Shown piece after piece: positions 1 through 64,000 of a stretch of 64,000 nucleotides of DNA. Position 1 is the stretch's first letter. Each line of letters starts with the position of its first letter. Location of the stretch: assembly GCF_019207025.1 (NCBI RefSeq), contig NZ_JAEEGC010000025.1:1-64000 (forward strand), given 5' to 3'. A program made the translations under genes and the position numbers. The notes below the pieces were generated by a model. It saw only the letters and a list, made by a program, of their open reading frames with translations, was not told where the DNA came from and made no database searches. Source of the stretch: Clostridium thailandense. Its GTDB lineage: Bacteria; Bacillota; Clostridia; Clostridiales; Clostridiaceae.

Positions 1-60
1 ATTCTATGGTATATATATAAATAATTGAAATTTTTATATATATACCATAGAATTCTTTTT
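1..60. terminator. Strong hairpin terminator at window edge
   Basis: Bases 1-20 and 34-53 are perfect reverse complements (20 bp arms, 13-base loop), followed by a T-run at 56-60. It would end a plus-strand transcript coming from outside the window, and because the arms are AT-rich it could also serve the minus-strand acetyltransferase gene that ends at 75. Confidence 0.75.
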
Positions 61-74
61 AAAAATTGGTTCCG

Positions 75-587
75 CTAAAGGATATTGTTGTTAACATATC
101 GCACATCAACTAATTGCTTCTTCATAATTTCACAAGTACATTCGTCATTATTACAAATAAATCCATTAGATTCATAAAAATTTCTTGCGTTAATATTTTC
201 TTTCAACACCCATAAATAACAACTTTTATAACCACTTATTTTCATATCAATTATAGCAGCCTGTAACAATTTTTGTCCGTAGCCTTTTCCAAAATAGCCT
301 GGAAGTAAATAAATAGACACTATTTCTCCCCAATCAGCAAATTTATCATCTCTTGCTTTACCATAGGCAACACATCCTACTGGTAATTCATTTTCACAGA
401 TAAGTTGTGCTGTTATTATATTATTTTTTATCCGATTTTCAAAAGATGAGACCCAAAAATCAGATTTCAATTCATCTAAATATTTCTGTGGCACAATACC
501 TTTATAGGCATGCTTCCAACTTAAAGCATATATATTACTAATTGTATTCACATCATTCAAAGTTGCTTTTCTTATTTTTACATCCAT
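75..587 (-). CDS. GNAT-family N-acetyltransferase
   Basis: A 170-residue single-domain GNAT protein, expected to transfer an acetyl group from acetyl-CoA to an amine on an unknown small molecule or protein. The acetyl-CoA pyrophosphate-binding loop is visible near residues 93-105 (LPGYFGKGYGQKLL, the Q/R-x-x-G-x-G/A motif), and the C-terminal part (NARNFYESNGF) is the usual family motif B. The N-terminus (IRKATLNDVNTISNIY) is the typical first strand and helix. It stands alone between a hairpin terminator and a long repeat-rich spacer, so context gives no substrate. Family assignment is firm; specificity is unknown. Confidence 0.85.
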   Translation of the reverse strand: MDVKIRKATLNDVNTISNIYALSWKHAYKGIVPQKYLDELKSDFWVSSFENRIKNNIITAQLICENELPVGCVAYGKARDDKFADWGEIVSIYLLPGYFGKGYGQKLLQAAIIDMKISGYKSCYLWVLKENINARNFYESNGFICNNDECTCEIMKKQLVDVRYVNNNIL

Positions 588-784
588 TTTTTACCTTATT
601 TCAAGCCTTTTAACATCTTCTATTTCACACTTATTTACAATTATCTATTTGTTAATTATATACCATATAAGTTCATAACTGCAAATATTTCACACAGACT
701 GCTCATCTAGTCCTAAAATCATTTAATCAGATGAACACGTCCAAAGCTTATAAAACAAGCCTACCTTCAATTTTAACGCTCTAT

Positions 785-908
785 ATATAAATCGTTAAAA
801 TCTATTTAATTCTCTCTATTATAAACATTAATATTCTTAATACATGTTAATCACAAAAACAATAGATTGATATTTAACCAAACTAATGTTTATAGCTAAC
901 GATTTATA
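785..908. repeat. Inverted-repeat unit in spacer
   Basis: In the gene-free stretch 588-1308, a segment near 785-798 (tataaatcgtta) is repeated in inverted form near 897-908 (taacgatttata), and a second nested pair (ataaacattaat near 821, actaatgtttat near 881) lies inside it. Together they would form a branched hairpin of about 120 bases. No coding potential is seen. Confidence 0.5.
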
Positions 909-923
909 CATGGGCTAATAACA

Positions 924-1310
924 GACACTTGACTTATACGCAGGGAGATATTGACATTCTGGAAGGCACATTTAAATACTTTTGTTATAAGTCTTAGTCC
1001 ATAGAATAATCAACTATGATTGAAGTATAAGATAGCTTTCTGAAATATAGAGAATGAAACTAGAAAGTTGACCTATCCGCAGAGAGGTGTTAGCAAAACT
1101 GAAGGCACATATAAAAACTTTTTAATTAATCTTAGCGAAGTATTTTAGAAAATCTAAGAATCTCTGATGTGTCTGAGGTACGAGTTTATCAGAGATTCTT
1201 AGATTTTCAAAATACTGAGCTTTAGATTAATTAAAAGTTTTTATAGTGCTGAAGTTTGCTAACATCTCTCGGAGGATAAGTCAACTTTCGACGGTACTTC
1301 TCTATATTTT
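924..1310. repeat. Long imperfect inverted repeat plus partial third copy
   Basis: Bases about 1042-1168 and 1188-1310 are imperfect reverse complements of each other over roughly 120 bases, with only about 19 bases between them (innermost arms aaatctaagaatctctgat and its complement are perfect). The outer end runs up to the stop codon of the thiamine lipoprotein gene. A third, more diverged direct copy of the left arm lies at about 924-997. The shape resembles a miniature inverted-repeat element or a decayed mobile remnant; no transposase or target duplication is seen. Confidence 0.65.
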
Positions 1311-2322
1311 ACTTAGCTTCGTCTAAGTTTACATAGCAGTCTTCTGCTTTAACGTCTCCCTTTAACATTCCTTTGTCTTGAAGCCATTTTATATTATTTT
1401 CCCAAACCTTCTTATCTTGATACAAGAAAGCTTCATCCTTTGATTCCATCTTCGGAAGAAGTACATTCATGCTTTGTTTTTCTACAGCTTCTATAAGAGG
1501 AAAGTTGTCCTTTTGCTGGTTATTTAATAATATCTTCAAGGATTTGTCTGGATTATTCTTGGTAAATTCAAATCCTTTTTTAGCAGCCTTCATAAACTTC
1601 TTAAGAACCTCTGGTTTATCTTTTAAAGTCTTGTCGCTTGTAACGAAGACTTCTTCATAATAGTTAGGTACCCCATATTTAGATGGATCAAAATAGTTCA
1701 CTGGATGTCCTTCATGCTCTAAAACAGGAACTTCGTGGTTTATAAGTCCTCCTGTAGTTGCATCAACTTTTTTTGTTGTCATTGAAGAAAGTAATTCAAA
1801 ACCTACATCTATTGATTTGATTGAACTTGGATCTCCTCCATCTGCTTTTATCATACTTTTAACATATTCCATATTTAAAGGATTTCCTGAATATCCAATA
1901 GTCTTTCCTGACAGGTCTTTTGGTGTATTAATATTTTTTTCTTTTAAAGCTATAACTACATTCAATGGTGTATGTACTATTGCTCCAATAGATTTTACTG
2001 GAACTTTTTCATTAGCTCTTGCCATTACTATGTCTGGTTGATAGTAAATGCCTATAGTTGCTTTGTTTGCAGCTGTTAATGTTAGTGGGTCTGTTGCATT
2101 TGAAGGATATTTAATATTTACTTTCAAGCCTTCCTCTTTAAAGTATCCATTTTCAATAGCTGCATATATGAAACTATGTATTGCATTTGGATACCAATCT
2201 AATACTAAATCCACCTCTTCTAATTTTTGTGTACTACTGCTAGCTGCTTGTTTACTTGAACAGCCTGTAACAAATAAAAACATAAATACTAGAACTAATG
2301 ATAAATACTTAAATTTTTTCAT
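1309..2322 (-). CDS. thiY: Thiamine-precursor ABC transporter substrate-binding lipoprotein
   Basis: This 337-residue lipoprotein has a signal peptide ending in a lipobox (LFVTGCSS, lipidated Cys about residue 21), followed by an NMT1/ThiY-type periplasmic-binding fold beginning VDLVLDWYPNAIHSFIYAA, the motif shared by pyrimidine-precursor binding proteins. It should capture a thiamine pyrimidine precursor, such as formylaminopyrimidine, outside the cell and hand it to the permease encoded immediately upstream. Its start overlaps the permease stop by one base, indicating translational coupling. It is the last gene of a four-gene operon led by a TPP riboswitch, which supports the thiamine role more strongly than sequence alone. 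The exact ligand is inferred. Confidence 0.88.
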   Translation of the reverse strand: MKKFKYLSLVLVFMFLFVTGCSSKQAASSSTQKLEEVDLVLDWYPNAIHSFIYAAIENGYFKEEGLKVNIKYPSNATDPLTLTAANKATIGIYYQPDIVMARANEKVPVKSIGAIVHTPLNVVIALKEKNINTPKDLSGKTIGYSGNPLNMEYVKSMIKADGGDPSSIKSIDVGFELLSSMTTKKVDATTGGLINHEVPVLEHEGHPVNYFDPSKYGVPNYYEEVFVTSDKTLKDKPEVLKKFMKAAKKGFEFTKNNPDKSLKILLNNQQKDNFPLIEAVEKQSMNVLLPKMESKDEAFLYQDKKVWENNIKWLQDKGMLKGDVKAEDCYVNLDEAK

Positions 2323-3062
2323 TACTCATTCCTCCATTTTATTATTTTATTTTCTAATATATTAATTATGACAACAAGAATTATTGTTACAAAGGACAAA
2401 ATTACAATTGGAGCAAAAACTGCTGCTCCATCTAATTGAGTCATCATTCTTTTGCTGAAATATCCAAGTCCCGATTGAGCTCCAAGCCATTCACTGATGG
2501 CAGCACCTATCACACTAAGAGATACTGTTATTTTTAACGCTGAAAAAAAATATGGCATTGCTGAAGGAAGCTTTAATTTAATAAAAATATCTTTTTTACT
2601 TGCCCCATAAGTAATTAAAAGCTCTTCCATCTCTCTTTTAGTAGAACGGAGACCGTCATATACATTTATGGTTATAGGAAAGAAAGTCATAAGTACAGTG
2701 GCCAATACTTTGCTCCAAATACTATACCCAAACCATAGTACAAATATTGGAGCTAATGCAGTAATAGGTATAGTTTGAGTTACTACAACAATCGGATATA
2801 TTGCCTTTTCTATACTTTCACTTAAATTCATTGCTACAGCTAAAGCTACTCCTAAAACTATTGATAGAATAAGTCCTATAAAAGTGACTAGCAATGTGGC
2901 TGGAAGATGTATAAGAAATAGGTCTTCCCTTAATATCCAAATCTTTTCCAAAATCTTACTAGGTGATGGAAGTATATACATTGCATCTATATATCTTGCA
3001 ATTCCCTCCCAAATTATAAAAAATATAATTCCTACTATAATTGATGATTTATATTTTTTCAT
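2322..3062 (-). CDS. thiX: Thiamine-precursor ABC transporter permease
   Basis: A 246-residue integral membrane protein of the BPD_transp_1 family with about six hydrophobic segments. The conserved EAA loop that docks the ATPase is visible around residues 150-165 (YGASKKDIFIKLKLPSAMPY). It forms the channel of the uptake system with the ATPase encoded just upstream, whose stop it overlaps by four bases, and the lipoprotein downstream. The family also includes sulfonate and nitrate permeases, but the TPP riboswitch and TenA in the same operon point to a thiamine pyrimidine precursor. Confidence 0.87.
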   Translation of the reverse strand: MKKYKSSIIVGIIFFIIWEGIARYIDAMYILPSPSKILEKIWILREDLFLIHLPATLLVTFIGLILSIVLGVALAVAMNLSESIEKAIYPIVVVTQTIPITALAPIFVLWFGYSIWSKVLATVLMTFFPITINVYDGLRSTKREMEELLITYGASKKDIFIKLKLPSAMPYFFSALKITVSLSVIGAAISEWLGAQSGLGYFSKRMMTQLDGAAVFAPIVILSFVTIILVVIINILENKIIKWRNE

Positions 3063-3811
3063 AGCTCAACCCTCTGTTTCAATTCGCTTACAAGCTCTTC
3101 TTTTATATCCAATATTTCACCTTTGCTTAACATATGCCTATCTCTTGGATATCCTAACGGCACTTCCACCTCTTTTAATTTAGTTATAGGCTTCTCAGAA
3201 ACAACAAATATTTTATTTGATAAAAATAGTGCCTCCTCTACATCATGAGTTATAAACAATATTGTTTTTTTAAGTGAAGACCATTGATCAAGCAGCCATT
3301 CCTGCATAGAGATTTTAGTTATAGCATCTAGTGCACTAAAAGGTTCGTCTAAGAGCATAACCTCAGCTCCAGTAAGTAAGGTTCTAATAAAAGACACCCT
3401 TTGTTTCATACCTCCAGATAAATCCTTGGGATAACTATTTTTATATTTTTCTAAGCCAAAAATCTTTAAAAATTCTTCTGCTTTATCTTTAGCCTCTTTC
3501 TTATTTTTGCTGCTTATCTCCATAGGCAGTGAAGCATTTTCTAATATAGTTCTCCATGGTATTAGCAAATCACTTTGAGGCATATATCCTACACATTTAT
3601 TTAAACTATTAATATTATCATTGTTAATAAAAATATCTCCACTAGAGACTTGTTCAAGTCTAGAAATCAGTCTAAATATAGTGCTCTTCCCACAACCACT
3701 TGGACCTATTATACTTACAAATTCACCTTTATCCACATGAAAGTTTAAATTTTCTATAAGCATTCTAGACTCATTTTTATATTTAAAGTTTACATCACAA
3801 AATTTCAACAT
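3059..3811 (-). CDS. thiZ: Thiamine-precursor ABC transporter ATPase
   Basis: A 250-residue ABC ATPase that powers uptake. Walker A (GPSGCGKST, about residues 37-45), the signature LSGGMKQR and Walker B (VMLLDEPFSALD) followed by a switch histidine (ITHD) are all intact, so it should be active. It is of the nitrate/sulfonate/taurine/ThiZ subgroup. It lies six bases after tenA and overlaps the permease start by four bases, consistent with one polycistronic message under the TPP riboswitch. Confidence 0.88.
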   Translation of the reverse strand: MLKFCDVNFKYKNESRMLIENLNFHVDKGEFVSIIGPSGCGKSTIFRLISRLEQVSSGDIFINNDNINSLNKCVGYMPQSDLLIPWRTILENASLPMEISSKNKKEAKDKAEEFLKIFGLEKYKNSYPKDLSGGMKQRVSFIRTLLTGAEVMLLDEPFSALDAITKISMQEWLLDQWSSLKKTILFITHDVEEALFLSNKIFVVSEKPITKLKEVEVPLGYPRDRHMLSKGEILDIKEELVSELKQRVEL

Positions 3812-3817
3812 AAAAAA

Positions 3818-4477
3818 TTACATCCCCTTGTTATAAGACATTTCCCAAAACATATATTCATATTTGCTCGTATTTACAAATACTTCTATTAATTTTTTCT
3901 TTTCTTTGTCTGATATATCTTCTCCAAGATTATCCACCAAATCTATAAGCCATTTAGTACATTCCTCATATTCCTTTGAAATATATCCACTTATCCATTC
4001 TCCATAAAACTCATGCTCTGTAGCTCCAGGATTTTTGCTTAAATTTCTTCCAATTTCTAAATAGCTCCACATACATGCTAGTAATGAAACTGAAACCTCT
4101 GCTAGTCCCCCTATCTGAGAAACTGCAAGCATATAATTAGTATAGGAAATGTTGTCAAGTGAAGCTTTAGTGTTTTTAATTTCTTCTGCAGTGATTCCAA
4201 GTCTTTTCATATAAGAACGATGAATACTCATCTCACCATTTAATATACTGTCTACCATACTGGAAAAACCCTGCATAACCTCTTCACTATCTGCTTTAAC
4301 TATTCCTAAGGCATAGACCTTTGCATAATCTAAAAGATAAATATAATCCTGAATCATATAAAACTTAAACTTATCTACCTCTAAAGTACCGTCACCTATT
4401 CCTTTTACGAAAGGATGATTATAATAGGATTCCCAAATATCCTTAACGTTTTCATACAGACTTTCCGAAAATTTCAT
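3818..4477 (-). CDS. tenA: Aminopyrimidine aminohydrolase / thiaminase II (TenA)
   Basis: A 219-residue TenA-family protein of normal length. TenA hydrolyses aminomethylpyrimidine to hydroxymethylpyrimidine in thiamine salvage. The catalytic cysteine (Cys135 in LLACMWSYLEIG), an acidic residue at Asp44 (MIQDY) and a glutamate near the C-terminus (YEYMFWE, about 207) occupy the positions known from Bacillus TenA. It is the first gene of the operon, preceded by a TPP riboswitch and hairpin terminator, and followed by an ABC importer for the precursor. The Shine-Dalgarno sequence GAGGAAAT just before the ATG supports the start. Confidence 0.92.
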   Translation of the reverse strand: MKFSESLYENVKDIWESYYNHPFVKGIGDGTLEVDKFKFYMIQDYIYLLDYAKVYALGIVKADSEEVMQGFSSMVDSILNGEMSIHRSYMKRLGITAEEIKNTKASLDNISYTNYMLAVSQIGGLAEVSVSLLACMWSYLEIGRNLSKNPGATEHEFYGEWISGYISKEYEECTKWLIDLVDNLGEDISDKEKKKLIEVFVNTSKYEYMFWEMSYNKGM

Positions 4478-4496
4478 TTTATTTCCTCCTCAGTGC

Positions 4497-4534
4497 AAAA
4501 ATAAAAAGGTACAAACCAACTAGAGGTTTGTACC
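4497..4534 (-). terminator. Riboswitch-controlled terminator of the tenA operon
   Basis: Ten-base arms ggtacaaacc (4508-4517) and ggtttgtacc (4525-4534) form a hairpin that, read on the minus strand, is followed by TTTTTATTTTT. It sits between the TPP aptamer and the tenA start, the expected position for ligand-induced premature termination. Confidence 0.85.
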
Positions 4535-4572
4535 TATATTTTTTTAAATATATGCACATCAATAAAATGTGC

Positions 4573-4672
4573 AGAACCTCTTCCTACGCTGGTATTACCC
4601 AGATCAGGTTATAGGGTCAAAGAATTGCATTCTTAATCTCAGCTGGTAACACCAGCCCCCCTGGGATAGTAT
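4573..4672 (-). promoter_or_regulatory. TPP riboswitch (THI element)
   Basis: Read on the minus strand this region contains the conserved TPP aptamer pieces in order: a G-rich first arm with GCTGGTGTTACCAGCTGAGA (CUGAGA core), then GACCC, ACCTGATCTGG and the closing TACCAGCGTAGGAAG. It precedes tenA and its ABC transporter, with a terminator hairpin between. In other bacteria thiamine pyrophosphate binding shuts off such operons, and the terminator here predicts transcriptional control. Confidence 0.95.
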
Positions 4673-4745
4673 TAAATTTTAAAATGTTATGTTTCTCTAC
4701 AAGTCCATATTACTACAATACAACAATAACGTCAATAAAATATCA

Positions 4746-5204
4746 TTATATAATTCGCAGCTGAGCTTTTATTGAGTAAGAATCCATCCTTATAATTACA
4801 ATACTGTAAGAGTAGTTATTTATTATATAATCTAAAGCATCATTATATTTTGAAGCAAGAGTATCTAAACTCTCTCCCTTCTTACTTATAATTCTATATA
4901 AATTATTTACTTTTTCTATGTTTAAGTGATCCCATTCTTTAACCTGAAAATTTTTATTGTGTATTTTAAAAATTATTCCTCTAGATTCTACTATCCTTAA
5001 TAATGAGTTAAGTGATATATTAGCTTCTTCTTCCTCTTCCTTAATCTTTTTCTGCAAACACATGAGTTCATTAAATCTTTCTAATCCCTTTTGTATTTTG
5101 ACCTGGAGTTCTCTATTTTTATTGTTTAAATCACTTATTTCTTTATTTTTTAAATCATTATATTTATTTGTGAACTTAGATAACAATTCATCTTTTTCGC
5201 TCAT
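4746..5204 (-). CDS. Hypothetical coiled-coil protein
   Basis: I do not recognise this 152-residue protein. Its first 70 or so residues are strongly charged and heptad-like (long Lys/Glu/Asn-rich helix, for example LNNKNRELQVKIQKGL), which suggests a coiled coil; the C-terminal half has mixed hydrophobic strands. There is no signal peptide or membrane segment, so it should be cytoplasmic. AAGGAGG lies in front of its ATG. It is divergent from another small coiled-coil gene starting 62 bases away, so the two may share regulation. Function unknown. Confidence 0.6.
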   Translation of the reverse strand: MSEKDELLSKFTNKYNDLKNKEISDLNNKNRELQVKIQKGLERFNELMCLQKKIKEEEEEANISLNSLLRIVESRGIIFKIHNKNFQVKEWDHLNIEKVNNLYRIISKKGESLDTLASKYNDALDYIINNYSYSIVIIRMDSYSIKAQLRII

Positions 5205-5266
5205 ATTTTCCTCCTTGTCTTAATACATAAAATTAGTATAAAATAATTTCATGGGAGATGTTAGTT

Positions 5267-5566
5267 ATGAATAAAATTTATTTAAACATAATAAGAAACT
5301 TAAAAATTCTAAAAAAACTAGTAATATCTATCATAAATTATTTTATTACTTTCTTTAAGAGAAAAAAGACTATAGATAATATGTATAGTAGTATTATAAA
5401 AGACAAAGCATTAGAAATCAAAACTTTAGAAGAAGAATTTAAAAATATAAATAACAAAAATGCTTTATTAGAAAAAGAAATTGTAGGCCTTGAAAAATCA
5501 CTGATTAAAAAGAATTCTCTTATTTTAGGTTTACAGGATTTGCTAACAAAGAGAGTAGACAATTAA
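5267..5566 (+). CDS. Hypothetical small membrane-anchored coiled-coil protein
   Basis: A 99-residue protein of unknown role. It has a hydrophobic stretch near residues 18-35 flanked by lysines (KLVISIINYFITFFKRKK), likely a single membrane anchor or amphipathic segment, followed by a Glu/Lys-rich coiled-coil tail. I prefer the ATG at 5267 to the one at 5258 because the Shine-Dalgarno GGGAG lies at about 5252, too close to the first. It is divergent from the coiled-coil gene at 4746-5204 and convergent with the GGDEF gene, whose stop is 21 bases away. Confidence 0.55.
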   Translation: MNKIYLNIIRNLKILKKLVISIINYFITFFKRKKTIDNMYSSIIKDKALEIKTLEEEFKNINNKNALLEKEIVGLEKSLIKKNSLILGLQDLLTKRVDN

Positions 5567-5587
5567 TTTCATATTAAAAACTTCACA

Positions 5588-6985
5588 CTAAAGAGATTTC
5601 TTGTTCTGCAAAATATAATCTTCTCCTCTGGATTTTTGATTTTTATTTTCATACATTAGTCTATCTGCTTTACTCATTAGTTCGTTAATAGTTGTTACAC
5701 TCTCTGGATGAAAATATGCAGCACCTATACTCATAGATATATTGAATGAATATTTCTTGGTACTATTAAATTCTCTTTGTTTATTTAAAAGCTTGGTGGT
5801 GAGTTTTGGTATATCTGCTTCCTCTGCATTCATTGATAAAACTGCAAACTCATCTCCTCCTATTCTTGCAATAACGTCTTGATCATTGAAGGTTTCTCTT
5901 AGAATTGTTGAAGCGCCTTCTAAAGTAAGATCGCCCTCATGATGGGATAAGTTATCATTGATATATTTCATACCATCAATATCAATAAAAAACAATAGCA
6001 TTCCCTTCTTATTGCGTTTTGCAAAATTAAGTTTATATTCAGCTAAATTAAAAAAACCTCTACGGTTATATAGTGCTGTAAGTTCATCAGTTACAGATTG
6101 TATTTTTAATCTCTCTCGAAGTTCTGCTTTTTCAGTTATATCTCTGACAGATAGAAGATACGCATCTCTTCCTTCCCAATCTGTATCCGAAATACACACT
6201 TCTCCAATAATACTACTGCCATTTGCACAATTTATGACTACCTCTTTAACACACTTTTCTATAGAATTAAAATCGACTATATCAAATATTAAATCCCTAT
6301 AATTTTCACCAAATAACCTCTTAGCTGCAGAATTCAAATAGAATATTTCTTTATCATAATTAAGTATAACTAAAGCATCCATATTACTCTCTAATGCTGT
6401 CCTATAATTTTTTTCAAGTCTCTTTATAGTATCAAAAGCCTTTTTTAATTCATTATTTGCATTTTGAAGTTCCTTTGTTTTCTGTACAGCATTATCAAAA
6501 GTTGAGAGAAGCAAGTCCACTATTTGTATCCTTTCCGAATTGATAAAATGCTTTTCTCCTGCAAAAAATACTTCAATACCTATCTCACTTACTTTGCTTT
6601 TTCTTAGTTCCATGTTAATGAGCATATGTTGTATTCTTGAAAGTAGAAAACTTTCATTGTATGGCTTGGTTATGAAATTGTCTGCCTTAGCTTTAAGCCC
6701 AGTGATAACATCAATAGGATCTGACAATGCGGTTAATAAAATAACCGGAATATGTTTGAACCTGTTATCCTCCTTTATCTTTTTACACAACTGATATCCG
6801 TCCATTTTAGGCATAAGTATATCCGTTATTACTAAACCTGGCATAAATCTATCAATATATTCTAAAGCTTGCAAGCCATCATTTGCAATTATTACTTTGT
6901 AATTATTACTTTCCAGAGTGAATTTCAGCTTTTCAGCTTGTGTAATACTATCCTCAACAACTAAAATTTTTACATTTTCAAACAT
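5588..6985 (-). CDS. Response regulator with PAS and GGDEF domains (WspR-like)
   Basis: A 465-residue output protein: receiver domain (about residues 3-120, phosphoacceptor Asp in VITDILMPKMDG), a linker helix, a PAS domain (about 190-290) and a C-terminal GGDEF domain with intact ARIGGDEF, so it should make cyclic di-GMP from two GTP. The product-inhibition site (RxxD four residues before the conserved Val-x-x-Arg) reads NDQD here, so the Arg is missing. The start at 6985 is chosen because GAGGAGG lies just upstream of it, inside any longer reading. It is the last gene of the chemosensory operon, the place WspR has in Wsp systems, so CheA is its likely phosphodonor. Confidence 0.88.
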   Translation of the reverse strand: MFENVKILVVEDSITQAEKLKFTLESNNYKVIIANDGLQALEYIDRFMPGLVITDILMPKMDGYQLCKKIKEDNRFKHIPVILLTALSDPIDVITGLKAKADNFITKPYNESFLLSRIQHMLINMELRKSKVSEIGIEVFFAGEKHFINSERIQIVDLLLSTFDNAVQKTKELQNANNELKKAFDTIKRLEKNYRTALESNMDALVILNYDKEIFYLNSAAKRLFGENYRDLIFDIVDFNSIEKCVKEVVINCANGSSIIGEVCISDTDWEGRDAYLLSVRDITEKAELRERLKIQSVTDELTALYNRRGFFNLAEYKLNFAKRNKKGMLLFFIDIDGMKYINDNLSHHEGDLTLEGASTILRETFNDQDVIARIGGDEFAVLSMNAEEADIPKLTTKLLNKQREFNSTKKYSFNISMSIGAAYFHPESVTTINELMSKADRLMYENKNQKSRGEDYILQNKKSL

Positions 6986-7027
6986 CTTGTATTTATCCTC
7001 CTCTATATAGGTAACAATCATTCTAAA

Positions 7028-8053
7028 TTATAGTTTTCCAAATAACTCTGCTATTTTATCTGGAGACAAAACATAGGTTGCTGCATTGAGTTTTACTGCT
7101 TCCCCTGGCATACCATAGACTACGGAAGTTTCTTTATCCTGCGCTACCGTTATAGCTCCTTTATCTCTTAAAACCTTCAACTCCCTAGCACCATCACTTC
7201 CCATACCTGTAAGAAGTATATTCAAGGAGTCTTTACCATAATAATTAGCAATAGATTTAAATAAATATGAAACCGCTGGTTTTAGATTATTTTCTTTTTC
7301 AGTATCACTTAAAAATATTTGTCCATTGCTTCTTATACCCATATGAAATCCATCTGGAGCAAAATATATATGTCCTGGTAATGCTTTCTCTCCTTGAGTA
7401 GCTACATGTATAGGCTGTTTAGTCGTTTGTGAAAGCCAACTTACAAGTTCATTTATAAATCCAGGTGCCATATGCTGTACAACAAGTATAGGAATATGAA
7501 TATTCTCAGGAATTTTAGAAAAAATATTCTGAAGTACAGGTGGCCCTCCTGTTGACACTCCTATGGCTGCTATCCTTATATTGGACAAGGTGTTTTTTAC
7601 TTTATTTAAAGGTTTAGTATTAACATCTTTTGGTCTTAATTTTCTTCTTACAACCTTTACTTCTGACATTATCTTAACCATATTAATAATTTCCTGAGAT
7701 GACCTTCTAAATCCATCTTCCGTTGCAACAATAGGCTTCTCTATAACAAAAAGTGCACCTGCTTTCATTGCTTGGAAAGTTGTATCCACATCTTTACAAT
7801 TAAACAGTGCAGTTATTACTATAATAGGTGTGGGATATACTTCCATTATTCTTCTTGTTGCTTCAAAGCCGTTCATTCCAGGCATATTTATATCCATAGT
7901 TATAATATCCGGTTTATTTTTCTCTAAGAATTTAACCGCTTTTTCTCCACTATTAACTACTCCAATTACTTGAATATCATTATCAGAATTAAGTATATTA
8001 ATCATTAATTCCTGAATAAGAGGGGAATCATCAACTACAAGTACTTTAATCAT
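7028..8053 (-). CDS. cheB: CheB-type receptor methylesterase response regulator
   Basis: A 341-residue protein with an N-terminal receiver (phosphoacceptor Asp in DIITMDINMPGMNG, about residue 54) and a C-terminal CheB methylesterase domain. The catalytic triad is visible: Ser in GVSTGGPP (about 167), His in VVQHMAPGF and Asp in GMGSDGA. It should remove methyl groups from chemoreceptors to reset sensitivity, opposing the CheR encoded in the same operon. The ATG at 8053 is preferred to the GTG nine bases upstream because that GTG overlaps the AGGAG ribosome-binding site. It lies between cheA and the GGDEF gene. Confidence 0.92.
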   Translation of the reverse strand: MIKVLVVDDSPLIQELMINILNSDNDIQVIGVVNSGEKAVKFLEKNKPDIITMDINMPGMNGFEATRRIMEVYPTPIIVITALFNCKDVDTTFQAMKAGALFVIEKPIVATEDGFRRSSQEIINMVKIMSEVKVVRRKLRPKDVNTKPLNKVKNTLSNIRIAAIGVSTGGPPVLQNIFSKIPENIHIPILVVQHMAPGFINELVSWLSQTTKQPIHVATQGEKALPGHIYFAPDGFHMGIRSNGQIFLSDTEKENNLKPAVSYLFKSIANYYGKDSLNILLTGMGSDGARELKVLRDKGAITVAQDKETSVVYGMPGEAVKLNAATYVLSPDKIAELFGKL

Positions 8054-8099
8054 ATTTTTCACTCCTGTATAAAGGCTTTATAATAACTAATCCATAATA

Positions 8100-10343
8100 T
8101 TATATTAATCTTTTTACAATTTCCAATAAATTACTTTGTTGAAAATCACTTTTTATAATATAAGCGCTTGCCCCAACATCTATACCTCTTTCTTTATCCT
8201 CTCTTGATTCAAGAGAGGTAACAAGTATAACAGGTATTTCTGTTGTCTCGTTATCGCCTCTTATTTTTGATGTTAATTGAAATCCATCCATTTTAGGCAT
8301 TTCTACATCCGTTATAACAAGGTCAAATCTCTCAGATTTTAATAAGTTCCACCCTTGAAGTCCATCTACTGCAGTTTTAACTAAGTATCCTTGAGTTTCT
8401 AAAATATTTTTTATTAGAGTTCTTGACGTAATGGAATCTTCTACCACTATAATAGATTTCTTTTCGCCACCATCTTCATTTTTATCTTTAATAATATCTA
8501 AAGACTTATTTCCAATTTTAACACAGGTTTTTATTAAATCCTCCACATTCAATATAGGAACAACTTGTCCCGACCCCAAAATAGTTGCTCCAGAGATATT
8601 CCTAACTCGTTTTAATTGCTTATTAAATCTTTTTACAAGTATCTCTTGCTCTACTATTATGTCATCTGCACTAAAAGCTATACTCCTTTCAATACCGCCA
8701 ACTATTAACAGGATTATCTCTTCTTTCGAACTATCCTCATTGCTGTTATCTCTTATCTCTAAGGCATCCTTTAAATTAAAAATAGGTATAATTAATCCAT
8801 TAAACAATATTGTAGGTCTATTTTCTATTACTCTTATTTCGTCCTTCTTTATTCTAAGAACCTTTTCTACATTACCAGTGGGTATTAAAAAAATTTGCTT
8901 TGAAATTCTTATAAGTATTCCCCTATTAGTAGACATCGTTATCGGCAATACTATAGTAAATTTAGTTCCTTTTTGTCTTTCAGTTACTACATCTAAGAAC
9001 CCTCTAAGCTTTTGTACCTTTTCGTACACTATAGCAAGTCCCAAGCCTCTTCCTGATATGTCAGTTATTATATCACTAGTAGAAAAACTAGATTTAAAAA
9101 TTAGCATCTTTGCAATTTCATCATCAATATTTCTAGCTTCTTCTTCTGTTAAAAATTTCTTCTTAACAGCCTTCATTTTAATTTCATTAATATCAATTCC
9201 TGCTCCATCATCAGAGATTTCAATTTTTACTCTATCACTACTTATTTGAGTAATATTTAAACTTATTTTTCCTTTAGTTTGTTTTCCATGTCTGTGTTCT
9301 GGCTTTTCAATTCCATGATCTATACAATTTCTAATTATATGCATAAGCGGATGCTTAATTTCTTCAAGGATACGTCTATCAACTTCTATCTCTATTCCAT
9401 TAACTACAAATTCTATATCTTTTCCAATTTCCTTAGACAAATCTCTAATCATTTTAGGAAACATTTCTATTATATAGGAAAATGGGAGTAACATAATATC
9501 TTTTATATCTTCTATAAAACTATCTGTCATCAATTCTATAGTTTTTGCATCACTTTCTGCACATTTCAACAGAGTATCTACACTATTCTCCAATTCTCTT
9601 ATGTATTCATTTGCATTTTTCTTTTTCCACAAATCCAGTAATCCTTTTATATTTCTAATCTCCTTAGATCTTTGAAAGGCTGAAAGTTTTGCGTACAATA
9701 ATTCTTCTCCTTGAATAAGTAATGAATCTAGTTTATCTTTTGGAACCTTTATAACCTTATTATTTTTATCATCTAAAATTTTTATTTCTTTATCTTTATG
9801 TACTTGTATGTCATTATTTATATTAAAATTATCGCTTATTACTATATTTTTATCTATTGCTTTTTCATTAAGTTCTTTAGGTATACTAAAATACCTACTT
9901 TTATCTTTATTTCTATCAATAATTTCTGTACTGCTATTTTCAGCCTCACTATGTTCTATCTTTTCTAAATTCTCTATGATATTGGAAATATCCTTAATCT
10001 CGTAATCAGGCAATGAAAGAATATCTTCTATGGTATTAACCGCATCATTAAATCTATCAAACATTTCTGTATTTAAATTCAATTTTCCTTTTTTTATGCT
10101 GGAAAATATACTTTCGAGTTTATGGCAAATTGTTTCTATTTCTCTTAAATTTACTGCCCTAGCTGCTCCTTTTAAACTATGAAATTCTCTATATATAGTT
10201 TCAATTATAGCTGTCTGCTCTTCTGTATTATATTTATTCTCTAATTCCAGCAATGATAAGAAAATGCTTTTTAAATGATCATGTGCCTCTATATTGAAAG
10301 TTGAACGAAGTCTTTTCAAAAATTCAGCATCATTTGTACTCAT
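8100..10343 (-). CDS. Hybrid CheA histidine kinase with C-terminal receiver (WspE-like)
   Basis: A 747-residue CheA-REC fusion. Domains in order: Hpt (about 1-115, phosphorylated His55 in EFHSLKGAARA), a long linker, dimerisation region, HATPase (N-box HIIRNCIDHGIEKPEHR, G-box ISDDGAGID), CheW-like domain, and a receiver (VVEDSITSRTL, Asp in VITDVEMPKMDG). It should autophosphorylate on receptor input and pass phosphate to its own receiver, to CheB and to the GGDEF response regulator encoded downstream. The fused receiver is characteristic of alternative (Wsp, Frz, Pil-like) systems rather than flagellar chemotaxis, where CheA lacks it. Confidence 0.9.
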   Translation of the reverse strand: MSTNDAEFLKRLRSTFNIEAHDHLKSIFLSLLELENKYNTEEQTAIIETIYREFHSLKGAARAVNLREIETICHKLESIFSSIKKGKLNLNTEMFDRFNDAVNTIEDILSLPDYEIKDISNIIENLEKIEHSEAENSSTEIIDRNKDKSRYFSIPKELNEKAIDKNIVISDNFNINNDIQVHKDKEIKILDDKNNKVIKVPKDKLDSLLIQGEELLYAKLSAFQRSKEIRNIKGLLDLWKKKNANEYIRELENSVDTLLKCAESDAKTIELMTDSFIEDIKDIMLLPFSYIIEMFPKMIRDLSKEIGKDIEFVVNGIEIEVDRRILEEIKHPLMHIIRNCIDHGIEKPEHRHGKQTKGKISLNITQISSDRVKIEISDDGAGIDINEIKMKAVKKKFLTEEEARNIDDEIAKMLIFKSSFSTSDIITDISGRGLGLAIVYEKVQKLRGFLDVVTERQKGTKFTIVLPITMSTNRGILIRISKQIFLIPTGNVEKVLRIKKDEIRVIENRPTILFNGLIIPIFNLKDALEIRDNSNEDSSKEEIILLIVGGIERSIAFSADDIIVEQEILVKRFNKQLKRVRNISGATILGSGQVVPILNVEDLIKTCVKIGNKSLDIIKDKNEDGGEKKSIIVVEDSITSRTLIKNILETQGYLVKTAVDGLQGWNLLKSERFDLVITDVEMPKMDGFQLTSKIRGDNETTEIPVILVTSLESREDKERGIDVGASAYIIKSDFQQSNLLEIVKRLI

Positions 10344-10360
10344 TACTATCCTCTCTTTCT

Positions 10361-12409
10361 TTAAACCTGATATTTTTCAGTTAGTGCCTTAAGCCTATAC
10401 CCCATATCTTGTAAATTTTTAGCAGCATCCTCCAACTGCTTCATACTATCAACATTTTGAACACTCGCCTCATTTATACCATCCATTGCTATGGCTATCT
10501 GATCCATTCCAATTAATTGTTGTTGACTAGATGCCTCTATCTGCATAGCGGCTTGTGCAGACATATTTATATTTTCTGTAAGTTTTCTTATAGCATTTCC
10601 TGCTTCTGAGGCCTGTTTCATTCCCATTTCAGCAAGTTTTATTCCTTTTTCTGTTGTCATAACAGCATTACTTGCAGCCTTCTGTATGTCTTTTAGAATA
10701 TTTCTTACTTGCTTTGTTCCCTGTTTTGACTGCTCAGCTAGATTTCTAATTTCCTGTGCTACTACAGAAAATCCTTTTCCTTGGTCTCCTGCTTTAGCTG
10801 CTTCGATTGAAGCATTCACCGCTAAAATACCAGACTGTTCTGAAATGTTGTCTACACTTTCTATAAGTTCACTTATATTCTGACTTTGTTCACTTAAAAC
10901 TATTATACTTTCTGCAATCGCCTGCATCTGGAAGTTGATAGAATTCATACCTTCTAAAGTTTCCTCTGTAGCCTTATCTCCTGCCTTGGATATCTCAAGA
11001 GACTGTCTTGCACTATTCGAAACATTTTTTGTTTTTTCACTTGATACATACACGGTTTGCTTAACTTCTTCTACCGTTGCTGTAGTTTCACTTACTGCCG
11101 AAGAAGTCTCCGTAGCTCCTGAAGTAACCTGCGTAAGAGAAGCAGTAATTTGACTTACAGAAGATGCGATTACATTTGCTACATTAATAATTTCTTTCGT
11201 TTGTTCCCTAAGGTTATGTATCATATTGCTAATTGTGTTTGTTAAAATTCCAATTTCATCTGAACGCTTTACCTCTGGTAAATCAACATTTAAATCTCCC
11301 ATAGATATTTCATTGGCAACTTTGGACATCTTTATCATAGGTTTTGCAATATTTGACGCTATGCCAACTGAAACTATGATTATCACTGCTACTGCTGCTA
11401 TTAATATAAACATCATTGCAATTTTTAATTTATTTACTGGTTCATAAGCTTCAGATTGATTTATTTTAACTAAAACTCCCCATTTAAGACTGTCTATATT
11501 TAATGGAGTATATGCTACAATAGACTCAGTATTATGATAGTCGCCATAAGTTTCAACATTAGTCTTACCAGCTAGTACTTCATCTGCACCTTTAGTTCTT
11601 ATTTCTTTTAAAAGAATAGTAGATTTTGCTGCTTTTATTTTTTCATCGCTTTCCGAACTTAAAAATCTAGTATTACTTCTTGCTTTATAATCTGAACCAA
11701 TCAGTACTACTTCTCCACTTTCTCCAATATTTAGAGACTCCCATTTATTATTATTGGACACAATTTCATCTATCTTATTTGTTCCTAGTTTAAAAATCAA
11801 AACTCCTATATTCTCATTACCTTTAAAAATTGGTGCAGCTATAGATGCAATAGGTTTACTGTTAGATGGGCTGTAAATCTCATAATCCGTAATACATACG
11901 AAATTTTTATCGCTGCTATTTCTTGCATTTTCAAAGGCCTTTGCCACATTTGTATTTTTATATGGTCCATTCAAAAGGTTTGTCCCATAATCTGATTCTT
12001 TCAATGTTGAGTATAATATATTTCCTGTCTTAGAATCTACAAGTAGTATATCTCCCGCCTCTAACTTGTTAACAAAACCAACAAAGGCAGGGTTATACTT
12101 TTGATATATATTATTATAGTTACTATTTTGAATATCCTGAATTTGACTTAACTCGTTCATAGCATCTATAGCCATTGGTTCCTGTGCCATATATGATACT
12201 CTGTTTAAACCAGAATTTAAATAATCTTCTACTTCTTTTTTCTTTGTATCTCTTACAAAACTTAAACGCTGAATAGCATCCTGCTGTAAAAATTTTCTTG
12301 AATTATTATAACTTAATCCTGCTATAATAAGAGCTGGTATAATAGAAATTACCAAAAAACATATAATTAGCTTTGTTCTTAATCCATTTATAAATTTTAA
12401 TTTTATCAT
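10361..12409 (-). CDS. Methyl-accepting chemotaxis protein
   Basis: A 682-residue receptor: N-terminal membrane helix, a large extracellular sensor (about 35-320, dCache-like), second membrane helix (about 325-350), HAMP, and a cytoplasmic signalling domain with the conserved hairpin tip recognisable as SGILAVNASIEAAKAGDQGKGF (given here as a motif, around residues 520-540). It lies 18 bases after cheW and 17 before cheA, so it is probably the dedicated receptor of this pathway, as WspA is in Pseudomonas. Ligand unknown. Confidence 0.88.
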   Translation of the reverse strand: MIKLKFINGLRTKLIICFLVISIIPALIIAGLSYNNSRKFLQQDAIQRLSFVRDTKKKEVEDYLNSGLNRVSYMAQEPMAIDAMNELSQIQDIQNSNYNNIYQKYNPAFVGFVNKLEAGDILLVDSKTGNILYSTLKESDYGTNLLNGPYKNTNVAKAFENARNSSDKNFVCITDYEIYSPSNSKPIASIAAPIFKGNENIGVLIFKLGTNKIDEIVSNNNKWESLNIGESGEVVLIGSDYKARSNTRFLSSESDEKIKAAKSTILLKEIRTKGADEVLAGKTNVETYGDYHNTESIVAYTPLNIDSLKWGVLVKINQSEAYEPVNKLKIAMMFILIAAVAVIIIVSVGIASNIAKPMIKMSKVANEISMGDLNVDLPEVKRSDEIGILTNTISNMIHNLREQTKEIINVANVIASSVSQITASLTQVTSGATETSSAVSETTATVEEVKQTVYVSSEKTKNVSNSARQSLEISKAGDKATEETLEGMNSINFQMQAIAESIIVLSEQSQNISELIESVDNISEQSGILAVNASIEAAKAGDQGKGFSVVAQEIRNLAEQSKQGTKQVRNILKDIQKAASNAVMTTEKGIKLAEMGMKQASEAGNAIRKLTENINMSAQAAMQIEASSQQQLIGMDQIAIAMDGINEASVQNVDSMKQLEDAAKNLQDMGYRLKALTEKYQV

Positions 12410-12427
12410 AGTATATGTATCACTCCC

Positions 12428-12910
12428 TTAAATTACTTCCTCATCAACAATAATCTTTTCATCCAGCATTATATTTTTTATATCTAAAACAATGCTTCCC
12501 GCTCTTGTTATGCCTTTAAAATACTTTGAGTTAAAATTCATTGCTGCTAAAACATTTTTTTGTATCTCACTTAAAGAAATTAAATTACATGCTAAAATGC
12601 TGTCTGCTATAATTCCTAATTCTAGGTCATTTACTTTTACTACAATAACTTTTTTTACCTTATCCACTTCTACTAACTTTGTAGTAAAGCCTAGGAAATT
12701 TCTAATATCTATAACAGATATTATTTTTCCTCTAAAATTTATTATGCCTATTATAAATGCTGGTGTACAAGGAAGCTTAGTAACACTTTTCACTGAATGT
12801 ACCTCAACTAAATATGGAATTTCCACCGCATATTTTTCATTACATTCACTGGTATTCACCCCAAATTCTAGAACCTCTATATAATTCTCTTCTATTTTAG
12901 CTTTCTCCAT
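12428..12910 (-). CDS. CheW-like coupling protein
   Basis: A 160-residue single CheW domain protein that links receptor to CheA. Recognisable features are the strand-turn LVEVHSVKSVTKLPCTPAFIIGIINFRGKI (start of the family core; shown split: IPYLVEVHSVKSV then GIINFRGKIISVID) and the following NFLGF. I choose the ATG at 12910 because GGAGG lies six bases before it; the gene then overlaps the end of cheR by 14 bases, implying coupled translation. It is followed directly by the receptor gene. Confidence 0.88.
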   Translation of the reverse strand: MEKAKIEENYIEVLEFGVNTSECNEKYAVEIPYLVEVHSVKSVTKLPCTPAFIIGIINFRGKIISVIDIRNFLGFTTKLVEVDKVKKVIVVKVNDLELGIIADSILACNLISLSEIQKNVLAAMNFNSKYFKGITRAGSIVLDIKNIMLDEKIIVDEEVI

Positions 12911-14363
12911 ATAGACCTCCGCTATAAGATACGTTATCAATAATTTGCTTTAACATTCCCACTGTCATCTCTTCTGAACATGGAACTATATCTTTTTCCT
13001 CAAAGTTTTCAAGTAATGCTCGTACATTTTCAAAATTTTTAAATGCTTCCTTAAGCTTTTTCTGTTTTAAGTTTAAGTTTCCAAGGTTAAAATATGCCAT
13101 AATAAAGCTTGAATCTAAAAAAACCGCTTTTTTTAACGCCTTAACAGCCTCCCCAAAGTTACCTAACTCTTGCTCTATGTTTGCAAGCAATTGATAATAA
13201 ACAGGATTTATCTTATCTTTATCTATTGCCTTTTTGCACCATTCAAGTGCTTCTAAGAGTTTCCCCTCATTTGCAAATGAGCGACACAAATCTTCAACCT
13301 CTCGTGCATTCATATCATTGTCTTTATAAGACTTAATTTCTGAAATTATCGCTGTAGGCTCTAGTGATATATCATTATTTCTATAATCTTTTTTCATCTC
13401 ATTTTCTACTAATTTCAATAATAAACTATATTTGTTATCTTTTGCATTGTTATATTGCTTTAAGTATAAAGTTTCTAAAGATACATTCTTACTATTATAT
13501 TCTAGTGATATGGATTGTTTAATATTTTTATTATATAAAAAAGTATTTTCTATGTTTTTTGATGTAAAAGAAGAATTATTAAAATATAAATTCTCAGTGG
13601 GTGCTCCTATAAGCCAACCTCCATCTACAGTTATATTGTAAAACCGTTTAATTATTTGGTTTGCTAAGGATTCGCTAAAATACATAAGTACATTCCTACA
13701 AAATATAATATCAATATTATTTAGTATCTTATTATCTAATAAATAAGTATCCTTAGCTAAATTCAAATTATAAAACTTCACAAGCTCCATTACATCATCG
13801 TTGATCTTATAGTGTTTATCGTCTATGATTTTAAAATACCTATTTTTAAAATTTAAATTCGTGCCTCTAAAAGACCATTCGCTGTATATTCCCTGTCTAG
13901 CTTTGTTAAGAAAATTTTCATTTATATCAGTAGCTATTATTTCAATATTCCAGTTCTTATAATCTGGAATAAGTTCTTTTATTAATATAGCTATAGAATA
14001 AGGTTCCTCACCTGATGAACAACCAGCACTCCAAATTTTCATGCTTCTACTAAAATTTTCTTTTATCCTTATCATATTTGGAAACAAATTTTCTCTCAAT
14101 ATTCTAAATAGATTTTTATCTCTAAAGAAATAAGTTTCCCCAATAGTAAGACAAGTAGCCAAATTAATAATGTCTTTATTAGATAACTGATTTAGAAGTA
14201 TCAAATTAATATATTCTTCTAAATCAATATTTTTTTGCTTTGAAGCATTTGCTAAAGCTCTTATAACATCATTGCCTCTTTCTTCTGTGAAATTTAATCC
14301 TAGATTTTTTTCTATAAATCTACTTATGATCTTAAGAGTTTTCTCTGAAATATTATTAATCAT
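12897..14363 (-). CDS. CheR-type methyltransferase with TPR repeats (WspC-like)
   Basis: A 488-residue fusion. Residues about 1-275 are a CheR S-adenosylmethionine methyltransferase (IGETYFFRD, KIWSAGCSSGEEPYSIAI, IIFCRNVLMYF), which methylates receptor glutamates. Residues about 365-480 hold two or three tetratricopeptide repeats (EALEWCKKAIDKDKINPVYY, AVKALKKAVFLDSSFIMAYF), the arrangement of WspC and FrzF rather than of flagellar CheR. It heads the operon. A small inverted repeat lies upstream at 14399-14419. Confidence 0.9.
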   Translation of the reverse strand: MINNISEKTLKIISRFIEKNLGLNFTEERGNDVIRALANASKQKNIDLEEYINLILLNQLSNKDIINLATCLTIGETYFFRDKNLFRILRENLFPNMIRIKENFSRSMKIWSAGCSSGEEPYSIAILIKELIPDYKNWNIEIIATDINENFLNKARQGIYSEWSFRGTNLNFKNRYFKIIDDKHYKINDDVMELVKFYNLNLAKDTYLLDNKILNNIDIIFCRNVLMYFSESLANQIIKRFYNITVDGGWLIGAPTENLYFNNSSFTSKNIENTFLYNKNIKQSISLEYNSKNVSLETLYLKQYNNAKDNKYSLLLKLVENEMKKDYRNNDISLEPTAIISEIKSYKDNDMNAREVEDLCRSFANEGKLLEALEWCKKAIDKDKINPVYYQLLANIEQELGNFGEAVKALKKAVFLDSSFIMAYFNLGNLNLKQKKLKEAFKNFENVRALLENFEEKDIVPCSEEMTVGMLKQIIDNVSYSGGLYGES

Positions 14364-14398
14364 TTTTACCCTCTATAACTAATTAAACTTTTCTGGTT

Positions 14399-14419
14399 CT
14401 AAAGTTAAAACAACTTTAG
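14399..14419. promoter_or_regulatory. Short inverted repeat upstream of the chemosensory operon
   Basis: ctaaagtt and aactttag flank five bases, about 36-56 bases upstream of the cheR start. It could be an operator or a weak hairpin in the leader; there is no T-run. Low certainty. Confidence 0.3.
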
Positions 14420-14539
14420 TATTAAATAGAACAACTAAATTTATAATCCTATAACACTATATATTATATCTTATGTAAAAATTTATACAAACACATTTTT
14501 GTAATAAAATGCTGTCTAAAACACTCTTATGTCGAAACC

Positions 14540-14568
14540 TAAAAGCGTGGTTACTCACCACGCTTTTA
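14540..14568 (-). terminator. Hairpin terminator after chemoreceptor gene
   Basis: Arms taaaagcgtgg (14540-14550) and ccacgctttta (14558-14568) flank a seven-base loop, one base beyond the stop codon of the receptor gene ending at 14570. It separates this receptor from the downstream chemosensory operon. Confidence 0.8.
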
Positions 14569-14569
14569 C

Positions 14570-16582
14570 TTAATTCAACTTAAATTTGTCTATTTCTTCT
14601 TTTAAATGTTCTGAAAGCTCTTTAAGCCTTACTGCATAATTTAGATAAGATTCTATATTAGCATTTACTTCCTCTACTGAAGCTGAGACTTCTTCTGTCG
14701 AAGCTGCGGTTTCTTCACTTACAGCAGATATGTTGTAAATTTGAGCTACTACAGACTGTTTATTGGCATTCATTTCTGTAGTAGAGTTTTTCGTTTCTTT
14801 TACCTTATTACTTAGAGAGCCTATGGATAATATTATTTTATTAAACACTTCCTCGGCTTCCTTAACGACTCTTTTCTGACTTTCTACTACCTCTTCTGTT
14901 TTATTCATAGCTTCTACAGCTAGTTTGGACTTTCCTTGAATTTCTTTTATTATACTGTCTATCTCCCTTGCCGAATCCATAGATTGTTCTGCAAGCATTC
15001 TTATTTCTTCTGCAACAACTGAGAAACCTTTTCCCGCCTCTCCTGCTCTAGCTGCTTCTATGGCTGCATTTAAGGCTAAGAGATTAGTTTGTTCCGTTAT
15101 CTGTGCTATAGTTTCAGTTATAGAACTAATTTTCTTTGTACTTTCATTAACTGCTCCTACAATTTCACTTACTTGGTCTGTAGCCTTTTCAGTATCCTTA
15201 GATTTTACATTTAAAATAGTTATTATATCTAGTCCCTTATTTCCTAAATCATTAGCCTCTATTGATACCTTCTCCATATCTTTAGTAGAATTCGTTATAA
15301 TACCTATTCTCTCTGCCAATTGGTTTATTTCCTGTGAGCCTTCCTCTGAGCTCTTAGCCTGTTCCAAAGTACCCCTTGCTATTTCTTCAACAGTTAATGC
15401 TATTTGACCAATGGCCTGTGCTGTCTGCTCTGTCATATTAGCTAAAGTACCAGCTGAGTCTAAAACTTCTTTTGATGAGTCACCGGCATCTTCAAGTAAT
15501 CTAGACACATTTTCCTTCATACTATTAAAATCTTCCGCGAGTTCTCCAATTTCATCTTTAGAATCTATGCTAACTCTATCCGAAAAATCTCCTTCAGCAG
15601 CCTTTTTAATAGATTCTTTTAATTTCTTTATATTATTAGATATTCTCTTACTAAATAATAGGGATATTATGCTTGCAACCGCAGTTGACAATAACACCAT
15701 TATTAGGGTTATATTTCTTATTGAATTTGTATCATCGATTAATTCTGACTTAGGGATTATAGCTATTACTTTCCATCTAGTTAGCTCATTAGTAGAAAAA
15801 GCTGCATATTTGAGTTCATTGTTATATTTATATTCTGAAAACCCTTCTTTATTTTGAGAAACAGACTTCCATAAATCTAATTTTAGCATTGAATCTGTTC
15901 CTATTAAACTTTTGTCTTTATGAGCTATAACTATACCCGAACTGTTTGTAATTGCTATGTATCCTAATTTACCTATTTGTTTGCTAGATATTTTATCTGA
16001 CATTTTATTCAAATCTATATCTACAGCTACTACTCCTACTATCTGTCCGTTTTTTTCAACAGCTCTAGAAATAGATATTACTGGTTTTTTAGTACCAGTA
16101 TCTATATAAACCTCACTTACGACACTCTTTCCTTTATTATTTAATGCGTCCTTGTACCATGGTCTAGATGTTGGATCAAAGTCTGCGGGTAATTCAGTTT
16201 TAGGGTATAAATAAAATTTTTTGTCACTGGCTCCAAAATAAACTGATTTTAAATCTTCATTGGAGCTTTTTATATTTTCAAGCATATAGTTTAAAAAAGG
16301 TGTGTGTTCTGGATTTGTCTGTATATCCGTAAAATTTATGTTAGTAGCCATCATATTTACTTGTCTTTGCATACTATTAAAATAATTATCTATGCTATCA
16401 TTTAGAAGCAAGTTGCTCTCCATCGAGTCTCTTCGGAACTTGTCCATTAACACATTGTAAGTTTTGTAATAGGATGCTCCACCTAAAGCTGTTAAAGGTA
16501 TAATTGTAAACAATAAAATCGCAATAAATATCTTAGTCCCTAGGCTTTTCAAACTTATTTGTTTTTTCGACATTTCGCCCAT
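14570..16582 (-). CDS. Methyl-accepting chemotaxis protein with dCache sensor
   Basis: A 670-residue receptor with an N-terminal membrane helix, an extracellular double-Cache sensor (about 35-275; [13 protein letters not shown] and [11 protein letters not shown] are typical), a second helix, HAMP and a signalling domain with the tip motif ([19 protein letters not shown]). The start at 16582 is preferred since AGAGGA lies six bases upstream; a longer reading begins ten codons earlier. Its own terminator separates it from the cheR operon, so it is a single transcription unit that may signal through that pathway or another. Confidence 0.87.
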
Positions 16583-16698
16583 TCTTATTCCTCTTTTCGC
16601 TATATTATTCACAATAATGTTATCATCTAGTTAATCAGTTGTAAATACAAATCAGACTAATTTTAGATTTATTTTAACCATAGTTTTTCCAACAGAAT

Positions 16699-16741
16699 AG
16701 AGAACTTTTCTCTGATTCTAACACCCAGAAAAAAGTTCTCT
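16699..16741 (-). terminator. Hairpin terminator after aldolase gene
   Basis: agagaactttt (from 16699) pairs with aaaaaagttctct (ending 16741), a few bases beyond the aldolase stop at 16767. AT-rich flanks on both sides. Confidence 0.65.
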
Positions 16742-16766
16742 ATATACAATAAACGTTTAAAAACAA

Positions 16767-17798
16767 CTAATAAATTCCTAATTTTTTCAAATTTTCAACA
16801 AACTCTAAAGCATTTTCCTCTTTAGTTGCCCATGAAGTCACCAGGCGAATAGCAGAATTATTTTCATCTACTTTTTCCCAAATAGAGAATAAATATTTTT
16901 CTTTAAGTTTTTCAATTATCTCATTTGGAAAAATCGGAAACACCTGATTAGAAGGAGAATATGTTAAAAACTTATATCCAGCTCCACTTATGCCATCCTT
17001 TAATAAATCAGCCGTTTTGTTTGCTTGCTTCGCTAAATCAAAATACAAATCATCCTTAAAAAGCTCTAAGAATTGTATTCCTAAAAGTCTTCCTTTTGCG
17101 AGTAATGCACCCTTTTGTTTAATATGAAATCTAAAGTCCTCTTTAAGGGAATCTTTGCATATAACAAGAGCCTCTCCAAATAGAGCTCCATTTTTAGTCC
17201 CACCAATATAAAAGGCATCCATTAGTCTACCTAAGTCTGAAAGTTCTATATCATTTTCTTTTGCACATAGTGCTGAGCCTAGTCTTGCACCATCCATGAA
17301 TAATATAAGTTTGTTTTCCATGCAGAATTTACTTAACTGTTCTAATTCACTCTTAGTATAAATAGTACCAATTTCTGTAGAATTAGAAATGTATACAAGC
17401 TTAGGTTTTACCATATGCTCATCACTATGTAATTCTAAAACAGGTTTTATATCTTCTGGTCTTAACTTTCCATCCTCAACTTCTATAGAAATTACCTTAT
17501 GCCCTGTTGCCTCTATAGCTCCTGTTTCATGTACCAGTATGTGTCCAGTATTTGCGGCGATAGCAGCTTCATAAGGTTTTAGGAAAGCTGAAATCACAGT
17601 AAGGTTTGTTTGCGTACCTCCAACCAATAAGTGGACATCAATATCCTCTTTCTCTATTCTTTGTTTTAAAACTTCAGCTGCTTTTTTGGTGTAACTATCT
17701 TCACCATATCCTACGGTTTGCTCCATATTTGACTGCACCAAAGCATCTAATATTCTTGGATGAGCTCCTTCACTGTAATCATTATTAAAACTGTACAT
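16767..17798 (-). CDS. Threonine aldolase / beta-eliminating lyase family PLP enzyme
   Basis: A 343-residue fold-type I pyridoxal-phosphate enzyme. Family features: NDYSEGAHPRIL near the N-terminus, GGTQTNLTVISAF, the pocket segment ILFMDGARLGSAL and the Schiff-base lysine in YIGGTKNGALFGEAL. Members cleave L-threonine or L-allo-threonine to glycine and acetaldehyde or act on related hydroxy-amino acids. The ATG at 17798 follows AAGGAGG; a longer frame upstream is unlikely because that ribosome-binding site would lie within it. It is a single gene between two hairpin terminators. Confidence 0.85.
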   Translation of the reverse strand: MYSFNNDYSEGAHPRILDALVQSNMEQTVGYGEDSYTKKAAEVLKQRIEKEDIDVHLLVGGTQTNLTVISAFLKPYEAAIAANTGHILVHETGAIEATGHKVISIEVEDGKLRPEDIKPVLELHSDEHMVKPKLVYISNSTEIGTIYTKSELEQLSKFCMENKLILFMDGARLGSALCAKENDIELSDLGRLMDAFYIGGTKNGALFGEALVICKDSLKEDFRFHIKQKGALLAKGRLLGIQFLELFKDDLYFDLAKQANKTADLLKDGISGAGYKFLTYSPSNQVFPIFPNEIIEKLKEKYLFSIWEKVDENNSAIRLVTSWATKEENALEFVENLKKLGIY

Positions 17799-17828
17799 TC
17801 TAATAGACCTCCTTTTTAAATAAAAATA

Positions 17829-17877
17829 CCTCTTTACACATAATTTTACCACTCGGCTTTAACTTTGTGTAAAGAGG
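17829..17877 (-). terminator. Hairpin terminator after carAB
   Basis: cctctttacaca (17829-17840) and tgtgtaaagagg (17866-17877) are perfect complements; read on the minus strand the hairpin is followed by TATTTTTATTT. It lies after carB and before the aldolase gene. Confidence 0.7.
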
Positions 17878-17924
17878 ATTTGTAAATTCTATTATTTAAT
17901 TATTTTGTATATAAAATCAGTTCA

Positions 17925-20900
17925 CTAATTAGCTAGATCAAATACATCTAACTTTTTGCTCTTTATATTCTTAGCTTTAACATCTATCATAGCTTTAAGG
18001 GTATCTAAAGCTGTTATTACCCCTATATTTCTCTCTACTGCAGCTCTTCTTATAAGGAATCCATCTCTTTTAGAGTCATTTCCCTTAGTTGGAGTATTGA
18101 CTACTAAATCTACTTCCTTATTTTTTACTACGTCTATTATATTAGGATGATCCTCTGCAAGTTTTCTAACTTCTGTAACCTCTATATCTGCATTTCTTAA
18201 AAGCTCAGCTGTCTTTGAAGTTGCAATAAATTTAATTCCTAATTTATGAAGCTGTTTTGCCATAGGTAGGAATTCTTGTTTATCATGATCATTTACAGTT
18301 GCCAATATAGTAGCTTTTTCTTTATGAGTAAACATATTAGCACCTACAAAACCTTTATATAAGGCTTCTTCTATTGTTTTTCCAACACCCAATACTTCTC
18401 CTGTAGATTTCATTTCAGGTCCTAGTGATATTTCAACGTTTGGTAGTTTTTGCGTAGAGAATACAGGCACTTTTACAGATACTAGTTCAGGCTCTTTATA
18501 AATATCTATTCCATAGCCTAAATCCTTCAGCTTTTCTCCAAGCATTACTTTAGTTGCTATTTCTACTATCGGAACTTTACTTACCTTACTTATATATGGA
18601 ACAGTTCTTGAAGCTCTTGGATTAACTTCTATAACATAAAGTTCACCTTTAAACTCTATGAACTGTATATTTATCATTCCTTTTATGCCTATACCTAGTG
18701 CAAGCTTTTTAGTATATTCTAATATCTTAGCTTTCATATCAGTACTCACATTTTGACTTGGATACATAGTTATACTGTCTCCTGAATGCACTCCTGCTCT
18801 CTCTAAATGTTCCATTATTCCTGGTATTAATACATTTTCTCCGTCACATATAGCATCTACTTCTATTTCTCTTCCCATTAGATATTTGTCAATTAGTATA
18901 GGATTCTTCTTATCCTTCTGGAAGGCATTGGATAGGTAATATACAAGTTCTTTTTCATCATAGGTTATTTCCATACCTTGACCTCCAATTACATATGAAG
19001 GTCTTACAAGCACTGGAAATCCTAGTTTTTTGGCTTCTTCTAAGCCTTCTTCTATATTCCATACACCTTTACCCTTAGGTCTTGATATACCTAATTTTTC
19101 AAGTAATTCATCAAATTTTTCTCTGTCTTCTGCCATATCTATTTGATCTGCAGTAGTTCCAAGCGTTGCTATATTTTTTTCTTTAAGGAATTCGGCAAGC
19201 TTAATAGCTGTCTGTCCTCCAAATTGAAGTATTACTCCATCTGGGTTTTCCTTCTCTATTATATTCAATACATCTTCTTCTGTAAGAGGTTCAAAATATA
19301 ATTTATCTGATATATTAAAGTCTGTACTCACTGTTTCAGGATTGTTATTTACTATTATAGTTTCTACTCCTAATTTTCTAAGAGCTATTACACAGTGTAC
19401 TGAAGCATAGTCAAATTCTATACCTTGCCCTATTCTTATTGGACCTGAACCTATAACTATAACTTTTTTCTTATCTGAAACCTCTACCTCATCATAAGTT
19501 TCATAGGTTGAATAATAGTATGGTGATAATGCTTCGAACTCTCCTCCACAGGTATCAACCATTTTAAAAACAGCTTTTATTCCCCATATGTTTCTAAGCT
19601 TATATACATCATCTGGTGATACTTTAAGCATATCTGCTATTCCTTTATCTGAGAAACCTTTTCTTTTTAATTTATATAACCATTCTTTATCTAAATCACC
19701 TATCTTACTAAGCTTTAATCTTTGTTCTTCTTCAACTATCCATTTGAACTTGTTTATAAAGAACATATCTATTCCTGTTATTTCGGCAATTTTGTCTAAT
19801 CTATAATCACGTCTAAGCATTTCTGCTAAGGCAAACATTCTCTCATCATCTGGAGACATAACTCTTTCCTTTAATTCTGACATGCTCAATTCTATGAACT
19901 TTTTATGTTCTAGAGAATATTTTCCTATTTCTAAAGATCTTATTCCCTTTAAGAAAGCCGCTTCAAAATTACTTCCTATGGCCATTATTTCTCCTGTAGC
20001 CATCATTTTTGTTCCCAGTTCTCTATCTGCTCCCTGGAATTTATCAAAAGGCCACTTTGGAATTTTAACTACCACATAATCCAGTGATGGTTCAAAGCAA
20101 GCATAAGTCATTTGTGTAACTGCATTTTTTATTTCATCTAGGCCATAACCTAAAGCTATTTTAGCTGCTACCTTAGCTATTGGGTAACCTGTTGCCTTTG
20201 ATGCAAGAGCTGAGGAACGGCTAACTCTTGGATTTATTTCTATAACTGCATATTCAAAGGAATGTGGATTTAATGCAAACTGTACATTACATCCTCCTTC
20301 TATTCCTACAGCATTTATTATATCTATAGATGCACTTCTAAGCATTTGATATTCTTTATCTGATAGAGTTTGACTTGGTGCAACTACTATACTATCTCCT
20401 GTATGAATACCAACTGGATCTATATTTTCCATATTACATACAGTAATACAATTTCCGAAGCTGTCTCTCATTACCTCATACTCTATTTCTTTCCATCCCT
20501 TAACACTCTTTTCTAGAAGCACTTGTCCTATAGTACTTAGCTGAAGTCCGGATTCTAATATTTCATTTAATTCTTCCTCATTATCAGCTATTCCGCCCCC
20601 TGTTCCCCCTAGAGTATATGCTGGTCTTACTATAACTGGATAACCTATTTTATTTGCAAAAGCTCTACCGCTTTCTATATCAGTTATTATTTCACTTTGT
20701 ATAACAGGTTGCTCTATTCTATTCATCATATTTCTAAAGAGCTCTCTATCTTCTCCCTCTTTTATAGATTCGATAGAAGTTCCTATAACTTTAACACCAT
20801 ATTTTTGTATTATACCTTTATCATAAAGCTCTACAGCTAAATTTAGTCCAGTTTGTCCTCCCATTCCTGCAAGAAGGCTGTCTGGTCTTTCTTTAGCTAT

Positions 20901-21131
20901 AACTTTTTCTACAAATTCTACAGTTAAAGGCTCCAAATAAACTTTATCTGCTACTTCTTTATCTGTCATTATTGTAGCAGGATTGCTGTTTATAAGTACA
21001 ACCTCTACGCCTTCTTCCTTTAAAGCCTGACAAGCTTGAGTTCCTGAATAGTCAAACTCCGCAGCTTGACCTATAATTATTGGACCTGAACCTATTACTA
21101 AAACCTTTTTTATATTTCTATTTAATGGCAT
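17925..21131 (-). CDS. carB: Carbamoyl-phosphate synthase large subunit
   Basis: A 1068-residue protein of normal length that makes carbamoyl phosphate from bicarbonate, ATP and ammonia delivered by CarA, for pyrimidine and arginine synthesis. The two homologous ATP-grasp halves are visible, each opening with [11 protein letters not shown] / [11 protein letters not shown] and carrying the GGTGGG / GGQGM phosphate loops; the C-terminal MGS-like allosteric domain starts about residue 930. It lies 12 bases after carA, in one operon behind a PyrR-type attenuator, so pyrimidine control is expected. Confidence 0.97.
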
Positions 21132-21143
21132 ATCCGCTACCTC

Positions 21144-22193
21144 CTAAAGTGCATATTTCATGAATTTATCAAATATATAATCGCTGTCCTTTGGACCTGG
21201 ACACGCTTCTGGATGGAATTGTACTGAGAATATAGGCAAGTTTTTGTGCCTCATTCCTTCAATTGTTCCATCATTTAAGCTAACATGAGTAGTTTCCATA
21301 TCTTCTGGAAGTACATCAACATAATATCCATGATTTTGTGAAGTTATATGAACTATATTTTGTTCTAAATCCTTAACAGGATGGTTGCAGCCTCTATGTC
21401 CAAACTTAAGCTTTGCTGTTTTTCCTCCAAGACTTAAAGCTAAGAGTTGGTGACCTAAACAGATTCCTACAATTGGTTTCTTTCCTATTAGTTTTTTTAT
21501 ATTTTCTATAACTTCTGTTAAATCCTCTGGATCTCCTGGGCCATTAGATAAAAATATTAAATCAGGATTTACAGCTAAAACTTCTTCTGCTTTTGTATCA
21601 GCTGGAAAAACTGTAACTTTACATTTTCTTCTTAAGAAAGATCTTACTATATTTTGTTTTATACCAAAATCCATAATTGCAACATGTTTTTCTTTGCCTT
21701 CTACTACATACTTTTCTTCAGTAGTCACATTTTGAACTGCTTCTTTATTTGAGAAAGCTTTTATTTTACTCTTAATCTCATTATAGGAAACCTCTTCTAA
21801 TGTAATTATACCTTTCATAGTTCCACTATTTCTTAAAATTTTAGTTAAGGCTCTTGTATCTATTCCCTCTAAACCTATTATCTTATTTTGCTTTAGATAA
21901 TCTTCTAGTTCTAATTCTGATCTAAAGTTACTTGAAGCATTACATCTTTCTCTAACTATAAAACCTTTTACTTTAGGCGATTTTGACTCCATATCTTCTA
22001 AGTTTATACCATAGTTCCCTATAAGAGGATATGTCATTGTAACAATTTGACCATAGTAAGATGGGTCGGTAAGAATTTCTTGATATCCTGTCATTCCAGT
22101 ATTAAATACCACTTCTCCAACACTGTCTTTTAGGTATCCAAATGCATTCCCTTGAAATGTTGCTCCATTTTCTAATATAAGTTTTGCTTTCAT
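21144..22193 (-). CDS. carA: Carbamoyl-phosphate synthase small (glutaminase) subunit
   Basis: A 349-residue glutamine amidotransferase subunit. The N-terminal CPSase small-chain domain is followed by a class I glutaminase with nucleophile Cys245 (GICLGHQL) and His327/Glu329 (QFHPEACPGP). It releases ammonia from glutamine and tunnels it to CarB. First gene of the carAB operon, with a PyrR-binding loop and terminator in its leader. Confidence 0.97.
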   Translation of the reverse strand: MKAKLILENGATFQGNAFGYLKDSVGEVVFNTGMTGYQEILTDPSYYGQIVTMTYPLIGNYGINLEDMESKSPKVKGFIVRERCNASSNFRSELELEDYLKQNKIIGLEGIDTRALTKILRNSGTMKGIITLEEVSYNEIKSKIKAFSNKEAVQNVTTEEKYVVEGKEKHVAIMDFGIKQNIVRSFLRRKCKVTVFPADTKAEEVLAVNPDLIFLSNGPGDPEDLTEVIENIKKLIGKKPIVGICLGHQLLALSLGGKTAKLKFGHRGCNHPVKDLEQNIVHITSQNHGYYVDVLPEDMETTHVSLNDGTIEGMRHKNLPIFSVQFHPEACPGPKDSDYIFDKFMKYAL

Positions 22194-22258
22194 AAATAGA
22201 CCTCCTTCATTTTCTCTAGTAAAAATACACTTTTATTGAAGGATCTTCTTTATTTAAA

Positions 22259-22395
22259 AGAAAAGGGTAATAAGAGGATTAAATTCTAGAAATTAATCTC
22301 CCTATTACCCATTATATTTATGAATTTTAAATTTTTCTTATAACAAAAAGACTTCATCATAATCATACCTCTTCCTGGCCTCACAGGACCAAATT
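22259..22395 (-). promoter_or_regulatory. PyrR-type pyrimidine attenuator
   Basis: Read on the minus strand, the leader of carAB carries GGTCCTGTGAGGCCAGGAAG (22371-22390), matching the PyrR-binding loop consensus (UCCnGnGAGGCU), and then a long terminator hairpin with GGGTAATA and TATTACCC arms (22265-22310) followed by TTTTCTTTT. In Firmicutes UMP-bound PyrR favours such terminators. pyrR itself is not in the window. Confidence 0.82.
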
Positions 22396-22509
22396 AAAGT
22401 GTATTTTTTACTTTGTATTTATAGACAATTTTAATGCATAACTTGCAAACTGTCAAGTAGCTTTCCTTGGGAAGTTATCTATTAATATAAGAAAACATAT
22501 CATAGGATT

Positions 22510-22875
22510 TTACCCCCATCCTGAGAATCTTTTACCCTTTGATTGGTTATTAGAGTCATTTTCAGATATACTGGAAGTAGCTCCAACTCTATTAGTATTT
22601 TTACTGTCATTTTTTCTTACTTGTTCAGACCTACGCGGCAATAAACCAACTTTAGAATCGACTAAACCAGCTAAAGCTCCATCTTGATTTGTTTCTCTTG
22701 GATTTGCCTGTCTATTGTATCTATAATTATTGTAAGGATTACTTCCACTAATTGCTCCTATTGTCATTCCACCTGTTATCTGTCCAAGTTCATTCTCTTC
22801 TAATTTTTCTTCTATAGTCTCTTCATTTAATTCTTCTTCTATAATATCTTCATTTAGATACTTTTCCGTTGACAT
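22510..22875 (-). CDS. Double-glycine leader peptide precursor (peptide 1)
   Basis: A 121-residue precursor of the bacteriocin-type leader class. The acidic leader (NEDIIEEELNEETIEEKLEE) ends in ENELGQITGG, the Leu-x-x-Ile-x-Gly-Gly cleavage site for a C39 peptidase, about residue 36. The remaining 85 residues lack cysteine, are rich in Asn, Ser and Arg, and end GKRFSGWG. TAGGAGG precedes the ATG. The island motif (22964-22990) lies 88 bases upstream, divergent from the same motif driving peptide 2. Export by the ABC system at 52-57 kb is inferred. Mature activity unknown. Confidence 0.75.
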   Translation of the reverse strand: MSTEKYLNEDIIEEELNEETIEEKLEENELGQITGGMTIGAISGSNPYNNYRYNRQANPRETNQDGALAGLVDSKVGLLPRRSEQVRKNDSKNTNRVGATSSISENDSNNQSKGKRFSGWG

Positions 22876-22963
22876 AATAGATACCTCCTAAAATTTCGTT
22901 TCTGTCAGTTTTTACTAATTTTATTTATTATATATAAATTCTACTAAGCTTTTTATATTTATG

Positions 22964-22990
22964 TATACGAAATACTACAAATAGTAGCTC
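22964..22990 (-). promoter_or_regulatory. Island promoter motif, site 1
   Basis: Minus strand: GAGCTAC (22990-22984), 14-base spacer, CGTATA (22969-22964), for peptide 1. Part of a set of eleven with identical spacing, probably recognised by an ECF sigma factor. Confidence 0.75.
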
Positions 22991-23042
22991 AAAATTTGAT
23001 TAAAAATATATATTTATTTAAATTATATTAATATAAATTTTT

Positions 23043-23069
23043 GAGCTACATTTAAAAGTGCTTCGTATA
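23043..23069 (+). promoter_or_regulatory. Island promoter motif, site 2
   Basis: GAGCTAC (23043-23049), 14-base spacer containing AAAAGTG, CGTATA (23064-23069). It ends 47 bases before the start of peptide 2 and is divergent from site 1. Confidence 0.78.
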
Positions 23070-23116
23070 ATAAAATGCAAATAAGATTTTATATATTATA
23101 AAGGGGGGAATTTACT

Positions 23117-23383
23117 ATGTCGGAGGAAAAGAATGTCAACATAGGACCTGAAAACGCAAAAAAGCTGGCAGATCATGAATTAGACCAAATAGTTGGAGGC
23201 TCAATATATGAAAGAACAGACCTAGGAGAAGATGGTCATTATTATACTTCGGGATGTGACTATCATATGCCAAATGGTTGGTGTTCTCACTATTTGCGTG
23301 ATCCAAAGAAGGAACCTTATATTTTAGGAGATTACAAATATTATTGTATTGCCTGTCAGCATCTTGTAAAGACAAGACTTTAG
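23117..23383 (+). CDS. Double-glycine leader peptide precursor (peptide 2)
   Basis: An 88-residue precursor. The leader ends HELDQIVGG (about residue 28), a good C39 cleavage site; the core of about 60 residues is rich in Tyr, His, Gly and has four cysteines, two as YYCIACQ. A GGGG-containing ribosome-binding site precedes the ATG. It lies under island motif site 2 and is followed by a hairpin terminator and a STAS-gene relic, the same order as the intact module at 42637-43289, indicating common descent with peptide 5. Function of the mature peptide unknown. Confidence 0.78.
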   Translation: MSEEKNVNIGPENAKKLADHELDQIVGGSIYERTDLGEDGHYYTSGCDYHMPNGWCSHYLRDPKKEPYILGDYKYYCIACQHLVKTRL

Positions 23384-23423
23384 ACTTAACAAACATTTTA
23401 TGTATAAAATCTCAGACAGTATT

Positions 23424-23467
23424 AAAAGGCTGGGCTCTGTTTACATTATTTCAAAGCTTAGCTTTTT
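23424..23467 (+). terminator. Hairpin terminator after peptide 2
   Basis: aaaaggctgggct and aagcttagcttttt form an imperfect hairpin with a T-run. Loop sequence (tttacattattt) and arms resemble the terminator at 42911-42954 after peptide 5. Confidence 0.65.
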
Positions 23468-23502
23468 AATATATTGTCCATTGTATACGCTTTAACTTTA
23501 TT

Positions 23503-23580
23503 ATTCAATATTCATAAAAAAACTGTCACATCAAATACTTCCTTAACATCTTCATTGCCATTAATTATTTTCATTAGAAG
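23503..23580 (-). pseudogene. Relic of a STAS (anti-sigma antagonist) gene
   Basis: On the minus strand this stretch reads MKIINGNEDVKEVFDVTVFL then a stop, against MKIINANETVKEVFEVTGFS in the intact STAS genes at 42987 and 43608. Only the last quarter of the gene remains, the final codons are interrupted by TGA, and nothing upstream of about 23580 resembles the gene. The DNA match continues through the neighbouring terminator, so this is the decayed copy of a duplicated peptide-STAS module. Confidence 0.75.
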
Positions 23581-23641
23581 TATTATTGTTTAATCCGAAA
23601 ACAGTTTAAATACAAAACTTATAGAAATGGAGACTTGAACT

Positions 23642-23980
23642 ATGGAAAATAAAACAAATTTTAATAAATTAATAATAGATGAGGAAATTTCCAGATGTCT
23701 TTTGTGTTATGAAGCTCCCTGCAGCAGCTCTTGTCCAGTTCAAAAGAATACACTGGGTATTATTATGTCCTTGAGATTTAAAAATTATAAGGGCGCTTAC
23801 TATAAAGCTCATGAATATTTAGATAAGCTTGGTGCCTGTGGAGTTGCTTGTAACAATAAAATGTATTGCCAGAGAAATTGTATAAGAGGTAAGATGGACA
23901 GACCTATAAAAATAAGAATGATACAAGAATATTTATGTACTGAAGCATCAAAGATTATGGAGGTGAAAACTATTGAATAA
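23642..23980 (+). CDS. PreT-like iron-sulfur domain protein (short)
   Basis: A 112-residue protein equal to the N-terminal [4Fe-4S] domain of dihydropyrimidine dehydrogenase PreT / glutamate synthase small subunit. Eight or more cysteines appear in [14 protein letters not shown] and [15 protein letters not shown]. The flavin and NAD-binding parts that make full-length PreT about 400 residues are absent, and no relic of them follows, because the next gene starts by overlap. It likely passes electrons to the PreA-like partner. It has its own non-island promoter region. Confidence 0.75.
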
Positions 23981-25190
23981 AGATCTTTCTATAGAATTTT
24001 GTGGTATAAAATGTGAAAATCCTTTTTTTCTTTCTTCTTCTGTAGTGGCAAGTAATTTTGAAATGTGTGCTAAAGCATTGGAAATGGGATGGGCTGGTGT
24101 AGTCTTTAAGACCATAGGTTTTTATTTGCCAGAAGAAGTTTCTCCTCGTTTTGATGTTATAGGCAAGGAAAATACTCCTTTTATAGGTTTTAAAAATTTA
24201 GAACAAATTTCTGATCATCCACTTGAAGAAAATTTAAAATGGATGAAAGAATTAAAAGAAAAATACCCTCAAAAAATTCTTGTTGCCTCAATAATGGGAG
24301 AAAGTGAAGAGGAATGGACAGAACTTTCAAAATTAGTAACAGAAGCTGGAGCAGATATAATTGAATGTAATTTTTCCTGTCCACAGATGATAAGCGAAAC
24401 AATGGGAGCAGATGTAGGTCAAAATCCAAAACTCGTAAAAAAGTATTGTGAATCAGTTAGAAAAGGAACTCATATACCAATACTTGCTAAAATGACACCT
24501 AATCTTGATAATATGGTTATACCTGCTGCAGCCGCTATTGAAGGTGGTGCAGATGGTATAGCCGCTATAAATACTATAAAAAGCATAACAAGAATAGATT
24601 TAGACAGCTTTTCACCTTATCCAATTATAAATGGTAAGTCATCTGTATCTGGATATTCTGGAAAAGCTATAAAACCAATAGCTTTAAGATTCATAAGGGA
24701 TTTAGCAGAAAGCAAGGAACTTGAAGGTGTACATATAAGCGGAATGGGTGGCATAGAAAATTGGGAAGATGCAGTAGAATTTTTACTTTTAGGAGCCTCT
24801 AATCTGCAAATAACTACTGCAGTTATGCAATATGGGTATAGAATAATTAAAGATTTGATAAGTGGACTTAGTTATTATATGGAGGAGAAGGGCTTTAAAA
24901 AAGTGGAAGAATTAATTGGCTTAGCACTAAAAAATGTAGTTTCAGCAGACAAATTAGATAGAAATTATGTAATTTATCCTAAGTTTGAAGATCATAGCTG
25001 TGTAGGCTGTGGAAGATGTTATATTTCCTGTTATGATGGCGGTCATCAAGCTATAAGATGGGAAAGCACTATTAGAAAACCTGTATTAATTAAAGAAAAA
25101 TGTGTTGGATGCCATTTATGTGCTAAAGTTTGTCCAGTAAATTCCATAGTAAATGGAGATAAAAAATATAAATTAGCTAAAAGATTATAA
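23973..25190 (+). CDS. preA: PreA-like dihydropyrimidine dehydrogenase subunit
   Basis: A 405-residue flavoprotein: a dihydroorotate-dehydrogenase-type FMN barrel (about 5-300; [19 protein letters not shown] holds the catalytic loop and Cys; [19 protein letters not shown] the phosphate site) and a C-terminal ferredoxin domain with [11 protein letters not shown] and [12 protein letters not shown]. It reduces or oxidises uracil/thymine-type rings using NAD(P)H electrons relayed by the partner. The start is TTG at 23973, supported by GGAGGTG eight bases upstream; it overlaps the upstream gene by eight bases. A clear terminator follows at 25210. Confidence 0.85.
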
Positions 25191-25209
25191 AAACATGTTG
25201 CCATATCTT

Positions 25210-25249
25210 AAAAGCCAAATTCTATTTTATCTTAGAATCTGGCTTTTTT
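25210..25249 (+). terminator. Hairpin terminator after preA-like gene
   Basis: aaaagccaaattct and agaatctggctttttt form a hairpin followed by T6, just after the stop. Confidence 0.8.
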
Positions 25250-25312
25250 AAATTCTTAACAGTTGAAAAATATTACTCTTTATAAACTAATTTTCAATAT
25301 TAACTAAATTTT

Positions 25313-25339
25313 GAGCTACTATGCTTATTATTTCGTATA
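25313..25339 (+). promoter_or_regulatory. Island promoter motif, site 3
   Basis: TTGAGCTAC with GAGCTAC at 25313-25319, 14-base spacer, CGTATA at 25334-25339. It ends 53 bases before the radical SAM start and is the only promoter candidate between the preA terminator and that gene. Confidence 0.78.
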
Positions 25340-25392
25340 TATATACAAAAACAAAATAATCTACAATTTTTTATTGGAAAGAAGTGTTTTTT

Positions 25393-26562
25393 ATGAATAG
25401 TAATTTAAAAGAGAACTCTAATAATGAATATATTAGAAATTTAGTTAGAAGCTATATGAAATCCATTAGACTAAATATTACCAAAGGCAAAAGAAATAAG
25501 TTTAATTTTTCAAATGAAGTAATTTATACTGAAGCTAGAAAAGGTTTTTTAAATGGAAAATATATTGATAGACTTGCTATATTTATGAGAGGAACCGGAT
25601 GCAGCCAGGTTAAAGAGGTAGGTGGCTGTACATTTTGCGGTTTTTATAATGCTACTAATCTAGGTGAAAAAATTAGTGATAAGGATTATATAGAACAGAT
25701 TAAAAATACCATAAGCAATAAAAAAATTAATTTTTCTAAATATGGTATTGTTTGTTTGTATAACGATGGAAGCTTATTATGTGAAAAAGAAATAAATTTT
25801 AATGCAGTACTAAGTATTATTGATATATTGAACAATATTGAATCTGTAAAGAAAATTGTTATAGAATCTAGAGTTGAAAATATAACAAAAGAAAAATTAA
25901 CTAGAATAAGACAATCGACAAATAAAGAGTTTGATATAGCCGTTGGATTCGAATCTGCAAATCCATTAGTTAGAGATTTATGTATAAATAAAAGCTTTGA
26001 TTCAAGTACCTTTGAAGAAAAAATTATGATTTGCAATGAAAATAATATAAATCTTACACCTTTACTTATGGCGAAACCTCCATTTCTTACTGAAAAAGAA
26101 GCTATTGAAGACTTTGTTAACAGTTTACAATACCTCAATCAGTTTAATATAAAAAGAATAGATATGGAACTTCCTACTGTTGAAGAAAATACTTTAACAT
26201 ATAATATGTGGATAAAAAACATGTATACCCCTCTTAAATTATGGTCTGTAGTAGAAATATTAAAAAAGAAAGAAGAATTAGGGTTAAAAATACCTGTTCA
26301 CATAAGTCCTATGAATTATTCAGTTTCATCAAAGGCAAAAGCGTCGAATTGCGATTATTGTGACAATCATATGCTTAAACTATTTGAGAAATATAATGAA
26401 CATGGTGATGTTTCTATATTTGATAAAATTAATTGTACTTGTAAACAAGAATGGGAAAAGTTACTTATAACTAAAGCACCTGATGAAAATTTACCACAAT
26501 ATATAGAAAAAGTAGTTCTGAAATTAATGGAAGACGTAAAAGATTTGAAGATTATTGACTGA
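25393..26562 (+). CDS. Radical SAM protein, archaeosine-synthase (RaSEA/TIGR01210)-like
   Basis: A 389-residue radical S-adenosylmethionine protein. The cluster motif is RGTGCSQVKEVGGCTFCGF (Cys-x8-Cys-x2-Cys, near residues 67-79), the unusual spacing of the TIGR01210/Elp3-related RaSEA family, not the Cys-x3-Cys-x2-Cys of SPASM peptide-modifying enzymes. Further conserved blocks include NDGSLL, ESRVENIT and GFESANPLVRD. More cysteines cluster near the C-terminus (SNCDYCDNH, CTC). The ATG at 25393 is preferred to the GTG at 25384 because GGAAAG lies 11 bases ahead of it. Its island promoter ties it to the peptide regulon; whether it acts on peptides or on RNA is open. Confidence 0.8.
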   Translation: MNSNLKENSNNEYIRNLVRSYMKSIRLNITKGKRNKFNFSNEVIYTEARKGFLNGKYIDRLAIFMRGTGCSQVKEVGGCTFCGFYNATNLGEKISDKDYIEQIKNTISNKKINFSKYGIVCLYNDGSLLCEKEINFNAVLSIIDILNNIESVKKIVIESRVENITKEKLTRIRQSTNKEFDIAVGFESANPLVRDLCINKSFDSSTFEEKIMICNENNINLTPLLMAKPPFLTEKEAIEDFVNSLQYLNQFNIKRIDMELPTVEENTLTYNMWIKNMYTPLKLWSVVEILKKKEELGLKIPVHISPMNYSVSSKAKASNCDYCDNHMLKLFEKYNEHGDVSIFDKINCTCKQEWEKLLITKAPDENLPQYIEKVVLKLMEDVKDLKIID

Positions 26563-26587
26563 AAAACTAATTGTACAAATGTATGTG

Positions 26588-26616
26588 AACATTATCCAAA
26601 ATTATTTGGATAATGT
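26588..26616 (+). terminator. Hairpin after radical SAM gene
   Basis: acattatccaaa and tttggataatgt are perfect complements separated by four bases, 26 bases after the stop; the following sequence is T-rich (taattttctt) but not a pure T-run. Confidence 0.6.
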
Positions 26617-26761
26617 TAGTTAATTTTCTTGCAAAATAGTGTAATATAAATATATAGAATTTTATATTTTCACTACTCCATAAGAAACATAGTATAATAT
26701 GAATCATTAAACAATGAGGTTTTCACTCAAATTAAGTCGTTTATTGTAGGAGATGATGTTG

Positions 26762-29323
26762 ATGATAAAAGAATATCCATCTAATGTTGGATTATTAAAA
26801 ACAAAATATAGTACTCCTAGGACAAATAAGCATCTGCTGCCACGTATGACTATCAATCACAAGCTGGAAGACTCCTTGAGCCACAAGCTCACTATCATAA
26901 CAGCTCCTGCAGGTTATGGTAAAACTACTGCTGTGCTTAAATGGCTTGAAGGTATTTCTCTGTCCTCTGCCTGGTTTTCTATTGATGAAGGTGACAACGA
27001 CCCTTTTATATTCTGGAACTATTTCTGTGCTGCACTCAACCACATTTCAGATGGTATTAGCAAAGCTACAGAATATATTTTTACATCCCAGGAGCTTTTT
27101 AAAGCAAATGTCCATCTGAGCATTATAATTGATAAATTATCAACTATATCCTCAAATTTTTTATTTATACTGGATGATTTCCATCTAATTACAACCCCTG
27201 CTATTCTTGATGGTCTCTCCTACTTTATAACTTATCTGCCTTCAAACATGCACCTTATAATGATAAGCAGGATTAATCCTCCTTTGAAACTGGCAAAACT
27301 TGGCTTAAAAGAAGATTTGGTACGAATCCAAGCAAAAGAACTCCGTTTTGAAACTAAAGAAATCTCTAAGTATTATGAATCAAGAGGATATTTTCTGCAA
27401 GAAGAAGATATTCATAAAATTGAACGTTATACAGAAGGTTGGGCAGCTGCACTAGTTGCTGTAGCTCTCTCCCTTAAAGATGAAAAGAATAGGCATAATG
27501 TCATAAGCAACTTTGGAAACAGTAATTTGTATATAGAAAACTACCTTGTTGAAGATGTTTATAATACATGGACAAGCGAACAACAGGACTTCATGGAAAT
27601 ATCATCTATTTCAGACAAGCTGTGCGCACTTCTTTGCGAAGAAATCACTAGTTATGATGGCAGTAAATTACTAAAAGAACTGTATACTCAGAACAGCTTT
27701 CTTGTAGCCCTTGATTATGAAGGTATATGGTTTAGATACCATCCCCTTTTCTTAGATTTTCTAAGAAAAAAGCTGCTGAAAAGGGATGCTGCCTCAATTC
27801 AAGCTCTACACCACAAAGCAGGGGAATGGTTCAAAGCACATGGCTTTTTTAACGAAGCAATCGATCACTTTTTAAAAGGATTTTATTACGAAACCGCTCT
27901 GCCTCTTATAGAAAAACACAGCCAAAAATCAATAAGAAAAGGAGAATATTCAAAGGTTATTTCATGGGTTGAAAAGCTGCCAGACAAATATGTTGAAAAT
28001 TCTCTGATGATTCTTCTTGTAAAAGCAACATATCTTGTAGAGACAGATGATTTCACGAAAGCTTGGAAGTGTTTGGAACGAATAGAATTGTTGTTAAGTA
28101 TGGATAATATATTTTCCAAAGACTTCAATACAATCTATTTTCTAGTTAAATCTAATTTTTTTATACGACAGGGTAATATCGAGAAAATCTTACAACCTAT
28201 TATGGAAGCTGCTGCCTGTGGTATAAGCAATGTTATGAGTACAGAATATATGGATATTAATCTATTTGATGTTTCTATTTTCCGTGCTCCATATCATTCA
28301 CTAATAAAAATGTTCAAAAAAAATTTTACTGAATATAATTCATTTGTCTGGAATTATAGAACCCTAATCAGTACAAATCCTGGATATGCACCACTGATTA
28401 AAGGTGAATTGTATTATGAAAAGGGTAAACTAAACGAAGCCCTCCCAGAATTGCTTGCATCCATTGACGAAGCTGTAAATGCTCATTGTGCAGGTGCTTT
28501 GATTCCTGCAATGATTACCCTAGCAAAAATAAAGCGTGCTCAAGGTGACATACAAGGTGCCCTGGAAGTTACTCATGAATGTGAAAATAAGGTAGCAGAA
28601 TTCCATAAACCTCACTGGATTTATATGCTTCGGGCCTTTAAAATCCGACTTTATATTGATCTAGATGATACGAAATTGGTAAATAAATGGCTTGATGAAA
28701 ACAGGCTAAATATTTACCAGAATATTGTGAGGGCACAGGAATATGAACTTATTGTACTTAGTCGAGTTTTGATTTACAAACAGCGTTATAATGATGCCAA
28801 TATACTGCTAAACCGGCTTTTAAGCTTTGCTAAGGCACAAAAGAAAGATCACAGCATAGTTGAAATGCAAAACCTTCTTGCTATTGCAGCACTAAAAGAC
28901 ATGAAAGAGGAAATTGCTGAAAAGCACTTTAAAAATGCCCTTTCCATAGGAATTAAGGAAGGCTATGTTAGAAGTTTTGTGGATGAGTTTACTCCTATGA
29001 TTTCTTTACTGGAGATGTATGTCAAAAATAATAACAAGAGAAACAGATTGCTAGTTTATGCAGAAAATATACTCAGCCAGACAAAAGATGCTGTTAGGCA
29101 TTTTATAGTTCCTACAAATTCAGATGCAATAGAAAATCTTCTAACTACTATGGAAAAGAAAGTTCTTCGTCTGATAATAAATGCCTATACCAACAAAGAA
29201 ATTGCAGAAAATCTAGGAATAACCCTCAGAACAGTAAAAGCTCATACCAGTAATATATATGCAAAATTGGGAGTAAAAAACCGTATGCAGTGTATAAAAA
29301 AAGTAAAAGAATCATCTGTGTGA
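26762..29323 (+). CDS. Large ATP-binding LuxR-type transcriptional regulator (MalT-like)
   Basis: An 853-residue LAL/MalT-type regulator. An N-terminal STAND ATPase carries Walker A (TAPAGYGKTT, about residues 50-59) and a Walker B-like FLFILDDFHLI; a long TPR-like helical region follows; the C-terminus is a LuxR helix-turn-helix (TNKEIAENLGITLRTVKAH, about 805-823). Such proteins activate transcription on binding a small inducer and ATP. The ATG at 26762 fits the GGAGA about nine bases upstream; two ATGs just before it are also possible. TATAAT at 26693-26698 suggests a housekeeping promoter, not the island motif. It sits inside the island, next to the divergent amino-acid transporter operon, but its target is unknown. 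Confidence 0.85.
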   Translation: MIKEYPSNVGLLKTKYSTPRTNKHLLPRMTINHKLEDSLSHKLTIITAPAGYGKTTAVLKWLEGISLSSAWFSIDEGDNDPFIFWNYFCAALNHISDGISKATEYIFTSQELFKANVHLSIIIDKLSTISSNFLFILDDFHLITTPAILDGLSYFITYLPSNMHLIMISRINPPLKLAKLGLKEDLVRIQAKELRFETKEISKYYESRGYFLQEEDIHKIERYTEGWAAALVAVALSLKDEKNRHNVISNFGNSNLYIENYLVEDVYNTWTSEQQDFMEISSISDKLCALLCEEITSYDGSKLLKELYTQNSFLVALDYEGIWFRYHPLFLDFLRKKLLKRDAASIQALHHKAGEWFKAHGFFNEAIDHFLKGFYYETALPLIEKHSQKSIRKGEYSKVISWVEKLPDKYVENSLMILLVKATYLVETDDFTKAWKCLERIELLLSMDNIFSKDFNTIYFLVKSNFFIRQGNIEKILQPIMEAAACGISNVMSTEYMDINLFDVSIFRAPYHSLIKMFKKNFTEYNSFVWNYRTLISTNPGYAPLIKGELYYEKGKLNEALPELLASIDEAVNAHCAGALIPAMITLAKIKRAQGDIQGALEVTHECENKVAEFHKPHWIYMLRAFKIRLYIDLDDTKLVNKWLDENRLNIYQNIVRAQEYELIVLSRVLIYKQRYNDANILLNRLLSFAKAQKKDHSIVEMQNLLAIAALKDMKEEIAEKHFKNALSIGIKEGYVRSFVDEFTPMISLLEMYVKNNNKRNRLLVYAENILSQTKDAVRHFIVPTNSDAIENLLTTMEKKVLRLIINAYTNKEIAENLGITLRTVKAHTSNIYAKLGVKNRMQCIKKVKESSV

Positions 29324-29333
29324 ATGATGTAGA

Positions 29334-29515
29334 TAAACACGCTAGACACTTAACTTATACTATAAGAGTTATTAGCAATATTGGAAAGAAGCAAATATGT
29401 TTTTAGAGGACAATGAAGGTCAGTTTTCTTCTTCACGTCAGAAAAGTAAGAGTTTTTTAAATTAAAGATTTTTCGCAGTGTATCGGATAAAAATCCTCCT
29501 TCAATGTCCTCTGTC
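29334..29515. repeat. Copy of the spacer repeat, with hairpin
   Basis: The start of this stretch (gctagacacttaacttatac) resembles the element at 924-997 (cagacacttgacttatac), and the following bases (ttattagcaatattggaaag) keep the resemblance. Further on, agaggacaatgaagg near 29405 is inverted as ccttcaatgtcctct near 29500, giving a long hairpin between the convergent LuxR and transporter genes. Probably the same dispersed repeat family. Confidence 0.45.
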
Positions 29516-29560
29516 AATTCTCAACTGTTATATTGGTTCTTTGGATTTTGACTAAAATTT

Positions 29561-31120
29561 CTAATATATAATCTTATTCTTATTCTTAAATCGTTTTCTC
29601 GACCTTGGATCTATTTTCCTCCCCATATAATCAAGTAGAACTGTAAGTAGCCAGGAAATAACAAAGTATATTATTGCAACCATTATTAGTGGAAAGAAGG
29701 CATCAAAGGTACGACTTCTTATAATATCACCTGCTTTTGTTAAATCTTGCACTGCAATATATCCAACAATAGAGGTGCTCTTTAAAACAGAAATTACTTC
29801 TCCTTTGTAAACTGGGAGCACTTGCTTTATCGCTTGTGGCATAATAATATATAAAAAGGTTTCTATTTTTGTAAATCCTGCAGCAATGCCGGCCTCTTGC
29901 TGCCCTTTATCTATACTCAATATAGCAGTCCTAAACATCTCTGATGCATAGGCTGCAAAGTTCATACCAAAAGCAATAACAGCAGCAAGCACAGGATCTA
30001 TATTTACTGATGCAAAAAACACATAAAAAATCAACATCAAGAATACAAGCATTGGCGTGCCACGTAAAATTGCTATATAGACCGATGCAATATTGCTTAG
30101 AAAGCTATTACCTGACATTCTCATAAAACAAATTAACATTCCAAGAATAGTACCAAATATGACAGCAAGGCTTGCTATAATAATAGTAATCTTAAGACCA
30201 TCTATTATAAGCATGTACCTGTTTTCCAATATTATATTATTATAAAAACTATCTCCTATGCTTTTGATAAAGGACTGCTTGCCCACCTCTTGTTTAGTCT
30301 CAGCATCATACTTTGCAAGGTTCTCTTTTAGCACCACAATCCCAGCACCTAGTTTATAATAGGAATCCGAAAAATTTATCTTCTTTTTTCTTTCCTCAGT
30401 TATCACAAGCGTACTTGTTATCATATCAATTTTATTAGCAGAAACAGCCGCAATCAAACTGCCAAATTCCATATCCGAAAACACAAGTTTTTTTCCGAGT
30501 TCTGCTGCAAAACGCTGTGCCATCTCAACATCAAAGCCAACCATTTTTCCATCTTTTACTGTTGTAAAAGGTAGCCCTTTATCACTGACAATTCCAATCA
30601 CTAAAGTTCCGTTATTTTCTTTATTTACTATTTTCGGCATACTTTGTGAACCATCAGTTATCCATCTTTTTACCATATCATCATAAACACCATTGCTCTT
30701 AATCTTTTTTAAAAAACCATTAAAATCTTCTAGAAGCTTTGTATTATTTTTATTAAAACCCATTCCAATGGGGTTTTCATATATATTTTTTTCTAAAAAC
30801 TCCATGCTTTTATCATTTCTAAGTATTTCCATCATAGTCTCACGTGTATAAAATGCAGCGTCTATCTTTTTTGACTTTAATGCAACTACAACATCCGATA
30901 CACTTTTATATTGTAAAATCGTTGCATTAGGATAGTGTTTCATAGCATAATCATCCTGAACAGATCCTAGTAGTACCCCTATACGCTTGTTTTTTATATC
31001 TTCCGCTGTAGTAAATTTTTGTGAGTTATCTACTTGTGCCCCATAAACCTTTACTCTGTAGCTTATAAAGACAATAAAACATAACAAACCACAAAGTATA
31101 CCTGCTAAAATTTTTTTCAT
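29561..31120 (-). CDS. Amino-acid ABC transporter, fused binding protein-permease (second copy)
   Basis: A 519-residue fusion: signal/anchor helix (about 5-25), a solute-binding region (about 35-270) and a polar amino-acid permease domain (about 290-505; EAA loop [23 protein letters not shown] in part). The binding region is permuted: lobe II ([14 protein letters not shown] to DDMVKRWITDG) comes first and lobe I ([19 protein letters not shown] to KINFSDSYYKLG) follows, the reverse of the usual SBP_bac_3 order. It is about 80% like the gene at 32293-33885, a duplication flanking the ATPase. Likely imports a polar amino acid or derivative. Last gene of the operon. Confidence 0.85.
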   Translation of the reverse strand: MKKILAGILCGLLCFIVFISYRVKVYGAQVDNSQKFTTAEDIKNKRIGVLLGSVQDDYAMKHYPNATILQYKSVSDVVVALKSKKIDAAFYTRETMMEILRNDKSMEFLEKNIYENPIGMGFNKNNTKLLEDFNGFLKKIKSNGVYDDMVKRWITDGSQSMPKIVNKENNGTLVIGIVSDKGLPFTTVKDGKMVGFDVEMAQRFAAELGKKLVFSDMEFGSLIAAVSANKIDMITSTLVITEERKKKINFSDSYYKLGAGIVVLKENLAKYDAETKQEVGKQSFIKSIGDSFYNNIILENRYMLIIDGLKITIIIASLAVIFGTILGMLICFMRMSGNSFLSNIASVYIAILRGTPMLVFLMLIFYVFFASVNIDPVLAAVIAFGMNFAAYASEMFRTAILSIDKGQQEAGIAAGFTKIETFLYIIMPQAIKQVLPVYKGEVISVLKSTSIVGYIAVQDLTKAGDIIRSRTFDAFFPLIMVAIIYFVISWLLTVLLDYMGRKIDPRSRKRFKNKNKIIY

Positions 31121-31181
31121 AATAATTAATCTCTCCTTTCCTACATATTAGTGCAATACCTGTCCAAATTGAATATTTTCA

Positions 31182-32264
31182 TTATATACTTTTAATCTCC
31201 ATCGATATGCTATTTTTACCATTTATACACTCTTCCTTAATATTTTCTGTGAAATTATTAATAATTGCGCGGCTTATATCATCCACTCCTAGTTTATCTT
31301 CCAAAGGACTAGGTAACTCATTAATGCTGGTAACTTTTATAATTAATTTATCAATTTTTTCAAAATAATCAAAATCGAGTTCCATTGGTGGTTTATAAAT
31401 GGCAATAAGCTCCTCAGTAAGCAGAAGAATTTTTTGTACTAGCTTTGGTGATAAATATTTTTCACAGAAGCTTTTAATTTCACCATTCATACCATAAAAG
31501 TCAAAACTATCACTATTGATATCATAATGGAAGCTTCTTATTCTATTAATAAAGGTTTTTGTTTTTTCTTTTTGCGGATTTTGAAATATTTCCTCTGGCG
31601 AACCCTCTTCATATATAACGCCTTCATCCATATAAAAAATCCTGTTTGAAACATTCCTTGCAAATTCCATTTCATGAGTTACAATAGCCATAGTCATGCC
31701 ATCCTTGGCCAACCTCCTAATTACAGATAAAACTTCACTTACCATTGTAGGATCAAGGGCTGAAGTTGGCTCATCAAATAGTATTATCTCCGGTTCCATA
31801 GCAAGGCATCTTGCAATAGCAATTCTTTGTTTCTGTCCCCCTGAAAGCTCATCAGGATAACTGTCCGCTTTTTCTTCAAGCCCTACCATTTTGAGTAATT
31901 CAAAACCTCTCCTTTTTGCCTCATCCTTGCTTTTGCCAAGCAATTTAATAGGTCCCAAGGTAAGGTTATTAAGAACAGAAAGATGTTCGTATAGATTAAA
32001 GCTTTGAAAAACCATACCCATTTTCTGTCTTAGTTTAGGTACATTTGCTTCCTTAGAAAGAATATCAACTCCATCAATCTCAATACTACCACCAGCTGGT
32101 ACCTCCAGTAAGTTAAGACACCTCAAAAATGTACTTTTTCCTGTTCCTGAAGGGCCAATGATTGATATAACCTCACCTTTTCTTATCTGACAGTTAACGT
32201 CCTTTAAAACCTCTAAATCTCCATATTTTTTCGACATATGTGATACATTTATCATATTACTCAC
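31182..32264 (-). CDS. Amino-acid ABC transporter ATPase with C-terminal extension
   Basis: A 360-residue ATPase. Residues 1-245 are a standard GlnQ/ArtP-type ATPase: Walker [10 protein letters not shown], signature LSGGQKQR, Walker [14 protein letters not shown] and switch THEMEF, all intact. Usual members end near residue 245; here about 110 more residues follow. Within them [13 protein letters not shown] and [15 protein letters not shown] loosely resemble the N-box helix region of RsbW-like anti-sigma kinases, without a clear ATP lid, so any relation is tentative. It lies between two paralogous binding protein-permease genes and probably serves both. Confidence 0.85.
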
Positions 32265-32292
32265 CGCACCTCTCTTACTTATTTCTATATAC

Positions 32293-33885
32293 TTACGTAG
32301 TAAAATTACTTTCTTTTACTGTAAACTTAATCTTAGACTTTGATTGTTTTCTTGCTCTTGGATCTATCTTCCTTCCCATATAATCAAGCAGCATTGTAAG
32401 TAACCAAGATAGAATAAAGTATATTGTTGCTACCATTATTAGTGGAAAGAAGGCATCAAATGTACGGCTTCTTATAATATCTCCTGCTTTTGTTAAATCT
32501 TGTACTGCAATATATCCAACGATAGAAGTATTCTTTAAAAGAGAAATGACTTCTCCTTTATAAACTGGAAGCACCTGCTTTATTGCTTGTGGCATAATAA
32601 TGTATAAAAAAGTCTGTACTTTTGTAAACCCTGTTGCAATGCCAGCTTCCTGTTGCCCTTTATCTATACCCAATATAGCAGTCCTAAACATCTCTGAGAC
32701 ATAGGCTGCAAAATTCATACCAAAGGCAATAATAGCAGCAAACACAGGATCTATATTTACCGATGCAAAAAACACATAAAAAATTAACATTAAAAATACA
32801 AGTATTGGCGTACCACGTAAAATTGCTATATAACCCGATGCAACATTGATTAGAAGCCTATTCCTTGACATTCTCATAAAACAAATTAACATTCCAAGGA
32901 TAGTGCCAAATACGGCAGCAAGACCTGCTACAATAATAGTAAGCTTAAGACCATTTACTATAAGCATATATCTATTTTCAAGTATTATGTTATTATAAAA
33001 ACTATCACCTATGCTTTTGATGAAGGAAGATTCAGTCTTATCGTGATTAGTTTCAGAAGCATAGCTTGCAAGATTCTCTTTAAGCACCAAAACCCCAGTA
33101 CCTAGTTTATAATAGGGATCTGAAAAATTTATCTTCTTTTTTCTTTCCTCAGTTATAGCAAGTGCACTTGTTATCATATCAACTTTATTGGTAGAAACAG
33201 CCGCAATCAAACTACCAAATTCCATATCCGAAAACACAAGTTTTTTTCCAAGTTCTGCTGCAAAACGCGTTTCAATCTCAACGTCAAATCCAACTAGTTT
33301 TCCATCTTTTACTGTTGTAAAAGGCAGTCCATCATCACTGACACCTCCAACCACCAAAGTTCCGTTATCTTCCTTATTAGGTATTTGCGGCATGCTCTGT
33401 GAGCCATCAATCATCCATCTTTTTACCATATCATCATAAACACCATTACTTTTAATTTTTTTCAAAAAACTATTAAATTCTTCTGAAAGCTTTGTGTTAT
33501 TTTTATTAAAGCCTACTCCAACAGGTACTTCATACAAATTTCCCCCTAAAAACCCCATACTTTTATCAGCTTTAAGTATCTCCATCATGGTTTCACGGAC
33601 ATTAAGTATAGCGTCTACCTTTTTTGACTTTAACGCAACTAAGGCATCTGATGAACTTTTATATTGCAAAACAGTTGCATTAGGATAGTTTTTTAATGCA
33701 TACTCAGCCTGAAGAGATCCTAGTAATACTCCAATCCGTTTATTTTTTATGTCTTCCACTGTAGTAAATTTTTGTAAATCACCTTTTTTATTAGATCCTT
33801 GTGACCCATAAACATTTACTCTGTACTCTATAAAAAAAGTAAAACATAATAAGATACAAATTATACCTGTTAAGATTTTTTTCAT
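32293..33885 (-). CDS. Amino-acid ABC transporter, fused binding protein-permease (first copy)
   Basis: A 530-residue paralogue of the 29561-31120 product with the same order: signal/anchor helix, permuted solute-binding region (lobe II from [15 protein letters not shown], then lobe I from [16 protein letters not shown]), and a polar amino-acid permease. It heads the transporter operon under island motif site 4, 64 bases upstream, divergent from peptide 3. This couples amino-acid (or product) uptake to the peptide regulon. Differences from its partner fall mostly in the binding lobes, suggesting different ligands. Confidence 0.85.
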
Positions 33886-33949
33886 AATAATTAGTTCCCC
33901 TTCCCTTTCTATAATTTATAAATTCTTTAATTGAGCTCGTCATGTTATT

Positions 33950-33976
33950 TATACGAAACACTTTTAAAAGTAGCTC
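33950..33976 (-). promoter_or_regulatory. Island promoter motif, site 4
   Basis: Minus strand: GAGCTAC (33976-33970), 14-base spacer with AAAAGTG, CGTATA (33955-33950), for the transporter operon. Divergent from site 5. Confidence 0.78.
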
Positions 33977-34050
33977 AAAAATAAGAAAAGAGTTAGAAAA
34001 AATTCTTTGTTTATTATCGCGAATATATTTTTGCATTTTCATATTTTTAT

Positions 34051-34077
34051 GAGCTACTATTTTATTTCCTTCGTATA
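34051..34077 (+). promoter_or_regulatory. Island promoter motif, site 5
   Basis: GAGCTAC (34051-34057), 14 bases, CGTATA (34072-34077), 44 bases before peptide 3. The sequence between sites 4 and 5 is related to that between sites 7 and 8. Confidence 0.78.
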
Positions 34078-34121
34078 AATAAAATAACAAAAGAAATAAA
34101 AATTTAGGAGGATATTTTGCT

Positions 34122-34382
34122 ATGATAAAGGAAAAAGAAAAATTTTCTAACTCAAACAATCAAGATTTTGATAAGTTGTCAGATGATACTCTAAATTTTG
34201 CGACTGGTGGAACTACTTATTGGCTCTGCGGAAATGATGGATATAGCGATGGCTGTCTAAACTGTGAATGGTTTTATCTAGATGATACAACTGATGTTAA
34301 TAAGATTTTTTACTACTGTATTTCCACAACACCCAATACATTATTAAAAGAGGAGTTAAAAACAAGTCCAAGAAAATATTAA
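34122..34382 (+). CDS. Double-glycine leader peptide precursor (peptide 3)
   Basis: An 86-residue precursor with leader ending DKLSDDTLNFATGG (about residue 30) and a core with four cysteines (WLCGNDGYSDGCLNCEW and YYCIST), rich in aromatic and acidic residues. A TAGGAGG site precedes its ATG. It is under island motif site 5 and convergent with peptide 4 across a shared bidirectional terminator. No relative recognised beyond the leader class; the core resembles peptide 2 in having YYC. Confidence 0.78.
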   Translation: MIKEKEKFSNSNNQDFDKLSDDTLNFATGGTTYWLCGNDGYSDGCLNCEWFYLDDTTDVNKIFYYCISTTPNTLLKEELKTSPRKY

Positions 34383-34439
34383 AAGTAAAATCATTGTTGT
34401 AAACTGTCAAGCCGAATCGATTCTTCTTCAAATTTGATG

Positions 34440-34476
34440 GGGCTGCCCTAAAACTAAGTTAGTTTTAGGGCAGCCC
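34440..34476. terminator. Bidirectional terminator between peptides 3 and 4
   Basis: gggctgccctaaaact (34440-34455) and agttttagggcagccc (34461-34476) are perfect 16-base arms around five bases, lying between two convergent peptide genes. Confidence 0.85.
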
Positions 34477-34483
34477 TTAAATA

Positions 34484-34735
34484 TTAGAGTTTTTCAGCAG
34501 GGCCACTATGACAATCTGGATACTTACACTTATAATATCTATACCAAGTAGTCCCTTTTAGATGTTCTTCGTGACTCAATGCTCCACAAAGTGAACATTT
34601 TTTTGTCGCTATTTTACTGCAACTTGTAGTACCATGATAATCCGAGTTTCCTGGATTTCCGTCTTCTTGCCCTCCAGTAATTTTTTCAAGCTGATTATCT
34701 GAAAGCAAATTTTCTTTTGAATCTTGTGATTTCAT
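34484..34735 (-). CDS. Double-glycine leader peptide precursor (peptide 4)
   Basis: An 83-residue precursor with a short leader ending LLSDNQLEKITGG (residue 22). The core has five cysteines, four of them arranged CSLCG and CKYPDC like a zinc-ribbon or two-disulfide knot, plus several His and Gly-rich turns (GQEDGNPGNSDYHG). A GGAGTG site precedes the ATG. Island motif site 6 lies 40 bases upstream, separating it from the hydroxylase operon that ends at 34807 on the same strand. Confidence 0.77.
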   Translation of the reverse strand: MKSQDSKENLLSDNQLEKITGGQEDGNPGNSDYHGTTSCSKIATKKCSLCGALSHEEHLKGTTWYRYYKCKYPDCHSGPAEKL

Positions 34736-34775
34736 AATTTAATTTCACTCCTTCATAATGTTGTAGTTATCTATT

Positions 34776-34802
34776 AATACGGAAAACTTAAAAAAGCAGC
34801 TC
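34776..34802 (-). promoter_or_regulatory. Island promoter motif, site 6 (variant)
   Basis: Minus strand: GAGCTGC (34802-34796), 14 bases, CGTATT (34781-34776). Each block has one change from consensus, but spacing and position before peptide 4 match the set. Confidence 0.6.
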
Positions 34803-34806
34803 ATAA

Positions 34807-35658
34807 TTAGTTAAGTCTAAAGTCACTTTCGCTGCAAAGACGAAATAGTAAATTAGCAGCTAAACACCTCCTATATTCAGAACTTGCTCGAATATCATCA
34901 ATAGGTGAAACCCCTAAAGCAGCCATTTTTCCTGCTTGAGAGAGTGTTGTATCGGATAAAACCTTCCCTTTAAGAAAGTTTTCTACTTCTGGTAGTATCA
35001 TTACAGCAGGACCAACGCTGCCCCAGGCCAATTTAATCTTTTCTACAGTTCCATTGGAATTTAGCTGAAGCATCACAGCTAAACTGGCAATAGCAATGGC
35101 TAGCGCCTTACGTTTGCCAACCTTGTAATAAGCAGAAAAAGTATTAGATTCTAAAAACGGAATATAAATACCTGTTACAAATTCTCCCTGTTTCAGTATT
35201 GTTTTGCCTGAATCTTTAATAAACTCAGCAATGGGCACACAGCGTTTTTCAACTTGACCATAAATCTCAATCTTTGCATCAAGAACATAAAGTGATGGTA
35301 AAGTATCTCCTGCTGGAGATGCAGTACACAAATTTCCACCTAAGGTTCCACTGTGACGAATAAGTGGTGAACCAAGTACGGACAATGCATCATGCATCCC
35401 TTTGAAACGCTGCTTGATAATCGGTAGTTCTAGAAGCTGCTGATGAGTCACACCAGCACCAATAAAAATATTATTTTTACCCTCCTCTACTTGCTGTAAT
35501 TCACTTAAATGCTCTATAGAAAATAACGCAGATGGTTTATCGCCATGTTTTCGAAGTTTAACTAAAAGATCAGTACCACCTGCTAATATTCGTCCATCAG
35601 AGTAAATCTCAAACAATTCTCTTAGCTCCCTAAAAGTACGAGGGAAAAAAACTTCCAT
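34807..35658 (-). CDS. Molybdenum hydroxylase FAD-binding subunit
   Basis: A 283-residue FAD-binding subunit of the xanthine dehydrogenase/CO dehydrogenase medium-chain family. FAD motifs are visible: AGGTDLLVKLR (about 32-42) and GTLGGNLCTASPAGDT (about 103-118). It carries electrons from the [2Fe-2S] subunit to NAD or another acceptor. Its start overlaps the stop of the iron-sulfur gene by one base. Last gene of a seven-gene operon whose base composition is visibly richer in G and C than the surroundings. Confidence 0.9.
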   Translation of the reverse strand: MEVFFPRTFRELRELFEIYSDGRILAGGTDLLVKLRKHGDKPSALFSIEHLSELQQVEEGKNNIFIGAGVTHQQLLELPIIKQRFKGMHDALSVLGSPLIRHSGTLGGNLCTASPAGDTLPSLYVLDAKIEIYGQVEKRCVPIAEFIKDSGKTILKQGEFVTGIYIPFLESNTFSAYYKVGKRKALAIAIASLAVMLQLNSNGTVEKIKLAWGSVGPAVMILPEVENFLKGKVLSDTTLSQAGKMAALGVSPIDDIRASSEYRRCLAANLLFRLCSESDFRLN

Positions 35659-36131
35659 TACTCACACCCACCCTTCAACAAGTCAGCTGCAGCCAAAGTT
35701 GCTTCCACAATTTTTTGGTAACCTGTGCAACGACATAAATTACCGCTTAACCCCTCTCTAATTTCCTGACGAGTTGGCTTAGGATTGCGATGCAGCAAAT
35801 CAAGCACGGATAATATCATACCTGGAGTACAGAAACCACATTGTACTGCACCATGATTAATAAATGCTTGCTGCACTATATGGAAGCCGCCCTCAGGTGC
35901 TACCCCTTCGATTGTAGTTACTTTTCTGCCTTCAAGCTGAGATGCTAGAAGCAAACAAGAAAGACGGCTTATTCCATCAAGGAGTATGGTGCAGGCACCA
36001 CATTCACCAGCACCACAGCACTCTTTTACTCCAATTAATCCAAAATCTTCTCTTAGAAGGTCAACTACTCGTCTATCAGGCTGAGTATCTACTACTGTTT
36101 CCTTATCATTAAGTATAAAACTTATTCTCAT
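35658..36131 (-). CDS. Molybdenum hydroxylase [2Fe-2S] subunit
   Basis: A 157-residue iron-sulfur subunit with the plant-type cluster motif CCGAGECGACTILL (about 38-51) and the second cluster QCGFCTPGM and GNLCRCTGY (about 97-137), all cysteines present. It links the molybdopterin subunit to the FAD subunit. Overlaps the large-subunit gene by four bases (ATGA) and the FAD gene by one, so all three are translationally coupled. Confidence 0.92.
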   Translation of the reverse strand: MRISFILNDKETVVDTQPDRRVVDLLREDFGLIGVKECCGAGECGACTILLDGISRLSCLLLASQLEGRKVTTIEGVAPEGGFHIVQQAFINHGAVQCGFCTPGMILSVLDLLHRNPKPTRQEIREGLSGNLCRCTGYQKIVEATLAAADLLKGGCE

Positions 36132-38485
36132 CGAACAGCCTCCCTTCCAGTTTGACGAAGAGCTAATAATATTTTTTCCCCAGACAGCGTCCCCTCTGTA
36201 ATACGCTTTCCTATAATGGATGCAAGTCCATTAGCAACAGCTGGTAAAATGCCATCTATACCAATTTCACCTGCACCTTTCATACCATATGGTCCATCAT
36301 ACTCTGCCAAGGATACAGTAATTATTTCCATATCAGGTATATCCATAGCTGTTGGTATAATATAAGTAGAAAAATCATTTGTCCTTATTTTTCCATATTT
36401 TAGAGAAAAATCTTCAAACATAGCATATCCAATTCCCTGAGCAGCACCACCTTGAATTTGCTGTTCAAAAACCTCAGGATTTAATACGCAACCAGCATCA
36501 ATACAGTTCAGCAACTCACATATTGATGTTTCACCAGTTAAAGTGTCCAGCTCCACCCTAACTAACTGCACACCATAGGAAAAAACTCTATGAGGATATC
36601 CATGACATCTTAGATTTTTACCTGTCTTCATTACTTGTTTGTTTACTGGAGTTGTATAGCTGTAGGTAGTTGCCCTTTCGCTGACATCCATAGATCCTGC
36701 AACCATTTTTAGAGGAAGCTCCATACCAGAAGGCTGATGTAAAATTCGCCCAGGTAGCAACACTAAATCATCAATATTCAATTGCTCTAACATCTGAAAA
36801 GAAAATAACAGCAATGCCCTTTCCAAAATTCGTTTTTTAAGTATATTCGCCGCCTCTCTTACTGCATTTCCATAGGTAAAGGTTGTACGACTACTAGAAG
36901 ATGAAGCTGAAGGTAGGGTCTTTGCTGTATCTGTCATAACTATTTCCATATTATCATAGCCTTGAAACAAAACATGTCCTGCAATTTGCAGATAAGTTGA
37001 GGCGTTACCCTGCCCCATATCTCCCACACCAATATAAACAATAATACGACCATCATAAGAGAGTTCTAACTTGGCATTTGCATAATCTGCAATAACGGGA
37101 CCAAAACCAATGCCATGATAACAAGCTGCTATGCCGACACCTCTTCGTTTAAAAGCTGGAGCACTATCTATCCATGACTGACGCTCCTGCCACAGCCTAT
37201 GCTTTGATACCTTTTCCAAACATTCTTCCATACCTACAGTTTGGGTAAGCAATACTCCTGCCGGCGTAACACTACCCCGTCGGACAGCATTTTTAATTCT
37301 AAACTCCATTGGATCAATTCCTGCTGCCTTAGCTAGTTCATCTATTACCTGCTCCATTCCTGCTGCTGCCTGTGGTACTCCAAAGCCACGAAAGGCACTA
37401 GCAACTGGGTTATTAGTATAAACAACAGTTCCTCTAATTTGCGTATGTGCAATGCAATAGGGACCACCAGCATGTTCCATTGCCAGCTCAAGAACTTCTC
37501 CACCAAGGGCTGCATATGCACCTGTATCCATTAAAATGCTGCAATCAAGAGCTTGCAAAATACCTTCCTCATTACATCCTAATTTATATTCCATAACAGC
37601 AGGATGTCTCTTTGTTCCTGCTAAAAATCTCTCTTCTCTTGAATACCACATTTTTACTGGTCTTCCACCTGAATTAAGTGCTGCAAGAGCTAAAAATCCC
37701 TGTACTGTAATGCCATCTTTGCCGCCAAAAGCACCTCCTAAATAAGGTGCCATAATTCTAAATTTGTTTGGAGGTATTTTCAAGGCCCCTGCCAGCTCCA
37801 GCCGATCCCTAAAAGGAGTCTGAGTTGAAGCAATAATAGCTATACTACCATCCTCCTCCAACCACGCTACTCCACATTCTGTTTCAAGACAAGCATGGTC
37901 CTGCCAATTTACCGAAACTAATACTTCTGCAGTGTATGCACAGTCCACTAAAGCCTCTGCACCCTTGCCACAGCTGATTTCGGAACTGAGCAGCACATTA
38001 CCGCAAGCTCTATTTGGATGAAGGATTACCGAGTCTTCTTTTAGAGCTTCCTTAGGATCAAACACAGCGGGCAGTGGCTCATATTCGACTAAAATAGCAG
38101 CTATTGCCTTCTCCAGTATATCTTTCGTCTCAGCAGTCACTAATGAAACAGCCTCGCCATAATGACGAACTATACCATCTGCTAGTATAGGCTGATCCTT
38201 TTCAAAAATTCCCAGCCTATTACTTCCCAGTACATCTTCACCTGTCAATACTGAAATAACACCAGCCATGTTTTTCGCCTGTGAACTATCAATACTTATA
38301 ATCTTAGCATGAGGATATGCAGACCGCTTAATACCTGCCCACAAGTAATTTTGAGGATAATAATCCGCCGCATACTTTTCTTCGCCTGTCACTTTAGTCA
38401 AAGCATCAAATCTAATTGCAGATCTTCCAATGACAGGAGATTCACAGGTTATAGGACGATTAATCTGACACATGGTTTTCCACAT
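36128..38485 (-). CDS. Molybdenum hydroxylase large (molybdopterin) subunit
   Basis: A roughly 785-residue catalytic subunit of the xanthine dehydrogenase family. Molybdopterin contacts GGAFGGKDG and AFRGFGVPQAA and the active-site Glu in MKGAGEIGIDG are present, so it should hydroxylate a heterocycle or aldehyde-like carbon using water. The Arg and Phe pattern for purines cannot be judged by eye, so xanthine is not assured. It follows, and overlaps, an acyl carrier protein gene, which is unusual for purine catabolism and suggests a tethered or biosynthetic substrate. The start is uncertain: TTG 38491, ATG 38485 or ATG 38473. Confidence 0.87.
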   Translation of the reverse strand: MWKTMCQINRPITCESPVIGRSAIRFDALTKVTGEEKYAADYYPQNYLWAGIKRSAYPHAKIISIDSSQAKNMAGVISVLTGEDVLGSNRLGIFEKDQPILADGIVRHYGEAVSLVTAETKDILEKAIAAILVEYEPLPAVFDPKEALKEDSVILHPNRACGNVLLSSEISCGKGAEALVDCAYTAEVLVSVNWQDHACLETECGVAWLEEDGSIAIIASTQTPFRDRLELAGALKIPPNKFRIMAPYLGGAFGGKDGITVQGFLALAALNSGGRPVKMWYSREERFLAGTKRHPAVMEYKLGCNEEGILQALDCSILMDTGAYAALGGEVLELAMEHAGGPYCIAHTQIRGTVVYTNNPVASAFRGFGVPQAAAGMEQVIDELAKAAGIDPMEFRIKNAVRRGSVTPAGVLLTQTVGMEECLEKVSKHRLWQERQSWIDSAPAFKRRGVGIAACYHGIGFGPVIADYANAKLELSYDGRIIVYIGVGDMGQGNASTYLQIAGHVLFQGYDNMEIVMTDTAKTLPSASSSSSRTTFTYGNAVREAANILKKRILERALLLFSFQMLEQLNIDDLVLLPGRILHQPSGMELPLKMVAGSMDVSERATTYSYTTPVNKQVMKTGKNLRCHGYPHRVFSYGVQLVRVELDTLTGETSICELLNCIDAGCVLNPEVFEQQIQGGAAQGIGYAMFEDFSLKYGKIRTNDFSTYIIPTAMDIPDMEIITVSLAEYDGPYGMKGAGEIGIDGILPAVANGLASIIGKRITEGTLSGEKILLALRQTGREAVR

Positions 38486-38708
38486 AATCAATAATACTTC
38501 CTAGTGTCTTTAGCTTTATCACAGCTGCACCATCCACAATAAAATCAAAGGTATCCTCAATGTCAGCAAGCAGCCAGCTAAATCCTAGCGAATCTAATCC
38601 AAGTAGTGTTAATTCCGTGTCCATTTCAATTGTCTCCGGAGTAATATTTTCTTCTACACGTTTAACAATCATTTCCCTCAAGTGATTTTCAATTTCTTTT
38701 CTATTCAT
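38460..38708 (-). CDS. Acyl/peptidyl carrier protein
   Basis: An 82-residue carrier protein with the phosphopantetheine attachment serine in LLGLDSLGFSWLLADIE (about residue 40) and the usual four-helix pattern. It would hold an acyl or aminoacyl group as a thioester for the neighbouring enzymes. The ATG at 38708 follows AAGGAGAT; a longer reading upstream would run through the relic described at 38735-38860. It lies between the acetyltransferase-like gene and the hydroxylase genes. No ketosynthase or active adenylation enzyme is nearby. Confidence 0.88.
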   Translation of the reverse strand: MNRKEIENHLREMIVKRVEENITPETIEMDTELTLLGLDSLGFSWLLADIEDTFDFIVDGAAVIKLKTLGSIIDYVENHVSD

Positions 38709-38734
38709 CTTTACATCTCCTTGTATACATTTAT

Positions 38735-38860
38735 TCACTTTATCTTCTCTTCCTCATCAATAGCTTTGGCTGTAGCCTCTGGCATATTATAATACCCTTT
38801 CATTTGAGAAGGGCTTTTAATGCAAAGAACCCTTCCTTTCACTACATCAATGGACAACAG
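38735..38860 (-). pseudogene. Relic of an AMP-forming acyl/aminoacyl ligase
   Basis: The spacer before the carrier-protein gene encodes, in one open frame, KGRVLCIKSPSQMKGYYN followed by MPEATAKAIDEEEKIK and a stop. This is the GE(I/L)CIKGP-x-VM-x-GYYN-x-PEATAEAI core of AMP-binding ligases, which normally lies inside a protein of 500 or more residues. An in-frame TAA at 38861 and the adjacent genes leave about 42 codons, so the gene has been almost wholly deleted. It implies that the carrier protein once had its own loading enzyme here. Confidence 0.75.
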
Positions 38861-38867
38861 TTAATTA

Positions 38868-39890
38868 TTAAAGATCTCCCCTTACTTCTTGCCAATCATT
38901 TTTAATAAACTCCATAATTTTCTTAGATCTCTTACTATAAAGTTTTACACCTTGAAAATTAGGTAGACCTACTATTTTTTGCATAAAGAAACCATCATCA
39001 TCAAACCATCGAGGCAGTGCTCCCCCAAAAAAGTAACCTCTCTTACGCAAAATATCAACTGCCGCACCAGTACACGGACGGGTAAGTCTCATAAACACTT
39101 GTGTAACCACGATACCTGCTGCTTTTGTCTTAACTTCTAAGTTGTTTAAATAAACTTCAAAATCACTACCTATTTCATCAATAGTAATCCTTGCCACCCC
39201 TGCATTGTTAAATATCTGTAGTTCTCCCACCGTTGAAATTTCCCCTGGCAGCACACCCTCCGATGTAACAAAGCAATGTCCACAATCCGCTGCTTCATAG
39301 ATTTCTTTCAATATCTCTTCATAAACCTTAGGAAGATAGATGGTCTGCAGTTTATTTTTAAAGTTATAAAAAACAACTAATGTGGAAACACGGCCATTGG
39401 CTGCTTGTGAATTAGCTTGACTATAGGATTCAGCAGGTATCAAATCCACCTCTAGTCCCGTTTCATAACCTCCATGTCTCACAGCTGATTGCTGGGTAAA
39501 TAAATGATTACATACCGCTTCGCCCCATACCTGCTCTAATCCATAACGTTGCGGAATTTTTTTTAAAGACTCACCGATCAACTTCATAGCTATCCATGAC
39601 TTTCTATAATCATGCCTTACCATCAATTGTCCGTATTCGTATAACCTTTTATTTGGAGGTGATGATTGATATAAAGCAGCTTGTCCAACTACCTCTCCAT
39701 CCTCAGTACGGGCAACCATTCGATAGGTTTCACCTGCATTGCTCTGACGTACGAGTTCCTTTGTGTCATACACTTCTTTTCTTGGATAATCATCTCCGTA
39801 AATTGCCCGATACAAATCCACTACACCCTGAGCATCCTCTGAAGTAAAAAAATCAATTCTCCATGGCTTTATTGCTGACTCTCCATACAT
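38868..39890 (-). CDS. GNAT-like acetyltransferase, two-domain
   Basis: A 340-residue protein. The N-terminal 160 residues are a GNAT domain (FTSEDAQGVVDLYRAIYGD; LMVRHDYRKSWIAMKLIGES in the acetyl-CoA loop position, though the loop glycines are weak). The C-terminal half has a further mixed fold with VARITIDEIGSDFEVYLNN and PCTGAAVDILRKRGYFFGG, resembling a second, degenerate acetyltransferase unit. It resembles the C-terminal part of the operon's first gene product in size and style. Substrate unknown; might transfer an acyl group to or from the carrier protein. Confidence 0.65.
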   Translation of the reverse strand: MYGESAIKPWRIDFFTSEDAQGVVDLYRAIYGDDYPRKEVYDTKELVRQSNAGETYRMVARTEDGEVVGQAALYQSSPPNKRLYEYGQLMVRHDYRKSWIAMKLIGESLKKIPQRYGLEQVWGEAVCNHLFTQQSAVRHGGYETGLEVDLIPAESYSQANSQAANGRVSTLVVFYNFKNKLQTIYLPKVYEEILKEIYEAADCGHCFVTSEGVLPGEISTVGELQIFNNAGVARITIDEIGSDFEVYLNNLEVKTKAAGIVVTQVFMRLTRPCTGAAVDILRKRGYFFGGALPRWFDDDGFFMQKIVGLPNFQGVKLYSKRSKKIMEFIKNDWQEVRGDL

Positions 39891-39926
39891 ATCTATATCT
39901 CCTTCTTTATTATAATCTTGGATAGC

Positions 39927-41039
39927 TTAAATAATCTTTCTCAGTGCTCTAACAAAGCCTTCCATCACAGACAGACTGTTCAGTGTCACTCTGATATAAT
40001 TAGGATATCGAAAACCAGTCATGGTACGTACCATGTAACCTAAATTCATGAGTTTACGATATGCCAGCGTATCGCTGAAGGGTAAACGAATCATTATATA
40101 ATTACCTTCACCCGAGACATAATGCAGTCCCATTGACTCTAATTCCTTTTTTAAATATTCCTTAGATTCTTTTATTAATGCCTTAGTCCTTTTAATATGA
40201 CCGCCATCATCCTCTAAGGCTGCAATAGCCGCTTCCTGTGCCAGAACATTTACTGAGTATACAATACATGTACGACGAATTACATCTACAATATCAAGGT
40301 TTCCTGCTAAGTATCCAATACGAAGCGCCGCCAATGCATACATTTTAGAAAAAGTACGAAAGACAACCAAATTAGGATATTCATCAATTAATTGCATTGC
40401 ATTTGGAAAATCCTCTGCCTCGGCAAATTCAGCATAAGCTTCATCTACTACTACAATCTGGCGCCCATTTACCCTATCAAGAAAAGCCCTTAACTTTTCT
40501 TCATTCCAGTAACTTCCTGTAGGATTATTTGGATTGCATACAAAAATAATTTTCGTCCTTTTATCTACTGCTGCTAGCATAGCTTCATCATCAAAGCCAT
40601 AGTCCTTTAGAGGCACCAATCGACTTTCAAAACCTGAAAAGTCCGCCACCCACTCATAAACAGCAAAAGTTTTATCTGCAGTTATAATATTGTCTCCTTG
40701 CTGACAGAATGCCTTTATTACAAAAGCAATAACTTCGTTAGCACCGTTACCTACTATAAAGGAATCCGGTGAAAGCCCGTAAATTTCACCTAGCCGCTGC
40801 CTCAAATGATAAGCATCACCACTGGGATAAATAGCCGCTCTCTCTGGCAAAAAACTTCTGATTGCTTCTAAGGCCTTAGGTGGAGGACCAAGTACATTTT
40901 CATTATTGTTCATTCGGTATAAAAAGGAACAATTATACATTTGTTTTAATATATCATCAGGTTTACTAGGAATATACGGCTCAATTTTATTAATATAAGC
41001 TGGTACTAGCTCTTTAAGGGGAGGAAACTTGCTTGGCAT
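39927..41039 (-). CDS. HisC-like aminotransferase / PLP enzyme
   Basis: A 370-residue fold-type I aminotransferase of the histidinol-phosphate aminotransferase / threonine-phosphate decarboxylase group. Seen: NENVLGPPPKALEA, IVGNGANEVIAF, FVCNPNNPTGSYW, VVDEAYAEFAEA and the Schiff-base lysine in RTFSKMYALAALRIGYLAG. No other histidine genes are nearby, so a role in making an amino-acid-derived metabolite with the carrier protein and hydroxylase is more likely than histidine synthesis. It lies two bases after the operon's first gene. Confidence 0.85.
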   Translation of the reverse strand: MPSKFPPLKELVPAYINKIEPYIPSKPDDILKQMYNCSFLYRMNNNENVLGPPPKALEAIRSFLPERAAIYPSGDAYHLRQRLGEIYGLSPDSFIVGNGANEVIAFVIKAFCQQGDNIITADKTFAVYEWVADFSGFESRLVPLKDYGFDDEAMLAAVDKRTKIIFVCNPNNPTGSYWNEEKLRAFLDRVNGRQIVVVDEAYAEFAEAEDFPNAMQLIDEYPNLVVFRTFSKMYALAALRIGYLAGNLDIVDVIRRTCIVYSVNVLAQEAAIAALEDDGGHIKRTKALIKESKEYLKKELESMGLHYVSGEGNYIMIRLPFSDTLAYRKLMNLGYMVRTMTGFRYPNYIRVTLNSLSVMEGFVRALRKII

Positions 41040-41041
41040 AT

Positions 41042-42322
41042 TTATTCGCCTCCCTCATATTCAAATACAACAATATCGCCCTGTCCACCACATGGTAACA
41101 GGAAGGAAGGCTCAAATCCCACAGTCTTAAGATCTACTGCTAAAATAGATTCTAGTTCTTTTCCAGTATCCAGTTCAAAAAATATATCTTTAAATCCCTG
41201 TTTTTTTAAAGAAAAAATATATTCTTTTAATACGTTCTGTGCATCTTCCCCAACCACCAAAGTTGAAAGAACAGCCTGTTTTTGATTTTTATCCACTGAC
41301 ACTGAAAATACAGAATAAGCTTCTCTTTTTTCACCTGCCGCTTTAACAGAAATGATACTGCGTGGCAGAAGAAGACGTTCATAGGATTTCTCTACAAAAT
41401 CCTTTAATGAAGAATCAACAAAAACCACCATCCCTGTATCCTCTTCTAGTTGACGATACATAGCAGTATTATTTTGAGCTTGTACTTTTTTAAATACAGG
41501 CATACCTAACTCTTCAAAATAGCCCTTAGGAGTTTCCTTTGTTGGTTTTCTAATAACTATGCCACTAACACTGGAACGAGCTAATTTTTCAAGAACTTTC
41601 TCCACTAGATCTGCTGCTAATCCCTCTTTAAAAACATATGGACCATATGCTTCAGCCAGCTTGCCGCTGACCTTCCACAGCATACCGCCGCCTACATTAC
41701 CTTTATCATCAACAGCCACTACTGTCTCATATTCACTGCTATCTACCATATCAACAACCTTGCCAGGAAATCGGAAGAAATCTGGAGCTTCTGTGTCATA
41801 AAAATTGATTACCTGCTGAGCAAACTGTTTTAAATTCTCATGTCCACCACTATTAATCTTATAGTTTGCCTCAGGAGGCATTGACAATTTGTTCACCATT
41901 TCAGGGTATTGTTTTTCAACTAAAAAATATAAGCCCATTTCCTTATCCTGCTCCATTACAAGCTTAAAGCAATCCACCATTCGGGCTGTCAATAATATAC
42001 CCATCTCCTCTAGGAATTTCTCATCTTCAACATTAGCTGCAGCGGTTCTATTCATGACTCTTGTTGGCAGTGAATGAGGTGAAATAAAGCAAGCAATTTC
42101 CACATAATATCCACCTGACCTGGCAGTCAAACGCATAGTTTCTCCTTCTTTTGCCTGTGCCGCAATAAATACAAAAAGCTCTTCGACCGCTAACCCAAGT
42201 CGCTTACTTCTCATGTCATCTAATCCAAATGCTTTAGCCGCACTTTCAGCAAAACCTGTGGCCAAAGGCAGCATTTCCATTACAAGTAATGTTCTAAGTT
42301 CAACCTCTTTATGCTCTTTCAT
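41042..42322 (-). CDS. RsbW-like ATPase domain fused to acetyltransferase-like domain
   Basis: A 426-residue fusion. Residues about 5-140 resemble HATPase_c_2/RsbW anti-sigma kinases (KRLGLAVEELFVFIAAQA; SPHSLPTRVMN; EEMGILLTARMVDCFK), but the N-box asparagine is replaced (VEELFVF against IEEIFVN), so ATP binding may be lost. Residues about 175-420 look like one or two GNAT-type units (SSEYETVVAVDDKGNVGGGM, GYFEELGMPVF). It is the first gene of the hydroxylase operon, 160 bases downstream of island motif site 7. Role unknown; a regulatory sensor or an acyl-transfer enzyme is possible. Confidence 0.6.
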   Translation of the reverse strand: MKEHKEVELRTLLVMEMLPLATGFAESAAKAFGLDDMRSKRLGLAVEELFVFIAAQAKEGETMRLTARSGGYYVEIACFISPHSLPTRVMNRTAAANVEDEKFLEEMGILLTARMVDCFKLVMEQDKEMGLYFLVEKQYPEMVNKLSMPPEANYKINSGGHENLKQFAQQVINFYDTEAPDFFRFPGKVVDMVDSSEYETVVAVDDKGNVGGGMLWKVSGKLAEAYGPYVFKEGLAADLVEKVLEKLARSSVSGIVIRKPTKETPKGYFEELGMPVFKKVQAQNNTAMYRQLEEDTGMVVFVDSSLKDFVEKSYERLLLPRSIISVKAAGEKREAYSVFSVSVDKNQKQAVLSTLVVGEDAQNVLKEYIFSLKKQGFKDIFFELDTGKELESILAVDLKTVGFEPSFLLPCGGQGDIVVFEYEGGE

Positions 42323-42482
42323 ACCAACTCTCCTTTATCTTTGATTATTAATTCATAGTTTATCTCCTTGATATATGAATGGTTTCAGTAATTGCAAGCA
42401 TTTAAATCCTTTAACATAATAAACAGTTTGAATTACATTTATAAAAATTATGTAATTTCATAAATTGCTTTCTTAATTTTTA

Positions 42483-42509
42483 TATACGACACACTTTTAA
42501 ATGTAGCTC
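42483..42509 (-). promoter_or_regulatory. Island promoter motif, site 7
   Basis: Minus strand: GAGCTAC (42509-42503), 14 bases with AAAAGTG, CGTATA (42488-42483). It heads the carrier-protein/hydroxylase operon, with an unusually long 160-base leader in which I see no gene. Confidence 0.75.
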
Positions 42510-42636
42510 AAAAATAAAAAGAGAGTTAGAAAAAATTTCTTTCTCTCTTTTTATTTTTAATCTATATCAGAAATAGCAATTCTATAATACTTATATTTCA
42601 AAAGATATTCAAATATTTTTATTTTTAATATTTTAT

Positions 42637-42663
42637 GAGCTATTATTCTACTCCTTTCGTATA
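42637..42663 (+). promoter_or_regulatory. Island promoter motif, site 8 (variant)
   Basis: GAGCTAT (42637-42643), 14 bases, CGTATA (42658-42663), 35 bases before peptide 5. Divergent from site 7. Confidence 0.72.
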
Positions 42664-42698
42664 TACAAATAGAGTTAAAATTGTAGGAGGTATCTAAT

Positions 42699-42902
42699 AT
42701 GTCAATAGAAAATAAAAAGTTAACTGAAAATGCAAAGGAAATGAAGCTTTCAGATGAGCAGTTAGAACACATAGCTGCAGGAAAAAAGCATAAACACCCT
42801 TACGATGGTCATCCTCACATTGAGGAATATGGTTATGTTTTTTACTGCACAGCACCTGGAATTGCAATATGGAACTTCTTTCAAAGTGATATGAAATCTT
42901 AG
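42699..42902 (+). CDS. Leader peptide precursor (peptide 5)
   Basis: A 67-residue precursor whose leader ends EMKLSDEQLEHIAAG, an Ala-Gly variant of the double-glycine site (about residue 27). The core, about 40 residues, starts KKHKHPYDGHPHIEEYGY, rich in His, Lys and Tyr, and has a single Cys (FYCTAPG). It could bind metal. TAGGAGG precedes the ATG. Followed by a hairpin terminator and a convergent STAS gene, an arrangement repeated in decayed form at 23117-23580. Confidence 0.75.
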   Translation: MSIENKKLTENAKEMKLSDEQLEHIAAGKKHKHPYDGHPHIEEYGYVFYCTAPGIAIWNFFQSDMKS

Positions 42903-42910
42903 ACAATACA

Positions 42911-42954
42911 AAAAAGCTAGGCTATAATTACATTATTTTAAAGCCTAGCTTTTT
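42911..42954. terminator. Bidirectional terminator between peptide 5 and STAS gene
   Basis: aaaaagctaggct and aagcctagctttt form a hairpin between the convergent genes, with A-run before and T-run after, so it can end transcripts from both sides. Confidence 0.8.
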
Positions 42955-42986
42955 ATATCTTGTCCATCATATAATATTCAAATTTT

Positions 42987-43289
42987 TTACTCAATGTTCA
43001 ATATTCCTGAAAAACCTGTCACCTCAAATACTTCCTTGACAGTTTCATTTGCATTAATTATTTTCATTGTTGCAGCAAGTGCATTTATTTTCTTTTGTGC
43101 TATAAGAAGCACCCTAAGACCTGCACTGCTTATATAGTCTAATGCCTCAAAATCAAATACAAGGTTTATTTTTCCCTCCTGAAATACTTTTTCAAGCTCT
43201 TCTCCAAGTTTACTACTAGTTATTGTATCAAGTCTTCCAGAAAGTGCTAGGGTTACTACATCTTCGTTTTTAATTTGTTTTATCTCCAT
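42987..43289 (-). CDS. STAS-domain anti-sigma factor antagonist (copy 2)
   Basis: A 100-residue SpoIIAA/RsbV-like protein. The phosphorylatable serine lies in LDYISSAGLRVLL (about residues 55-67), with the usual N-terminal ALSGRLDTITS. Unphosphorylated, such proteins bind an RsbW-type kinase and free its target. It differs from the copy at 43608 by only a few residues, a recent tandem duplication, but it has its own promoter region because a terminator at 43543 separates it from the upstream operon. Confidence 0.9.
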   Translation of the reverse strand: MEIKQIKNEDVVTLALSGRLDTITSSKLGEELEKVFQEGKINLVFDFEALDYISSAGLRVLLIAQKKINALAATMKIINANETVKEVFEVTGFSGILNIE

Positions 43290-43489
43290 AAATAATCCTC
43301 CATCCTTTTTTGATTAAGTTTTATTAAGGCTTTTTGCTTATTTAGAATTTTTATACCAATTAATTCCTCTTTCTTCCTCATATAATTATAATATATAAAT
43401 TATTTACCTACAAGGTAATTGTATTGTTATAGAGTTTAAGAGTCTCTCACCCTAATTTATACTCAGGTATATGCTGTCCAAAAGGAATA

Positions 43490-43516
43490 AAACTTTCAGA
43501 AGAACAATTGGGTTAA
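43490..43516 (+). pseudogene. Possible leader-peptide relic
   Basis: In the 318-base gap between the STAS genes the plus strand reads KLSEEQLG then a stop, matching the KLSDEQLE leader core of peptide 5, and it is followed by a terminator and a convergent STAS gene in the module order. The match is only about seven codons, so this is tentative. Confidence 0.35.
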
Positions 43517-43542
43517 ATGAGCCTAACACTTTTAATGTAAAT

Positions 43543-43583
43543 AAACAGAACATATGCTGGATTGCTATGCATATGTTCTGTTT
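43543..43583 (-). terminator. Terminator after STAS copy 1
   Basis: Fifteen-base perfect arms aaacagaacatatgc (43543-43557) and gcatatgttctgttt (43569-43583), 24 bases beyond the STAS stop at 43608. It ends the ligase/SpoIIE/MFS/RsbW/STAS operon. Confidence 0.82.
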
Positions 43584-43607
43584 TCATTTTTGTGCTCTAT
43601 AACTTTC

Positions 43608-43910
43608 TTATTCAATGTTCAATATTCCTGAAAAACCTGTTACATCAAATACTTCCTTAACAGTTTCATTTGCATTGATTATTTTCATTGTTGCAGCAAG
43701 TGCATTTATTTTCTTTTGTGCTATAAGAAGCACCCTAAGTCCTGCACTACTTATATAATCTAATGCCTCAAAATCAAATACAAGATTTATTTTTCCATCC
43801 TGAAATACTTTTTCAAGCTCTTCTCCAAGCTTACTGCTTGTTACAGTATCAAGTCTTCCAGAAAGTTTTAAGGTTACTGCATCTTCGTTTTTGGTTTGTT
43901 TTATCTCCAT
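43608..43910 (-). CDS. STAS-domain anti-sigma factor antagonist (copy 1)
   Basis: A 100-residue RsbV/SpoIIAA-like protein with the same ISSAGLR phosphosite as its twin at 42987. It lies 41 bases after the anti-sigma kinase gene and is the last gene of the operon under island motif site 9. By established partner-switch logic the kinase phosphorylates it and the SpoIIE-type phosphatase, encoded three genes upstream, dephosphorylates it. Confidence 0.9.
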   Translation of the reverse strand: MEIKQTKNEDAVTLKLSGRLDTVTSSKLGEELEKVFQDGKINLVFDFEALDYISSAGLRVLLIAQKKINALAATMKIINANETVKEVFDVTGFSGILNIE

Positions 43911-43951
43911 AATAATTCTCCATTCTTTTTGATTAAATTAAATATATACAC

Positions 43952-44368
43952 CTACTCAATTCCCTTCCGTATAATCAAAATGTTCTTATTATCAACGTTC
44001 TTATATTCAACACTATCCATAATTTTTTTTACCATAAAGATACCTAGTCCCCCAATCTCTCTTTCCTCTATAGACTTTGTAATATCGGGGTCTATCTTTT
44101 CAATAGGATTATACGGTGTTCCTTTATCTTCAAATTCAATTATAACTTCATTATCCACTGCCACACGAATAGTAACTGGTCCAACTTCAGGTTTATATGC
44201 ATAACTTGATATATTCACAAAAATTTCTTCAATGGCAATATCTATTTGAGTCTGCACCTTCATGCTGCAGTCATAAGTTTCCAGTTCAGAATTCACAAAA
44301 TCCATTACCATATCCAAGTTATCAATAACTGCATCTACAAACAATTCTTTCATGAGCTTTCCCTCCAT
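43952..44368 (-). CDS. RsbW/SpoIIAB-like anti-sigma serine kinase
   Basis: A 138-residue HATPase_c_2 protein of the RsbW type. The N-box IDIAIEEIFVNISSYAY, G1-like EDKGTPYNP and the G2 loop EIGGLGIFMVKKIMD are all intact, so it should bind ATP and phosphorylate a STAS protein. Its start overlaps the MFS gene stop by 19 bases, and a STAS gene follows. Its ultimate target is not seen: no group 3 (SigB/SigF-like) sigma gene is in the window, only an ECF sigma gene upstream. Confidence 0.88.
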   Translation of the reverse strand: MEGKLMKELFVDAVIDNLDMVMDFVNSELETYDCSMKVQTQIDIAIEEIFVNISSYAYKPEVGPVTIRVAVDNEVIIEFEDKGTPYNPIEKIDPDITKSIEEREIGGLGIFMVKKIMDSVEYKNVDNKNILIIRKGIE

Positions 44369-46263
44369 CTAAATAATTTTCCTGATTTACTTATTAAAAC
44401 ATAAATTACTACAGCTAATGCAAATGTAATTCCCAGTATAGCTACACCTCTAAAGTCTCCACCCATAAAGGATAATCCAAAAGCTATAGGGCCTAACATT
44501 GCAGCAAATTTCTTTATAATACTTATATAAGATAATGCTCGGCTTTCACCTAACTGCTTCACAATTCTAAGATTTAAAAAATAATTATTTTGTGCTACAA
44601 AGCCAAAGCTATCAGCAACTCCTAAAGCCATTACTGCAAGCATTGCTGGAACAAATCCTCCCACTAATCCAAATAATATTAGTGCTAGGGAAAATATGAC
44701 ATTATAGGCTATATTCCATCTAAATAAATTTGGATATTTATTTAAAAACCTTACAATATAAGGCCCAACATACACAATTATTAATCCATATATAAGCTGT
44801 GAACGTCCAATATCCGAAGTCATTTTTCCTATATTGGTAAAGTATATAGGCACATAATAGTCAATATATGAACCTAGAATACAAGAAGGCACAATCATGA
44901 GTATAATGAAAAATGTTATATTTACAACACCCTTAAGGTCATATTTTTCACTAATCGAATTTCCAACTTCTTGTTTTTCCAGCTCTTGTCTTTGATAAGT
45001 TGCATTTTCAAGTCCTAATACTGCTGCAGTACACACTAATGTAAGAGCCGAAGCAGTTATAAGCACTGGTACATATCCTATTATATCTGCCAGAATAGAA
45101 CCAAAAACTGCTCCACAATTAATTCCTGCATAAATCCCTGCATTTAGCATTGCAAAACAAATACTTTTATCATTATCATTGCTAGTAAAAAGAGCAAAGT
45201 TTCGAAGAGTCATCCAACAAAAGCCATATCCAAATCCCACAATTCCTCGAGAAATAATAAATAATGCTATATTAGTAGAAAATGCACTCATAAGCGTTCC
45301 TAGAGCCACTACAAATAAGCCACCAACAAAGGAAAGTTTCCAACCCTTTTTTTCAATGATTATTGATGTAGCAAAAATCGCTACGCAAGTTAATAAAAGT
45401 TCAGCAGATTGAGGTATTCCAGCTAGTACATTGCCTTTAAAACCAAAAAAACTTCCACCTAAATTTTTTGCCATAATTGTTATAAAGGTTATTGCCATTC
45501 GAGAAGAAAAGTAGAATAAAAAAGCTATTTGCCTTACATACCTTACCATTTTATAAGAACTTTTTCTCCCCTTTACCTCTTTATCTTCAAATTTATCTTC
45601 AATAAATTTAATTATAAAAATAACAAGTTCAAAAGTTAAGATAACAGAAGCTATAAGCACAGTTAGTAAATCCAAAAGAATTTTTCTAACCATCTTTTTT
45701 TGGTATTCCTCAGAGATATCCATAACAACGGTTAAATTTCCGTTGGGGAACCGATAGGATTTCAATGGATCAACCTCTATGTTTTTCCCAATTTGGGCTT
45801 TGTCCGTGGAATTCTGCACAATATTTTTTTCATTAATAATATAAACTGAGCTTATTTCATCAGAAGTTTTCACCTTTTTAATGTCAAAGTTATCTGCAGG
45901 CATTTGGGATTTCATATTAAGAAAAATTCCTTTTGCTTTCTGAAGTGATTCATTCTCAAAATCCAGCTGTTTAAAAGAATATGTAGCAAAAGCAAGAGTT
46001 ATTTGAATAATACAAATAACAGTTGTTAACATTAAAATTATCTGATTTTTTTGCATGCTGCCATCTTCATTAAAAATCTCTCCAAAGAAGATAAATAACA
46101 TAAGAGCAACAACCGCAAAACCACTTAAAATTACAAGTGTTATATTAAGTGTAACTTGTGTTTTTATTGGTTGTCCTTTATTAGTTATCCATAAAAATAG
46201 CACTATAATTAAAATAACACCTAAAGTAAGAACTGCAAGACACTTTCGCTTTTTAGTCTCCAT
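44350..46263 (-). CDS. MFS transporter with N-terminal membrane sensor module
   Basis: A 637-residue membrane protein. The N-terminal 230 residues hold about four membrane helices around an extracytoplasmic segment of some 95 residues (DEISSVYIINEKNIVQNSTD, single-Cache-like), and the rest is a 10-12-helix major facilitator domain (FVVALGTLMSAFSTNIALFI; ISRGIVGFGYGF). Pairing with SpoIIE, RsbW and STAS genes suggests a transporter or receptor that informs the phosphatase. Overlaps both neighbours (11 and 19 bases). Substrate unknown. Confidence 0.78.
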   Translation of the reverse strand: METKKRKCLAVLTLGVILIIVLFLWITNKGQPIKTQVTLNITLVILSGFAVVALMLFIFFGEIFNEDGSMQKNQIILMLTTVICIIQITLAFATYSFKQLDFENESLQKAKGIFLNMKSQMPADNFDIKKVKTSDEISSVYIINEKNIVQNSTDKAQIGKNIEVDPLKSYRFPNGNLTVVMDISEEYQKKMVRKILLDLLTVLIASVILTFELVIFIIKFIEDKFEDKEVKGRKSSYKMVRYVRQIAFLFYFSSRMAITFITIMAKNLGGSFFGFKGNVLAGIPQSAELLLTCVAIFATSIIIEKKGWKLSFVGGLFVVALGTLMSAFSTNIALFIISRGIVGFGYGFCWMTLRNFALFTSNDNDKSICFAMLNAGIYAGINCGAVFGSILADIIGYVPVLITASALTLVCTAAVLGLENATYQRQELEKQEVGNSISEKYDLKGVVNITFFIILMIVPSCILGSYIDYYVPIYFTNIGKMTSDIGRSQLIYGLIIVYVGPYIVRFLNKYPNLFRWNIAYNVIFSLALILFGLVGGFVPAMLAVMALGVADSFGFVAQNNYFLNLRIVKQLGESRALSYISIIKKFAAMLGPIAFGLSFMGGDFRGVAILGITFALAVVIYVLISKSGKLFRWRESS

Positions 46264-48376
46264 AATTTACACTACCTTTTTTAATTTTCAATGCAAGCAT
46301 TGTAATATCGTCTGCTTGCTCTGCCCCCTCTGCAAATTTATCAATTTCATCTTTTATATACATTAACAGTTCATTTAAGGTACACTCTTTGCATTTATTG
46401 ATATCTGAAAGTAACTTTTTATCGCTAAACAAGTCATTATTTCTATTTACCGCTTCTGTTACACCATCGGTATACATATATAAAAGATCGCCCTGCTCTA
46501 AAATAATCTTATCCTCTTTATAGGCTATATCCTCCATACCTGCTAAAACAAAACCAGGTTTAGTTTTTAACCATTGAAATTCCCCATTGGCTTTTTTAAT
46601 TAGTGGTGGATTATGACCTGCATTTACATAAGTAAATTCTCCTGTACTAACCTCAAAAACACCCATAAAGGCAGTTACAAACATTGCTGCCGCATTATTT
46701 TCACAAAGCTGATTATTAACTGTTTCAAATACATACTTTGGAGTTTTAGCGTTCTGTGCATTGTTTTTAATAAGTGTTTTTGCAATCACCATAAATAAAG
46801 CAGCTGGTACTCCTTTACCAGATACATCAGCAATAACCACTGCTAAATGATCCTCATCTATAAGAAAGAAATCATAAAAATCTCCACCAACTTCTTTTGC
46901 CGGAAGCATAGTTGCATAAATTTCAAATTCCTCTCTATCTGGAAATGCAGGAAAAATACACGGTAACATACTTCCTTGAATTTTTGTTGCTACATCAAGT
47001 TCTGCACCTATTCTCTCTTTTTCAGCTGTTATTTTTGAAATATTTGCTATATATGTCTTCAAATCAATGGTCATTTTATTAAAGGCTGAGCCTAATTCTG
47101 CTATCTCATCTTTTCCCATAATGTCAATTTTAGTATCAAGCTCTCCTTCACCAATTTTTACAACCTTTGAAAGCAATAATTTTATAGGATTGGTAATGGT
47201 TTTTGATAGAAGATAAGAAAACACTAAAATAACCATGGCGGAAACTGCTAATATAATAACTAAGCGAACTAAAACATTACTAAGGGTTTTAGTAATATAT
47301 GCTTGTGCCTGCGCTGTATATTGATCTATTTTCTTTTGAGTATCCACTGCTGGTTTAATAATTTCATCAGTCTCAACAACAACAGCCAAAGACCACTTTG
47401 TTGTTGGAAGTTTATAATATGCTATATAACAAAGCTTACCATCTACATGTGCAGTTGTTAAGCCTTCAGTACCATTTATAATTTCACTAAGGGCTTTAGA
47501 ATAGTCCCCTGTGGCATCTTTTATTGACTTTGTCGTGTCAATCTTCTTATTATTAGGATGAGCTATAATATTACCTTTGTTATCAAGTAAAAATGCATAT
47601 CCTGTTTCACCAATTTTCATTGATATTATATCATCCTGCATACTTTTAAGGGTAATATCAGTAGCTAAAACTCCTCGCAGTTTTCCATTTTCATCATAAA
47701 AGCTTTTAGCATTAGTAACACAAATTGTACCAAAAGAGTCTAAATACGTATCTACCCATATAGGCTCCCCATTACTTTCCATTGCACTTTTATACCATCC
47801 ACGCTCTCTTGGATCATAATTAGGATCATATGTATTGTATTTTGAATACCGGTAGGAAATACCTGTATTTGTACCTAAATATACATTATCTAAAATAGAA
47901 CTGTTCTTAAATATAGGCGCAATCATATATTCAGCGTTACTTATAAGAGATAGTTCTTTGTCAAGCTCAGGTGTATGTAAAACTCCAGGTGGCAGCATAT
48001 ATTTTGAGCTTTCCACTCCCATAACTGTGTCAGAAACCATTGGTAATTTTCTACCTATAAAGTTGTTTTCATTTTTATAAAGAGCTGTCATATACTCAGA
48101 CATAGAAGTAGTCTCACTTTGCACTTTAGATAGTACTGCGTCTGACTTTAACGCTTGTTCTTTTACAATTTTAGTAATATACTCCTCAGCTTGCTTTTTA
48201 AGTGCTTCTTTTGACCTATCAGAAGAATTTATTCCAAGCTGTGTATTTGCATCTGTTGAATATTTCGTTAAATTCAGCATCTCTGTATATGAAACAACTG
48301 CAATGAAAAACAGTGAAGAAAGAGACACAATTAAAATAATGACAAGTATTTTAGTTCCAATTTTAAGATTCCGCAT
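46253..48376 (-). CDS. SpoIIE/RsbU-type PP2C phosphatase with dCache and HAMP
   Basis: A 707-residue sensor phosphatase: membrane helix (about 10-30), extracellular double-Cache domain (about 85-345; YDPNYDPRERGWYKSAM), second helix (about 365-390), HAMP, short coiled coil, and a C-terminal PP2C-type phosphatase (about 470-700) with metal aspartates in EVGGDFYDFF and VIADVSGKGVPAALFM. It should dephosphorylate the STAS proteins on sensing an external signal. AAGGGGG precedes its ATG. Second gene of the operon, 16 bases after the ligase gene. Confidence 0.9.
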   Translation of the reverse strand: MRNLKIGTKILVIILIVSLSSLFFIAVVSYTEMLNLTKYSTDANTQLGINSSDRSKEALKKQAEEYITKIVKEQALKSDAVLSKVQSETTSMSEYMTALYKNENNFIGRKLPMVSDTVMGVESSKYMLPPGVLHTPELDKELSLISNAEYMIAPIFKNSSILDNVYLGTNTGISYRYSKYNTYDPNYDPRERGWYKSAMESNGEPIWVDTYLDSFGTICVTNAKSFYDENGKLRGVLATDITLKSMQDDIISMKIGETGYAFLLDNKGNIIAHPNNKKIDTTKSIKDATGDYSKALSEIINGTEGLTTAHVDGKLCYIAYYKLPTTKWSLAVVVETDEIIKPAVDTQKKIDQYTAQAQAYITKTLSNVLVRLVIILAVSAMVILVFSYLLSKTITNPIKLLLSKVVKIGEGELDTKIDIMGKDEIAELGSAFNKMTIDLKTYIANISKITAEKERIGAELDVATKIQGSMLPCIFPAFPDREEFEIYATMLPAKEVGGDFYDFFLIDEDHLAVVIADVSGKGVPAALFMVIAKTLIKNNAQNAKTPKYVFETVNNQLCENNAAAMFVTAFMGVFEVSTGEFTYVNAGHNPPLIKKANGEFQWLKTKPGFVLAGMEDIAYKEDKIILEQGDLLYMYTDGVTEAVNRNNDLFSDKKLLSDINKCKECTLNELLMYIKDEIDKFAEGAEQADDITMLALKIKKGSVNYGD

Positions 48377-48392
48377 GGTTTATGCACCCCCT

Positions 48393-49331
48393 TTACAACT
48401 CATTTTCAACAATTATCTCTACTAAGTTATTAAGGGATATGCCATATTTTTCAGCAGCCTGAGGAAAAAAACTGTCATCAGGCGTTAACCCTGGTACTGC
48501 GTTTATTTCAATAAAATAAGGAATTTTTGTTTTCTCCTCAAGCATATAATCAATTCGCGCATAATTTTTTGCATTAAAAATTTTAAATACATCAATTGAA
48601 ACTTTTTCAAGTTCCTTTTTTAATTGAGCTGATATTTCTGCTTCTTTTGCAGTGACTCTTTTATTACACAAAACAAGTTCCTCTTGCTCGCCAATTAAAT
48701 TTTCACATAATAAGGTTGGTAGTGCTGTTGGTACTTTTTCTATTTCTAGTATTGAAGTTGTTACAAATTTTCCCTTTATAAAACGTTCAATTATTATTTC
48801 ATCGTCAAACTTAAAGGTTTGTGCTATTTTTTCGTAATCCTCTCTTGACTGTATATATTCAATTCCATAACTTCCACCTTGGGTTATAGCTTTTGCCACA
48901 ACTGGATAAGGCATAACTTTTTCTATTTCTTCTAATAATTCCTCTTTTGAAGTGGAAAAAAACTCCTGTTTATTCACATAAATAAACTCAGGTGTTCTGA
49001 TACCATGGCAAGCACAAACTTTTTTACATATACATTTATCGTTAATTATAGCTGCAGCTGTAGCCTTAGAACCAGTGTAAGGCAACCTTAAATGCTCACA
49101 AATAGATTGCATGGTTCCATCACCATGATATTTGCCCTGTACCGCTATAAAAACTAATTGCGGCCTACTTTTTTGTAAGTTCGTGTATATGCTTTCATCG
49201 AATTCTAGTAAACTTACAACATGTCCATTTTCCTCAAGCGACTTTGCTATATACCCTGCATTTTGTGTAGAAATAGCACTTTCACTTGAAGTTCCTCCAT
49301 GTACTACTGCAATATTCATCTTTCTATTCAT
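48393..49331 (-). CDS. D-alanine-D-alanine ligase-like ATP-grasp enzyme
   Basis: A 312-residue ATP-grasp protein of the Ddl family. Visible: NIAVVHGGTSSESAIST (N-terminal loop), KYHGDGTMQSICEHL where Ddl has GEDGTIQG, PVVAKAITQGGSYGIEY and FIEINAVPGLTPDDSFFP. The substitutions suggest a paralogue with different substrates, perhaps another amino acid or a dipeptide, rather than the housekeeping enzyme. It is the first gene under island motif site 9, ahead of signalling genes, an odd place for cell-wall synthesis; self-protection is one possibility. Confidence 0.8.
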   Translation of the reverse strand: MNRKMNIAVVHGGTSSESAISTQNAGYIAKSLEENGHVVSLLEFDESIYTNLQKSRPQLVFIAVQGKYHGDGTMQSICEHLRLPYTGSKATAAAIINDKCICKKVCACHGIRTPEFIYVNKQEFFSTSKEELLEEIEKVMPYPVVAKAITQGGSYGIEYIQSREDYEKIAQTFKFDDEIIIERFIKGKFVTTSILEIEKVPTALPTLLCENLIGEQEELVLCNKRVTAKEAEISAQLKKELEKVSIDVFKIFNAKNYARIDYMLEEKTKIPYFIEINAVPGLTPDDSFFPQAAEKYGISLNNLVEIIVENEL

Positions 49332-49377
49332 TTCTTATTAACCCTCTTTTCTAACTACTAATTTCACTTTAATAATA

Positions 49378-49404
49378 TATACGAATAGTTTTTAAAAGTA
49401 GCTC
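49378..49404 (-). promoter_or_regulatory. Island promoter motif, site 9
   Basis: Minus strand: GAGCTAC (49404-49398), 14 bases, CGTATA (49383-49378), 46 bases before the ligase start and 18 bases after the sigma factor stop. It gives the ligase/SpoIIE/MFS/RsbW/STAS operon its own start. Confidence 0.78.
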
Positions 49405-49421
49405 AATAATTTAAAATTATT

Positions 49422-49931
49422 TTATGCAGCTATAATCTCTCGAAGTTTTTTTAATCCTCTTATGTAAATTGAAGAAACAGTACTTTCGTTTATATCCATT
49501 CGTTTTGATATCTCACGGTTAGTAAGGCCTTCAAAATGTTTTAATACAATAATAAGTCTTGTCCTATTATCAATTTTAGTTAATGCCTTATATAATTCTT
49601 TTAGCATTTCATCCTCAATAAGCTTACACTGCTCCTCAAAATCTATTGAAGGATCTACATTATTTTCTTCATCATCTATTGATATATGTATTTTTCTTAA
49701 CCTATAATAATCAATTAATGTATTTCTAACAATAGTAAATATCCATGTATTAAAATTTGCTTTTTTTGCATCAAAGCGAAATACATTCTCAGCAACCTTC
49801 AGAAAAATATCACTTACAATATCTTCAGTCTGTTCTTTACTTAATATACGATAAAATACATAATTATACACTCTGGGAAAATAATACTCATATATATTTT
49901 CAAGATTGTCTGAGTGAGAAAATTCATTCAT
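49422..49931 (-). CDS. ECF-type RNA polymerase sigma factor
   Basis: A 169-residue sigma-70 family protein with only regions 2 and 4, the ECF layout. Region 2 (about 8-75) includes YEYYFPRVYNYVFYRI, DIVSDIFLKVAEN and NFNTWIFTIVRNTLIDYYR; region 4 (about 112-165) includes FEGLTNREISKRMDINEST. AAAGGAGG precedes its ATG. No cognate anti-sigma membrane protein is adjacent. It is the only sigma gene in the window and sits among the eleven GAGCTAC-N14-CGTATA sites, whose layout is what an ECF factor would read, so it is the prime candidate. It lacks the motif itself. Confidence 0.93.
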   Translation of the reverse strand: MNEFSHSDNLENIYEYYFPRVYNYVFYRILSKEQTEDIVSDIFLKVAENVFRFDAKKANFNTWIFTIVRNTLIDYYRLRKIHISIDDEENNVDPSIDFEEQCKLIEDEMLKELYKALTKIDNRTRLIIVLKHFEGLTNREISKRMDINESTVSSIYIRGLKKLREIIAA

Positions 49932-50080
49932 ATTTTATCCTCCTTTATTTCACTAGTGTTTAATCAACTGCAAATACTTTTACTTATATTTATTTATAGT
50001 AATTTATATAAGTTTCAAAAACGACCCATAATTTTCTAATAAATAACATTTAGAATTAATTGTAGCAATTTATTTAAATA

Positions 50081-50110
50081 ATGTATATTGTACTTTGGTA
50101 CAATATACAT
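50081..50110. promoter_or_regulatory. Perfect palindrome upstream of the sigma gene
   Basis: atgtatattgtac (50081-50093) and gtacaatatacat (50098-50110) are perfect 13-base arms around four bases, without a T-run, about 150 bases upstream of the sigma factor start in a 390-base gene-free stretch (49932-50321). The symmetry and lack of a T-run suit an operator for a dimeric regulator; a bidirectional terminator is less likely. Confidence 0.5.
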
Positions 50111-50196
50111 ACTCTCATTACTCATAATAATTTATTTCTAACTTTGAAAAATAGAGACTGTATTATCTAAGTGTGTTTAATTTCAAAATATTTGTT

Positions 50197-50258
50197 AAAA
50201 CAAAAAGAGATGTTTATAGCAATTTTTTAATTTACTATACGCACCTCTTTTTTGTTTT
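50197..50258 (-). terminator. Likely terminator after Nif11-type peptide gene
   Basis: aaaacaaaaagag (50197-50209) and ctcttttttgtttt (50245-50258) are near-complementary arms with a 35-base loop, about 60 bases after the peptide stop. Read-through would carry the island promoter at 50639 into the sigma gene. Confidence 0.45.
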
Positions 50259-50321
50259 ATAATAAATGTTGATTAGAACTTTATATCTTTTATTAAATCT
50301 ATGCTTGTCTAGAGTTTAGTT

Positions 50322-50579
50322 TTATACTATTACGTCCATATCCCAACACGACGGACCTTTGTCACTTCCTCCAGAAACTGCATCAAGCTCATCATCTGAT
50401 AGTGCACCACTTTTCGGTTGTAGTTTAGCAAATATTTCTTTAGCTTCCTCTTCGCTAATTGACATATTATTTCTACTTGCAAGAACTAAAATTTCTTCAA
50501 CACTTTTACACTTTACAGCTTCCTTTACAATACTTTCTTTGTTTTCACCTAAATTTTCTAATAATTTTTGAATTTCCAT
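50322..50579 (-). CDS. Nif11-type leader peptide precursor (peptide 6)
   Basis: An 85-residue precursor with a full Nif11-like leader (about 1-70: IQKLLENLGENKESIVKEA, VEEILVLASRNN) ending ALSDDELDAVSGG, then a core of only 14 residues, SDKGPSCWDMDVIV, with one Cys. Nif11 leaders are the classic substrates of NHLM-type exporters. AGGAGG precedes the ATG. It has island motif site 10 as its own promoter, 59 bases upstream, and follows the export operon. Confidence 0.88.
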   Translation of the reverse strand: MEIQKLLENLGENKESIVKEAVKCKSVEEILVLASRNNMSISEEEAKEIFAKLQPKSGALSDDELDAVSGGSDKGPSCWDMDVIV

Positions 50580-50638
50580 ATTATTACCTCCTGCTTTTTA
50601 ATAATAAACTTTTAATCTAATTTTCCTAGACACTTATT

Positions 50639-50665
50639 TATACGAAGCACTTTTAATAGTAGCTC
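50639..50665 (-). promoter_or_regulatory. Island promoter motif, site 10
   Basis: Minus strand: GAGCTAC (50665-50659), 14-base spacer with AAAAGTG, CGTATA (50644-50639), upstream of peptide 6. Confidence 0.78.
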
Positions 50666-50680
50666 AAATTTTTATAAATT

Positions 50681-51634
50681 TTACTTAATCTCAAGCATAT
50701 AAAAATTTTGTGTTTTTTTACTTTCAATAAATGGATTTAAAAATCCATTTACAAGACTAATCATTTCCTTATTTACATCAAGCACCATATAAGAAATCTT
50801 CTTATAAATATTTTGTAAAAAGAATTGTTCCATAAATTCCTGAAATGGAAGTAGAAATACACCTGTTCTCTTATATTTCAAAGCCACTGATAGCTGTTGA
50901 AACACTACTGTCTTTCCATCACTTGTTGTAACAATACAATAGGCAATCGGAATATCATTTTTTACAGCTATAAAACTTAATTCTGGTACAAGCCTATCGA
51001 CTGGATTGTCTATATAATGTTTAAGATTTAATTCTTTTGGAAACTCTTCTTCTATTCTTTCCTTCAAATTATCTATAAGTCTCCCAGCCTTTGCAAATGA
51101 AACTGCACTAAAACCATGTCTTTCACTTCTAGCTATAAGCTTTTCTCCTTTTTTCTCCATAAACTCATGCCATATATTCTTAGTTTTTTCATCCCTAGTA
51201 CACCTAAGAATTTTAGAAGTTGTTTTAATTTTAAAGCCACAATTAACCAACAATTTTTCTGCAATTATACTCTCCCTACTGCCCGCTTCAACTAAGTCTT
51301 CCTTTTCTTTATCATTAATTACAATTCGAGCCAATATACCTAAATCCCCTTGTTTCTTTGCATAATTAATAGCAGCTACTAATAATTCTTTACCAATACC
51401 CTTTCCGCGTTCTTCCTCTCTAACTAATAAATAATCAAGTTTAATATATTTAGCCTCACTTTTATTTAGAACACAAAAACCTAGTATATCACTATCTTCA
51501 CCATCGGTATAAGCAGCAAGTAAACTTGTACCATTTATGCTCACTGCATTTCGCACATGATAATCCGAAAGAAGTGTTGAAAAAGTCCTGCATTTTAACA
51601 TATACGTTAAAAATGATATTTCTTTTATTTCCAT
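50681..51634 (-). CDS. GNAT-family N-acetyltransferase, two-domain
   Basis: A 317-residue protein. The first 150 residues are a GNAT domain with the acetyl-CoA loop EERGKGIGKELLVAA (about 78-92); the second half (LSFIAVKNDIPIAYCIVTTS) resembles another, weaker acetyltransferase unit. Its place at the end of the export operon, after peptide 7, makes acetylation or acyl transfer to exported peptides, or protection of the host, plausible but unproven. The ATG at 51634 is chosen over a GTG four codons upstream that overlaps the AGGAG site. Confidence 0.78.
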   Translation of the reverse strand: MEIKEISFLTYMLKCRTFSTLLSDYHVRNAVSINGTSLLAAYTDGEDSDILGFCVLNKSEAKYIKLDYLLVREEERGKGIGKELLVAAINYAKKQGDLGILARIVINDKEKEDLVEAGSRESIIAEKLLVNCGFKIKTTSKILRCTRDEKTKNIWHEFMEKKGEKLIARSERHGFSAVSFAKAGRLIDNLKERIEEEFPKELNLKHYIDNPVDRLVPELSFIAVKNDIPIAYCIVTTSDGKTVVFQQLSVALKYKRTGVFLLPFQEFMEQFFLQNIYKKISYMVLDVNKEMISLVNGFLNPFIESKKTQNFYMLEIK

Positions 51635-51713
51635 GCTTATCTCCACTCCTATTTAAACTCTACAATGCCTTAATATAATCCTATTTATTTAATTCCTTTT
51701 TTATTTTACTTCA

Positions 51714-51974
51714 TCAAGAATTTTTTGTGTAATTAATTCTACAGCAATTTGTTTTACTATTACTCTCAATATAATTTTCACACTTTTTACACTTTCTATC
51801 GATAAATGGACATATTTCAGGTTTATTAGCTGCTGCAGATATTGAATCTAAATCGTCATCTGACAATTCTATTACTTCTCTCTTAGATTTTTCATATGCA
51901 TACTTCATTTTCAGAAAAAGTTTATCCTTGAATTTAGCTTCCTTAGAAAAATCACATTTTATAAATCCAAACAT
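51714..51974 (-). CDS. Leader peptide precursor (peptide 7)
   Basis: An 86-residue precursor inside the export operon, 37 bases after the ABC gene, with a strong AAGGAGG site. The leader ends EVIELSDDDLDSISAA (about residue 50), so the double glycine is replaced by Ala-Ala; the core of about 35 residues has six cysteines in CPFIDRKCKKCENY and TNCCRINY. It clearly belongs to the same leader class by LSDDDLDSI. Whether the C39 peptidase accepts Ala-Ala is unknown. Confidence 0.72.
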   Translation of the reverse strand: MFGFIKCDFSKEAKFKDKLFLKMKYAYEKSKREVIELSDDDLDSISAAANKPEICPFIDRKCKKCENYIESNSKTNCCRINYTKNS

Positions 51975-52011
51975 TTTTTTACCTCCTTACAAGGTCTTGT
52001 ATTATAAATTC

Positions 52012-54195
52012 TTAATCCACCGTTTGTCTAACTGCCATCTCATAAAACAATCCCTTTTTCTCCATCAGCTTATCATAGTCTCCTTCCTCTACAACTTTCC
52101 CATTTTTCAGAACTATTATTCTATTACAATGCCTTATAGTTGAAAGTCTATGCGCTATAACAAGTCTTGTACATTTCAATTCCGAAATACTATCTGATAC
52201 CTTCTTCTGAGTAATATTATCAAGAGCTGATGTAGCTTCATCAAAAAACAGTATTTTAGGTTTTGATACAATGGCTCTTGCTATTAAAAGCCTTTGTTTT
52301 TGCCCTCCAGATATACCTCCGCTTCCTTCACTTAGCATGGTATGCATCCCCATAGGCATAGCTTTAATATCTTCCTCCATACCGGCCATTCTTGCTGCTT
52401 CCCAGGCATCATCAAGTGTTTTCCAAGGTGCGGTTACAATAATATTAGAAAAAATATCTCCTGAAAAAAGTTTTCCATTTTGAAGATCAACCCCTATACA
52501 TTGCCTAACTGAACGTACATCTAGTTTCTCTATATCTTGTCCATCATAATAAATAGCTCCTGTTTCAGCTTTTTCAAAACCAAGCAGTAACCTCATTAAC
52601 GTAGACTTACCACATCCAGTTTTTCCAACTACCGCCACATATTCCCCTGGACGAATCTTAAGACTTAGATTATCAATTATAGCTGGTCCATCTTTGTCAT
52701 ATCTAAAAGTAAGATTATTTATTTCTATACTCCCTGAAAGTGCTGTTACAATCTTTCTACTCTCAGTTAGCTCTGGAACAGTATCAAGTATTGGTTTAAC
52801 CATCTCAATAATAGGTTTTATTGTGGCAGCAGTTAAAGCTACTCCTGAAAGTGACATTATAGCACCACTGACAGACCCATAAGCAGTATTAAAGGCTATA
52901 TAATCAGCTACTGAAAGCTTATTTACTACTGCAGAGTAATATAAAAATATACTTCCACCAAAACTAATTGCTCCAGAAATTGTAGCATTAAGTCTTAAAA
53001 GCATAGGTGGAGAATATCTTAATCTTCCTTCCTGTTTATATACTTCAGCCCATTTTGCAAAAGCTCTTTTCTCAGCTCCTGCAAGCTTTATTTTTTGTAT
53101 TCCGCTAAATAATGCAAAGACCATTCCTGATAATTTTGCTGATATCTTCATTTGATTTCTTGAAACCTTAAGCTGCACAAAGGTAGTTAGAACAGAGAAA
53201 ATCAAGGAAATTAATATTATTAACATGCCCGGTGCTACAAGTGCTGGTGCAAAGCTTGCCATTTGAGCAATATAAACTAGTGAAAAAACAGCTGTCAATC
53301 CTGTTGTAAGTACTGCATCTGAAATTGTGTTGCAGAGTGAATTTATGTTCATTAAACGGTTGCTAAGTTCTCCAGCAGAGTAATCTCTAAAAAATGTTGC
53401 TGGTAATGAAAATAATCTCATCATAGCTGCAGATTCAATAGACATATTTAGCTTATCTCTAAATTTCCCAAGCACTATACTTTTTATTACTCCAAATAAA
53501 GTGCTAGCTATAACTGCACCCATTAACAGTGCTGCCACAGGAAATACATCACTCTTTGTACCCGAAGGTATTACACTTTCATAAATTTGCTTATTCATGT
53601 AAGGCAAAAATAATCCTAGTAATGAAACTAAAAGACTGCTTCCTAAAATAAGCACTATATCAGATAAATTTATACTTTTTAGCATGTAAATCCCCAAATC
53701 AACAATAGACAGTTTCTTAGCTGGAAATGGTCTATAAAATACAAATGCATCTGTATTTATATCTTTTGCTGTTTTTTTATTTACTTTAACTACCTTATTT
53801 GTTTTTGGGTCAGTATACTCATAACCCAAAATTTTTGATGGTTTAAGTACTATTGTTTTACCATCAATTGTGCTTCCAAGCATTATACCAATTGCATCCT
53901 TCCACCAAAAGCCAACAAGTTCCACTCTTCTTCGCATCACTCCAGATGGACGAAGCATGTACTCCATTTGTGCATTTATATCTTTAATGCTCTCTGGAAC
54001 TTCTGGTATAACAGCTCCAAGTAATTTTAATACCTCTGAAATAGCAACTTTTGCTTCTTCTTCACTAACAGCATCACTAGTGCTATGTGACTTCTGTTTA
54101 ATTATATCTGATAGGTGGCAGAAGGCACCTTCGAATAACTCCTGATCCATCTCTCGTCGTTGTTTTATTTGGTCATCAAAAATGTTAAAACTCAT
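52012..54195 (-). CDS. NHLM-type bacteriocin ABC exporter, ATP-binding/permease protein
   Basis: A 727-residue half-exporter. After an N-terminal domain of about 150 residues (no C39 peptidase) come the six-helix membrane domain (about 165-455) and an ATPase with Walker A VGKTGCGKST, signature ISGGQKQR and Walker B ILFFDEATSALD. It matches the second, peptidase-less ABC protein of NHLM systems, which partners the peptidase-bearing one encoded directly upstream. Both ATPases are intact, so a heterodimer with two active sites is expected. Confidence 0.88.
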   Translation of the reverse strand: MSFNIFDDQIKQRREMDQELFEGAFCHLSDIIKQKSHSTSDAVSEEEAKVAISEVLKLLGAVIPEVPESIKDINAQMEYMLRPSGVMRRRVELVGFWWKDAIGIMLGSTIDGKTIVLKPSKILGYEYTDPKTNKVVKVNKKTAKDINTDAFVFYRPFPAKKLSIVDLGIYMLKSINLSDIVLILGSSLLVSLLGLFLPYMNKQIYESVIPSGTKSDVFPVAALLMGAVIASTLFGVIKSIVLGKFRDKLNMSIESAAMMRLFSLPATFFRDYSAGELSNRLMNINSLCNTISDAVLTTGLTAVFSLVYIAQMASFAPALVAPGMLIILISLIFSVLTTFVQLKVSRNQMKISAKLSGMVFALFSGIQKIKLAGAEKRAFAKWAEVYKQEGRLRYSPPMLLRLNATISGAISFGGSIFLYYSAVVNKLSVADYIAFNTAYGSVSGAIMSLSGVALTAATIKPIIEMVKPILDTVPELTESRKIVTALSGSIEINNLTFRYDKDGPAIIDNLSLKIRPGEYVAVVGKTGCGKSTLMRLLLGFEKAETGAIYYDGQDIEKLDVRSVRQCIGVDLQNGKLFSGDIFSNIIVTAPWKTLDDAWEAARMAGMEEDIKAMPMGMHTMLSEGSGGISGGQKQRLLIARAIVSKPKILFFDEATSALDNITQKKVSDSISELKCTRLVIAHRLSTIRHCNRIIVLKNGKVVEEGDYDKLMEKKGLFYEMAVRQTVD

Positions 54196-54252
54196 TTAGA
54201 CACCACCATTTTCCTTATTATATATTTTTTAAATCTTTGTAATTTTAAACTC

Positions 54253-56418
54253 TTATTCACTGCACACCAACTCTTTATACAACCCATTATTTGCATAAAG
54301 CTCATCATGAGTACCACGCTCTTGCACTTCTCCATTTTTAAGTACTACAATCTCATCACAATCACGAATAGTAGAAAGTCTATGAGCAATAACAATACAG
54401 GTTGCACCGATATTACGGATGTTTTTCATAACCTGCTCCTCAGTTTTCGCATCTAATGCTGATGTAGCTTCATCAAGAATAATAATAGTAGGTTCCTGAG
54501 ATAATACCCTTGCTATTTCAAAACGCTGGCGCTGTCCTCCGGAAAAATTCTTACCGCCTTCTTTAATCTGATGATTGTAACCCCCAGCTCTAGATACAAT
54601 TGTTTCATGTATATCTGCATCTCTAGCAGCCATAATTACTGCAAAATCTTCAATGGAATTATCCCACATTCGAATATTGCTTGCAACAGTATCTTCAAAT
54701 AAAGTTATATCCTGATCCACCATAGCAACTGAACTTTTATAAGTATACTCATCAATTTGCTCTTTTTTCTTACCATCAAATAGAATCTCTCCCTCCCATA
54801 CAGGATAAAGTCCAGTAATAAGCTTTGCTAAAGTGGATTTACCACTACCACTGCTTCCTACAAAGGCCACCGTAGAACCTGGTTTAATAGTTATTGAAAA
54901 ATCCTTGATAAGTGGTTTATCAAGTTTACTATATCCAAAGGTAACATTTTTTATTTCAAGCAAACCTGATAATTTACCTGACTCATCAGCTTCTTTTAAT
55001 TGCTGCTTCTCTTGATTACAAACATCAGCTTCAAAGCTTTCTGTTTTATAATTCATAACATCTTCTACACGTTCCATGGATGAACGCATCATTATAAAGG
55101 ATTGATTTACCGACATAAGCTGATTCACTGGTGATAAAAAAGATCCTAAAAAACCTTGAAAAGCAATAAGCATACCAATAGTAAATTTACCATCCAGTAT
55201 CATATAAACTCCTGCCATTAGTACTAGTATATTGCTGCATTGCTGTAATACACTAGGAATGGTACCAACATAATAGTTAAATTTGGATATTTGAGTCTGT
55301 GCATTTTGTTGATTAGCATAGAAACCCGCCCAACGCTCAAAAAAACCATTTTCTGCACCACTTGCTTTAATAGTCTCTATCATCTCAATTCCTGCCATAG
55401 TTGCAGCTGTGAGCTTTCCACCATCTCTCATTGCAGCTCTGCTAAAGTTCATTTGCTTTTTGCTTGAATATCTCATAACAAAAAGATTTACAAATGCAGT
55501 TAAAACTCCAATAATAGTAAGCATCAAGCTATAGTTAATCATTATGGTTAAGTAAAATATAAGTAAGCATATATTCATAAATACTGGTGCCAGCTTACGA
55601 ATTAAGGAGCTTGCTATTTGCTCGTTTGAATATTGTCTTGATACTATATCTCCTGCATATCGCTGGGAAAAAAATTCTATTGGTAACCTAAGCACATGCC
55701 ACATAAATTCTGCGTTGGCAACAATTGCAAACTTTCCCTCAATCTTAAGCCAGCATATACCTTCAATTGCTGAAACAATAGCTGAGACAATTAGTGTAAT
55801 TATCATTGCTATAATAAAAGAAATAAACCACTCTGGATTTTTACCTGTTATAATGTTATCCATAAATATTTTAGAATATAAAGGTGTTACAATTCCAACT
55901 ACGGACACTAAAATTCCTGTCAAAACAACGAAAATAAATTGTGGTAATGTACCCTTCAGTCTTTTTTTAGCAAATTCCCATACACTTTTAGGCTTGCCTT
56001 CAGAAACAAATTCACTAGTTTTTTCGAATTTTAAAACAATTCCCGTAAAAGCCTTATCAAACTCATCATTAGAAACCTCTACTATTCCTCTTGCAGGATC
56101 ATTAAGTACTACCTTATCCTTTTTAAAACCACTAAGCACAACAAAGTGATTAAAATTCCAATGTATAATTGCTGGCAGTGTGATATTTTTAAGTGCTTCT
56201 GGCTCCATGCGGTAGCCTTCTGCTTTAAGGCCATAGGATCTTGCTGCCATTACTACATTTTTAGCACTAGAACCATCACGTGATACTCCACAATCAGAAC
56301 GAACCTGCTCAAGTGGCAACCATTTACCATGATATGCGAGAATCATACATAATGAAGCTGCTCCACATTCTAAAGCCTCCATTTGCATAACAACAGGCAC
56401 TTTTGCTATTTTTCCCAT
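54253..56418 (-). CDS. NHLM-type bacteriocin exporter with C39 leader peptidase
   Basis: A 721-residue peptidase-containing ABC transporter. The N-terminal C39 peptidase has Cys18 (ALECGAASLCMIL), His91 (HWNFNHFVVLSG) and Asp107 (LNDPARG); a six-helix membrane domain (about 160-440) and an ATPase (Walker A VGSSGSGKST, signature FSGGQRQR, Walker B IIILDEATSALD) follow. It should cut leaders after Gly-Gly and export the cores. It lies 22 bases after the adaptor gene and is the natural exporter for peptides 1-7, though only peptide 7 shares its operon. Confidence 0.93.
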   Translation of the reverse strand: MGKIAKVPVVMQMEALECGAASLCMILAYHGKWLPLEQVRSDCGVSRDGSSAKNVVMAARSYGLKAEGYRMEPEALKNITLPAIIHWNFNHFVVLSGFKKDKVVLNDPARGIVEVSNDEFDKAFTGIVLKFEKTSEFVSEGKPKSVWEFAKKRLKGTLPQFIFVVLTGILVSVVGIVTPLYSKIFMDNIITGKNPEWFISFIIAMIITLIVSAIVSAIEGICWLKIEGKFAIVANAEFMWHVLRLPIEFFSQRYAGDIVSRQYSNEQIASSLIRKLAPVFMNICLLIFYLTIMINYSLMLTIIGVLTAFVNLFVMRYSSKKQMNFSRAAMRDGGKLTAATMAGIEMIETIKASGAENGFFERWAGFYANQQNAQTQISKFNYYVGTIPSVLQQCSNILVLMAGVYMILDGKFTIGMLIAFQGFLGSFLSPVNQLMSVNQSFIMMRSSMERVEDVMNYKTESFEADVCNQEKQQLKEADESGKLSGLLEIKNVTFGYSKLDKPLIKDFSITIKPGSTVAFVGSSGSGKSTLAKLITGLYPVWEGEILFDGKKKEQIDEYTYKSSVAMVDQDITLFEDTVASNIRMWDNSIEDFAVIMAARDADIHETIVSRAGGYNHQIKEGGKNFSGGQRQRFEIARVLSQEPTIIILDEATSALDAKTEEQVMKNIRNIGATCIVIAHRLSTIRDCDEIVVLKNGEVQERGTHDELYANNGLYKELVCSE

Positions 56419-56440
56419 TCTTTAACTCTCTCCCCTCTAA

Positions 56441-57028
56441 TTATGAATCTTTATTTATCAGCAATTCATAGGGCTTCCTCTCTTTTGTTATGATTAGCAC
56501 ATTACATCTTGAACCACTTGTCAAAAGTACTTTTTCACCCTTTATATTGGACCACTTCAAGGATTTTCCATTTTTACCAAGCACCATTTTAACTTCTATC
56601 ACATTTCCATCTGGAATAATTCCTTGTAAATATTTCAAACTTCCAAAAGTCTGGATTATTTGATTTTCTGTTACAGGAACCTTGCCAATGCTCTCAATCT
56701 TGCCATATATATATCCATATTCAGACCTTGATGCATAGTCTGGTGATACCTGCACCTCCATACCCTCTTCAAGTCTTTTGGATGTTCCAAGTGGTACGTA
56801 ACAATAAACTTTATCTGCATTACTTGCAGCTGAATAAGCTACCCCACTTATTTTCACCGTTTCAGGAATACTTCCAGTAAATGCCCATATCATAACTCCA
56901 AATAATAATGCAAAAAGTGCTCCTAATATGCACCATACACTTATATTTGTGACTTTTAAATAATCATTCAACTGCTCTGGCGAAGAAATACGTTCAATCG
57001 AGCTCTTTCTAAACAAATTATTCTCCAT
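56441..57028 (-). CDS. NHLM-type secretion adaptor (HlyD-like)
   Basis: A 195-residue membrane-fusion-type protein. RKSSIERISSPEQLNDYLKV then a single membrane helix (about 25-48) is the hallmark of the NHLM secretion protein family; the rest is a short barrel-sandwich-like domain, smaller than the several hundred residues usual in that family because the coiled-coil part is missing. That may suit a cell with no outer membrane. I choose the ATG at 57028, after GGGAGG; a longer frame to 57115 would run through the promoter motif at 57066-57092. First gene of the export operon. Confidence 0.87.
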   Translation of the reverse strand: MENNLFRKSSIERISSPEQLNDYLKVTNISVWCILGALFALLFGVMIWAFTGSIPETVKISGVAYSAASNADKVYCYVPLGTSKRLEEGMEVQVSPDYASRSEYGYIYGKIESIGKVPVTENQIIQTFGSLKYLQGIIPDGNVIEVKMVLGKNGKSLKWSNIKGEKVLLTSGSRCNVLIITKERKPYELLINKDS

Positions 57029-57065
57029 TTTAAAACCTCCCTTAATTTTATAGTCTTTTATGTTT

Positions 57066-57092
57066 AATACGAAAGATTGCAAAAAGTAGCTC
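57066..57092 (-). promoter_or_regulatory. Island promoter motif, site 11 (variant)
   Basis: Minus strand: GAGCTAC (57092-57086), 14 bases, CGTATT (57071-57066), 37 bases before the adaptor ATG. It drives the export operon. Confidence 0.74.
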
Positions 57093-57115
57093 AGTAATTT
57101 TAAATATTTTTGCAA

Positions 57116-57157
57116 TAAAAAGCTGTTACACTAATTTCTTAGCGCAACAGCTTTTTA
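57116..57157 (-). terminator. Terminator after penicillin-binding protein gene
   Basis: taaaaagctgtt (57116-57127) and aacagcttttta (57146-57157) form a hairpin with an A/T-run, just beyond the stop at 57163. It separates the housekeeping gene from the island. Confidence 0.8.
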
Positions 57158-57162
57158 TTATA

Positions 57163-58923
57163 CTAATTACCTAGTACATTTCCCTCACCCTTAATAGTAA
57201 TATAATTAAATATTTGTTTAAACAAATCTCTTGCTACCGGAGCAGAAACATCTCCCGCATAGTAGCTTCCACTGCTTGGTTCATCTATACTTACTAAAAG
57301 TGTCACTTTAGGATCACTCGCTGGTGCCATTCCCGCAAAAGATGACATATATTTGCCCTCCGCATATCTACCAGTAGCAGGGTCTATTACCTGAGCAGTA
57401 CCTGTTTTTCCTCCAACATTTAATCCATCTACAAAAGCGTTTTTACCAACACCTTCTGTAACTACCTTTTCTAAGTCCGATCTCAATGTTGCAGATAACC
57501 CTGTATCAAAAACTTTTTTCTTATTATAATCGCTAAAATTCTTATCTACAATAATTTTACCACTTTCATCTGTATGAACTATATTCTTCATAATATGAGG
57601 CTTTATCCATGTTCCGCCATTAGCTATGGTATTAAAGGCTGCCATATATTGAACTTGAGTAACCCCGAGACCTTGCCCAAAGGCTATTGTTGATAAATCC
57701 ACCGCATTTATCTGGCTTGGCTTTCTCAATATTCCAGGTGACTCTCCTGGCAGGTCGATGCCTGTCTTTTGACCGAATCCCATTTTTCGAGCAAACGCTA
57801 TGAGCTTGTCCTTTCCAATTTTAGTGCCTAATTGTACAAAACCTATATTGCAGGAATTTTTTATTATATCCACAAAACTCTCATTACCATGACCATTTAA
57901 ATCCCAGCAGTGAATGGTTGTACCTCCTATTTTTATACTTCCTCCGCAAACATATCCATCATTAACTCCTATGTTATACTCTAAAGCTGCTGCTGCAGTT
58001 ACAACTTTAAAAATTGATCCTGGTTCAAAAGTATCTTGAACAGAAGGATTTTTCCAAAGACTATTTACATCTTTAGATTTATCTTGATCATTTGCAGCTT
58101 TGCTCGTCATCGCCAATATTTCTCCATTTTTAGGATTCATGACCATAATATTTACAGCTTTTGCCTTATTGTCATTTAATGCCTTTTCTGCTGCCTTTTC
58201 TATATAATCCTGAATTGTCTCATCTATTGTCAATACAATATCTTTACCATCTACAGGATTTACATATTGCTGATCTTCATAAGGTAATTGATTGTTTTTT
58301 ACATCTTTTTCATAACTAATACTTCCTGGTGTACCTAAAAGTTCTTTATCATAAGCAAGTTCAACACCTGAAATCCCCTTACCATCATAGTTCAATTTTC
58401 CTAGTACGACAGATAAAAAATTATTATTTGTATAATATCTTTTTGTATCCGATGCAATAACTATTCCCCTTATATTTAAAGCTTTTATTTTATCTATTTC
58501 TGATTGCTCTACCTGCCTTTTCAATATAGCAGAACTAGCTGGCAATCCATTAGGCAAAGTTGTGTTTAATATCTTTAATATCTCTTCTTTTTTCATACTG
58601 ATTATTGGAACCAACTTATTCGCTAAATCATCAAAAGTCATCTTCTTTTGAGATAAAGTTAATTTTAGAGTTATTAAATCTAAGTCCACCTGATATACAT
58701 TTACACTTATTGCCAATTCATTATCACTTCTGTCCAATATTCTTCCACGTTTAGCATTAATTTGTATCTCGCTTTTTTGTTGTGCATAGGCTATAGCTTT
58801 ATACTTATCTCCTGTTGTTACCATTAAATAAAAAAGCCGTCCTATTAGAGAGAAGAACATCAAACCTAAAAACATTAAAATAATTAAAAATCTATGCTTA
58901 TTAGCCTTCTTCTTATCTTTCAT
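57163..58923 (-). CDS. Class B penicillin-binding protein (SpoVD/FtsI/PBP2-like)
   Basis: A 586-residue transpeptidase that cross-links peptidoglycan outside the membrane. One N-terminal membrane helix (about 11-34), a dimerisation/pedestal domain (NAKRGRILDRSDNELA near 56), and the transpeptidase with Ser303 (SIFK), SCN at 357 and KTG at 506. No PASTA repeats, so it is shorter than SpoVD of Bacillus. It is a single gene outside the island; whether it serves division, elongation or sporulation cannot be told here. Confidence 0.92.
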   Translation of the reverse strand: MKDKKKANKHRFLIILMFLGLMFFSLIGRLFYLMVTTGDKYKAIAYAQQKSEIQINAKRGRILDRSDNELAISVNVYQVDLDLITLKLTLSQKKMTFDDLANKLVPIISMKKEEILKILNTTLPNGLPASSAILKRQVEQSEIDKIKALNIRGIVIASDTKRYYTNNNFLSVVLGKLNYDGKGISGVELAYDKELLGTPGSISYEKDVKNNQLPYEDQQYVNPVDGKDIVLTIDETIQDYIEKAAEKALNDNKAKAVNIMVMNPKNGEILAMTSKAANDQDKSKDVNSLWKNPSVQDTFEPGSIFKVVTAAAALEYNIGVNDGYVCGGSIKIGGTTIHCWDLNGHGNESFVDIIKNSCNIGFVQLGTKIGKDKLIAFARKMGFGQKTGIDLPGESPGILRKPSQINAVDLSTIAFGQGLGVTQVQYMAAFNTIANGGTWIKPHIMKNIVHTDESGKIIVDKNFSDYNKKKVFDTGLSATLRSDLEKVVTEGVGKNAFVDGLNVGGKTGTAQVIDPATGRYAEGKYMSSFAGMAPASDPKVTLLVSIDEPSSGSYYAGDVSAPVARDLFKQIFNYITIKGEGNVLGN

Positions 58924-59239
58924 TTTAAGCTCCTCTTATTAAAATAGAAATTCTAAACAAATTGCAAATGTTTTTAATTAGAGTTTCACTTTATTTTAAC
59001 AAATTCTATAGACTACTACAATACAATGAAAAAAATAGAGGTATATATAAATATATACCTCTACAAGAACTAGGAAATGATTTAATTTTAATGAGCTAAT
59101 TTTATTATACAATGTTTATGTGACAATTATGTTACAAGATTAAATAAAATTTAAAATTATTATATTTAAGTAGATATCCTAAATCTATTATTTAGTGATA
59201 GTCGCTTACTCAGTGAGTACTCATCTGACACAAGGAAGA

Positions 59240-59299
59240 AGAGTTTCATTAGATAAATATAGAAAGATTTAGCTTCATAAAGATATATAGAGAAACTCT
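59240..59299 (+). other. Unexplained structured spacer
   Basis: The 58924-59460 gap holds no gene. Within it agagtttc (59240-59247) and gaaactct (59292-59299) close a stem around about 44 bases, and a second inverted pair, ctttattatat (59363-59373) and atataataaag (59387-59397), lies just before the small membrane-protein gene. It might be a leader RNA or operator; no known riboswitch pattern recognised. Confidence 0.3.
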
Positions 59300-59460
59300 T
59301 TATAAATGGACTTAATTCGAGTTAAATAAAAAAAATCCGCCCTAAATAAGTGTTTATTATTTCTTTATTATATTGTAATATATACTATATAATAAAGTGT
59401 TATTTACGTAAAATCAATATTTTTATTAATTAGTTCATATATAAATTGGAGGTATAAATT

Positions 59461-59679
59461 ATGTTAACTTTATTATTTCTTGTTCCATTAATAATATTGG
59501 GAGCAGTAGTATTTGCCCTTGGTATCGCAGCTCTCCCTATAATAGCTGTTGTTATTGCTATTGGACTAGTCTTTTCTATTATCTCTATTATATTTAAATT
59601 TGTATTTGGTGGCCCTTTACTCATTATAATGATTATTTGGGCAATCGTCCATTTTTCAAAACACAAAACTAAATTCTAA
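59461..59679 (+). CDS. Small hydrophobic membrane protein
   Basis: A 72-residue protein made almost wholly of two or three membrane helices (LLFLVPLIILGAVVFALGIA, and a last helix before HFSKHKTKF), with a positive C-terminus likely inside the cell. TGGAGG precedes the ATG and a hairpin terminator follows, so it is a real single-gene unit. I do not recognise the family. Confidence 0.65.
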   Translation: MLTLLFLVPLIILGAVVFALGIAALPIIAVVIAIGLVFSIISIIFKFVFGGPLLIIMIIWAIVHFSKHKTKF

Positions 59680-59685
59680 ATATTA

Positions 59686-59718
59686 AGAAAGCCGCCTCAT
59701 TAACGAAGCGGCCTTTTT
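59686..59718 (+). terminator. Terminator after small membrane protein gene
   Basis: gaaagccgcctc and gaagcggcctttt form a hairpin ending in T5, a few bases after the stop. The rest of the gap up to 60029 shows nothing else I can name. Confidence 0.75.
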
Positions 59719-60029
59719 ATTTAATTAGACAATTAAATTTTCATTATCTAAAAGTGTTAGATTTTTCAAGGTTATACGCAATCAAATGCAATTATATCTA
59801 AATACATATTGCAATTTCAAGAACATTGATTTATGCAAATTATATATGTTATATTTATAATATAATTTTTTCCGTTAACTATCAATAACATTCAATGCTG
59901 ATTAGAATTAGTATATAGCCTTAGAATAGTTAGACAATTTCGTCACTTAACACTTAATCCTTTTACAAATTCTCAGAATTCTAATATATACACATATAAT
60001 TACAACATATTTTTATAGGTGGTGATATT

Positions 60030-62039
60030 TTGAAAAGCATAAAAACAAAAATTATTGCTGTAGTTTCGTTACTTTCCATCAGCATGATTATCGTATTATC
60101 TCTTGTAAGCTATTTTATGTCTTATAATATAATAACCAAAGAAGCTAGTGCTAAAATACTAGCATCTTCTGATAGATACTCTGAAATGATCAATGGTTGG
60201 CTTGATGGACAAGCAAAAATACTTAACGAAATTGCTTATAGCATAGAATCAAGTAGTAACTTTGAAGAGAGTCAAGTTCTTTCTTATCTTCAATCTAAGA
60301 TAAAAAGTAACCCTAATACTTCTGATGTGTATATAGGATTAACAAACAAAAAAATGTTAGATGGTTCTGGTTGGGTTCCACCAGCAGATTATGATTGCAC
60401 TCAAAGGATTTGGTACAAAACCGCTATGGAAAAAAATACTTTAATTTATTCTGCTCCATATTTGGATATGACAACAAATAAAATGGTAATCGCTATAGCT
60501 AGACCAATATCAAGAGATGGTAAAGTAATTGGAGTAGTAAGTACGGATATTAATTTAGGTGTTATTACTGACGTACTCCAAAAGGCTAAACCAGTGGACA
60601 ATAGTTACTCATTTTTGATAGACTCTGACAATAATATTATTGTACACCCCAATAAGGATTTTCAACCAAAAGAAAAAGAACTCAAAAATTTAAATAAAAT
60701 TTCAAATGGTCAATATATGAAAATTTTAGATGCTAGAAACAATAAACAAGCTTTAATTATAAAGGATTATGATGGTCAAAATAAATATTTTATAGCTTCT
60801 AAAATAGATGCAACAAAATGGACTGTAGGTTTTGCTATTCCCGTTAACGAATTTAATAAACCACTAAATAAATTAATCTGGTCCTTTGTTATAATAACTA
60901 TAATGTGTTTGCTATTATCTTTAGCATTTACAATGTTGATTGGCGAAAGAATATCTAACCCTATAATAACTATAACTAACTCAATAAATAAAATAAAGAA
61001 TTTAGATTTCACTCACAGCAATGATATTGAATTCAAAAAAATGTTAAATAAGAAAGATGAAATAGGAAGCATATCTAGAGCAGTAATAGCTTTAGAAAAA
61101 GAGCTTCAAGATGCAATTATTACCTTGAAAGATAATTCAACTGAAGTGCTAAATTGTACAAGCTTAACAGCAGATTCTATAGGACAAACAGTTTGTTCTA
61201 TAGAACAAGTAACTAAAACTACTGAAGAATTAGCTAATGGAGCTATTGTTCAAGCTAAAAGATCTGAAGAGGGTTTGCAAAAGCTAAACGATTTATCAAA
61301 GGATATAGATATTATAGTTAGCAGTGCAGATGAAGCAATGAAGTATTCGTATTTAACCAATCAAGCAAATATAAAAGGACTTGAATCTGTAGAAAAGTTA
61401 AACTCAAAACTTGAAGATAACAACACTGCTATATCTAAAGTATCTAAAAATATCTCTTATCTATCTAAAAAATCTAATTCTATAGGAGATATAATAAATG
61501 TAATAGAATCAATTGCTGAACAAACAAATTTACTTGCCTTAAATGCAGCTATTGAGGCAGCTCGTGCTGGTGAGTACGGAAAAGGCTTTTCAGTAGTAGC
61601 TGAAGAAGTAAGAACACTTTCTGAACAAACGGCTTTATCTACAAAAGAAATTTCAGATGTTATAAAAGAAATTCAAACTGAAATTCAAACTACAAAACTA
61701 AACATGGAGAACTCTGAAAAAGTAACTAAAGAGGCTAATAACTTCATGAAAGAATCCTTAGATGCTTTTAAAATTATTGAGAATTCTATTATAAAAATGA
61801 CAGATCTTATTGCTAAACTCATTAATGAAATCAATATGGTTAATATCAATAAAGAGACTGTTATAGACTCAATTCAAGACATAGCGTCTATATCACAGGA
61901 GTCAGCAGCTTCTACACAACAAGTATCTGCAACTATGGAAGAACAAAATAGTATCATGGAGGATATATCTGGAACTACCGAAAAGCTTAAAAATATTTCA
62001 AATGAATTGCATGAATTGATATCTAGGTTTAAAGTATAA
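60030..62039 (+). CDS. Methyl-accepting chemotaxis protein with dCache sensor
   Basis: A 669-residue receptor: N-terminal helix (about 8-28), extracellular double-Cache domain (about 35-275; [20 protein letters not shown], the small-molecule pocket region), second helix, HAMP and signalling domain with the tip [19 protein letters not shown]. The start is TTG at 60030, supported by AGGTGGTG about six bases upstream and by the absence of an in-frame ATG near the first helix. Single gene with its own terminator. Ligand unknown; amino acids are common for this sensor type. Confidence 0.88.
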
Positions 62040-62049
62040 TATGATATGA

Positions 62050-62074
62050 GACTGTTGCACTTATAGTGCAACAG
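62050..62074 (+). terminator. Hairpin after chemoreceptor gene
   Basis: ctgttgcac (62052-62060) and gtgcaacag (62066-62074) around five bases, followed by a moderately T-rich stretch. Confidence 0.6.
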
Positions 62075-62142
62075 CCCCAATTTATAAATTTTTTAAAGAT
62101 TTTCATTAAAGTTTATACTAACTATTGGAAGTATACAATAAA

Positions 62143-62844
62143 CTATAACTCTAATTCTCTGTTTTTTCTATCAACAAAGCCAACACTTACTTCACAGTTA
62201 AAAATCTCTTTTAATAGTTTTGCAAGCTCATCTCTAGCACCTATTACATTATCATAGTTTTTGTCCTTAAAACCATCTATAGGAAAAAATATATTTTTGC
62301 TCTCCTCAGTTATTTTCCCTTCTTCACTTTGTCTCCAAATCCACCTTCTTGTCTTAACTTTATCTCCAACAGAGTATATCAATTCACCCTCTTTTAAAGT
62401 TTCTGCTTCTGTTTCTCCAAAAGGAATAAATAAATCACCTTCATTAGAGAATCGAACATAGATATCATTAGATGCACTATCCATATCATGTGCTCCTAAT
62501 GGAACCAAATACTTTAGAGATACAGCATTTCCAAGATCAACTATAGTATTTATATTGGGAAACCCCTTTTTCTTTGCTATTCTAGAAGCCATTGCCTCTA
62601 TTGAACTCATATTTTGATTTGGATTAATTCCAATCCTCTTAAAAGCTTCTCTATAAGGAAGAATTTCTTCACACTCTTTTACCTTCTTATCCTGAAACTT
62701 TTTTTCAATATAGCTTAAACTCGTTTCTAGAAGCCCCTTGACTGCTGTATTATTGCCTCTATTGTCTACCCCCTTTGCTACTACAACCCCAAAGCAAACA
62801 TCCTCTAATGCATCAAATACTTTTCCTGAAACTATAAATTTCAT
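62143..62844 (-). CDS. B3/B4 tRNA-binding-like domain protein
   Basis: A 233-residue protein with the B3/B4 domain found in the beta subunit of phenylalanyl-tRNA synthetase and in stand-alone proteins (PYREAFKRIGINPNQNMSSI; NTIVDLGNAVSLKYLVPLGAHD). Stand-alone forms may act on mischarged tRNA, but function is not established. The ATG at 62844 follows AAGGAGTG; the GTG three codons earlier overlaps it. Single gene. Confidence 0.82.
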   Translation of the reverse strand: MKFIVSGKVFDALEDVCFGVVVAKGVDNRGNNTAVKGLLETSLSYIEKKFQDKKVKECEEILPYREAFKRIGINPNQNMSSIEAMASRIAKKKGFPNINTIVDLGNAVSLKYLVPLGAHDMDSASNDIYVRFSNEGDLFIPFGETEAETLKEGELIYSVGDKVKTRRWIWRQSEEGKITEESKNIFFPIDGFKDKNYDNVIGARDELAKLLKEIFNCEVSVGFVDRKNRELEL

Positions 62845-63001
62845 ATTTTTCACTCCTTATTCTATTTGTTGCATGCCCCAATTAACTTTATGTAAATACC
62901 TAAAGTGTATTAAATTGACATTATCATTCATTATAAACGATAATCAAAGATTATTACAACTTATTTTGTACAATGACTACCGACTCTAAATTGGTAAAAT
63001 A

Positions 63002-63026
63002 AAAAACTATGTCAAGCATAGTTTTT
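63002..63026 (-). terminator. Terminator after MFS exporter gene
   Basis: aaaaactatg (63002-63011) and catagttttt (63017-63026) are perfect ten-base arms with T/A-runs, 20 bases beyond the stop. Confidence 0.78.
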
Positions 63027-63045
63027 AATAAATTAAATTATAGTT

Positions 63046-64000
63046 TTAAGCTATTTCATCCTTAAGTCCATTTTCGAGTGCAAAGGATAGTATGAAACTT
63101 ATAAGTGCAAGTATAATTAGAAATATAAAAACCGAATAAATTCCAGAATATAACGACTGTTTTATATGATGAATAGATATCCCATACTTTGAGCTTGCTG
63201 CTGAATATAAATTACTTGGATCTATTCCTTTTTCCCCCAACTTGTTAAAATATTTAACTATACTTGAATTAAACATACTTCCGAAAATACTTACTCCTAT
63301 AGTCTGCCCTAATGTACGAACGAGAGAATTAGAAGCTGTTGCTGCTCCTCTTTTACTGTAGTCTACAGAAGATTGTACAACTATTGTCAACGTTGTAAAA
63401 CTTCCACCAAAGCCAAATCCCATAATAAAAATATATATTATAAGCAATGCCAACGGGGAATTAATCTTTAATGTAAGCAAAAGTAAACAGCTTAATGATA
63501 TAATAGCTATAGATAAAGCTACAACCGCCTTTTCCCCGTATTTAGGTATAACCTTTCCTAAAACTACAGAAGATATAAGCCAAGCAACAGACATAGGTGC
63601 CATAGCTACTCCTGAAATAGTTGCACCATATCCTAAAATATTTTGCATATATATAGGCATATATACATCTGCGCCTATTAAAACTGCAGAGGCTAAGAAG
63701 CTAATCACATTTATAATAGTATTATTCCTTGTGAATATATCAAAAGGAATGATTGGCTCTCTCGCTTTTTTCTCTACAAAATAAAATACTATTAGAAAAA
63801 ATACTGAAATAATCAAACAAGCTACTGTAGTATATGAATAAATATTATGACTCTCTCCTCCTGCTAATATACCATATAAAAAAGAAATTATTGCTACTGA
63901 TAATGCTATTGTTCCTGCATAATCAATCTTATGTTTCTTTCTTTCAAAGCTTTCTGAAAGATTTCTTTGTATAAGTACTATAGACACTATGCCAAAAGGC
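63046..64000 (-). CDS. DHA2-type MFS drug exporter, C-terminal part
   Basis: The last 318 or so codons of a 14-helix EmrB/QacA-type proton-driven exporter; the frame stays open to the window edge, so the N-terminus lies outside. Visible are hydrophobic helices, an acidic/basic loop (SFERKKHKIDYAGTIAL) typical after helix 6, and GFGFGGSFTTLTIVVQ and RGAATASNSLVRTLGQTIGV near helices 11-12. The GTG at 63987 is internal, not a start. Substrate unknown. Confidence 0.85.
   Translation of the reverse strand, partial: PFGIVSIVLIQRNLSESFERKKHKIDYAGTIALSVAIISFLYGILAGGESHNIYSYTTVACLIISVFFLIVFYFVEKKAREPIIPFDIFTRNNTIINVISFLASAVLIGADVYMPIYMQNILGYGATISGVAMAPMSVAWLISSVVLGKVIPKYGEKAVVALSIAIISLSCLLLLTLKINSPLALLIIYIFIMGFGFGGSFTTLTIVVQSSVDYSKRGAATASNSLVRTLGQTIGVSIFGSMFNSSIVKYFNKLGEKGIDPSNLYSAASSKYGISIHHIKQSLYSGIYSVFIFLIILALISFILSFALENGLKDEIA

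What the first reader, a model, noticed from the sequence alone, without database searches (positions are those of the whole stretch)
22964..57092. Eleven-site promoter motif GAGCTAC-N14-CGTATA defines one regulon across 34 kb
Sites at 22964, 23043, 25313, 33950, 34051, 34776, 42483, 42637, 49378, 50639 and 57066 share TTGAGCTAC, exactly 14 bases, and CGTATA (three carry CGTATT, GAGCTAT or GAGCTGC changes), always oriented towards and 35-160 bases before a start codon. Two-block layout, fixed spacer and the CGT in the second block match ECF sigma promoters. The only sigma gene nearby, 49422-49931, is an ECF factor within the island. This would tie six separate peptide units, a radical SAM enzyme, a transporter, a hydroxylase operon, a signalling operon and an exporter into one programme.
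Basis: partly seen in the sequence, partly recalled or inferred. Interest (0 to 1): 0.95.

Follow-up and report, generated by a model that had tools for sequence, protein, structure and literature searches.

The report
Dedicated sigma regulon for exported peptides
One two-part promoter-like sequence stands before eleven scattered genes for small leader-bearing peptides and before a peptide exporter in this bacterium, and it is very likely read by one dedicated sigma factor, several of whose relatives beside such exporters in other bacteria come with the same sequence or an equally spaced variant, so that peptide supply and export would be switched on together.

Summary
All eleven sites exist: 8 exact, 3 deviating as described, each 35-160 nt before a start codon. 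The 6.5 Mb genome has 15 exact sites, the reversed pattern none, and 205 other genomes of the family have 1. Of the seven exact sites outside the island, three precede intact leader peptides and three apparent remnants, so the programme is genome-wide. The sigma gene 49422-49931 is the likely reader. A genome of another family with a 55% identical sigma has 7 exact sites, before peptides and the NHLP exporter. A 51% relative has a one-mismatch site before a peptide-sigma-exporter operon. In one further genus, exporter-linked relatives have TGTAATA-N15-CGTATT (same spacing and -10 block, other -35 block), only within 2.6 kb of the sigma gene. Against this, three other exporter-linked relatives (G275, G315, G420) show neither motif within one mismatch in the stretches scanned. 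Nine of 24 sigma-bearing genomes have an NHLP transporter; in all 9 a copy lies within 9 kb of the sigma gene. Binding and transcription are inferred; how the sigma is held inactive is open. New variant of a known kind.

The parts
22964..22990 (-). promoter-like site, exact; before peptide gene 22510-22875
22510..22875 (-). 121-aa peptide with double-glycine-type leader (ENELGQITGG)
   Evidence: leader read by eye, no family above cut-off
23043..23069 (+). promoter-like site, exact; before peptide gene 23117-23383
23117..23383 (+). 88-aa Cys-containing peptide, leader ...HELDQIVGG
   Evidence: TIGR04149 E 0.003, below cut-off
25313..25339 (+). promoter-like site, exact; before radical SAM gene
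25384..26562 (+). radical SAM protein (TIGR01210, RaSEA-like, 197 bits, just under cut-off 212)
33950..33976 (-). promoter-like site, exact; before transporter genes 33885 to 29561
29561..33885 (-). amino-acid-type ABC transporter genes (two permease/binding-protein fusions flanking an ATPase); assignment by eye
34051..34077 (+). promoter-like site, exact; before peptide gene 34122-34382
34122..34382 (+). 86-aa Cys-containing peptide, leader LSDDTLNFATGG
34776..34802 (-). promoter-like site, two mismatches (weakest); before peptide gene 34484-34735
34484..34735 (-). 83-aa Cys-rich peptide, leader LSDNQLEKITGG
42483..42509 (-). promoter-like site, exact; 160 nt before the operon 42322 to 34807
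34807..42322 (-). likely operon: protein with weak HATPase similarity, aminotransferase, GNAT protein, acyl carrier protein, and three genes of molybdenum-hydroxylase type (the last three by eye)
42637..42663 (+). promoter-like site, one mismatch; before peptide gene 42699-42902
42699..42902 (+). 67-aa peptide, leader LSDEQLEHIAAG
49378..49404 (-). promoter-like site, exact; between the sigma gene and the signalling operon
42987..49331 (-). likely signalling operon: D-Ala-D-Ala-ligase-like ATP-grasp, Cache-HAMP-SpoIIE phosphatase, MFS protein, HATPase_c_2 (RsbW-like), two STAS proteins
   Evidence: one STAS scanned; second STAS 94% identical to it
49422..49931 (-). ECF-type sigma factor, 169 aa, regions 2 and 4 only; proposed reader of all sites
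50081..50110 (-). perfect 13-nt palindrome in the sigma leader, a possible regulator site; partly kept upstream of a sigma remnant in L069
50639..50665 (-). promoter-like site, exact; before Nif11-like peptide 50322-50579
50322..50579 (-). 85-aa Nif11-like leader peptide (TIGR03798 E 7e-4, below cut-off), LSDDELDAVSGG
50681..51646 (-). GNAT-like protein; a similar GNAT plus Nif11-like pair lies behind a one-mismatch site on contig C90
51714..51974 (-). 86-aa small protein DFS..KDKL / LSDDDLDSISAA / Cys-rich; relatives near sigma genes in other genomes
52012..54195 (-). NHLP export ABC transporter 2 (TIGR03797, 740 bits, cut-off 709)
54253..56418 (-). NHLP export ABC transporter 1 with peptidase (TIGR03796, 947 bits, cut-off 853)
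56441..57028 (-). short NHLP HlyD-type subunit (TIGR03794, 101 bits, below cut-off 156)
57066..57092 (-). promoter-like site, one mismatch; 37 nt before the exporter operon

Best explanation
The repeated element GAGCTAC-N14-CGTATA is very likely the promoter of the ECF-type sigma factor encoded at 49422-49931, which would switch on, all at once, a genome-wide set of leader-bearing peptide genes, their NHLP exporter and some accessory operons. GAGCTAC (with a T before it) would be the -35 block and CGTATA the -10 block. Shown: the sites, their position, the gene types behind them, their confinement within the family to the genome with this sigma, the same motif beside a 55% identical sigma in another family, and a changed -35 block at the same spacing beside some more diverged relatives. 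Inferred: binding by this sigma, transcription from the sites, export of the peptides through the NHLP transporter with cleavage behind the GG, and any effect of the peptides. Not known: the signal, and how the sigma is kept inactive.
For: (1) 15 exact sites in G000, 0 in the reversed control, 0 in 6 congeners, 1 in all 205 other family genomes. (2) Of the seven exact sites outside the window, three precede intact GG-type peptide genes (C29, C67, C90:42091), three apparent remnants (C90:38314, C90:78162, C196) and one a 13-codon frame (C90:42001). (3) Among 206 family genomes the best other sigma match at E 1e-22 is 39% identical, and none of them has more than one exact site. (4) G378, another family of the class, sigma 55% identical: 7 exact sites, 5 before GG-type peptides, 1 before the exporter operon, 1 before a membrane gene with a 51714-type small protein behind it. 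(5) G348, sigma 51% over 156 aa: a one-mismatch site before small peptide-sigma-HlyD-ABC1-ABC2. (6) In four genomes of one further genus all 9 exact TGTAATA-N15-CGTATT sites lie within 2.6 kb of the sigma gene, and in G424 both such sites lie just before it; the 20 other genomes searched had 5 hits, none beside a sigma relative, and the reversed control had 6 in all 25. TGAGC-17-CGTAT and TGTAA-17-CGTAT share spacing and -10 block. (7) Between the window and the G378 stretch, matches at 1e-6 are sigma, exporter, two small proteins and generic ATPase/Cache matches; no other regulator. (8) B. subtilis SigW reads TGAAAC-N16,17-CGTA (PMC2375139, passages seen), the same geometry, and SigW is the second-best solved relative.
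Against: No binding or transcript data. The -35 block lacks the AAC named as an ECF hallmark (PMC8103513, passage seen). No anti-sigma gene was identified in the window. The sigma gene has no site directly before it in G000 or G378. Three exporter-linked relatives (G275 with a shortened sigma ORF, G315, G420) show neither motif within one mismatch in the stretches scanned; G275 has a three-mismatch look-alike. One-mismatch numbers are at chance level: G378 has 8 of them (15 matches with the exact ones) against 7 for the reversed control, and G348 has 5 against 5; 4 of the 8 and 4 of the 5 do not precede peptides. Several G000 sites are recent copies of one another. The palindrome, STAS/HATPase and MalT-like genes could add or replace control layers.
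Confidence: 0.88

Rival explanations
1. The element is an activator site (for instance of the MalT-like LuxR regulator 26753-29323, whose paralogue also lies by a site on contig C90) and RNA polymerase uses a separate housekeeping promoter downstream.
For: MalT-like regulators lie beside sites in the window and, by sequence start, on C90.
Against: No such regulator is shared with the G378 or G348 stretches compared; CGTATA lies so close to the ribosome-binding site at some genes (for example 57066 and 34051) that a further -10 box and start would hardly fit; I saw no conserved second -10 in the position-wise information of 21 G000 or 12 of 15 G378 sites.
Confidence: 0.06
2. The element is an alternative-sigma promoter, but read by another sigma factor of the genome (seven weaker matches on other contigs).
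For: Seven further ECF-like genes exist in G000, the best 33% identical.
Against: Congeners G001 and G002 have ECF-like genes 36-38% identical to the query but no site; exporter linkage was seen for the 49422 family.
Confidence: 0.04
3. The sites are copies of one duplicating leader-peptide cassette; the sharing reflects descent and says little about control.
For: Three 27-mers are identical and several spacers are alike.
Against: 13 distinct 27-mers among 15; sites stand before unrelated genes (radical SAM, transporter, SpoIIE operon, exporter); the same consensus occurs in G378 with different spacers.
Confidence: 0.02

Closest known systems
ECF sigma factor regulons, B. subtilis SigW type (TGAAAC-N16,17-CGTA)
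   Same: Two-domain sigma, same block spacing, CGTAT -10 block; second-best solved-structure match.
   Different: -35 block TGAGCTAC instead of TGAAAC; regulon made largely of peptide precursors and their exporter; no anti-sigma recognised in the window.
NHLP (nitrile hydratase / Nif11 leader) peptide export systems
   Same: ABC1 and ABC2 exceed the curated cut-offs of TIGR03796 and TIGR03797; Nif11-like leader weakly matched.
   Different: Linked to a dedicated sigma factor, with precursor genes dispersed as single units; the paper on the precursor family (PMC2887384, term search only) has no occurrence of 'sigma' in its held main text.
TcdR/UviA-type group V sigma factors of clostridia (toxin and bacteriocin genes)
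   Same: A sigma factor that serves secreted peptide or protein genes in clostridia, gene mostly next to its targets (PMC4885068, passages seen).
   Different: Different family by the matches obtained here (ECF models) and many dispersed targets; direct comparison with TcdR-type proteins not run.
ECF sigma control of lantibiotic clusters in actinomycetes (MibX-type; recalled, from no call)
   Same: ECF sigma governs a peptide natural product.
   Different: As recalled, there one cluster; here many unlinked precursors, another exporter class and another phylum.

Membership tests
ECF sigma factor | only regions 2 and 4, short linker (<50 aa) | tested here: met
   region 2 at 13-79, region 4 within 111-165 of 169 aa; TIGR02937 106 bits over cut-off 43; hallmark list seen in PMC8103513
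ECF sigma factor | -10 block with CGT | tested here: met
   CGT at all 11 sites, CGTATA at all exact ones
ECF sigma factor | -35 block with AAC | tested here: not met
   GAGCTAC in G000 and G378; TGTAATA by some more distant relatives. The source lists it as a hallmark from a small early set, so I keep 'ECF-type' as a description of the protein
ECF sigma factor | co-transcribed anti-sigma factor | tested here: inconclusive
   none recognised in the window; in G424 a 315-aa protein, close relative named DUF4367-containing, overlaps the sigma gene end; candidates 51714 and 43952 untested
ECF sigma factor | positive autoregulation | tested here: inconclusive
   a site leads the sigma gene or operon in G348 and G424; in the window only read-through from 50639 is possible, no terminator found
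NHLP export system | ABC1 with peptidase, ABC2, HlyD-type subunit | tested here: met
   ABC1 947/853 bits, ABC2 740/709; HlyD-type 101/156, a short form below cut-off
NHLP export system | precursors with Nif11 or nitrile-hydratase leader | tested here: inconclusive
   50322-50579 matches TIGR03798 at E 7e-4 below cut-off; the other peptides have shorter GG-type leaders read by eye
TcdR/UviA group V sigma | sequence relation to TcdR/UviA/BotR | not tested
   no such protein was fetched or compared

The most novel reading that the evidence does not exclude
A class-wide family of sigma factors is dedicated to NHLP exporters and is held in check by a small export-tagged anti-sigma (51714-51974 and relatives), so that working exporters pump the inhibitor out and release the sigma, as FlgM does for the flagellar sigma. 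Peptide genes would then be made only when the export machine stands.
Probability: 0.12. Interest if true: 0.9.

Novelty: new variant of a known kind. Interest (0 to 1): 0.7.

Why it matters
NHLP-type precursors are usually sought next to an exporter or a modification enzyme. A promoter that tags them would find unlinked precursors anywhere in a genome, here including one inside a prophage, and would give a handle for switching a silent peptide programme on. The change of -35 block between sigma subfamilies also offers a natural set for learning which sigma residues read that block.

Tried and rejected
Tried without result: sigma protein against 72,556 plasmid records, no match; extended motif in viral contigs, one hit inside an ORF, taken as chance; the sigma-leader palindrome genome-wide, no second exact copy and counts at up to 3 mismatches below the control; profile comparison of the 51714-type proteins and of the G519-type proteins with the DUF4367-type protein behind the G424 sigma, not significant (E 0.1 and 0.54), and of the first two with each other, weak (E 0.0068, probability 5.6%), so the anti-sigma idea is kept as speculation only; gapped-pair search in G420, no pair shared by more than two regions. 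One genome-contig scan with the sigma gave 5 loci, none with a GAGCTAC site within one mismatch; the best, L069, holds only a 39-residue stretch at 74%. A third protein search and Pfam gave no anti-sigma family for the small proteins.

Considered and rejected: partner switching by the STAS/HATPase genes as the established control of this sigma. They are behind a site in the window and near the G420 sigma, but by eye not in the G378, G348, G275, G519, G536 or G417 stretches that I listed.

Rows dropped or set aside: 5 of 10 one-mismatch sites in G000 (C95, C112, C124, C190, C198) were judged chance from context; 3 of 15 G378 sites were left out of the position-wise count; 25 of 28 proteins went into the family alignment; the loci of minus-strand sites were read in the wrong orientation and were redone; the G348 peptide row was in a wrong frame and was not used.
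Full report
WHAT WAS CHECKED. The correct common core is T-GAGCTAC-N14-CGTATA; the TTG start holds for 7 of 11. The 14-base gap is exclusive in the window (8 exact pairs at 14, none at 6-13 or 15-23). Each site points at a start codon 35-160 nt away. Behind them lie six peptide genes with GG- or AG-ended leaders, a radical SAM gene, a transporter, a long operon ending in molybdenum-hydroxylase-type genes, the SpoIIE/STAS signalling operon and the NHLP exporter.

GENOME-WIDE. The source genome (6.48 Mb, 261 contigs, contamination estimate 5.85%) has 15 exact sites; the pattern read backwards has none. Eight are in the window and seven elsewhere. Of these seven, three precede intact GG-type peptides (C29, C67, C90:42091). 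Three precede apparent remnants: C90:78162 (MSKENLIPDDH, then stop), C196 (27 codons that resemble the start of the 50322 peptide) and C90:38314 (3 codons). One, C90:42001, precedes a 13-codon frame of no clear kind. Of ten one-mismatch sites five fit: 42637 and 57066 of the window, C90:38073 before a GNAT plus Nif11-like peptide pair, C90:78085 and C193 before peptides; five look like chance. So eleven intact peptide genes stand directly behind a site (six in the window, five outside), one more behind a GNAT gene. The C29 peptide lies between tail-fibre-like and endolysin genes of a prophage. At up to two mismatches the genome gives 91 matches against 76 in the control, so such sites count only with context, as 34776 does.

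THE PROTEIN. 49422-49931 encodes 169 aa with sigma regions 2 and 4, TIGR02937 at 106 bits; a profile of its family finds an ECF structure first and SigW second. It is the only match on its contig at E 1e-5, and the next in the genome is 33% identical. The protein database gave 27 other relatives at E 1e-15 or better (28 rows with the query itself), nine of them 66 to 80% identical.

CO-OCCURRENCE. In the family, 206 genomes, the best other match at E 1e-22 is 39% identical, and besides G000 only one exact site exists, inside a long ORF. A record titled Clostridiaceae (L069) holds a truncated 74% stretch of the sigma and no site. A class-wide draw of 391 genomes gave 24, G000 included, with a relative at E 1e-30 or better. 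Of 12 genomes then searched for the motif at up to one mismatch, only G378 has exact sites. G378 (another family, sigma 55%) has 7: five before GG-type peptides, one about 290 nt before its NHLP HlyD gene, one before a membrane gene followed by a relative of 51714-51974. It has 8 one-mismatch sites, 4 before peptides (one with an insertion-like ORF of 457 aa between) and 4 not; the reversed control gave 7 matches at up to one mismatch, so this class alone proves nothing. G348 (sigma 51%) has five one-mismatch hits against five in the control; one leads small peptide, sigma, HlyD, ABC1, ABC2. G275, of the same genus, has the same gene order with a shortened sigma ORF and only a three-mismatch look-alike at the same place. 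Position by position the 21 G000 and 12 of the 15 G378 sites share the blocks and an A/T run after CGTATA; I saw no second -10-like box.

THE -35 SHIFT. In G519, G536 and G417, whose sigma relatives are more distant but still beside NHLP genes, I searched upstream regions for shared gapped pairs. TGTAATA-N15-CGTATT came up in three regions of G536 and, in part, two of G519; in G417 it was not among the top pairs but is visible in two regions. A search of 25 genomes found 9 exact sites in the four genomes of that genus (3, 3, 2, 1), all within 2.6 kb of the sigma gene, before the peptide, the binding-protein/exporter operon and a gene that I read as radical SAM. In G424 (by a protein record, Anaerosphaera aminiphila), which has no NHLP transporter at the threshold, both sites lie just before its sigma gene. 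The remaining 20 genomes, 14 of them with a sigma relative, have 5 hits, none beside that relative; the reversed control had 6 in the 25. TGAGC-17-CGTAT and TGTAA-17-CGTAT have equal spacing; the -35 block differs, as region 4 does between these proteins. This is what a sigma promoter should do and an activator site need not. It is not general: G315 and G420, also exporter-linked, show neither motif within one mismatch in the stretches scanned.

EXPORTER LINKAGE. Of the 24 sigma-bearing genomes and 6 congeners, 9 have ABC1 of the NHLP type. In all 9 a sigma relative lies within 9 kb of an ABC1 gene (1.0, 1.1, 1.9, 3.4, 4.3, 4.6, 4.7, 4.8 and 8.7 kb by the coordinates); the linked G315 copy is below the family's cut-off (827 of 853 bits). 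Fifteen genomes with a relative have no ABC1 at that threshold, and four further ABC1 copies in G378, G315 and G420 lie elsewhere; in the three of these that I listed, no sigma match lies nearby. Linkage is common but not obligatory in either direction, and the 24 were chosen for having the sigma.

MECHANISM. Likely chain: a signal frees or raises the sigma; RNA polymerase with it starts at the sites; peptides with GG-type leaders and the NHLP exporter appear together; the exporter's peptidase cuts the leaders and the often Cys-rich cores leave the cell. Only the first link's DNA side is supported here. The peptides could be bacteriocins, signals or metal-binding peptides; nothing here decides. 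Control of the sigma is open. Candidates are the palindrome 50081-50110 in its leader (no second exact copy in the genome, partly kept in L069), the SpoIIE/HATPase/STAS operon, and the small protein 51714-51974. The latter's relatives stand near sigma genes in G378, G275 and, by the same short motif, G348 and G420. The export-coupled anti-sigma reading rests on that position and a weak profile match only.

LITERATURE. Searches in the held library for Nif11, NHLP or RiPP terms with sigma-factor terms listed no paper whose title or abstract start describes such a regulon; most subscription papers are not held. I saw passages of PMC2375139, PMC8103513, PMC4885068 and PMC2887384, and listings only for the rest.

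LIMITS. No experiment; genome names are hidden; several sites are recent copies; leader motifs were read by eye and reach no curated cut-off; operon limits are inferred from spacing and strand.

Noticed in passing
L033:8084-8414 (G000:C29:24083): A prophage carries one of the regulon peptides, with an exact site, between tail-fibre-like and endolysin genes: a phage gene seemingly wired to a host sigma factor.
   Followed up: partly
window 50081-50110: Perfect 13-nt palindrome around TATTGTAC-N4-GTACAATA in the sigma leader, no second exact copy in the genome; a near copy stands before a truncated sigma reading frame in L069.
   Followed up: partly
L031:6315, L031:10002, L032:8163, L035:11996: Four exact promoter-like sites stand before broken or very short frames: signs of rapid birth and loss of peptide genes while promoters stay intact.
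   Followed up: partly
window 26753-29323 and L031:6822-9398: Two MalT-like LuxR regulator genes (the second judged by its sequence start), each near a site, on different contigs.
   Followed up: no
window 42987-43289 and 43608-43910: Two STAS genes 94% identical, a recent duplication in the signalling operon.
   Followed up: no
L146:17563-19863 (G420): Small peptide, sigma relative, a 407-aa protein that looks HATPase-like by eye and a STAS-like gene in a row near an NHLP exporter; a second G420 locus (L152) also has a STAS-like gene directly before HlyD.
   Followed up: partly
L108:13548-13955, L109:9954-10328, L174:853-1227: Behind the distant sigma genes an overlapping gene encodes a 124-135 aa protein with an ELTEEELxYxAAG stretch and a zinc-ribbon-like Cys end.
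   Followed up: partly
L097:15642-17221 (G378): A 457-aa insertion-like ORF, with a like copy at L096:15240-16613, lies between a one-mismatch promoter-like site and its likely peptide gene.
   Followed up: no
window 56441-57028: The HlyD-type subunit is only 195 aa and matches mainly the last third of the NHLP HlyD profile; G348 and G378 have about 300-aa forms.
   Followed up: no
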